IMG/VR virus record: IMGVR_UViG_3300006641_000192
Location: 1 to 23,106 of that record
Strand: one strand, 5' to 3'
Length of the DNA stretch: 23,106 bases
Source of the DNA: a virus
Shown: one piece after another, positions 1 through 23,106 of the stretch
Layout of the letters: every line of letters begins with the position of its first letter
Numbering within the stretch: the first letter of the stretch is position 1
Translations under genes and position numbers: made by a program
The notes under the pieces: model-generated
The model's input: only the letters and a program-made list of their open reading frames with translations
Databases searched by the model: none
Told to the model about the DNA's origin: nothing

Positions 1-2
1 TA

Positions 3-431
3 ACAGCTTACAAAAATTTCTTAAAATCAGATTCAGACTATTTAATTTTGATGGAAGATGATATTGTTTATAAAGATGGCTTCTTTAGTAGTCTTGTAAA
101 CTATCTAAATCAACTTCCAGAAGATTGGGATGTCTTTTTTTATTATGCACCACAAAACAAAATTCCATCTGAAATTTATTCAGACGATAAAGATGTCTGT
201 AGGGCATATCAAGACTGGTCCTGCCTTTGCTATGTAATAAATAGAATTACCGCAAAAAGAGTGGTGGATGATGTTTCTAATAATCAAATTAGTCTCCCAA
301 TAGACTACTATTTTTTAAAACAAAATAAATATAATTGTTATACAGTAAAACCAAATTCTAAATTTTACTGTGAAATTGCAGATATTGAATCTACATTTCA
401 AACTAAGCAACAAAGAAAGGTATTAGCATGA
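3..431 (+). CDS. Glycosyltransferase-like protein, 5'-truncated by the window edge
   Basis: The frame is open from the left edge, so the N-terminus lies outside the window and 142 residues remain. The visible start contains LILMEDDIVY, an E-D-D motif behind a hydrophobic strand. This is typical of family-25-like glycosyltransferases, where the acidic residues bind the metal and nucleotide sugar. The aromatic stretch WDVFFYY and the later YVINRITAKRV segment also fit that fold. It overlaps the following methyltransferase gene by 4 nt (ATGA), so the two are probably co-translated. Together they could modify a glycan or a phage structural protein; the substrate cannot be read from the sequence. 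The family call rests on one motif and a partial protein. Confidence 0.55.
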   Translation, partial: TAYKNFLKSDSDYLILMEDDIVYKDGFFSSLVNYLNQLPEDWDVFFYYAPQNKIPSEIYSDDKDVCRAYQDWSCLCYVINRITAKRVVDDVSNNQISLPIDYYFLKQNKYNCYTVKPNSKFYCEIADIESTFQTKQQRKVLA

Positions 432-1045
432 GTAGAGAGTTAGCAGAAAAATTACCAAATTGGTTTTTAGGAAATAAAACTCAAGAAGATTTTGATAGAC
501 TGCTTGATGAATTTAGAGGTAAGCCAAATCTAAAGTTTCTTGAAATAGGTTCTTTTTGCGGTAATAGTGCAGCGTGGACAATTGAAAATATTTTAACGGA
601 TAAGACATCTACATTAACATGCATAGATCCATGGAATGGAAATATTGTCCATGAAGAATTTGATTTTGCAGATGTTGAAGCAGCTTTTGATCAACAATTA
701 GATCCATTTAAAGATCAATTAATTAAACAAAAAGCCTATAGTGATGAGTGGCTAATGAAGAATCGTTCAATTCAATATGACTTTATTTATATTGATGGAG
801 ATCATATGCCGCAAGCATTTATGATGGATGCCTTGCTTTCTTGGGAGATACTAAAACCAGGAGGGATTATGGCAATTGATGATTATGCATGGACACATCC
901 TAGGGGGATAAGATATAATCCTGGTCCAGCAATTGATATGTTTGTTAGCATGTATTCAGAACATTTAACAGTTTTGGAAAAAGGCTGGCAAGTATGGATA
1001 AGAAAGAATGTTGATTATGTTCGCCCTGAACATATTCATGAATAA
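428..1045 (+). CDS. Class I SAM-dependent methyltransferase
   Basis: This is a 205-residue protein. Its SAM-binding motif I is FLEIGSFCGNS (about residues 37-47), and an acidic strand follows at CIDPWNG. A later YDFIYIDGDH strand and ILKPGGIMAIDDY match the post-I and motif IV region of Methyltransf_24/CmcI-like enzymes. It would transfer a methyl group from S-adenosylmethionine, acting in the cytoplasm on an unknown acceptor. The start ATG overlaps the stop of the upstream glycosyltransferase-like gene. That pairing suggests a sugar or small-molecule acceptor rather than DNA, and no DNA methyltransferase motif (DPPY/NPPY) is present. The enzyme class is clear, the substrate is not. Confidence 0.85.
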   Translation: MSRELAEKLPNWFLGNKTQEDFDRLLDEFRGKPNLKFLEIGSFCGNSAAWTIENILTDKTSTLTCIDPWNGNIVHEEFDFADVEAAFDQQLDPFKDQLIKQKAYSDEWLMKNRSIQYDFIYIDGDHMPQAFMMDALLSWEILKPGGIMAIDDYAWTHPRGIRYNPGPAIDMFVSMYSEHLTVLEKGWQVWIRKNVDYVRPEHIHE

Positions 1046-1056
1046 AAGGCGGAGAG

Positions 1057-1389
1057 ATGTTAGAACCAGTATTTCCAGACTCCATAGACTTTAAATGCGA
1101 AGATCTATATTTACTTACAGTTGGAACAGAAGCAGGTAAAGAAATTTGGCATACCTGCCATGAAATTGCACACATGCTTATTAAGAAAAATATTGCTTAT
1201 GGCAATTCAGCCCTTGACCCTGTTCGCATATTTTCAAAGGCGGGGCCAAGAGAGCAGCTTCATGTCCGTATTGATGATAAATTAAATAGACTTATGAAGG
1301 GTACAGATTATCCAGGAGATAATGATATTGATGACCTAATTGGCTATTTAGTTCTATTAAAGATTGCCAAAAGCCAACAATCCAGTTGA
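1057..1389 (+). CDS. DUF1599-like (nucleotide-modification-associated type) protein
   Basis: This is a 110-residue, mostly helical protein. Residues about 44-60 (KNIAYGNSALDPVRIFS) and 69-100 (HVRIDDKLNRL ... DNDIDDLIGYLVLL) match the pattern K-x3-YGNS ... R-x-DDK-x2-R ... D-x2-DLIGYL. That pattern is known from small phage proteins of the DUF1599 type, which are related to MazG-like helical nucleotide hydrolases. The acidic residues in the last two helices could bind a metal. A ribosome-binding site (GGAGAG) precedes the ATG. The family assignment comes from motif memory only. A role in nucleotide metabolism is inference. Confidence 0.55.
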   Translation: MLEPVFPDSIDFKCEDLYLLTVGTEAGKEIWHTCHEIAHMLIKKNIAYGNSALDPVRIFSKAGPREQLHVRIDDKLNRLMKGTDYPGDNDIDDLIGYLVLLKIAKSQQSS

Positions 1390-1414
1390 TTTTTTAGTCG
1401 ACTAGGAATATAAT
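1386..1414 (+). promoter_or_regulatory. Sigma70-like promoter for the terminase genes, with a palindrome in the spacer
   Basis: The -35 is TTGATT (1386-1391), the spacer is 17 bp and the -10 is TATAAT (1409-1414). The predicted +1 (about 1421) falls 2 nt before the ATG at 1423, so the mRNA would be leaderless or nearly so. The spacer contains a perfect 10-bp palindrome, TAGTCGACTA (1395-1404), a plausible operator. The -35 overlaps the stop codon of the upstream gene. Confidence 0.7.
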
Positions 1415-1422
1415 GTATATAT

Positions 1423-1962
1423 ATGGACATTGAATTAGCAGATCATTATGATCGAATGAACAAGGTAGTCTCAGAACTACTAAAGGGTAATAACCCTACT
1501 CAGATTGCCACCCTAACGGGTTTTAAACGGGCAGAGGTCTTAGAGTATATAGAAGAGTGGAAGCAGGTCGTTAGAAGCGATTCTGGGGCTCGTGAGAGGG
1601 CAAAGGAAGCCATCTCTGGGGCAGACCAACACTATGCCATGCTTATTAAAGAGGCTTGGAAGACCGTAGAGGACGCAGACACTCAGGGTCAATTAAACGT
1701 AAAAGCAACGGCATTAAAGCTAATTGCTGATATTGAAGGCAAGCGTATAGGTATGCTTCAAGAGGTTGGCCTATTAGATAACGCAGAGCTTGCTACACAA
1801 TTAGCAGAAACAGAACGCAAGCAAGATGTTCTTGTAAAGATTTTAAAAGAAGTTACAGCAACATGCCCTAAGTGTAAGCTAGAGGTGGCAAAGAGACTGT
1901 CCCAAATTACTGGAGTAGTTGAACCAGTTGTAATAGATGCAGAGCAGGTAAGTGGATCTTAA
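1423..1962 (+). CDS. Terminase small subunit
   Basis: This 179-residue helical protein lies directly upstream of, and overlaps, the terminase large subunit. The N-terminal 50 residues (VSELLKGNNPTQIATLTG, then KRAEVLEYIEEWKQ) read as a helix-turn-helix, as expected for the DNA-recognition domain that binds the packaging site. Long helices follow, likely for oligomerisation. A CPKC pair sits near residue 150. No Shine-Dalgarno sequence is visible: the ATG lies 8 nt behind a perfect TATAAT, so translation probably starts on a leaderless message. The function rests on gene position plus the HTH, since small terminases diverge strongly. Confidence 0.75.
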   Translation: MDIELADHYDRMNKVVSELLKGNNPTQIATLTGFKRAEVLEYIEEWKQVVRSDSGARERAKEAISGADQHYAMLIKEAWKTVEDADTQGQLNVKATALKLIADIEGKRIGMLQEVGLLDNAELATQLAETERKQDVLVKILKEVTATCPKCKLEVAKRLSQITGVVEPVVIDAEQVSGS

Positions 1963-3739
1963 TTTCAATGATCTGATAGATATACTCGATGGCGAAGAAT
2001 TTGATGAGAGGCCAGTCGACCTACAGACATTTGTAACAAGTCCAGATTATCTTGGGCTTCCGCCACTTTCAGATAATCAATATACATTAATTGAAAAGTC
2101 TTCTCAGATTTATAAAGAGTCCACGCTAATTAAATTGTTTGGGGAAGAAGAAGGTAAGCGTAGATTTAAGCAAACATGCAATGAGGTTATTGCACAATTG
2201 GGTAAGGGTTCTGGAAAAGATTATTGCTCAACCATATCTGTATCGTATATAGTATATTTACTATTATGCCTCAAAGATCCAGCAACCTATTATGGTAAGC
2301 CACCTGGAGACACTATCGATATTATTAATATTGCTGTTAACGCACAACAGGCAAACAATGTTTTCTTCAAAGGTTTTAAAACACGCATAGACAGATCACC
2401 TTGGTTTATTGGAAAGTATGATCCCAAAGCTTCTGAAGTTAGATTTAATAAAAATGTAAACGTATATTCTGGACACTCTGAGCGTGAAGCATTCGAAGGT
2501 TATAACGTAATCGCTGTAATCCTTGACGAAATTTCTGGCTTTGCCACAGAGAACACAACTGGTCATGACCAAGCAAAGACTGCTGATGCTATTTATGATA
2601 TGTATCGTGGATCTGTTGTATCTCGTTTCCCAGACTACGGTAAGGTTATTCTGCTTTCATTCCCCCGCTTTAAGAATGACCCTATTCAAAAATTCTATGA
2701 TTCAGTGGTGGCGGAAAAAGAAACTATTATTAGAAGCAAGACAATGAAGATGGACGATAACCTTCCAGACGGTACAGAGGGAAATGAGATAACAGTTGAA
2801 TGGGAAGAAGACCACATCGTATCTTATACTATCCCTAAAGTCTATGCCTTGAAGCGTCCCACATGGGAGATTAACCCAACTAAAACAATTGAGAATTTTA
2901 AGGTAGAGTTCTATAAGAATATGCCAGATGCTCTTAGTCGTTTTGCTTGCATGCCACCAGAAGCAGTAGATGCATTCTTTAAATCTCGTGAAAAGATTGA
3001 AAAGGCATTTAGTAATATGGCTCTAGCAATTGACTCATTCGGCAGACTTGAGCCATGGTTTGCGCCAGATCCAGATAAAGAATATTTCTTGCATGTTGAC
3101 TTAGCGCAAAAACATGACCATTGTGCCGTTGCTATGTCTCACGTAAACAAATGGGTAAATGTAAAAGTAACAGACACATATTCGCAGGCTGCTCCAATTG
3201 TAGAAGTTGATGCGGTTAGATATTGGACTCCAACATCAGATAAGTCTGTAGACTTTACTGAAGTTAAAGATTATATACTAAGCCTAAGATCAACTGGATT
3301 TAATATACGTGTCTGCACATTTGACAGATGGAATTCTCATGACATGATGCAACAATTAAAGGCATACGGAATTAATACAGAAACATTGTCTGTAGCCAAA
3401 AAGCATTATGACGATATGGCTATGGTAGTTCTAGAAGAAAGATTAACTGGACCACACCTACCGCTTTTGATAGATGAATTGTTACAGTTAAAAATTATGA
3501 GAGATAGAGTTGACCACCCAAGAAAAGGATCTAAGGACTTAGCAGACGCAGTCTGTGGATCTATTTATAATGCTATTAGTAGAACTAAGTCTAGTAGTAT
3601 AGGGGAAATAGAGGTCCATACATACGATAGTTTTAAGAGAGATACTGAGCAGGAGTATGCAAGAAGCATGAATGTTATAGAAGCCCCTAGAATGCCTAAA
3701 GACTTGGCGGATGTAATAGAAGGAATGGAAATAGTATGA
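1952..3739 (+). CDS. terL: Terminase large subunit (packaging ATPase and nuclease)
   Basis: This 595-residue protein has the usual length for the family. The Walker A-like motif GKGSGKD is at residues 84-90, and Walker B, VIAVILDE, is at about 187-194. The RNase H-like nuclease follows, with YFLHVDLAQKHDH (Asp383), VCTFDRW (Asp458) and KDLADAV (Asp529/Asp532) as the acidic metal ligands. It powers DNA translocation into the prohead and cuts the concatemer. The start is GTG at 1952, 11 nt inside the small subunit gene; an ATG is not available nearby. The stop overlaps the next gene by 4 nt. The portal gene usually found downstream is absent. Confidence 0.95.
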   Translation: MDLNFNDLIDILDGEEFDERPVDLQTFVTSPDYLGLPPLSDNQYTLIEKSSQIYKESTLIKLFGEEEGKRRFKQTCNEVIAQLGKGSGKDYCSTISVSYIVYLLLCLKDPATYYGKPPGDTIDIINIAVNAQQANNVFFKGFKTRIDRSPWFIGKYDPKASEVRFNKNVNVYSGHSEREAFEGYNVIAVILDEISGFATENTTGHDQAKTADAIYDMYRGSVVSRFPDYGKVILLSFPRFKNDPIQKFYDSVVAEKETIIRSKTMKMDDNLPDGTEGNEITVEWEEDHIVSYTIPKVYALKRPTWEINPTKTIENFKVEFYKNMPDALSRFACMPPEAVDAFFKSREKIEKAFSNMALAIDSFGRLEPWFAPDPDKEYFLHVDLAQKHDHCAVAMSHVNKWVNVKVTDTYSQAAPIVEVDAVRYWTPTSDKSVDFTEVKDYILSLRSTGFNIRVCTFDRWNSHDMMQQLKAYGINTETLSVAKKHYDDMAMVVLEERLTGPHLPLLIDELLQLKIMRDRVDHPRKGSKDLADAVCGSIYNAISRTKSSSIGEIEVHTYDSFKRDTEQEYARSMNVIEAPRMPKDLADVIEGMEIV

Positions 3740-3987
3740 GCGTATATCAAGATAAAGCTAAAGAATGTAAATGTTGTGGTAAGCATGTCCCATTGCCAAC
3801 AACCCTAAAGGAGTATAATGGTACTATGCTCTGCCCTACCACGTTTGCTAACGTGGTGGAATACAAAAGAATATGGAAGGCTTCTGGCACTAGACCGCCT
3901 GGAAGTATTAGAAAACATTTCTCTGATTATGTACAGCAATTAGTTGAAGTGACTATTGACAAGAATGATGACGGCACAATACAATAG
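3736..3987 (+). CDS. Small zinc-binding protein of unknown function
   Basis: This is an 83-residue protein. A CKCCGKH motif near residues 12-18 and a further Cys in MLCPTTFANVVEY suggest a zinc knuckle with an HNH-like or recognition-helix arrangement, but no nuclease signature is complete. It starts in an ATGA overlap with the terminase large subunit and ends 8 nt before the tRNA. It is thus part of the packaging operon. I do not recognise a family; HNH-related packaging factor is one possibility, unproven. Confidence 0.7.
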   Translation: MSVYQDKAKECKCCGKHVPLPTTLKEYNGTMLCPTTFANVVEYKRIWKASGTRPPGSIRKHFSDYVQQLVEVTIDKNDDGTIQ

Positions 3988-3994
3988 GCTATTC

Positions 3995-4068
3995 GCAACA
4001 GTAGCCAAGTTGGTTAAGGCCCCGAACTCATAATTCGGTTATCGTCAGTTCAAGTCTGACCTGTTGCA
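3995..4068 (+). tRNA. tRNA with CAT anticodon (elongator Met or Ile2)
   Basis: A complete cloverleaf of 74 nt can be drawn. The acceptor GCAACAG pairs with CTGTTGC. The D arm is GCC ... GGC around AGTTGGTTAA, and the anticodon arm is CCGAA-CTCATAA-TTCGG. The variable loop is TTATC, the T arm is GTCAG-TTCAAGT-CTGAC, and the discriminator is A. The anticodon is CAT. The G1-C72 pair and an anticodon stem without three G-C pairs argue against initiator tRNA. It could be elongator Met or, with lysidine modification, Ile2. CCA is not encoded. It sits inside an operon, so it is probably processed from a longer transcript. Confidence 0.93.
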
Positions 4069-4079
4069 CAGGAGGCAAA

Positions 4080-4400
4080 ATGGAAAACCATGGAGATTCA
4101 GAAGACGAAAAAATGGCATACTATTTAGAGATAGGTGCTATAGAGTTAGCTGGAGTAGATGAAAGCGGAGAGATGATCTTTGCTATAAATGAAATTGCTG
4201 AAGAAATTGCCCCAGAATTATGGGAAGCGCATACACAATATGTCGATAAGACTTTAGTAGAGTTATATGAGGCTGGATATATTAAGGTAGACTATAATGA
4301 AAATTTAGAAGCAATGATTAGTCTAAGCCAAGAAGGTTACGAAATTGCAAAAGAAAAAGGCATACTGCCAATAGATATGCCAGAAGCACCAAATAATTAG
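4080..4400 (+). CDS. Acidic helical protein, winged-helix-like, unknown function
   Basis: This is a 106-residue acidic protein. A strong AGGAGG sits 5 nt before the ATG, right behind the tRNA 3' end. The central segment (LWEAHTQYVDKTLVELYEAGYIKVDYNENLEAMISLSQEGYEIAKE) has the helix, helix, beta-wing rhythm of winged-helix proteins with a C-terminal helix. The acidic charge and the lack of a clear basic recognition helix make DNA binding uncertain. No family is recognised. Confidence 0.75.
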   Translation: MENHGDSEDEKMAYYLEIGAIELAGVDESGEMIFAINEIAEEIAPELWEAHTQYVDKTLVELYEAGYIKVDYNENLEAMISLSQEGYEIAKEKGILPIDMPEAPNN

Positions 4401-4408
4401 GAGGAAAT

Positions 4409-4585
4409 ATGCCATACGATGTAAAACAAGGAGCAGCAGGCTGTAAAGGTTGGGCTGTAGTAAATGATAAAGGCGAACTTAAAGGTTGCCACCCGTCTAA
4501 ATCTAGAGCTCAGGCACACCAACGAGCCCTATATGCAGCAACTGCAAATGAAGAAAAAATGAAAGATAAAAAGCGAATCTTGTAA
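4409..4585 (+). CDS. Small basic protein with a GCHPSK motif
   Basis: This is a 58-residue ORF with a good ribosome-binding site (AGGAGG) 4 nt before the ATG. The core CKGWAVVNDKGELKGCHPSK followed by an Ala/Gln-rich helix (AQAHQRALYAAT) resembles a small module seen in phage head-maturation proteases and as free-standing phage proteins (pattern WAVV ... GCH ... A-x2-Q-x-ALYA). Here it stands alone. Its role is unknown; an association with capsid maturation is inference from that resemblance. Confidence 0.75.
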   Translation: MPYDVKQGAAGCKGWAVVNDKGELKGCHPSKSRAQAHQRALYAATANEEKMKDKKRIL

Positions 4586-4639
4586 TTCAAAATACAGTTT
4601 GCTATAATATATGTGGGTCGCCGTAAGGGGCCCACATAT
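4580..4639 (+). promoter_or_regulatory. Promoter of the Hsp20 gene with a 9-bp inverted repeat over the start site
   Basis: The -35 is TTGTAA (4580-4585), the spacer is 17 bp and the -10 is TATAAT (4603-4608). A perfect inverted repeat, ATATGTGGG (4609-4617) and CCCACATAT (4631-4639), covers the predicted +1 near 4615. It could be an operator for a repressor or, in part, a 5'-terminal hairpin of the mRNA. The leader then runs to AAGGAGG before the ATG at 4668. It is not a classical ROSE or CIRCE element. Confidence 0.7.
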
Positions 4640-4667
4640 TAATTTATTCGCTTAAAGGAGGAATAAA

Positions 4668-5090
4668 ATGGTAACAACATTTGCCATGGATCTCTTTAGG
4701 GATCCTTTTTTTATCGGCTTCAATCGTGAAGTAGAAAGACTCAACAATATCCATCGAGAGGCAGTCTCTCAATCATTCCCGCCATACAATATCGTCAAGG
4801 TTGACGAAGATACATACCGTGTATCTCTTGCTGTGGCTGGCTTTGACAAAAAGGATGTTGAGGTAACTGTAGATAATGGAACTCTTATCGTTAAGGGTGA
4901 AGTTAAAGCAGAAGAAGAGTCTGGAGAAATTCTTCACAAGGGTATCGCCGCCCGTAAATTCACACGCACATTTGCGCTTGGTGAATATATGGAAGTGGTA
5001 GGAGCCGAATTCAAGAATGGTATGCTGCATATTGATGTAGATCGTATTGTTCCTGAAGAGAAAAAGCCTAAAACAATCAAAATTAAATAA
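4668..5090 (+). CDS. Small heat-shock protein, Hsp20 family
   Basis: This 140-residue protein is close in length to IbpA. Residues about 38-130 form the alpha-crystallin domain: YNIVKVDEDTYRVSLAVAGF, then KKDVEVTVDNGTLIVKGE, ARKFTRTFALGEYMEV and GAEFKNGMLHIDV. The C-terminal tail PEEKKPKTIKIK contains the I-x-I-type anchor used in oligomer assembly. It is an ATP-independent holdase in the cytoplasm. It has its own promoter and a strong Shine-Dalgarno sequence. Hsp20 genes are known from several aquatic phages and are thought to help virion protein folding; that role here is inference. Confidence 0.93.
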   Translation: MVTTFAMDLFRDPFFIGFNREVERLNNIHREAVSQSFPPYNIVKVDEDTYRVSLAVAGFDKKDVEVTVDNGTLIVKGEVKAEEESGEILHKGIAARKFTRTFALGEYMEVVGAEFKNGMLHIDVDRIVPEEKKPKTIKIK

Positions 5091-5092
5091 GG

Positions 5093-5098
5093 TATAAT
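5093..5098 (+). promoter_or_regulatory. -10 element of the FmdB-like gene
   Basis: TATAAT lies 3 nt after the Hsp20 stop codon. The -35 region (AAAACA at 5070-5075, 17-bp spacer) is poor. The predicted +1 near 5105 coincides with the first hairpin of the leader described at 5104-5196. Confidence 0.5.
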
Positions 5099-5103
5099 AT
5101 AAG

Positions 5104-5196
5104 TCTGCACCCCGTCACTGGGGAGTCGCAGATGCGGGCATAGTTGCCTAGGATCCACCTGAGCATGTGGCTAAACTGCTCCTTAAAATTTAGGAG
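5104..5196 (+). ncRNA. Structured leader RNA with a hairpin masking the ribosome-binding site
   Basis: About 95 nt of non-coding leader can fold into three helices. Helix 1 pairs TCTGC (5104-5108) with GCAGA (5128-5132), with CCCC (5110-5113) and GGGG (5120-5123) inside. Helix 2 pairs AGTT (5142-5145) with AACT (5174-5177), with CCAC (5155-5158) and GTGG (5167-5170) inside. Helix 3 pairs CTCCT (5179-5183) with AGGAG (5192-5196), the Shine-Dalgarno sequence of the next gene. The anti-SD strand can also pair with GGAG in helix 1 (5122-5125), so a two-state switch is possible. No known riboswitch class is recognised. Confidence 0.45.
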
Positions 5197-5200
5197 AAGA

Positions 5201-5383
5201 ATGCCAAATTATGATTACAAGTGTGTGATTTGTAATTACACAAAAGAAATACCAAAACCTTTTTCGCAAGCAGACATGGTTGAGCTTTGTGAAAAGTGCG
5301 GTGCTGCAATGGTTAAGCAGTTCGGTACATTTGGTATTCAGTTTAAAGGTAACGGCTTCTACAAAACAGATAACGCTAAATAG
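5201..5383 (+). CDS. FmdB-type zinc ribbon protein
   Basis: This is a 60-residue protein. MPNYDYKCVICNY, followed by a second knuckle CEKCGAAMVKQF, gives the C-x2-C ... C-x2-C zinc ribbon of the FmdB/CxxC_CXXC_SSSS family. The motif then runs into FGIQFKGNGFYKTD, the usual C-terminal signature. These proteins are thought to be regulatory, but their function is not settled. ATG 5201 is chosen because AGGAG lies 4 nt upstream; a longer frame from 5144 would place coding sequence inside the structured leader. Confidence 0.88.
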   Translation: MPNYDYKCVICNYTKEIPKPFSQADMVELCEKCGAAMVKQFGTFGIQFKGNGFYKTDNAK

Positions 5384-5391
5384 TCAGATGA

Positions 5392-5420
5392 TATAATTAA
5401 CTTGTTACAAGATTTGTAAC
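5392..5420 (+). promoter_or_regulatory. -10 element and 7-bp inverted repeat before the PA14 gene
   Basis: TATAAT (5392-5397) is followed by GTTACAA-GAT-TTGTAAC (5404-5420), a perfect inverted repeat that begins at the predicted +1. It can form a hairpin at the very 5' end of the mRNA or act as an operator. AGGAG at 5422-5426 is the ribosome-binding site for the TTG start at 5433. The -35 region is weak. Confidence 0.55.
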
Positions 5421-5432
5421 TAGGAGTTATAG

Positions 5433-7469
5433 TTGACTAGGACTAAAGCATGGAGATTGTCATTAGCCGCCATTTTAGCGTTTGGTTGGCTATTTTTAAC
5501 ACCTGCTTATAGTGATGATCCGTTAAGTTTGGCGGCTCAGGAAATATCTGAGCTTAATGAAAAAGTATCAAATCTTACACAAGAGGCTGAAACTAGAGCC
5601 TTAATAGATATAGCAGAAGATAAATATGATGCAGCAGTTGCTGCAAAACAAGCAAGAGACACAGCCTATGCAGAGTATGATACAGCCGTTGCTGCAGAGG
5701 CTACTGCATTATCTGAAAAGACTACAGCACAATCTGCAGTAGATGGACAAACAGTGACAGTTGCTACTGCATTATCTGAAAGAAATTCTGCTCAAACCGC
5801 TCTCGATATATCAATAATCAACTTAGCAACAGCAAACACTAACCTTCAATCTGCTCAAAATGCTGTAAATAATGCTGGATCAGCAGGACTTCAGTACACC
5901 GTTTATCATTTATTAAGAGACGGTTATGTTAATGGACAGCATATAGCAGTGCCTGGTTCTGTTATATGTACTGGTGTTTGGAATTCCGCTTCTATGAACC
6001 TTCCAGTTTGTGGACACTATTCAGATATTATTGTTAAATTTACTGGAAAAATTACAGTACCATCAGATTGGACAGGCGTGTACTTTGCTGGTTACACAGA
6101 CGACGGATTTAGAATGTATGTTGACGGACAACTGGCTGTTGATAATTGGGTAGAACAAGGTGCTACCTGGAGCCCATACTCTCCAATATATAATGTTAGC
6201 CAAGATAAAACTTTAGATGTAGAAATATGGTGGTACAACGGTGGAGGCCCAGGATCGTATCTCCTTGGTTGGTCAATTCCTGGAGGTTGGACTACAGCAG
6301 GATGTGCGTATACTGGTGGCTGGGGTGTAGGATTTAGCTGTAACCTAAATACATTTTCTTATGGATCTGGTGCAACACAACAGCAATTAAATAATTTAAC
6401 TTCTGCACAACAAGCACAATCAGCGGCACAACAAGATTACAATACTAAATTAGCAACACGTAATACAAAAGTAAATGTATACAATACTGCTAATTCAACT
6501 TTATCTACATATAATCAAACTTTAACAACTAAATCTACTGCATATGACAATGCAGTTACAAATACATCAAATAAATTAACTGCTAAAAATAATGCTCAGT
6601 CTACTTATGATCAAGCAATTATTGATATGAATGATGCAATACAAGATGCTTGGGATTTATATAATGAGACTTATCTATTTGAAGAACAACAAAGAGTTGC
6701 CGCCGCAATTGCTGCAGCTATGGCAAATCAGCCTCAGACACCCATAGACCCAACACCACAACCAGAACCAACGACAGAACCGACAGAAGAATCAACACCT
6801 GAACCTACTCCTGACCCATCAAACGAGCAAACTGAACCAGACGATCCCAATCCAGAGCCAAGTTCCGATACCACAGATGAGGAGAATGTAGATCCAACCC
6901 CTGAGCCAAAGCCAACTCCTGAGCCTTCACCAGAGCCTTCACCTCAGCAAACGGATAAAGATCCAGAGCTAACTCCTGAACCAGAGCCAGCTCCTTCTGA
7001 ACCTTCTGAAGAATCATCACGGCCTAATAGTATCACAGAAGAAACAGCAAATCTAATTGCAGATTTAACAAGCAAAGATACATTAACTAAATTAACTCCA
7101 GAGCAAAAAGCGGCGGTTGCAGAAGGTCTTGGAATTAAAACATCAGAAATTGCAAAGGTTGCAGCATTAGCGGCATCAGAACCAACAATTGCAAAAGCCC
7201 TTGAAGAATTTGGTGATAGAATTAAAGAAAATGGAGCAGCGCCTATGCCATATACTTTAGCGGATGCAACAACTGAAATTGCAACAGAAGCATTTTTATC
7301 GGATCCAATTGGCGCTATATCAGATATTGATTTTGAAAAATTACTTAGCCCATCAGAATGGGGCAAAGATATGACAGACGACCAAAGAGAAAAGGCGCAG
7401 GAAGTGATTGTGCCAGTAATTATTGCAGGAAATATTGTGGCAGCAGCCATGACAAGGAGGATAGGATGA
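5433..7469 (+). CDS. Exported PA14-domain protein with coiled coils and a Pro/Glu/Thr stalk
   Basis: This is a 678-residue protein. Residues 1-27 are a signal peptide (basic start, LSLAAILAFGWLFL, cleavage near AYS). Residues 35-150 are an Ala-rich coiled coil with an internal repeat (TALSE twice). Residues about 155-310 form a PA14-like beta domain containing VYFAGYTDDGFRMYVDGQ and the partner strand LDVEIWWYNGGG; such domains often bind carbohydrate. A second coiled coil (315-425) precedes a P/E/T-rich stalk (about 430-525) and a helical C-terminal region. The start is TTG, supported by AGGAG 6 nt upstream; no in-frame ATG precedes the signal peptide. A cell-surface or virion-surface glycan-binding role is inference. 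Confidence 0.85.
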   Translation: MTRTKAWRLSLAAILAFGWLFLTPAYSDDPLSLAAQEISELNEKVSNLTQEAETRALIDIAEDKYDAAVAAKQARDTAYAEYDTAVAAEATALSEKTTAQSAVDGQTVTVATALSERNSAQTALDISIINLATANTNLQSAQNAVNNAGSAGLQYTVYHLLRDGYVNGQHIAVPGSVICTGVWNSASMNLPVCGHYSDIIVKFTGKITVPSDWTGVYFAGYTDDGFRMYVDGQLAVDNWVEQGATWSPYSPIYNVSQDKTLDVEIWWYNGGGPGSYLLGWSIPGGWTTAGCAYTGGWGVGFSCNLNTFSYGSGATQQQLNNLTSAQQAQSAAQQDYNTKLATRNTKVNVYNTANSTLSTYNQTLTTKSTAYDNAVTNTSNKLTAKNNAQSTYDQAIIDMNDAIQDAWDLYNETYLFEEQQRVAAAIAAAMANQPQTPIDPTPQPEPTTEPTEESTPEPTPDPSNEQTEPDDPNPEPSSDTTDEENVDPTPEPKPTPEPSPEPSPQQTDKDPELTPEPEPAPSEPSEESSRPNSITEETANLIADLTSKDTLTKLTPEQKAAVAEGLGIKTSEIAKVAALAASEPTIAKALEEFGDRIKENGAAPMPYTLADATTEIATEAFLSDPIGAISDIDFEKLLSPSEWGKDMTDDQREKAQEVIVPVIIAGNIVAAAMTRRIG

Positions 7470-7663
7470 AAATAATTAAAGGATTTTTTAATTGGATCTG
7501 GGAAGCAGTAAAGGAAAGCATAGCCCAGCTATGGACCCTCCTTGGCTTTTTTATAGCTTGGCTTACCCTAACAGGCACAGCCCAAGACGTAGTGGGCCTA
7601 GCCACAATAATTGTTACCGTTATTTGGCTAATAACCATCCCTTTAAGAAAAGACGAGGAATAA
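7466..7663 (+). CDS. Small two-span membrane protein, possible holin
   Basis: This is a 65-residue protein with an amphipathic N-terminus (KGFFNWIWEAVKESIAQL). Two hydrophobic segments follow (WTLLGFFIAWLTLTG and VVGLATIIVTVIWLITI), and the tail is charged (PLRKDEE). The ATG overlaps the PA14 gene stop and has GGAGG 7 nt upstream, so a longer in-frame version is rejected. Size, topology and position two genes before a holin-like protein and the endolysin suggest a role in lysis, but holins cannot be called from sequence alone. Confidence 0.75.
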   Translation: MKIIKGFFNWIWEAVKESIAQLWTLLGFFIAWLTLTGTAQDVVGLATIIVTVIWLITIPLRKDEE

Positions 7664-7665
7664 GG

Positions 7666-7671
7666 TATAAT
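7666..7671 (+). promoter_or_regulatory. -10 element of the lipoprotein gene (leaderless start)
   Basis: TATAAT is followed by exactly 6 nt and then ATG 7678, so the predicted +1 is the start codon itself. The -35 is weak (TTTAAG, 7642-7647). Confidence 0.55.
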
Positions 7672-7677
7672 AGAGGC

Positions 7678-7899
7678 ATGAGAAAAATAATTGCCTCATT
7701 TTCAAGCGTAGTGCTGGCCTTGACCCTAACTTCTTGTGGGTATCAGGGCAGTTTCCGCTATCCTTGTCAGGATCAAGCAAATTGGGATAAGGCAGAATGT
7801 AATCCTCCAATCTGTGAATCAACAGGAACGTGCAGCAAAGATATTGTTGGCGAAAAAATATGGACAGATTATCAGAATAGTAAGGTAAAAAATGGCTAA
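7678..7899 (+). CDS. Small lipoprotein
   Basis: This is a 73-residue protein. MRKIIASFSSVVLALTLTSC is a lipoprotein signal peptide with the lipobox LTSC, so Cys20 would be lipidated and the protein anchored on the outer face of the membrane. The mature part has five further cysteines (YPC, AEC, PPIC, GTC) that could form disulfides outside the cell. ATG 7678 is chosen because it begins the signal peptide and follows TATAAT by 6 nt; longer frames run into the previous gene. It lies in the lysis-type cassette. A role in superinfection exclusion or lysis is possible but unproven. Confidence 0.85.
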   Translation: MRKIIASFSSVVLALTLTSCGYQGSFRYPCQDQANWDKAECNPPICESTGTCSKDIVGEKIWTDYQNSKVKNG

Positions 7900-8335
7900 A
7901 GAAAGATTAACACCAGCAGATCTTGATGCAAGATTAAAGTTTATTCTAGGATTAACTCTTGGAACAATTCTTCTTCTTACATCAGTAGGAATTTTGTACG
8001 GGCTATTGTTCGTATCACAACCAATCGGAGCACAGTCAGAAAATGATAAGATGTTCTTCAACGTATTGGGTAGCGTTGCAACATTTATTACAGGAACTTT
8101 GGCGGGTCTATTAATTGGACAATCAGGTGCTAAAGATATTATGAAGGCACAGTTGGATAACAAGGAAGTAGATGCAAAGAATACTCAAGCAGACAAGAAG
8201 CTTGAATCAGAATTAGCAATCAATGAACTAAAGGCAGACGTAGAAGCAGACGCAGTACGTGCACGTTTGGCAGCTAAGCCAGATGGCGCAATGCCAGCAG
8301 AACAACCAGTTGATGCAGATTGGGATAAGGAATAA
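7892..8335 (+). CDS. Holin-like two-span membrane protein with a coiled-coil tail
   Basis: This is a 147-residue protein. Two transmembrane segments are visible: FILGLTLGTILLLTSVGILYGLLFV (about residues 17-41) and FNVLGSVATFITGTLAGLLIGQ (about 56-77). A charged, Ala/Lys/Glu-rich coiled coil follows to the end. It overlaps the lipoprotein gene by 8 nt and ends 2 nt before the endolysin ATG. Position directly before a CHAP endolysin is the usual place for a holin. The long cytoplasmic tail is larger than in typical holins, so membrane anchoring of another function is an alternative. Confidence 0.8.
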   Translation: MAKERLTPADLDARLKFILGLTLGTILLLTSVGILYGLLFVSQPIGAQSENDKMFFNVLGSVATFITGTLAGLLIGQSGAKDIMKAQLDNKEVDAKNTQADKKLESELAINELKADVEADAVRARLAAKPDGAMPAEQPVDADWDKE

Positions 8336-8337
8336 AC

Positions 8338-8934
8338 ATGAGTGATTTTCCAGTACCAGCAGAAACAGCAAAAGCTCCAGCAGGAACCGCTGCTCGTTTA
8401 ATTCAAGTTGCTAAATCTCAAGTAGGATATATTGAAGGTCCAAAAGATAATGAAACAAAGTATGGTGCATATACAAAAGCTAATTTCCAGCCATGGTGCG
8501 GATCTTTTGTTAACTGGTGTGCTAATGAAGCAGGAGTAAAGATTCCTAATACAGTTTATACACCAGGTGGCGCAGCAGCATTTAAGAAGGCTAACGCATG
8601 GATTGATGGAGACATTGCAGATCCAGAGCCAGGAGATATCGCCTATTTTGATTTCCCTTCAGACGGTGTCGATAGAATTTCTCACGTAGGAATTGTTATT
8701 GAAGATAATGAAGACGGAACTGTTTGGTGTATTGAAGGTAATACTTCAAGCAACAAAAAGGGCAGTCAGAGAAATGGCGGAGAATGCTGTAAGCAGCTTC
8801 GTGCATATAAGAAAAACAAAGCAGGAGTAATGGTTTCAATCGTAGGATTTGGTCGTCCGAAGTTTAAATCTGGAGGAACAGCAGTTAAACCTGCACCTAC
8901 AGCAGACGGAAAGTGCCCTACTTGCGGTAAATAA
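8338..8934 (+). CDS. CHAP-domain endolysin
   Basis: This is a 198-residue cell-wall hydrolase. The CHAP-type papain-like domain spans about residues 18-176. The catalytic Cys54 lies in PWCGSFVNWC, His116 in RISHVGIVIE, and the third acidic/amide position is in WCIEGNTS (Glu133/Asn135). It would cleave peptidoglycan cross-bridges or the amide bond. No signal peptide is present, so release depends on a holin. The C-terminus ends in GKCPTCGK, a CxxC knuckle that may bind zinc. It sits directly downstream of the holin-like gene. Confidence 0.9.
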   Translation: MSDFPVPAETAKAPAGTAARLIQVAKSQVGYIEGPKDNETKYGAYTKANFQPWCGSFVNWCANEAGVKIPNTVYTPGGAAAFKKANAWIDGDIADPEPGDIAYFDFPSDGVDRISHVGIVIEDNEDGTVWCIEGNTSSNKKGSQRNGGECCKQLRAYKKNKAGVMVSIVGFGRPKFKSGGTAVKPAPTADGKCPTCGK

Positions 8935-8935
8935 A

Positions 8936-9079
8936 ATGAATACCTATAGGATTAAACTTGAGGTTGATGCAGAAGTCCAAGCATTCAGCGAGGAAGATGC
9001 AGCAGATTATATTAATGATATATTCGGAGTTGACGATGAAGTTAAAAACGTCAAAGTCGTTAGCGTGAAGGAGAAATAA
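8936..9079 (+). CDS. Short acidic protein of unknown function
   Basis: This is a 47-residue protein with a beta-alpha-beta look: MNTYRIKLEVDAEVQAF, then a helix SEEDAADYINDIFG, then VKNVKVVSVKEK. Similar short proteins in phages often read T/Y-x-I/V-x-V-E-V-D-AxSxEDA. The ATG 1 nt after the endolysin stop is chosen, since the longer frame runs through the endolysin gene. It shares its stop with the next start (TAATG). Confidence 0.75.
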   Translation: MNTYRIKLEVDAEVQAFSEEDAADYINDIFGVDDEVKNVKVVSVKEK

Positions 9080-9888
9080 TGGCTAAAGAAGGATACAAAC
9101 CAACAGGAGGAATGAAGTCTGCAGCAAAGCGGGCTATACGTTGGAAACAAGAGGGTAAAGCAACAGGTGCTGGTACAGCAGTTGGCTGGACCCGTGCTGG
9201 ACAATTAGCTAGAGGTGAAACACTCAGCCTCTCTACTGTCAAGCGAATGTACTCCTTCTTTTCAAGACATGAAGTAGACAAGAAAGGTAAAGACTTTTAC
9301 AATACTTCTAACCCTTCGAATGGTAGAATTATGTGGGACGCATGGGGTGGAGATGCTGGTTTCTCTTGGTCTCGCAAAATTGTAGAACGGGAAAAGAATA
9401 TGAAGAAATCATTAACCCAAGATGATCTTGTAGAAGAAATTAAAGATATGCTTGAAGATGCCGTAGAGCCATTTGATACAGTAATTGAAATTGATGACGA
9501 TGAAGAAATTAAAAAAGCTCTCCGTCCTGAAATAACCAAGGAACAACTTGGCATGGTAATTGAGCATTTGATGGAGGCTATCGAGGGAATGATCGAAATG
9601 CCAGAAGTTGAAACAGAAACAGAAACAGAGACAGAAGCCCCAGAGTCAGAAGACTCTACAGAAATGGAAGATATGTCTAAGTCAGATATATATAAGTCTG
9701 ATGATGAAGAAGATGACAAGTGGGATAATGAGATGCAGAAGTGTTGGACTGGCTATAGGCAAGTCGGCATGAAAGAAAAAAATGGCCGAATGGTCCCAAA
9801 TTGCGTACCAGTAGATAAAGCATACGACGTAGAGGACAAAGAAGAGCCAGTAAAAAAGTCCATATGGGATGGAACTTTTCTTAAGTAA
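9079..9888 (+). CDS. Phage head-associated type protein (PSNGRI-WD-WGGDAG domain plus acidic tail)
   Basis: This is a 269-residue protein. Residues 10-100 carry a conserved phage domain. It begins with a GGMKSAAKRAIRWKQEG-type basic helix and continues through LSLSTVKRMYSFFSRHEVD to PSNGRIMWDAWGGDAGFSWS. A central acidic region follows, with a TE/ET run at about 175-185. The C-terminus has GYRQVGMKEKNGRMVPNCVP, a motif seen at the ends of phage prohead protease or scaffold-like proteins. The layout suggests a head-assembly or DNA-interacting role. No protease catalytic triad is visible. Function is inference, while the two motifs are seen directly. Confidence 0.8.
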   Translation: MAKEGYKPTGGMKSAAKRAIRWKQEGKATGAGTAVGWTRAGQLARGETLSLSTVKRMYSFFSRHEVDKKGKDFYNTSNPSNGRIMWDAWGGDAGFSWSRKIVEREKNMKKSLTQDDLVEEIKDMLEDAVEPFDTVIEIDDDEEIKKALRPEITKEQLGMVIEHLMEAIEGMIEMPEVETETETETEAPESEDSTEMEDMSKSDIYKSDDEEDDKWDNEMQKCWTGYRQVGMKEKNGRMVPNCVPVDKAYDVEDKEEPVKKSIWDGTFLK

Positions 9889-9891
9889 CTA

Positions 9892-9943
9892 TTGACATAG
9901 CCGCAGCAAAACCTGTATAATATATATCAGTGGGATGCTGCGG
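9892..9943 (+). promoter_or_regulatory. Strong promoter flanked by an 8-bp inverted repeat
   Basis: The -35 is TTGACA (9892-9897), the spacer is 18 bp and the -10 is TATAAT (9916-9921). CCGCAGCA (9901-9908) in the spacer is repeated inverted as TGCTGCGG (9936-9943) just past the predicted +1. An RNA starting near 9928 contains only the second arm, so the pair acts, if at all, as a DNA operator bracketing the -10. Confidence 0.75.
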
Positions 9944-9961
9944 TTAATTTATTAGGACGGC

Positions 9962-10186
9962 ATGCTAAAGTTAAATGAAATTGGCGTAAATCTCTTAATC
10001 AAGAGAGCCAAGGATGTTACTCCATATTGGGACAATTATGACCTAGTAATATGGAAAAAGGATCCATCAGGGTTCACAAGCATAAAAGGACTATTTAGAA
10101 ATACTTGGGGCATTGCAGAAAGAATTTCTGTAAATAACGAAGGCGTATGGGAACTTCCAAAAAAATATGTCAAGTATTTTAAGTAA
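9962..10186 (+). CDS. Small protein of unknown function upstream of WhiB
   Basis: This is a 74-residue protein rich in Trp and aromatic residues (TPYWDNYDLVIWKKD, GLFRNTWGIAERI, GVWELPKKYVKYFK), probably a small beta-sheet fold. It is the first gene behind the strong promoter at 9892-9943, with AGGA 6 nt before the ATG. It overlaps the WhiB gene by 20 nt. No family is recognised. Confidence 0.75.
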   Translation: MLKLNEIGVNLLIKRAKDVTPYWDNYDLVIWKKDPSGFTSIKGLFRNTWGIAERISVNNEGVWELPKKYVKYFK

Positions 10187-10478
10187 TCTAGGAATAGATG
10201 AAGAAGATTTTGATTGGTACTCGCTTGCGATATGTCGTGGAATGGACACAAATTTATTTTATGACCAATACGAAGCCGATCCAAACATTGCAAGAAATAT
10301 AGATGAGATGTGCTTATCTTGCCCAGTTGTTAGTATTTGCTATAAAGCTGGTCAGGATATGAATGAATATGGAGTATGGGGAGGTGTCTTTATGACTTCT
10401 GGATCTATTGATAAGTCTAAGAATTTGCATAAGACTGCCGAAACCTGGAAGAGATTGAAGAAGAAAAATGTTCATTGA
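10167..10478 (+). CDS. WhiB-like iron-sulfur transcription factor
   Basis: This is a 103-residue protein. The four cluster cysteines are in place: Cys23 (AICRGMD), then Cys49, Cys52 and Cys58 in MCLSCPVVSIC, the C ... C-x2-C-x5-C pattern. GVWGGVF (about 69-75) is the family's G(V/I)WGG turn. A basic C-terminus (KRLKKK) matches the DNA-contacting tail. WhiB proteins bind a 4Fe-4S cluster and the primary sigma factor region 4 and are essentially restricted to actinobacteria and their phages. Here it could redirect host RNA polymerase. The start overlaps the upstream gene; no clear Shine-Dalgarno sequence. Confidence 0.93.
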   Translation: MSSILSNLGIDEEDFDWYSLAICRGMDTNLFYDQYEADPNIARNIDEMCLSCPVVSICYKAGQDMNEYGVWGGVFMTSGSIDKSKNLHKTAETWKRLKKKNVH

Positions 10479-10794
10479 TAAGAGCCAAGACAAGCTTAAA
10501 GAGCATTTTAAATACGGAATTAATCAATGGACTGGCGAACCAAATAAGCCCGTATTCTATAACGATGAAATGAAAAAGAGAGTGCACGAGATACAAAAGC
10601 CATCAATGCTTTTGATGGACATAGTAAAATATCCCGACTTTCTCGCATTAAGATTATATGAAGATAACTTTATACAGTTTGAAGGAACCAAAAAAGAAAT
10701 GGTTATTGATTACGTAAGTAAGGTAAAGAAATTAATTGAATCATATGGTGTAAGATGCGAGTTAGAGGGAGTTCCAAGTGCGAGAGTACTCTGA
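10468..10794 (+). CDS. Protein of unknown function (WhiB operon)
   Basis: This is a 108-residue alpha/beta protein that overlaps WhiB by 11 nt. The middle segment MLLMDIVKYPDFLALRLYEDNFIQFEG followed by a helix (TKKEMVIDYVSKVKKLIESYG) is well-defined but not recognised. The N-terminal half is polar, with HFKYGINQWTG. The gene has normal codon structure and tight packing with neighbours, so it is real. Function unknown. Confidence 0.75.
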   Translation: MFIDKSQDKLKEHFKYGINQWTGEPNKPVFYNDEMKKRVHEIQKPSMLLMDIVKYPDFLALRLYEDNFIQFEGTKKEMVIDYVSKVKKLIESYGVRCELEGVPSARVL

Positions 10795-10975
10795 TGTCAT
10801 ATATATCGTTTGGCTTCATGACGAACAACGTTATGGAATGCTGGAAAAACTCGGAGCCTTTGCCTCTATGGTAAAATATAACATAGACGGAGAAGAGTAC
10901 GAAGATTTAGTAGAGAATGAGAATTTCACCATAGTGGATGAAATTGTTCATCAACATGTTGAGGAATCAAATTAA
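10778..10975 (+). CDS. Small acidic protein of unknown function
   Basis: This is a 65-residue protein starting at GTG, with GAGGGAG about 7 nt upstream and a 17-nt overlap with the previous gene. It reads YSDVIYIVWLHDEQRYGM and then NFTIVDEIVHQHVEESN, an acidic beta/alpha protein. Its stop overlaps the ATG of the next gene by one base. Not recognised. Confidence 0.7.
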   Translation: MREYSDVIYIVWLHDEQRYGMLEKLGAFASMVKYNIDGEEYEDLVENENFTIVDEIVHQHVEESN

Positions 10976-11211
10976 TGGAAAAAATACTTTGCTATAGTTG
11001 CAATAAGACTAAGGCTAAATTAGATGTAAAGAAGTCTTCATTGCTTCCTATAAATCTGCTAATGTGCGAGACATGCATCTCGTCTAAATTTGAGCCACGC
11101 TGGGTAATTATTTTGGCGGGTAGATCAAATGGACCAGACCATGTTAAGGAATTTATTATCCGCCGTCGCTATGTTGGCAATGAAGTATCAGCGTCAGAGT
11201 TGCTAGTTTAG
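10975..11211 (+). CDS. Small zinc-knuckle protein of unknown function
   Basis: This is a 78-residue protein. LCYSCNKTKAKL and LMCETCISSKFEPRWVIILAGR give two C-x2-C pairs, likely one zinc site, followed by a short basic tail with RRRY. I recall similar short proteins in actinobacterial phages with the same PINLL-x-CE-x-C ... EPRWV-x-ILAGRS wording, but no function is known to me. It closes the WhiB transcription unit. Confidence 0.8.
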   Translation: MEKILCYSCNKTKAKLDVKKSSLLPINLLMCETCISSKFEPRWVIILAGRSNGPDHVKEFIIRRRYVGNEVSASELLV

Positions 11212-11225
11212 ACTTAATTTTACGG

Positions 11226-11231
11226 TATAAT
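11226..11231 (+). promoter_or_regulatory. -10 element of the 11241 gene (near-leaderless)
   Basis: TATAAT lies 9 nt before ATG 11241, giving a predicted leader of about 3 nt. The -35 is poor (TTGCTA with a 20-bp spacer). Confidence 0.5.
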
Positions 11232-11240
11232 TAATCTATT

Positions 11241-11549
11241 ATGGATTATACCTCAATCGTAATTGCCCTATTTGCTGCCACATTATCTGGATTTGCAACT
11301 GCCTTGGTCGCTGCCGTAAGAGACAGTAAAAAGGAAAAAGTACGTAGGGCTGAGCGGGAACAAGATCATCTTAAATTAGAGATAAAAGACCTCAAAATTG
11401 AGTTATATAAATTAGAAAAAGAACTGATCGACTGGAAAGATAAATATTATTCTTCTATCCAAGAATTAATTCAGGTAAAGGCTGAGCTTGAAAATGCCCT
11501 AGTTCAATTAAATATAATTGAATTTAGGGATATGGACTCGGAATATTAA
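11241..11549 (+). CDS. Membrane-anchored coiled-coil protein
   Basis: This is a 102-residue protein. SIVIALFAATLSGFATALVAAV (about residues 5-26) is a single transmembrane helix. It is followed by a heptad-rich coiled coil (KKEKVRRAEREQDHLKLEIKDLKIELYKLEKEL and onward) that should face the cytoplasm. The short N-terminus and positive-inside residues fit N-out topology. Function unknown; an anchor or Rz-like part is possible, but no lysis gene is adjacent. Confidence 0.75.
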   Translation: MDYTSIVIALFAATLSGFATALVAAVRDSKKEKVRRAEREQDHLKLEIKDLKIELYKLEKELIDWKDKYYSSIQELIQVKAELENALVQLNIIEFRDMDSEY

Positions 11550-11561
11550 AAATAGTATACT
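11533..11561 (+). promoter_or_regulatory. Promoter of the HslV-like gene (leaderless)
   Basis: The -35 is TGGACT (11533-11538), the spacer is 17 bp and the -10 is TATACT (11556-11561). ATG 11568 follows 6 nt after the -10, which places the +1 at the A of the start codon. No Shine-Dalgarno sequence is available. Confidence 0.6.
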
Positions 11562-11567
11562 AGGGGT

Positions 11568-12134
11568 ATGACCTGTATAGTCGCCCTAATTCATGAAAAC
11601 AAGGTTCTCCTTGGCGGAGATGCTGCTGCATCCGACGATAAAAGTGGTTTAATATTTCAAAGAACTGATCCAAAAGTTTTTAAAGTAGGACAATTTGGTA
11701 TTGGGTTTGTTGATAGTTTTAGAATGGGTCAGATACTTCAATACAATTGGACACCACCTGTTTATAAGCCAACTGCAGGGTATAGAAATCTAGATAAGTT
11801 TATGAGAACTAGATTTGTTGAATCAATTAAAGATGCTTTTAAGGAACAAGGTTATGGAAACTTCAGTTCAGGAACAGAGGACGGAGATCTTGGTGGCATC
11901 TTTTTAATAGCAGTTCAAGGTGCTGGAAGAATTTTTGCGATGGACTCTGATTTTCATATTGGAGAAGCAGATGTTCAATATATGGCAGAAGGAGCAGGAC
12001 AAGAACTTGCCCTTGGCTCTCTATTCTCTACAGCTCAGGTTAAGACTCCACGTAAACGTGTTAGAATGGCTTTAGAGGCGGCGGCTAAGTTTAATATGAG
12101 TGTCAGACCACCCTTTACAATAATTGAAGTCTAG
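11568..12134 (+). CDS. HslV/proteasome-beta-like Ntn-hydrolase
   Basis: This is a 188-residue protein. It begins MTCIVAL, so removal of Met exposes Thr1 as the N-terminal nucleophile. GGD then places Asp at mature position 17, exactly as in proteasome beta/HslV. DPKVFKV supplies the Lys33-like residue. GIGFVDSFRMGQIL and AEGAGQELALGSLF match the later strands and the G-x-G ... ALG turn of HslV. No propeptide is present, because the Met is directly followed by Thr. No HslU or other unfoldase is encoded in the window, so it may use a host ATPase or act alone. Proteolysis itself is inference. Confidence 0.85.
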   Translation: MTCIVALIHENKVLLGGDAAASDDKSGLIFQRTDPKVFKVGQFGIGFVDSFRMGQILQYNWTPPVYKPTAGYRNLDKFMRTRFVESIKDAFKEQGYGNFSSGTEDGDLGGIFLIAVQGAGRIFAMDSDFHIGEADVQYMAEGAGQELALGSLFSTAQVKTPRKRVRMALEAAAKFNMSVRPPFTIIEV

Positions 12135-12142
12135 GATATAAT
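12114..12142 (+). promoter_or_regulatory. Promoter of the 12149 gene (leaderless)
   Basis: The -35 is TTTACA (12114-12119), inside the end of the HslV-like gene. The spacer is 17 bp and the -10 is TATAAT (12137-12142). ATG 12149 follows 6 nt later, at the predicted +1. Confidence 0.7.
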
Positions 12143-12148
12143 AGATTT

Positions 12149-12505
12149 ATGAAATGGCTAAATCGATTAGCCGCCCTACTGTTCGGCTTGTTATCAGTCG
12201 GGGTAGCGAGAGACTTCTTTAGCAAGTACGAGTTGCTTGTATTAAATAAAGAAAGTATTGAGCCTTATGAAGAGGAAGAGCAAATGGGAGATATCATTAA
12301 CCTGAGACCTCAAAACTATGATCATGCAATGGATGTTCGTGGTACTCCTACTCATGTATGTCCATGTGGATGTAACATATGGAACATAAAAGCAATTTTT
12401 GATGATTTTGAAATAGCAACTTACTTCCTAGATATGGAATGTGCTAATTGTGGTAGCCTTGCAACTGCTCCCACTCCGATAGATAAAGACAGAACGGATA
12501 TATGA
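12149..12505 (+). CDS. Protein with N-terminal hydrophobic helix and C-terminal zinc ribbon
   Basis: This is a 118-residue protein. The first 18 residues (MKWLNRLAALLFGLLSVG) are a membrane helix or uncleaved signal. The acidic middle (EPYEEEEQ) leads to a zinc ribbon with HVCPCGCNIWNIK and MECANCGS. An internal ATG at residue 46 (MGDIINLRPQNY) could give a soluble 73-residue form. No good Shine-Dalgarno sequence precedes the first start, in line with leaderless translation. Family not recognised. Confidence 0.75.
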   Translation: MKWLNRLAALLFGLLSVGVARDFFSKYELLVLNKESIEPYEEEEQMGDIINLRPQNYDHAMDVRGTPTHVCPCGCNIWNIKAIFDDFEIATYFLDMECANCGSLATAPTPIDKDRTDI

Positions 12506-12666
12506 GAAAGTCAGAAAGAATCAGGGTGCTGGAACTTGAAGTATTACGCCAGCAGTATGAATTAGAATATTTAAAGATAACTTTGCAGGCTATGATGGAA
12601 TCAAAAGGATTAAATATTCCTGAAATGGATGCTGGCAAATGGTACAACAGGAAACCTAAAGAATAG
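12502..12666 (+). CDS. Short coiled-coil protein
   Basis: This is a 54-residue ORF that starts in an ATGA overlap with the previous gene. The first 35 residues (RKSERIRVLELEVLRQQYELEYLKITLQAMME) form a clear heptad coiled coil, followed by GLNIPEMDAGKWYNRKPKE. It is probably a small oligomeric adaptor; function unknown. Confidence 0.75.
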   Translation: MRKSERIRVLELEVLRQQYELEYLKITLQAMMESKGLNIPEMDAGKWYNRKPKE

Positions 12667-12668
12667 TA

Positions 12669-12697
12669 TTGACAGGTTCTACGCTATTTAGTAGAAT
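12669..12697 (+). promoter_or_regulatory. Promoter of the subtilase gene (leaderless) with inverted repeat
   Basis: The -35 is TTGACA (12669-12674), the spacer is 17 bp and the -10 is TAGAAT (12692-12697). ATG 12705 follows 7 nt after the -10. TTCTAC (12677-12682) and GTAGAA (12691-12696) form an inverted repeat across the spacer. The core TATTTAGTAG-R-ATAG is shared with the promoter at 13851-13879. Confidence 0.75.
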
Positions 12698-12704
12698 AGT
12701 CTAC

Positions 12705-13643
12705 ATGAATAAAAAAATCCTAACGGCTCTAATTGCCGTATTAATTGCTGTACCAACGAGTTCATTTGCAAATGTAAAGAACTCTACGCTGAAAAATAGC
12801 ACATCAAATGTGCCTACATTAGCTATCCTAGATACTGCGATAGACAACTCAATTCCTGACATTAAATCAAAATTAGTTTACGAGGTGTGTGTTTTAGAAT
12901 GGACAACATGCCCTAATGGAAGATCATTTATGGAAGGTCCAAATTCTGCTACATTGCCACTAAATGCCATTACCAAAAATGGTTTTGATCATGGCACACA
13001 GATGGCCTCTGCAGCAATTCAGACTAACCCAAATATGAATATTGTATTTGTACGTATTGTTGGTCAAAATATTAACTACGATAGACAAATTAACACAGAT
13101 GCATCAGTATGGATGGCCTTGGATTGGGTAATTCAAAATAGAGATAAGTTTAATATTCAAGCAGTTTCGATGTCACAAGGACACCATAATTTGTTATCTT
13201 CAACAGACTACTGCCCAAAAAGCACCTTAGTTGAAAATAAGATAAAGGTTCTTGTTGATTCTGGAGTACCAGTATTTTTTGCTTCAGGCAATACCTATGA
13301 CTATAAAAAGATTGACTGGCCTTCATGTATCCCTAACTCAATTTCAGTAGGCGCTGCTACAAGAAATGGCATAGAGGTATATAGTAACTATGATGCTAAC
13401 TTAATTGATTTTACTGCAAACTCACGAGCACAAGTATTTGTTCCAGGCGGGGCAAGAGTGAATGCTACTGGCACATCTATTTCAACTCAAGTAGCAGCAG
13501 CATCATGGCTAGCGGTTAAGTCTGCTAAACCAACATTATCATATACACAACTATATGATTTGATTAAAGCTAAGTCTAGACCAGTTAAAGGTAAGCAAGG
13601 AAACGGCATACTAATTGATCTTGCAGGAGCATTAAATGGCTAA
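12705..13643 (+). CDS. Secreted subtilisin-like serine protease (S8 family)
   Basis: This is a 312-residue protein. Residues 1-22 are a signal peptide (MNKKILTALIAVLIAVPTSSFA). The S8 catalytic residues are all present: Asp43 in LAILDTAID, His96 in GFDHGTQMAS and Ser258 in NATGTSISTQVAA. The oxyanion Asn196 is in VFFASGN. The catalytic domain starts almost at once, so there is no I9-type propeptide. Internal cysteine pairs (VCVLEWTTC; DYC ... SC) suggest disulfides. The start at 12705 replaces a longer TTG frame that would begin inside the -35 box. Export from the infected cell would let it cut surface or neighbouring proteins; the target is unknown. Confidence 0.92.
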   Translation: MNKKILTALIAVLIAVPTSSFANVKNSTLKNSTSNVPTLAILDTAIDNSIPDIKSKLVYEVCVLEWTTCPNGRSFMEGPNSATLPLNAITKNGFDHGTQMASAAIQTNPNMNIVFVRIVGQNINYDRQINTDASVWMALDWVIQNRDKFNIQAVSMSQGHHNLLSSTDYCPKSTLVENKIKVLVDSGVPVFFASGNTYDYKKIDWPSCIPNSISVGAATRNGIEVYSNYDANLIDFTANSRAQVFVPGGARVNATGTSISTQVAAASWLAVKSAKPTLSYTQLYDLIKAKSRPVKGKQGNGILIDLAGALNG

Positions 13644-13848
13644 TCAAGTAACTGTACTGGAAGCAATTATCGGAGACGTTGCAATTGCGTTATATCAGAA
13701 ATGGTATAACGCAATGCCAATCGAAGAAAGAAGCGAATTGGCAGAAGAAGCATTAAAAAAGAATGCACAAGAAAGCACATTATTTGTAATTCAAATGTTT
13801 ATGGATAAATTTAATGAGGCTGCCGAAGAATTAAAAAATCAAGACTAG
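13636..13848 (+). CDS. Small helical protein of unknown function
   Basis: This is a 70-residue, all-helical acidic protein (VTVLEAIIGDVAIALYQKWYNAM, then EERSELAEEALKKN and FVIQMFMDKFNEAAEELKNQ). It overlaps the subtilase gene by 8 nt and is therefore translationally coupled to it. Coupling suggests a cytoplasmic partner, but no chaperone or inhibitor motif is visible. Confidence 0.75.
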   Translation: MANQVTVLEAIIGDVAIALYQKWYNAMPIEERSELAEEALKKNAQESTLFVIQMFMDKFNEAAEELKNQD

Positions 13849-13850
13849 TA

Positions 13851-13879
13851 TTGACTAGCCTTATATTATTTAGTAGGAT
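13851..13879 (+). promoter_or_regulatory. Promoter of the 13886 gene (leaderless)
   Basis: The -35 is TTGACT (13851-13856), the spacer is 17 bp and the -10 is TAGGAT (13874-13879). ATG 13886 follows 6 nt later. The segment around the -10 (ATTTAGTAGGATAG) nearly repeats the subtilase promoter. Confidence 0.7.
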
Positions 13880-13885
13880 AGGACT

Positions 13886-14359
13886 ATGCAAACATTTCTA
13901 CCACACGCAAATTTTGATAAGACTGCAAAACACCTAGATCGTAAACGTCTTATCAAGCAAAGCGTTGAGAACCTACAGGTACTCAAGTCCTTGGCGGGTT
14001 ACTATGATGAATCAGGTGCTTGGATAAATCATCCAGCAGTTAAGATGTGGCGTGGACATGAAGACTGGCTATTTCTTTATAATGAATCTATTATTAAGGA
14101 AATTATTCTTCGTGGCTATAAAAATAGCACACACGCAAAGTTTGACGAGATTTATGAAGAGAATTTCATGGGTCTAGAGTCAGACAGACCTTGGTGGCTT
14201 GGAGATGAAAAGCTTCATTACTCACACAAGGGCAGGTTATTTGAGAAAGATCCTGAAAAATATTATTTCTATAGCGAATATTCTGACTATCGTGAGTTGG
14301 GCTATACTTGTTGCGATAAATGCCAATATTTTTGGCCTACTCATGTGGAGGCAATATGA
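13886..14359 (+). CDS. Pyrimidine-dimer DNA glycosylase-like protein (MSMEG_6728 type)
   Basis: This is a 157-residue protein. The N-terminus MQTFLPHANFDKTAKHLDRKR followed by LIKQSVENLQVLKSL matches the MQTFLP ... LD-x-x-RL-x-KQ-x-VE pattern of the actinobacterial family annotated as pyrimidine dimer DNA glycosylase. NHPAVKMWRGHEDWLFLYN and an ILRGYKN helix also match, and SHKGRLFEKDPEKYYF fits its C-terminal signature. The extension CCDKCQYFWPTH looks like a zinc knuckle. The enzyme would act on UV-damaged DNA, but similarity to T4 endonuclease V is remote, so activity is inference. Transcription starts at its own leaderless promoter. Confidence 0.75.
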   Translation: MQTFLPHANFDKTAKHLDRKRLIKQSVENLQVLKSLAGYYDESGAWINHPAVKMWRGHEDWLFLYNESIIKEIILRGYKNSTHAKFDEIYEENFMGLESDRPWWLGDEKLHYSHKGRLFEKDPEKYYFYSEYSDYRELGYTCCDKCQYFWPTHVEAI

Positions 14360-14658
14360 TAATCACAGACGATACATTTGGTCAGGCTATATCAGATAAT
14401 AGTCTTATCTTGGTAGATTTCTGGGCAGACTGGTGTGGTCCTTGTAAAAAGATGAATCCAATCTTAGAAGAACTCTCAAGTGAGACTGGACTGTTAATAG
14501 GAAAGTTAAATGTTGATGAAAATCCAGGAAAATCTCAGGAATACTCTGTACAATCAATACCGACTATGGTATTATTTAAGGATGGAAATCCAGTCCACAC
14601 AGTCGTAGGTGCAATGCCTAAGCACAGACTGTTAAAGGAACTAGCACAATGGATTTAA
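14356..14658 (+). CDS. Thioredoxin
   Basis: This is a 100-residue protein. The active site FWADWCGPCKKMNP has Cys27 and Cys30, the cis-Pro is in QSIPTMVLF (Pro69), and GAMPKHRLLKEL is the final helix. The fold is complete and standard in length. It reduces disulfides in the cytoplasm, for example in phage ribonucleotide reductase or capsid proteins. ATG 14356 is chosen because GGAGG lies 5 nt upstream and it overlaps the previous stop (ATGA). Confidence 0.95.
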   Translation: MIITDDTFGQAISDNSLILVDFWADWCGPCKKMNPILEELSSETGLLIGKLNVDENPGKSQEYSVQSIPTMVLFKDGNPVHTVVGAMPKHRLLKELAQWI

Positions 14659-14882
14659 CATTTGACGAATGGATTTCATACGGGCTTGAAAAAGGTTGGT
14701 GCGGACCTCCTGTATGTTACACACACGACGGACTACCAATGTCTGAACATGAAATGCAAGGATTTGATAATGGCGAAGATCCATGTATGCATGTTGTAAG
14801 AATGTACGAAGACATTGATATGAAAAATGAAATTGAGGATAATCACTCACCGTCACAATGGCGGAACTCGTACACAAACTAG
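14649..14882 (+). CDS. Small protein with WCGPPVCYTHDG motif, unknown function
   Basis: This is a 77-residue acidic protein that overlaps thioredoxin by 10 nt. The core GWCGPPVCYTHDGLPMSEHEM and GEDPCMHVVRMYED hold three cysteines and several histidines and could bind a metal. Similar short proteins with WC-GPPVCYTHDG ... DPC-x-H are, to my recollection, widespread in actinobacterial phages without known function. The WCGP coincidence with thioredoxin is superficial; the CxxC spacing is not kept. Confidence 0.8.
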   Translation: MDLTFDEWISYGLEKGWCGPPVCYTHDGLPMSEHEMQGFDNGEDPCMHVVRMYEDIDMKNEIEDNHSPSQWRNSYTN

Positions 14883-14930
14883 AATTCCATTTTCACAAGA
14901 ATATGGATAATATAAGGAGAAATAAATTAA

Positions 14931-16004
14931 ATGAAATCATTTAAGAAAATCGCCCTAGCCGTGGTTGCAGCCATGACTATGAGCACCCTTGTTGCAACAT
15001 CTGCAAGTGCTGCACCCATGGTCATTACTTCTGTAAAGAAGAATACAGGAACAATTGCTTCCCCGACATGGACAACACAAACAGCAGGTACAGCAGCGAC
15101 TGCACCAATTACAATTCCAGTTCCTACAGATAATTCTGTAGATTCTGTCGATGTAGTTGAATTTGTAGTAACAGTTGACACAGGAACAGCAGTTTCTGTT
15201 AGCGCAACTAACGCAACTGTAGTTCCTGCATTTGCAACATCTACAGCACCAGTAACATCATCTTCAGGATCATCTACATGGTCATTGAATGTTGGTACAG
15301 GTACAACAGCAACGTTTTATGTATATACTAAAACGACAGCAATTAGCTCTGTAGCAATTTCAAATCAGGGCACAACAGCAACATACTTCATTCAGGGTAC
15401 ATCTACACTGATTGATAAGATCGCTCTTTCTGGCGTTGATTCAGCACCAGCAGGAACATCAGTAACAGTAACAGCAACTGCACAAGACGTATTTGGAAAT
15501 AAAATTTCTGGAAAGACTCTAAATGCAATTGCTAATGGAGCAACACTTGATACCGTAACAGTAACAACTGGTGCAACATTGACTAATTTTGGCACAGCAG
15601 ACGTTAAGTTTGTTGCTCCAGCAACTGGTCCAGTTACAATCGTTTTCTATGCTGCATCAGCAGACATGGCAGCAGCAGTTACTGGATTTAGCACACCTTC
15701 TGCATCATCTGTAAAGGTAATTGCAGTTCGTGATTTGAGTGGTGAAGTTGCTGCTCTTACAGCACAACTTGCAGCAGCAAATACTGCTCTTGCAGCAGAA
15801 CGTGCAGGCCGTGCAGCAGATAAGACTGCAGCAGACAAGGCTCTTGCAGATGCTAAGGTTGCCTCTGATAAGGCCCTAGCAGATGCTGCAGCAGCAAAGG
15901 CTGCTTCAGATAAGTCTATTGCGGATCTAAAGGCTGCCTTCAATAAGTTGGCTCGTCAGTGGAATGCAAAGAATCCAAAAGCTAAGGTTACTCTAGTAAA
16001 GTAA
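14931..16004 (+). CDS. Secreted Ala/Thr-rich surface protein with C-terminal coiled coil
   Basis: This is a 357-residue protein. Residues 1-28 are a clear signal peptide (MKSFKKIALAVVAAMTMSTL, then VATSASAA). Residues about 30-265 are Thr/Ser/Val-rich beta sequence, including an Ig-like strand pattern near VDSAPAGTSVTVTATAQDVFG (about 168-188). Residues 270-335 are a heptad coiled coil built of A-x2-A/D-K repeats, and the tail KLARQWNAKNPKAKVTLVK is basic. AAGGAG lies 12 nt before the ATG. It looks like a bacterial S-layer or wall-associated protein rather than a virion part. It may be a copied host surface protein or an exclusion factor; both are inference. Confidence 0.85.
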   Translation: MKSFKKIALAVVAAMTMSTLVATSASAAPMVITSVKKNTGTIASPTWTTQTAGTAATAPITIPVPTDNSVDSVDVVEFVVTVDTGTAVSVSATNATVVPAFATSTAPVTSSSGSSTWSLNVGTGTTATFYVYTKTTAISSVAISNQGTTATYFIQGTSTLIDKIALSGVDSAPAGTSVTVTATAQDVFGNKISGKTLNAIANGATLDTVTVTTGATLTNFGTADVKFVAPATGPVTIVFYAASADMAAAVTGFSTPSASSVKVIAVRDLSGEVAALTAQLAAANTALAAERAGRAADKTAADKALADAKVASDKALADAAAAKAASDKSIADLKAAFNKLARQWNAKNPKAKVTLVK

Positions 16005-16013
16005 TCTAAATTT

Positions 16014-16055
16014 AATAAGGGGGCAGGGCTCAAGGGTCTTGCCTCCTTATTTTAT
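16014..16055 (+). terminator. Strong intrinsic terminator after the surface protein gene
   Basis: AATAAGG ... CCTTATT closes a long stem that also pairs GGCA with TGCC and contains G-U wobbles, with a loop around GGCTCAAGG. TTATTTTAT follows directly. It lies 10 nt after the stop codon. Its descending arm also contains the -35 of the next gene. Confidence 0.85.
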
Positions 16056-16067
16056 AAATGATAGAAT
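16039..16067 (+). promoter_or_regulatory. Promoter embedded in the terminator
   Basis: The -35 is TTGCCT (16039-16044), on the terminator's descending arm. The spacer is 17 bp and the -10 is TAGAAT (16062-16067). GTG 16074 follows 6 nt later, giving a leaderless GTG-started message. Confidence 0.5.
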
Positions 16068-16073
16068 AAGATT

Positions 16074-16202
16074 GTGGAAGAATACTTACAAGAAAAAGTC
16101 AGAAAAGACATAATAAGAGAAATAGGTAATCTTGAACTCCCAAAAGAATGGGAGCCACAAATGGTGATCGATTATATAATCAGAAAGATAGACAAAAAAT
16201 AA
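16074..16202 (+). CDS. Very short helical protein, GTG start
   Basis: This is a 42-residue ORF (EEYLQEKVRKDIIREIGNLE, then LPKEWEPQMVIDYIIRKIDKK), amphipathic and charged. Support comes from the -10 element exactly 6 nt before GTG and a TAATG overlap with the next gene. Function unknown. Confidence 0.6.
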   Translation: MEEYLQEKVRKDIIREIGNLELPKEWEPQMVIDYIIRKIDKK

Positions 16203-16405
16203 TGTTTGATAAATTAAAGAAATGGCTTTTTCCAGAAGAGTTCAAGTACACAACTCTTGTTTTAGAAGAGCCTGAAAGAAAGGTGACAGTTGTGAAGAAA
16301 ACAACCAAGAAGGCAGCACCTAAGAAGAAGGCTCCTGCAAAGAAGTCTCCAGCTAAGAAGACTGCTCCAAAAAAGACCGTCAAAAAGTCTACAAAGAAGA
16401 AGTAA
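16202..16405 (+). CDS. Lysine-rich protein with a histone H1-like tail
   Basis: This is a 67-residue protein. The N-terminal 30 residues (MFDKLKKWLFPEEFKYTTLV and onward) are amphipathic. The C-terminal half is a run of K, A, P, S and T with KKAAPKKKAPAKKSPAKK-type repeats, as in histone H1 and bacterial Hc1-like tails. It probably binds DNA or RNA without sequence specificity. ATG 16202 overlaps the previous stop; the longer frame from 16148 lies inside the preceding gene. A role in DNA condensation is inference. Confidence 0.75.
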   Translation: MFDKLKKWLFPEEFKYTTLVLEEPERKVTVVKKTTKKAAPKKKAPAKKSPAKKTAPKKTVKKSTKKK

Positions 16406-16527
16406 TGTCGCAAGACGAAAAATGCGAGGTGAAGGGTTGTGGCAATGCTGCAACCCGCATCACCAGCACAGAAACTAGATATATTATGGTCTGCGACCAT
16501 TGCTGGGAAGAGAAGTATAGAAATTAG
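16405..16527 (+). CDS. Short zinc-finger protein
   Basis: This is a 40-residue ORF. CEVKGCGNAATRI and YIMVCDHCWEEKY give C-x4-C ... C-x2-C, a compact zinc ribbon common in phages. It starts in a TAATG overlap with the lysine-rich gene. Function unknown; it may bind nucleic acid or a protein partner. Confidence 0.75.
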   Translation: MSQDEKCEVKGCGNAATRITSTETRYIMVCDHCWEEKYRN

Positions 16528-16533
16528 AAATGC

Positions 16534-16568
16534 TATAATGGGAATATGGATGGATTTCTAGACCCATC
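16534..16568 (+). promoter_or_regulatory. -10 element and hairpin before the 16594 gene
   Basis: TATAAT (16534-16539) has no good -35. GATGG (16549-16553) and CCATC (16564-16568) can pair in an RNA starting near 16546, again placing a hairpin close to the 5' end. AGGAG before the ATG at 16594 is the ribosome-binding site. Confidence 0.5.
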
Positions 16569-16593
16569 TAAATTGACCCTATAGGAGAAAAAA

Positions 16594-16746
16594 ATGGCAG
16601 AAGGAATTAACTTGGACGGATTTACTGGTCCTAAAGTAAACGATGCACCTGTTTGGAACGGCGAGCAATACGCAGCAGATCCTGCAGCAGCATTCCCAGC
16701 AGAGGACAAGTCAACACAAGGTCCAGCAGGAACAACAAAGAAGTAA
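16594..16746 (+). CDS. Short Ala/Gly/Pro-rich protein of unknown function
   Basis: This is a 50-residue ORF behind a promoter and a strong AGGAG. The sequence (EGINLDGFTGPKVNDAPVWN, then GEQYAADPAAAFPAEDKS and a TQGPAGTTKK tail) looks unstructured. It ends 2 nt before the next ATG. Not recognised. Confidence 0.7.
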   Translation: MAEGINLDGFTGPKVNDAPVWNGEQYAADPAAAFPAEDKSTQGPAGTTKK

Positions 16747-16748
16747 TC

Positions 16749-16904
16749 ATGTGCGTAGAATGCGGATGCGAAAACATAGGTAGCGAATCTGGAATGGCAA
16801 AAATTCCAGGAGGCATGCTTGACGTCACACGAGATGGAGAAGCAGGTTTGACACTAAACATGACTGCTACTCAAGAAGAGAGAACGAGATTTATTAATGA
16901 ATAA
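16749..16904 (+). CDS. Short protein with CVECGCEN knuckle
   Basis: This is a 51-residue protein. MCVECGCENIGSESGMAKIPGGM then DVTRDGEAGLTLNMT. The CxxCxC start resembles zinc-binding or Fe-S leader peptides found in phages and in DUF-type small proteins. ATG 16749 is used because it follows the previous stop by 2 nt; the longer in-frame start lies inside the 16594 gene. It overlaps the next gene by 8 nt. Confidence 0.7.
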   Translation: MCVECGCENIGSESGMAKIPGGMLDVTRDGEAGLTLNMTATQEERTRFINE

Positions 16905-17106
16905 TGGTACAGGAATGGATACTCCTCCAAATACACAGCCATCAGGAGCTGTAACTTCGCAAGAAGCAACTAGGAAAAATCCAAGCCAAGGCAAATTTAA
17001 ATCTGGTATCTCAAAGCCTGCAGTAAAAATAGATCGTAATAAACACGGTATACGTAGAGAAACTTCATTAGTTCCAAAGCGTACTGGTAGGCAAAAGAAA
17101 GTTTAA
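16897..17106 (+). CDS. Small basic disordered protein
   Basis: This is a 69-residue protein with a Pro/Gln/Ser/Lys-rich composition (PPNTQPSGAVTSQEATRKNP, then a basic end IRRETSLVPKRTGRQKKV). No fold is visible. It overlaps the previous gene by 8 nt. It may bind nucleic acid through its basic tail; unproven. Confidence 0.65.
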   Translation: MNNGTGMDTPPNTQPSGAVTSQEATRKNPSQGKFKSGISKPAVKIDRNKHGIRRETSLVPKRTGRQKKV

Positions 17107-17116
17107 TTAAGGAGAA

Positions 17117-17136
17117 CCCCCGCTGAAAGGCGGGGG
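17117..17136 (+). terminator. GC-rich hairpin with GAAA loop: terminator or translation-shaping stem
   Basis: CCCCCGCT (17117-17124), GAAA and GGCGGGGG (17129-17136) form a very stable stem (one T-G wobble). Only ATTTCT follows, a poor U-tract, so termination would be weak. The hairpin lies between AAGGAG (17109-17114) and ATG 17143. Folded, it brings the two to a spacing of about 8 nt. Confidence 0.6.
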
Positions 17137-17142
17137 ATTTCT

Positions 17143-17214
17143 ATGTGTAAGCAGTGCGGAGATTGTACAAAACAACACGAATATAATATAGATGAGGCTA
17201 TTGACAAAGTCTAA
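17143..17214 (+). CDS. Possible 23-residue Cys-rich peptide
   Basis: The short frame reads MCKQCGDCTKQHEYNIDEAI and DKV. Its C-x2-C-x2-C start resembles the other cysteine-knuckle peptides nearby. The only Shine-Dalgarno sequence is 28 nt upstream, beyond a stable hairpin. The stop overlaps the next promoter's spacer. It could be a chance ORF. Confidence 0.4.
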   Translation: MCKQCGDCTKQHEYNIDEAIDKV

Positions 17215-17230
17215 GACCTTGGTCTATAAT
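17201..17230 (+). promoter_or_regulatory. Promoter with spacer palindrome for the 17255 operon
   Basis: The -35 is TTGACA (17201-17206), the spacer is 18 bp and the -10 is TATAAT (17225-17230). AGACC-TT-GGTCT (17214-17225) fills the spacer and touches the -10, a good position for a repressor site. The leader carries AGAGGCGG before ATG 17255. Confidence 0.8.
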
Positions 17231-17254
17231 TAGTATCTAAAGAAAGAGGCGGAT

Positions 17255-17494
17255 ATGTGGGACTTGTTTTGGAACATTTTAATATTTATGAGCGGTATCG
17301 CTATTGGTAGGGCTCAAGGAGTAAATAAAGACATAGTTTCTCAAACAGCATATATGCAAGACTTAATAGATCAAGCATACGAAAAAAGAGATAGTATGAA
17401 ACAAATGTGGCTTGATGCACAAGAAAAATCAGAAAGCTGGGAGCGTAGATACTGGGCTCTTATAGAATCGGAAGAAGAACAAGTTGGATCTTGA
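17255..17494 (+). CDS. Small membrane-anchored helical protein
   Basis: This is a 79-residue protein. LFWNILIFMSGIAIGRA (about residues 4-20) is a short hydrophobic segment. A charged helical region with coiled-coil character follows (MQDLIDQAYEKRDSMKQMW, then LDAQEKSESWERRYWALIES). It is the first gene of an operon of tiny overlapping genes. Function unknown. Confidence 0.75.
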   Translation: MWDLFWNILIFMSGIAIGRAQGVNKDIVSQTAYMQDLIDQAYEKRDSMKQMWLDAQEKSESWERRYWALIESEEEQVGS

Positions 17495-17750
17495 AGCAGC
17501 AGAAACATCACATTTAAGAGACCCTAGAGACCAGATAAGTTATAGTAAAACTGTCTGGAAGTGTCCCTGCAATGGCTGTAAAAAGGCTGAGAAAAGAGAG
17601 CGGGAAAGAATTGCTTCTTTGATACAAGAACAGCATTTACTCTCAGCATCAGGAGAATTAAGACGGTACGGATTAAGAACGGCAGAATGTATGACCAGCA
17701 CTTGTGATTGCTATGCAATAATAGAAATGATCATGGAGGATAAAAAGTGA
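17484..17750 (+). CDS. Cys-rich small protein of unknown function
   Basis: This is an 88-residue protein, probably TTG-started, with an 11-nt overlap with the previous gene. WKCPCNGCKKAEKRERERIASLI and CMTSTCDCYAIIEMI contain six cysteines in two clusters, likely a zinc site around a basic helix. The start codon is uncertain, since no ATG is available upstream of the first Cys cluster. Family not recognised. Confidence 0.65.
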   Translation: MDLEAAETSHLRDPRDQISYSKTVWKCPCNGCKKAEKRERERIASLIQEQHLLSASGELRRYGLRTAECMTSTCDCYAIIEMIMEDKK

Positions 17751-17935
17751 TTAAGTATATGTTTAAATGTAAAACCTGCAATACATTGATGAGTATCGAG
17801 ACAGAACTGCCAGAAGAAAAGATTCATAAAGCCCCTCCTTGCCCTTGTGGTAAGTCTAGGATGCTTAGTTTAAGCTCATATGAATACGCATACGGAGCAA
17901 CAGAGTTACCAAGAAAGTACAATGGCTGGGAATGA
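17747..17935 (+). CDS. Small zinc ribbon protein
   Basis: This is a 62-residue protein. YMFKCKTCNTLMSIETELPE and PPCPCGKSRML provide C-x2-C and C-x-C pairs, a minimal zinc ribbon. The GTG start overlaps the previous stop (GTGA) and has GGAGG 7 nt upstream; ATG at 17759 is an alternative. SSYEYAYGATELP follows. Function unknown. Confidence 0.75.
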   Translation: MIKYMFKCKTCNTLMSIETELPEEKIHKAPPCPCGKSRMLSLSSYEYAYGATELPRKYNGWE

Positions 17936-18120
17936 AAATAGAAAACAATATAAAAGAAACAAAGTGCTATAGTTTTGATGTAAACATGGTTATTCAGATT
18001 TTGGCGGAAGATGAAAAGACTGCCATTGATCAACTAAACAAGCAGGGCGGGTATATCACAAAGCGTGATGTAATACTAAGGGATGTAGTAACTCTATTTA
18101 ATGGAGAAGATAATGAATAA
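17932..18120 (+). CDS. Small alpha/beta protein of unknown function
   Basis: This is a 62-residue protein that starts in an ATGA overlap. TKCYSFDVNMVIQILAEDEKTAIDQLNKQGGYI reads as beta, then helix with AEDEKTAIDQL. This resembles short phage proteins with the pattern V-x-A-ED-x-x-A. Ends by overlapping the next gene by 8 nt. Confidence 0.7.
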   Translation: MKIENNIKETKCYSFDVNMVIQILAEDEKTAIDQLNKQGGYITKRDVILRDVVTLFNGEDNE

Positions 18121-18250
18121 AAAGGTACTTGTCGCAGCAGGGCTAATTGCCTTCATGGCATTTACAGCAGTGGTTACATATAAGTCCCTAGAGAATCTTG
18201 ATCAACTAGATCTAAGTGACCCATTTGAAGTAGATATGGATGATGAATAA
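18113..18250 (+). CDS. Single-span membrane peptide
   Basis: This is a 45-residue ORF. MNKKVLVAAGLIAFMAFTAV followed by VTYKSLENLDQLDLSDPFEV and an acidic end. One transmembrane helix or uncleaved signal with an acidic outer tail. It overlaps both neighbours (8 nt and 1 nt), which supports it as a real gene. Function unknown. Confidence 0.7.
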   Translation: MNKKVLVAAGLIAFMAFTAVVTYKSLENLDQLDLSDPFEVDMDDE

Positions 18251-18459
18251 TGCAGATAGCGGAATGCACGGGCATGGACAAGGCGTTTAAGGCAGAACTA
18301 ATTCATGCAATGTGCCTTAAAGATATAGAAGAAAAGCTTCCAGGAATCGATATGGATAAGGCTAGATCCTTGGCTAAGATTAAGGCGGAATCTTTAATCT
18401 ACCAAAAAATTACTCACAATCAATTTGATGAGATTATAGATAAAATTAAGACTAATTAG
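18250..18459 (+). CDS. Small helical protein of unknown function
   Basis: This is a 69-residue, all-helical protein (CTGMDKAFKAELIHAMCLKDIEEKLPGIDMDKA, then a helix RSLAKIKAESLIYQKI and NQFDEIIDKIK). It starts in a TAATG overlap with the membrane peptide. Two cysteines. Not recognised. Confidence 0.7.
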   Translation: MQIAECTGMDKAFKAELIHAMCLKDIEEKLPGIDMDKARSLAKIKAESLIYQKITHNQFDEIIDKIKTN

Positions 18460-18503
18460 ATCGCAATTAGTGAACCGAAAAGTGCGGCGAGAAGAGAGAA
18501 GAC

Positions 18504-18887
18504 ATGCGTAATTTTTTAGATGATTCAATTGCAGAACATAACTCTAAGCCACCGTTGCGGTGGATAGCTAATATAGCAGGATCCATAGCATCTAAAGGCA
18601 TGCTAAAGATAGCCTATATGGAAGAAGATGGATATACAGGCTGGAAGTATAAATTTAATGGATGGCTATGGGATACATTTTGGCCCATCTACAGTAAATA
18701 TGGAACATTCTATAAATTAAATATGGATTTAAGCGGGGCAGAATGGGATGACTATGATGCTGATGGTATTCCATATTGGGAGAAAACTGGTACAGTAGAT
18801 CCAGATTATGATATTTTTCATTGGGACTTCGTGGATGAAGAGACAGGCGATGCCTTCAAGGTAATCAATTTTGGCGGGAAAGAATGA
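18504..18887 (+). CDS. Trp-rich protein of unknown function
   Basis: This is a 127-residue protein, strongly aromatic (GWKYKFNGWLWDTFWPIYSKYG, YWEKTG, IFHWDFVDEETGDAF) and acidic in the second half. RBS-like AGAGAGA precedes the ATG, and 44 nt of spacer separate it from the previous gene. No family is recognised; it may be a small beta-barrel or a peripheral membrane protein. Confidence 0.75.
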   Translation: MRNFLDDSIAEHNSKPPLRWIANIAGSIASKGMLKIAYMEEDGYTGWKYKFNGWLWDTFWPIYSKYGTFYKLNMDLSGAEWDDYDADGIPYWEKTGTVDPDYDIFHWDFVDEETGDAFKVINFGGKE

Positions 18888-18961
18888 AATACGCTATAGG
18901 GCTTTTAGTCATACTATTTGCTATACTTAATTACTTCGCATATTTACAGGGAAAGGTTTAA
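18884..18961 (+). CDS. 25-residue single-span membrane peptide
   Basis: MKYAIGLLVILFAILNYFAY then LQGKV. It is almost entirely one transmembrane helix. It begins in an ATGA overlap with the 18504 gene and ends 1 nt before the AdoMetDC ATG, with no gap, which argues for a translated linking gene. Confidence 0.6.
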   Translation: MKYAIGLLVILFAILNYFAYLQGKV

Positions 18962-18962
18962 C

Positions 18963-19439
18963 ATGATATATCATAAGCATTTATTGGTAAATGCCAAAAT
19001 AAAGAATCCGATCAATACGGAAGAGCAAGGAATTGAATTTTTACGCAATTTAGTCGAGCAGATCGACATGAAGATTATTAAGGGTCCATTTGCATCCTAT
19101 GTAGATAAGGAAGGCAATAAGGGTCTCACAGCTATTGTTATGATTGAGACCAGTCATATCGCCTTTCATATCTGGGATGAAGTAGACCCAGGGCTAATCC
19201 AATTTGATCTCTATACTTGTGGTCGACTAGAATTAGATAAGGTTATATCGATATTTAAAGATACCTTTAATCTAGTTGAAATGGACTATGTCCTATTCGA
19301 TAGAGAGAATGGATTTGTTGTAGAACAAAAAGGGCGGGAAGCTAATGGAGTCCAATATAACCAATACCCTAATGGTACAAACCCTAGTCAAATAGATCAA
19401 GATGCTCTATGGGCTTCACAACAATCATTTGAAGAATAA
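18963..19439 (+). CDS. speD: S-adenosylmethionine decarboxylase (SpeD-like)
   Basis: This is a 158-residue protein. IETSHIAFHIWDE and FDLYTCGRL match the bacterial class 1b AdoMetDC core. Ser64 would be the self-cleavage and pyruvoyl residue, His69 the processing base and Cys86 the catalytic donor (compare S63, H68, C83 in the Thermotoga enzyme). The usual Glu before Ser is Thr here. It makes decarboxylated SAM for spermidine synthesis. The start 18963 is chosen over a longer frame that would overlap the membrane peptide. SpeD is known in aquatic phages; polyamine supply for DNA packaging is inference. The long C-terminal tail is low complexity. Confidence 0.85.
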   Translation: MIYHKHLLVNAKIKNPINTEEQGIEFLRNLVEQIDMKIIKGPFASYVDKEGNKGLTAIVMIETSHIAFHIWDEVDPGLIQFDLYTCGRLELDKVISIFKDTFNLVEMDYVLFDRENGFVVEQKGREANGVQYNQYPNGTNPSQIDQDALWASQQSFEE

Positions 19440-19606
19440 TGGGATTTCTAGACAATCTTGAGGCATGGCTAGACTTTGAAGAAGATATAGACAAAGATCC
19501 AGAAATGGGTCATTCTAATCCAGAAATAGGATATTCTACAGGCAAATGGTCAGATGAGGATGATAGACATCCTGTCATAACTCCTGTATTTGGACCAAAT
19601 AGGTAG
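19439..19606 (+). CDS. Short acidic protein of unknown function
   Basis: This is a 55-residue ORF beginning in a TAATG overlap with the speD-like gene. FLDNLEAWLDFEEDIDKDPE then SNPEIGYSTGKWSDEDDRH. Very acidic, little predicted structure. Last gene of the plus-strand block, followed by a terminator. Confidence 0.65.
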   Translation: MGFLDNLEAWLDFEEDIDKDPEMGHSNPEIGYSTGKWSDEDDRHPVITPVFGPNR

Positions 19607-19646
19607 ATATCTCTCCACTACCCCCCACCTTTTTTCTCCTCTCTAT

Positions 19647-19665
19647 GGCCTTTCTAAGGCCTTTT
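19647..19665 (+). terminator. Intrinsic terminator of the plus-strand block
   Basis: GGCCTT-TCT-AAGGCC (19647-19661) is a perfect 6-bp stem with a 3-nt loop, followed by TTTT. It lies 40 nt after the last plus-strand stop. A pyrimidine-rich stretch (CTTTTTTCTCCTCTC) precedes it. Confidence 0.7.
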
Positions 19666-19667
19666 AA

Positions 19668-19697
19668 GTGGAGTATAGTGGAGCATTGTGGAGTAAA
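19668..19697. repeat. Three GTGGAG repeats in 10-bp register
   Basis: GTGGAG occurs at 19668, 19678 and 19688, each followed by a variable 4-nt spacer (TATA, CATT, TAAA). The exact 10-bp period places all copies on one face of the helix, suggesting cooperative binding of a protein. Confidence 0.8.
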
Positions 19698-19780
19698 ATG
19701 GTTATCAATTTACTATCAATTATTATCATATATTAGATTTAATATTATATGAGTAATTGGACGCCATCTCAAAATATGGA

Positions 19781-20043
19781 CGTAATCCCAATTTGACCCA
19801 TATAGCATATATCCATGCATGTTGTCAATAGCTGCATATTCTGGGAATTTTGTCAATAGGTCGTAAATATAGAATTTGGCCCATTCAGGCCTATTTTTTA
19901 GCTCTCCGTAAACGGAAAATTTGGTCCATATTCTGGCAGATTTAGATCACATTTTGTTATATTCTATATAGATTATATTAGATTTATTATAATATTTCTG
20001 GGATTTTAGATCATTCTTCGTAAAAGCGAAATTCGGCCCATAT
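19781..20043. repeat. Iteron-like degenerate repeats in the convergent intergenic region (possible origin)
   Basis: Four copies of a motif near CGTAAA-N5-AATTTGGCCCATAT lie at 19781-19803, 19862-19885, 19907-19931 and 20019-20043, all in the same orientation. A second motif, ATATTCTGGGATTTTAGATCA-like, occurs at about 19836, 19928 and 19992. TTGTCAATAG occurs twice (19822 and 19850). Almost pure A/T stretches separate them (19957-19998, and 19700-19755 upstream). No ORF of coding character is seen in 19607-20111. Direct repeats plus A/T-rich DNA are typical of phage replication origins; partition, packaging or immunity sites are alternatives. Confidence 0.65.
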
Positions 20044-20052
20044 GCCCACAGC

Positions 20053-20098
20053 AAAAAAACCCCAAAACGGACAATTTGGATATGTCCGAATTGGGGTT
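20053..20098 (-). terminator. Strong terminator of the minus-strand block
   Basis: AACCCCAA (20058-20065) pairs with TTGGGGTT (20091-20098), with CGGACA (20068-20073) and TGTCCG (20083-20088) inside. Read on the minus strand, it ends in seven T (complement of 20053-20059). It lies 14 nt after the last minus-strand stop. Confidence 0.9.
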
Positions 20099-20111
20099 AT
20101 ATTGTGTTTAT

Positions 20112-20399
20112 TTAGGGCAACTTGATATGATTGAAGTTGTTTGCCTCTTTGATTCTATTGATTAGATTGTCTAATGTATATGCTAGGGCAAGGCCTTCGG
20201 AGATTTCTTGTTTCCCCGCCTTGTCTTTATATACACCAGCATTCTTCTCAATAATCCAGCAGACGACCTCCATTACCCTGTCGATTGTCCAGTTAGGTTG
20301 CTGGCTGAGATAATGACCCAGCGTTGCTGGGTTGAACCAGTAGTCTTCTACTGAGTTTGCTAGTAGTTCGCCTACCTTGATTTCTTTTGATTGCGCCAT
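20112..20399 (-). CDS. Helical protein of unknown function
   Basis: This is a 95-residue protein. KVGELLANSVEDYWFNPATLGHYLSQQ then WTIDRVMEVVCWIIEKNAGVY and a final helix GLALAYTLDNLINRIKEAN. The ribosome-binding site GAAAGG is 8 nt before the ATG. TATAAT (complement of 20421-20426) may give it its own transcript behind the hairpin at 20433-20454. Last gene before the terminator. Not recognised; similar in size to small phage DNA-replication or repressor-like proteins. Confidence 0.75.
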   Translation of the reverse strand: MAQSKEIKVGELLANSVEDYWFNPATLGHYLSQQPNWTIDRVMEVVCWIIEKNAGVYKDKAGKQEISEGLALAYTLDNLINRIKEANNFNHIKLP

Positions 20400-20432
20400 A
20401 TTCCCACCTTTCGTCTTTGGATTATATCAGAA

Positions 20433-20454
20433 GGGGCTGACTTGCGCCAGCCCC
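20433..20454 (-). terminator. Hairpin between two minus-strand genes
   Basis: GGGGCTG (20433-20439) and CAGCCCC (20448-20454) make a 7-bp GC-rich stem. On the minus strand it is followed by TTCTGATATAAT, a short U-tract that runs into a -10-like hexamer. A second inverted repeat, TCTCAT-TAT-ATGAGA (20457-20471), lies directly upstream. It may be a weak terminator or an attenuator. Confidence 0.6.
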
Positions 20455-20471
20455 CGTCTCATTATATGAGA

Positions 20472-20618
20472 TTACTTCTTAGGAGTCTTAGACTCAGCTA
20501 CGAACTTGATCCCCTGGCTTTCCGCCTCCTGGAGAGCTTGCTTTGCAGCGGAAGAGAAACGGCCACGGCGGCCAACAGTAATTCCCTTTGATGCTAGATA
20601 TTCTCGCTTTGTTGTCAT
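20472..20618 (-). CDS. Lsr2-like or AT-hook small protein
   Basis: This is a 48-residue ORF. KREYLASKGITVGRRGRFSS then AAKQALQEAESQGIKFVAES. The helix, VGRRGRFS turn and helix layout resembles the C-terminal DNA-binding domain of actinobacterial Lsr2, where an RGR motif enters the A/T minor groove. Free-standing domains of this type occur in phages. It has its own promoter and leader hairpin. The similarity is short, so xenogeneic-silencing mimicry is inference. Confidence 0.6.
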   Translation of the reverse strand: MTTKREYLASKGITVGRRGRFSSAAKQALQEAESQGIKFVAESKTPKK

Positions 20619-20623
20619 TTATT

Positions 20624-20640
20624 CTATCCTTTCATGATAG
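20624..20640 (-). promoter_or_regulatory. 5'-terminal leader hairpin containing the ribosome-binding site
   Basis: On the minus strand, CTATC-ATGAAAG-GATAG starts at the predicted +1 and includes the AAGGA of the ribosome-binding site. The same shape occurs at 23068-23085 with one base pair exchanged. Confidence 0.55.
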
Positions 20641-20646
20641 GTATTT

Positions 20647-20675
20647 ATTATATAGGATATTCACGAATTTGTAAA
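20647..20675 (-). promoter_or_regulatory. Promoter of the Lsr2-like gene
   Basis: Read on the minus strand, TTTACA (20675-20670), a 17-bp spacer and TATAAT (20652-20647). The predicted +1 is near 20640. Confidence 0.8.
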
Positions 20676-20689
20676 TAGTCCCGTAACGA

Positions 20690-20932
20690 TTAATTTGTTC
20701 CCCCAATGATAATCCCACTTTCCATTGATGGATAATCGTCTTCTACATTATCTTTATTTAGTTGTAAGTCCAATAGCTCCACATGATGTGGTTCAATTGG
20801 GTCATCTATCTCTACCTCAAACCACTGCATTGGATCCTTATAGGCAATGTCATATGCCTCACCTGGATCTGCTGCAGCAATGTCTGTATAGAATTCTTGG
20901 GTCCTGGAACCATATACTCTAAATGTCTGCAA
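20690..20932 (-). CDS. Acidic protein of unknown function
   Basis: This is an 80-residue protein, probably TTG-started, with GAGGGAG about 4 nt upstream and a 14-nt overlap with the preceding gene. FRVYGSRTQEFYTDIAAADPGEAYDIAYKD then WFEVEIDDPIEPHHVELLDL. The pattern (beta, ADPGEAYDIA helix, FEVE-x-DD) resembles small phage proteins with an A-x-x-AEDAYE-x-A repeat. Function unknown. Confidence 0.7.
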   Translation of the reverse strand: MQTFRVYGSRTQEFYTDIAAADPGEAYDIAYKDPMQWFEVEIDDPIEPHHVELLDLQLNKDNVEDDYPSMESGIIIGGTN

Positions 20933-21152
20933 GTAGCTCCCTCATTTCCCACTCTGCATATGTACGGACAATAAAATCCCGTCCCAAATTGTAACAGAAT
21001 TGGACAGCTTCTGTCAAGGACTCTGTCTCATATATTGGAAGCTGGACAGGTTCTATCTCAGATTTATCATAGACTTCAAATGTATCTACCCCACCAGGTG
21101 ATACAGAATAGTTTACTTCCAGGATTTCTAAGCTTGGTGCGTAATTACTCAT
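20919..21152 (-). CDS. Small protein of unknown function
   Basis: This is a 77-residue protein. LEILEVNYSVSPGGVDTFEVYDK then a helix TEAVQFCYNLGRDFIVRTYAEWEMRELLA. GGAGGG precedes the ATG, and 8 nt overlap the upstream gene. Not recognised. Confidence 0.75.
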   Translation of the reverse strand: MSNYAPSLEILEVNYSVSPGGVDTFEVYDKSEIEPVQLPIYETESLTEAVQFCYNLGRDFIVRTYAEWEMRELLADI

Positions 21153-21267
21153 TTATGCCCTCCTCTATAATCGACCTGACCAGGTCCCTGGCCAAGTCTT
21201 GCTGCCCGCTTTGAATCCAAGCACGGGCCAGCTCCAACTTAAAATTAATTATTTCTTGGTCAGTCAT
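21145..21267 (-). CDS. 40-residue helical peptide
   Basis: MTDQEIINFKLELARAWIQS then GQQDLARDLVRSIIEEGINE forms two helices. It overlaps both neighbours by 8 nt, the same junction used elsewhere in this operon, so it is likely translated. Function unknown. Confidence 0.7.
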   Translation of the reverse strand: MTDQEIINFKLELARAWIQSGQQDLARDLVRSIIEEGINE

Positions 21268-21625
21268 CTAACCAACCGTCGTCATCCAGAGAAACCAGGA
21301 AATCATTGTCAATCATCCAGTCACGAATAACCTCTTCGACAATTTCTCCGCCGTGGTCCATGCTGAGTCCTAGATTGTCTACATCCTCCCAGAACTTATC
21401 AAAGATTTGTTTTAACTCTGTGCCCTCTGCAATGACATAGTCATTGTATTCGGCAACCTCCTTGTGGTCTTCGTAGATGTTACGTAGCACATCAAAGGCC
21501 CATGTCCACATCAATGACGGGAAGACAGGCAAGGCTGACAACTGGTCGACAATCTTGTTTAATTCATTATAAACGTTGTCCCTGCGTTCTAGATCTGTAG
21601 GTAGTTCAACTTCCTTAATTGCCAT
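21260..21625 (-). CDS. Acidic protein of unknown function
   Basis: This is a 121-residue protein. A helical first half (LPTDLERRDNVYNELNKIVDQLSAL) is followed by WTWAFDVLRNIYEDHKEVAEYNDYVIAE and a very acidic end (DDDGWLDD). The ATG at 21625 with AAGGAGG 8 nt upstream is chosen; the longer frame to 21850 runs against the coding frame of the neighbour. Not recognised. Confidence 0.8.
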   Translation of the reverse strand: MAIKEVELPTDLERRDNVYNELNKIVDQLSALPVFPSLMWTWAFDVLRNIYEDHKEVAEYNDYVIAEGTELKQIFDKFWEDVDNLGLSMDHGGEIVEEVIRDWMIDNDFLVSLDDDGWLDD

Positions 21626-21902
21626 TCTTTGCCTCCTTATCAGCAATTGCAAATGATAGGTCATATGTGAGGCTGTACAATGCCGCCAGAGCGTCTGTAT
21701 AGCCTTCCCAGTACTTGCGTTCCATGGATTCCATAGCGTCGCTATAGTCGTTCTCTTCCTCAATCTCCTGAGCCATTTGCAGTTCTGCTTCAGCCTCCAG
21801 CATTTTGATTTTGAGTTCTCCGTGCATGATATCAATGCCGCTAACACCAAGGTTAACGAGTTTATGTAGACGTGGGTCTAGTTCAGTTGCTGTTATATTC
21901 AT
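21615..21902 (-). CDS. Helical protein of unknown function
   Basis: This is a 95-residue protein. TATELDPRLHKLVNLGVSG then a long charged helix (LKIKMLEAEAELQMAQEIEEENDYSD), MERKYWEGYTDALAALYSLTYDLSFAIAD. ATG 21902 is chosen because it overlaps the preceding stop (ATGA) and lies 6 nt after a TATAAT. Not recognised. Confidence 0.75.
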   Translation of the reverse strand: MNITATELDPRLHKLVNLGVSGIDIMHGELKIKMLEAEAELQMAQEIEEENDYSDAMESMERKYWEGYTDALAALYSLTYDLSFAIADKEAKNGN

Positions 21903-22063
21903 GAGCCCATTATATCCTCTGCCACTGACAAAAGGTGGGCGGTGGTAGACCAAGAAGCCTCTAGTATTTTATAGGGAACTACATCCTCAGAATGTAATTT
22001 CTCCATATCTTGCTCTAAACTAATTAAATGAAGTTTCATATATTCGATTAATTGATTAGACAT
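21899..22063 (-). CDS. 54-residue helical protein
   Basis: MSNQLIEYMKLHLISLEQDM then EKLHSEDVVPYKILEASWS and TTAHLLSVAEDIMGS. Amphipathic helices, no recognised family. It overlaps the gene before it by 8 nt and the gene after it by 4 nt. Confidence 0.7.
   Translation of the reverse strand: MSNQLIEYMKLHLISLEQDMEKLHSEDVVPYKILEASWSTTAHLLSVAEDIMGS
21909..21914 (-). promoter_or_regulatory. Internal -10 element 6 nt before ATG 21902
   Basis: On the minus strand TATAAT is followed by GGGCTC and ATG, the same spacing as the plus-strand leaderless genes. It is inside the end of the previous gene and has no good -35, so it may be chance. Confidence 0.4.
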
Positions 22064-22292
22064 TTTCATCCCATTCTAAGTAATATTGGTCTTCAGGGTT
22101 CAAATCATAAAATAGATTAAACCTACCTTTGATATAGTTATCATTGGACATTTCTGCAAATCTATAATCTGCATACATCTGCCCTTCATCTAAATTAGAT
22201 TGAACCCAATCTTCGACAAGTTGTTCACCTATCTCATGATAGATTGCGTCTATAACCATTTGGTTCTCATTTTCTAGAAATGATTCAGCCAT
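22056..22292 (-). CDS. Acidic protein of unknown function
   Basis: This is a 78-residue protein. NQMVIDAIYHEIGEQLVEDWVQ then FAEMSNDNYIKGRFNLFYDL and a Tyr/Glu-rich end. Overlaps both neighbours by 8 nt. The Tyr-rich C-terminus (DQYYLEWDENV) is unusual. Not recognised. Confidence 0.75.
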   Translation of the reverse strand: MAESFLENENQMVIDAIYHEIGEQLVEDWVQSNLDEGQMYADYRFAEMSNDNYIKGRFNLFYDLNPEDQYYLEWDENV

Positions 22293-23064
22293 TGATTTGC
22301 TCCATTCTATAATCAGGGACGTGCTCGGAATCCAAGTATATCTTATGGGTCTGACATTCTGCTACACATTCTAGGTCTGCCTCACCCATATAATTACAAG
22401 ATGAACATATCTCTCCACATTCATTCTCGCAATAATCCATTGTGTTTATTTCATCACAATCTCTGCAACGATTCTCATAATCTAATAGTTCTGTTACATT
22501 GCCACGAAGAATTTCATATTCCCCACCCCAACCTGTTTCTTCCTCAAATGATAAAGTAAGTAAAGAATTAGGAACAAGATTAGATAGTTTAGTTAGAACT
22601 GTTACAGCAGGAGACCAAGCAGTATTATATTTATATACAAGCCAGTTATCCTCACCCTCTGATTTATATTCAAGTAATTCTGTTTCAGGCCATTCGTCAC
22701 CGTCACGAACAGCAACATCCCATTTGGTTCCCCAATTAGATGTATTCCAGTTATACCAATCCTTTTGAGTTTTGGCATGTGCAATTTCTTTAGCAAACCA
22801 TTCAGGGTCTTGTGGGTCAATTCCTAGACGACTAGGTTGCTGAACATATTCTTCCATGGTAATACCCTCTTCAAGTGGAGAGTGGATATTCCAGAATGCA
22901 AAGACAGGGGCGGAATAATGAGTTTCAGATACTTCCATCTCCATAGTCTTAGGATTCCAACTATCATGTAATACATCAAATGGACGATTCAATCTATCTT
23001 TGATATAATCAATTTCTGACTTTGGACCTTGTATGGTCAAAGTGTTATATACCCAATTTGGCAT
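22285..23064 (-). CDS. Api92/DUF1281-like phage protein with Cys-rich C-terminus
   Basis: This is a 259-residue protein. MPNWVYNTLTIQGPKSEIDY is the conserved start of the DUF1281/Api92-like ferredoxin-like family. VFAFWNIHSPLEEG, NWGTKWDVAV, NTAWSPAVTVLTKLSNL and LTLSFEEETGWGGEY follow in the family's order (about residues 50-190). The last 60 residues add nine cysteines (CRDCDE, CENECGEICSSC, ECVAEC), a likely zinc module. The family's function is unknown. It opens the minus-strand operon, with GAAAGGA upstream. Confidence 0.85.
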   Translation of the reverse strand: MPNWVYNTLTIQGPKSEIDYIKDRLNRPFDVLHDSWNPKTMEMEVSETHYSAPVFAFWNIHSPLEEGITMEEYVQQPSRLGIDPQDPEWFAKEIAHAKTQKDWYNWNTSNWGTKWDVAVRDGDEWPETELLEYKSEGEDNWLVYKYNTAWSPAVTVLTKLSNLVPNSLLTLSFEEETGWGGEYEILRGNVTELLDYENRCRDCDEINTMDYCENECGEICSSCNYMGEADLECVAECQTHKIYLDSEHVPDYRMEQING

Positions 23065-23067
23065 TTT

Positions 23068-23097
23068 ATATCCTTTCGTTGATATGACCTAATTATA
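23068..23097 (-). promoter_or_regulatory. -10 element and 5'-terminal leader hairpin of the Api92-like operon
   Basis: On the minus strand TATAAT (23097-23092) is followed by ATATC-AACGAAAG-GATAT (23085-23068), which begins at the predicted +1 and carries the ribosome-binding site GAAAGGA. The -35 would lie beyond the right edge of the window. Confidence 0.6.
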
Positions 23098-23106
23098 TAT
23101 CCCACC

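What the first reader, a model, noticed from the sequence alone, without database searches (positions are those of the whole stretch)
1386..16076. A family of leaderless promoters with a fixed -10 to start-codon distance
At 1423, 7678, 11241, 11568, 12149, 12705, 13886 and 16074 a -10 hexamer (TATAAT, TATACT, TAGAAT or TAGGAT) is followed by 6 to 9 nt and then the start codon, with 6 nt in five of the eight. Several have TTGACA-, TTTACA- or TTGATT-type -35 boxes at a 17-bp spacing. None has room for a Shine-Dalgarno sequence. Other genes in the same window use strong AGGAG. So two initiation modes coexist, and the leaderless set includes the terminase, HslV-like, subtilase and glycosylase-like genes. 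Actinobacterial hosts translate leaderless mRNAs well, so the split may set timing or level.
Basis: partly seen in the sequence, partly recalled or inferred. Interest (0 to 1): 0.7.

Follow-up and report, generated by a model that had tools for sequence, protein, structure and literature searches.

The report
Conserved leaderless promoters in actinophages
Several genes in this phage have promoters placed so close to the start codon that their messenger RNAs should begin at, or within three bases of, the start codon; related phages keep the same spacing, and a gene tends to use this mode when it stands first in its transcription unit, which is how many bacteria of the likely host group also start genes.

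Summary
In detail: all eight sites have a -10 hexamer 6-9 nt before the start codon (6 nt in five) and no room for a Shine-Dalgarno (SD) site. TANNNT at gap 6/7: 57 of 57 orthologs at 7678, 45 of 45 at 12149, 63 of 63 at 12705, 9 of 9 at 16074, 83 of 89 at 11568, 42 of 55 at 13886; gap 8 in 48 of 51 at 1423; gap 9 in 13 of 21 at 11241 (each count includes the window's own contig). In 1.37 Mb of non-redundant relatives TATAAT-to-ATG distances peak at exactly 6. Six small actinobacterial genomes peak there too. Start codons are ATG/GTG. Mode follows operon position: thioredoxin orthologs are leaderless in 9 of 9 cases at least 31 nt behind the upstream gene and 0 of 54 abutting ones. "Timing or level" is not needed. 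In four cultured Streptomyces phages 10 of 12 TATAAT-N6-ATG sites are annotated gene starts. A new member of a known kind; transcription starts remain unmapped.

The parts
1386..1414 (+). Promoter of 1423: TTGATT 1386-1391, palindrome TAGTCGACTA 1395-1404, -10 TATAAT 1409-1414
   Evidence: gap 8 kept in 48 of 51 orthologs; TAGTC(G/A)ACTA in most of the rows shown
1423..1962 (+). Gene before the large terminase (phrog_9507; homologs called terminase small subunit in some phages); near-leaderless, predicted leader 2 nt
7666..7671 (+). -10 TATAAT, 6 nt before ATG 7678
   Evidence: gap 6 in 57 of 57 orthologs
7678..7899 (+). 73-aa protein, leaderless start
11226..11231 (+). -10 TATAAT, 9 nt before ATG 11241
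   Evidence: gap 9 in 13 of 21, gap 8 in 3, gap 10 in 2
11241..11549 (+). 102-aa protein (phrog_10127), near-leaderless, predicted leader 3 nt
11533..11562 (+). Promoter of 11568: TGGACT 11533-11538, palindrome TAGTATACTA 11553-11562 covering -10 TATACT 11556-11561
   Evidence: TANNNT at gap 6 or 7 in 83 of 89 orthologs
11568..12134 (+). HslV-like peptidase (phrog_1040), leaderless start
12114..12142 (+). Promoter of 12149: TTTACA 12114-12119 inside the end of the HslV-like gene, TATAAT 12137-12142
   Evidence: TANNNT gap 6/7 in 45 of 45
12149..12505 (+). 118-aa protein, leaderless start
12669..12697 (+). Promoter of 12705: TTGACA 12669-12674, TTTAG 12687-12691, -10 TAGAAT 12692-12697
   Evidence: TANNNT gap 6/7 in 63 of 63
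12705..13643 (+). Subtilase (PF00082), leaderless start
13841..13879 (+). Promoter of 13886: inverted repeat 13841-13862, TTGACT 13851-13856, TTTAG, -10 TAGGAT 13874-13879
13886..14359 (+). Pyrimidine dimer DNA glycosylase (PF03013), leaderless start
16014..16067 (+). Terminator-like hairpin (about 16014-16052) whose 3' arm holds TTGCCT 16039-16044 (17 nt from -10), then TAGAAT 16062-16067
   Evidence: fold z below -2 in 9 of 9 orthologs; -35 by my own count
16074..16202 (+). 42-aa protein, leaderless GTG start
   Evidence: gap 6 in 9 of 9, start 7 GTG and 2 ATG
14356..14658 (+). Thioredoxin (PF00085): SD-led here behind 13886; scored leaderless in 9 of 64 orthologs
8936..9079 (+). 47-aa protein: directly behind the upstream stop here; scored leaderless in 11 of 64 orthologs
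21615..21914 (-). Possible further leaderless gene: TATAATGGGCTC-ATG, start 21902
   Evidence: gap 6 in only 2 of 6 orthologs

Best explanation
The eight sites are real sigma70/sigmaA-type promoters. Their -10 element puts the transcription start (about 7 nt after the hexamer) on the first base of the start codon (7678, 11568, 12149, 13886, 16074 and, within one base, 12705) or 2-3 nt before it (1423, 11241). The mRNAs are thus leaderless or nearly so, and are presumably translated by ribosomes that start on a 5'-terminal AUG/GUG, as bacteria of this phylum do. Which mode a gene uses is set mainly by its place: the first gene of a transcription unit may be leaderless, and genes behind it use an SD site or coupling to the upstream stop codon. 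A few units have longer SD leaders instead. Shown here: geometry, conservation, codon restriction, position rule. Inferred: the transcription starts themselves, the polymerase, the translation mechanism.
For: Gene-by-gene conservation of gap and rarity of SD. Single-base peak at gap 6 before ATG for TATAAT, TAGAAT and TATACT in 1.37 Mb of non-redundant relatives (162, 69, 49; highest other gap 67, 42, 32); no such peak before TTG, nor for three scrambled hexamers; TTGACA-to-ATG peaks at 29 nt = 17+6+6 (64, next 39). At starts of ORFs of 40 aa or more, TATAAT gap 6 = 218 against 2-31 outside gaps 6-10; no peak in 50 kb of T4. In ten related records of about 110 kb TATAAT-N6-ATG occurs 104 times, TATAAT-N8-ATG 45, the reversed N6 pattern 30, both strands summed. 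Of 328 starts scored leaderless 313 are ATG, 13 GTG, 2 TTG (both TTG in family 18113, with SD), against 46 TTG among 1364 others. Position switch: 14356 leaderless 9 of 9 at 31 nt or more from the upstream gene (one with no upstream ORF found), 0 of 54 at 1 nt or less; 8936 leaderless 7 of 7 at 12 nt or more, 40 of 42 non-leaderless within 10 nt. Six small Actinomycetes-class genomes peak at gap 6 (29, 45, 14, 18, 18, 13), gap 7 being raised in most. In four cultured Streptomyces phages 10 of 12 TATAAT-N6-ATG sites are annotated CDS starts. The same signal is taken as leaderless in bacteria in PMC3160421 (passages).
Against: No transcription-start or protein data. In the window alone the degenerate motif is hardly enriched (18 against 12.6). 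TATACT-N6-CTG is the highest of its row too (31, next 27), and TAAAAT before ATG has no clean peak (73 at 6, 76 at 5, 75 at 17). Homologs of 1423 in four Streptomyces phages are not leaderless. 13 of 55 orthologs of 13886 and 6 of 89 of 11568 lack the signal at gap 6/7. Position is not fully decisive: leaderless cases within 10 nt of the upstream gene are 7 of 52 at 7678, 4 of 41 at 13886, 1 of 80 at 11568, 1 of 44 at 12149, 1 of 61 at 12705, 2 of 2 at 12502 and 1 of 1 at -21902. T4 as a whole has 8 TATAAT-N6-ATG on one strand against 1 for the reversed pattern. The host is not identified; consensus TATAAT-N6-ATG is rare in actinobacterial chromosomes (123 of 394 genomes have any match). Orthologs are related to each other, so the counts are not independent.
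Confidence: 0.9

Rival explanations
1. The hexamers are chance AT-rich words in a 39% GC genome, noticed because they precede start codons.
Against: Base-exact peak at gap 6 before ATG, absent before TTG and for scrambled hexamers; gap kept in up to 57 of 57 orthologs while the surrounding sequence changes.
Confidence: 0.01
2. They are promoters, but the true start is another: transcription starts upstream (leadered, SD-free) or the real start codon lies further downstream.
For: No transcription start is mapped; gaps 8 and 9 at 1423 and 11241 are conserved and imply a short leader.
Against: Orthologs counted were required to align from residue 1; a distant ortholog of 13886 with SD uses the same Met (L051); a fixed gap and ATG/GTG preference are unexplained by a leader.
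Confidence: 0.06
3. The split is a temporal or level programme: leaderless promoters form phage regulons under a phage factor (for example the WhiB protein), and leaderless translation matters for regulation.
For: Promoter classes are gene-specific: TTTAGTANNNT before subtilase, glycosylase, HslV-like and a GroES-like start (339 of 614 redundant occurrences precede an ATG or GTG ORF by 5-9 nt) but 0 of 13 (5-8 nt) in 800 kb of host-class DNA; palindromes at 1423 and 11568; WhiB gene.
Against: Choice of leaderless or SD is largely predicted by operon position; leaderless genes are of mixed function; no expression data.
Confidence: 0.2
4. The upstream AT element is a translation enhancer on a longer mRNA, not a promoter.
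For: No RNA data exclude it.
Against: The element is a -10 hexamer with, in several families, a -35 at 17 bp; 16074 sits right after a strong terminator-like hairpin.
Confidence: 0.02

Closest known systems
Leaderless ('TA-led') genes of Actinobacteria and other bacteria (Zheng et al. 2011, PMC3160421; passages read)
   Same: TANNNT about 12 bp before the start, no SD, only operon-proximal genes; TAtaaT form in groups of medium GC
   Different: Described in bacterial genomes; the phages here add gene-specific extended elements
Mycobacterial leaderless mRNAs (Shell et al. 2015, PMC4633059; passages read)
   Same: Promoter abuts the ORF; only ATG and GTG work at the 5' end; same restriction in the phage set
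   Different: Shown by RNA-seq, ribosome profiling and reporters; here only inferred
Predicted leaderless promoters of Cluster O mycobacteriophages (PMC4351075, passages read) and P90 of phage Adephagia (PMC11373665, one passage)
   Different: One to three such promoters named per genome in the passages; here a set compared over hundreds of loci, with the position rule
Lambda cI leaderless mRNA (mentioned in PMC9031893, passage)
   Same: Leaderless phage mRNA
   Different: A single gene, in a phage of E. coli (host recalled)

Membership tests
Leaderless (TA-led) bacterial genes | TANNNT core with first T about 12 bp before the start codon | tested here: met
   Gap 6 peak; 1423 and 11241 sit at 8 and 9 nt, near-leaderless
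Leaderless (TA-led) bacterial genes | No Shine-Dalgarno site | tested here: met
   SD-like words among starts scored leaderless: 0 of 63 (12705), 0 of 9 (16074), 0 of 82 (11568), 3 of 57 (7678), 9 of 45 (12149), 5 of 42 (13886); in the window's own 12149 and 13886 the word is an AGGA that overlaps the -10 stretch
Leaderless (TA-led) bacterial genes | Only operon-proximal genes | tested here: met
   Position switch at 14356 and 8936; exceptions listed in the Against line
Leaderless mRNAs of Actinobacteria | Start codon AUG or GUG only | tested here: met
   313 ATG, 13 GTG, 2 TTG with SD; no TTG peak; CTG: one row (TATACT) highest at gap 6 by a small margin
Leaderless mRNAs of Actinobacteria | Transcription start at the start codon | not testable with these tools
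   No RNA data held for these phages
Leaderless mRNAs of Actinobacteria | Host of the phylum uses the mode | tested here: inconclusive
   Six unnamed small genomes of the class show it, but the host itself is unknown
Sigma70/sigmaA promoters | TTGACA-like -35 at 16-18 bp | tested here: inconclusive
   5-of-6 matches are common at 12705, 13886 and 12149; 15 pairings among 54 sequences at 11568; 1 of 33 at 7678, 1 of 21 at 1423, 0 of 17 at 11241, 0 of 6 at 16074 (non-redundant)

The most novel reading that the evidence does not exclude
These phages carry a phage-specific promoter class, (TTGAC-N17/18-)TTTAG-TANNNT-N6/7-RTG, that drives a small regulon of leaderless genes (HslV-like protease, subtilase, pyrimidine-dimer glycosylase, GroES-like) under a phage factor such as the WhiB protein; and some leaderless promoters are fused to the upstream terminator, whose hairpin contains the -35 box, so that one element of about 50 bp ends one transcription unit and starts the next without any untranslated RNA.
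Probability: 0.25. Interest if true: 0.6.

Novelty: new member of a known kind. Interest (0 to 1): 0.45.

Why it matters
It indicates by comparison that a lineage of actinophages known here only from metagenome contigs uses leaderless initiation for the first genes of many transcription units; gene callers that rely on SD sites may mis-set such starts (inference). It gives a simple rule (position largely decides the mode) and points to cultured Streptomyces phages with the same signal at annotated starts, where leaderless phage translation could be tested directly.

Tried and rejected
Extra leaderless start at 16546 (TATAAT-N6-ATG, 12 codons): rejected; the promoter is conserved but only 7 of 24 orthologs have an RTG 6 nt after a -10 there; it looks like a leader with a hairpin before the SD of 16594.

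Phage-borne initiator tRNA as a booster of leaderless translation (initiator tRNA is said to favour it, PMC9031893, passage): rejected. The tRNA-Met(CAT) at 3995-4069 lacks the GGG/CCC anticodon stem, and none of 57 CAT tRNAs in the loci (redundant) has it (initiator features recalled). The position-72 column is not reliable and was not used.

Hairpin at the -35 as a general rule: not general. 13886: 9 of 28 non-redundant sequences have 7 or more of 9 pairs (arm shuffles mean 3.5, maximum 8 in 1000) and the right register scores best of nine, but the mean paired fraction, 0.540, was exceeded by at least one shuffle (mean 0.467, maximum 0.548). 12705: 0 of 44, no signal, and not the best register. 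16074: strong hairpin in 9 of 9.

Identifying the host through thioredoxin in genome contigs: none of the 80 listed loci has a title naming Nanopelagicales; host left open. The six genomes are unnamed; I picked them from the 394 for small size and one large contig, out of those printed with a TATAAT-N6-ATG match, so they are not a random draw.

Literature: searches led to leaderless predictions for single actinophage promoters; in those listings I saw no genome-wide or comparative study of leaderless genes in actinophages. They cover open-licence PMC papers only. PMC10202952 (isolated Nanopelagicales phages): part 1 of 2 of the text and one 'find'; it does not hold the word leaderless.
Full report
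What the window is. It is a 23,106-base virus record. It encodes a WhiB transcription factor (10167-10475, PF02467), and its large terminase is 61-64% identical, in the 20 listed rows, to Streptomyces phages; the four records I opened are placed in Stanwilliamsviridae. An actinobacterial host is therefore likely; its identity is open, and so is the habitat. A 45 kb contig, IMGVR_UViG_3300025872_000096, carries four of the window's proteins at 100% identity at matching coordinates.

Observation. All eight sites are as described.

Comparison. I searched them with 59 candidate gene starts of the window; two were mis-set (16545, 21624) and gave no orthologs. I kept hits aligned from residue 1 with 60 nt of upstream sequence and removed identical contexts: 1692 ortholog starts in 57 families, one row in each key family being the window's own contig. 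TANNNT at gap 6 or 7: 7678 57 of 57, 12149 45 of 45, 12705 63 of 63, 16074 9 of 9, 11568 83 of 89, 13886 42 of 55. The 1423 family has a -10 at gap 8 in 48 of 51, the 11241 family at gap 9 in 13 of 21. Most other genes have none there. Partial exceptions: 14356 (10 of 64), 8936 (11 of 64), -21902 (2 of 6), 18113 (2 of 5), 12502 (2 of 66), 9962 (2 of 82), 10167 (1 of 86) and 4080 (1 of 2). In the 43 closest glycosylase loci with readable upstream sequence (a 44th was cut off) every one has TTGAC and a TANNNT 6-8 nt before the ATG, read by eye.

Unbiased counts. In 1.37 Mb left after masking repeated 25-mers, TATAAT-Ng-ATG has one sharp peak, 162 at g=6, against 21-67 at the other 30 gaps; TAGAAT gives 69 and TATACT 49 at g=6. 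There is no such peak before TTG or for TAATAT, AATTAT and ATATTA; before CTG the only hint is TATACT, 31 at g=6 with 27 next. TAAAAT before ATG shows no clean peak (73 at g=6, 76 at g=5, 75 at g=17). Restricted to ORFs of 40 aa or more, TATAAT-ATG gives 218 at g=6 and 34, 53, 68, 28 at g=7-10, against 2-31 elsewhere; this count removes only identical contexts. 50 kb of T4 shows no peak at 6. In ten related records of 108,849-119,837 bases TATAAT-N6-ATG occurs 104 times, the N8 pattern 45, the reversed N6 pattern 30.

Codon and position rules. Of 328 starts scored leaderless, 313 are ATG, 13 GTG and 2 TTG, both of these in family 18113 and with an SD; of 1364 others 46 are TTG. Mycobacterial work reports that only ATG and GTG initiate leaderless translation (PMC4633059, passages). 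The thioredoxin gene 14356 is leaderless in 9 of 9 orthologs at least 31 nt behind the upstream gene (one of them with no upstream ORF found) and in 0 of 54 at 1 nt or less; 8936 behaves alike (this call dropped starts within 700 nt of a contig end). Among the 25 families printed, leaderless ones stand a median of 14-67 nt behind the upstream stop, while most SD or coupled families abut or overlap it; the exceptions among leaderless cases are listed in the Against line. 4668, 9962, 14931 and 16594 form a third group with a median of 48-83 nt and an SD in most or all orthologs; 5201 is mixed. That only the proximal gene can be leaderless is stated for prokaryotes in PMC3160421 (passage). So the two modes need no timing hypothesis.

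Hosts and cultured relatives. In 800 kb from six small genomes of the Actinomycetes class, TANNNT before early RTG codons of long ORFs peaks at gap 6 (choice of genomes explained under Tried and rejected). Their hexamers are mostly not TATAAT and rarely have a TTGA -35 (2 of 147), so the phages use promoters nearer consensus than the chromosomes. In four cultured Streptomyces phages, 10 of 12 TATAAT-N6-ATG sites fall exactly on annotated CDS starts, including two head-to-tail connector genes; the misses are MK359351 28980 and NC_048720 79853. Homologs of 1423 there are not leaderless: they lie within a few bases of, or overlap, the gene before them. T4 has 8 such sites on one strand; none of the three in its first 50 kb is an annotated start.

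Promoter classes. The subtilase and glycosylase families share TTGAC and TTTAG-TANNNT; the HslV-like family has GAATTT-rich spacers and the palindrome TAGTATACTA over its -10, preceded by TTTAG in many relatives; 1423 has the palindrome TAGTC(G/A)ACTA 4, 6 or 8 nt before TATAAT in the rows I compared; 7678 and 11241 mostly lack a TTGACA-like -35. TTTAGTANNNT precedes RTG by 5-9 nt in 339 of 614 redundant occurrences and by 5-8 nt in 0 of 13 in the host-class DNA. At 16074 the -35 (TTGCCT, by my count) lies in the 3' arm of a terminator-like hairpin present in 9 of 9 orthologs; at 13886 a hairpin centred on the -35, with different stem sequences, occurs in 9 of 28. These are leads to a phage regulon and to terminator-promoter fusion, not proofs.

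Verdict. The finding is real and well supported, but of a known kind. Cluster O mycobacteriophages already had predicted leaderless promoters (PMC4351075, passages). The decisive missing evidence is mapped 5' ends.

Noticed in passing
16534-16593: Leader of 16594: TATAAT, then a hairpin AGATGG..TTCTAGA..CCATCT whose stem changes in matching fashion in relatives (AAGCGG/CCGCTT, GAAGG/CCTTC, GCAGG/CCTGC), then CCTATAGGAG. Read by eye in the 24 orthologs; looks like a conserved structured 5' UTR.
   Followed up: partly
1395-1404: Palindrome TAGTCGACTA just before the -10 of the small-terminase-like gene, kept in most relatives shown as TAGTC(G/A)ACTA at 4, 6 or 8 nt from TATAAT: a possible operator or activator site.
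   Followed up: partly
11553-11562: Perfect palindrome TAGTATACTA covering the -10 of the HslV-like gene, with a conserved GAATTT-rich spacer upstream.
   Followed up: partly
3995-4069: tRNA-Met(CAT), elongator-like, directly before gene 4080; CAT is the commonest anticodon among tRNAs of the related loci (57, redundant). In L164 gene 4080 instead has TATAAT-N6-ATG.
   Followed up: partly
L039: A GroES-like start (MIKPLGNILLVK, resemblance recalled) behind the TTTAGTANNNT promoter class in a related phage.
   Followed up: no
4668-5090, 18963-19439, 12705-13643: Hsp20, S-adenosylmethionine decarboxylase and subtilase genes in a phage fragment.
   Followed up: no
19610-20110: AT-rich stretch without a long ORF where the main coding strand and GC skew switch; candidate for convergent termination or an origin.
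   Followed up: no
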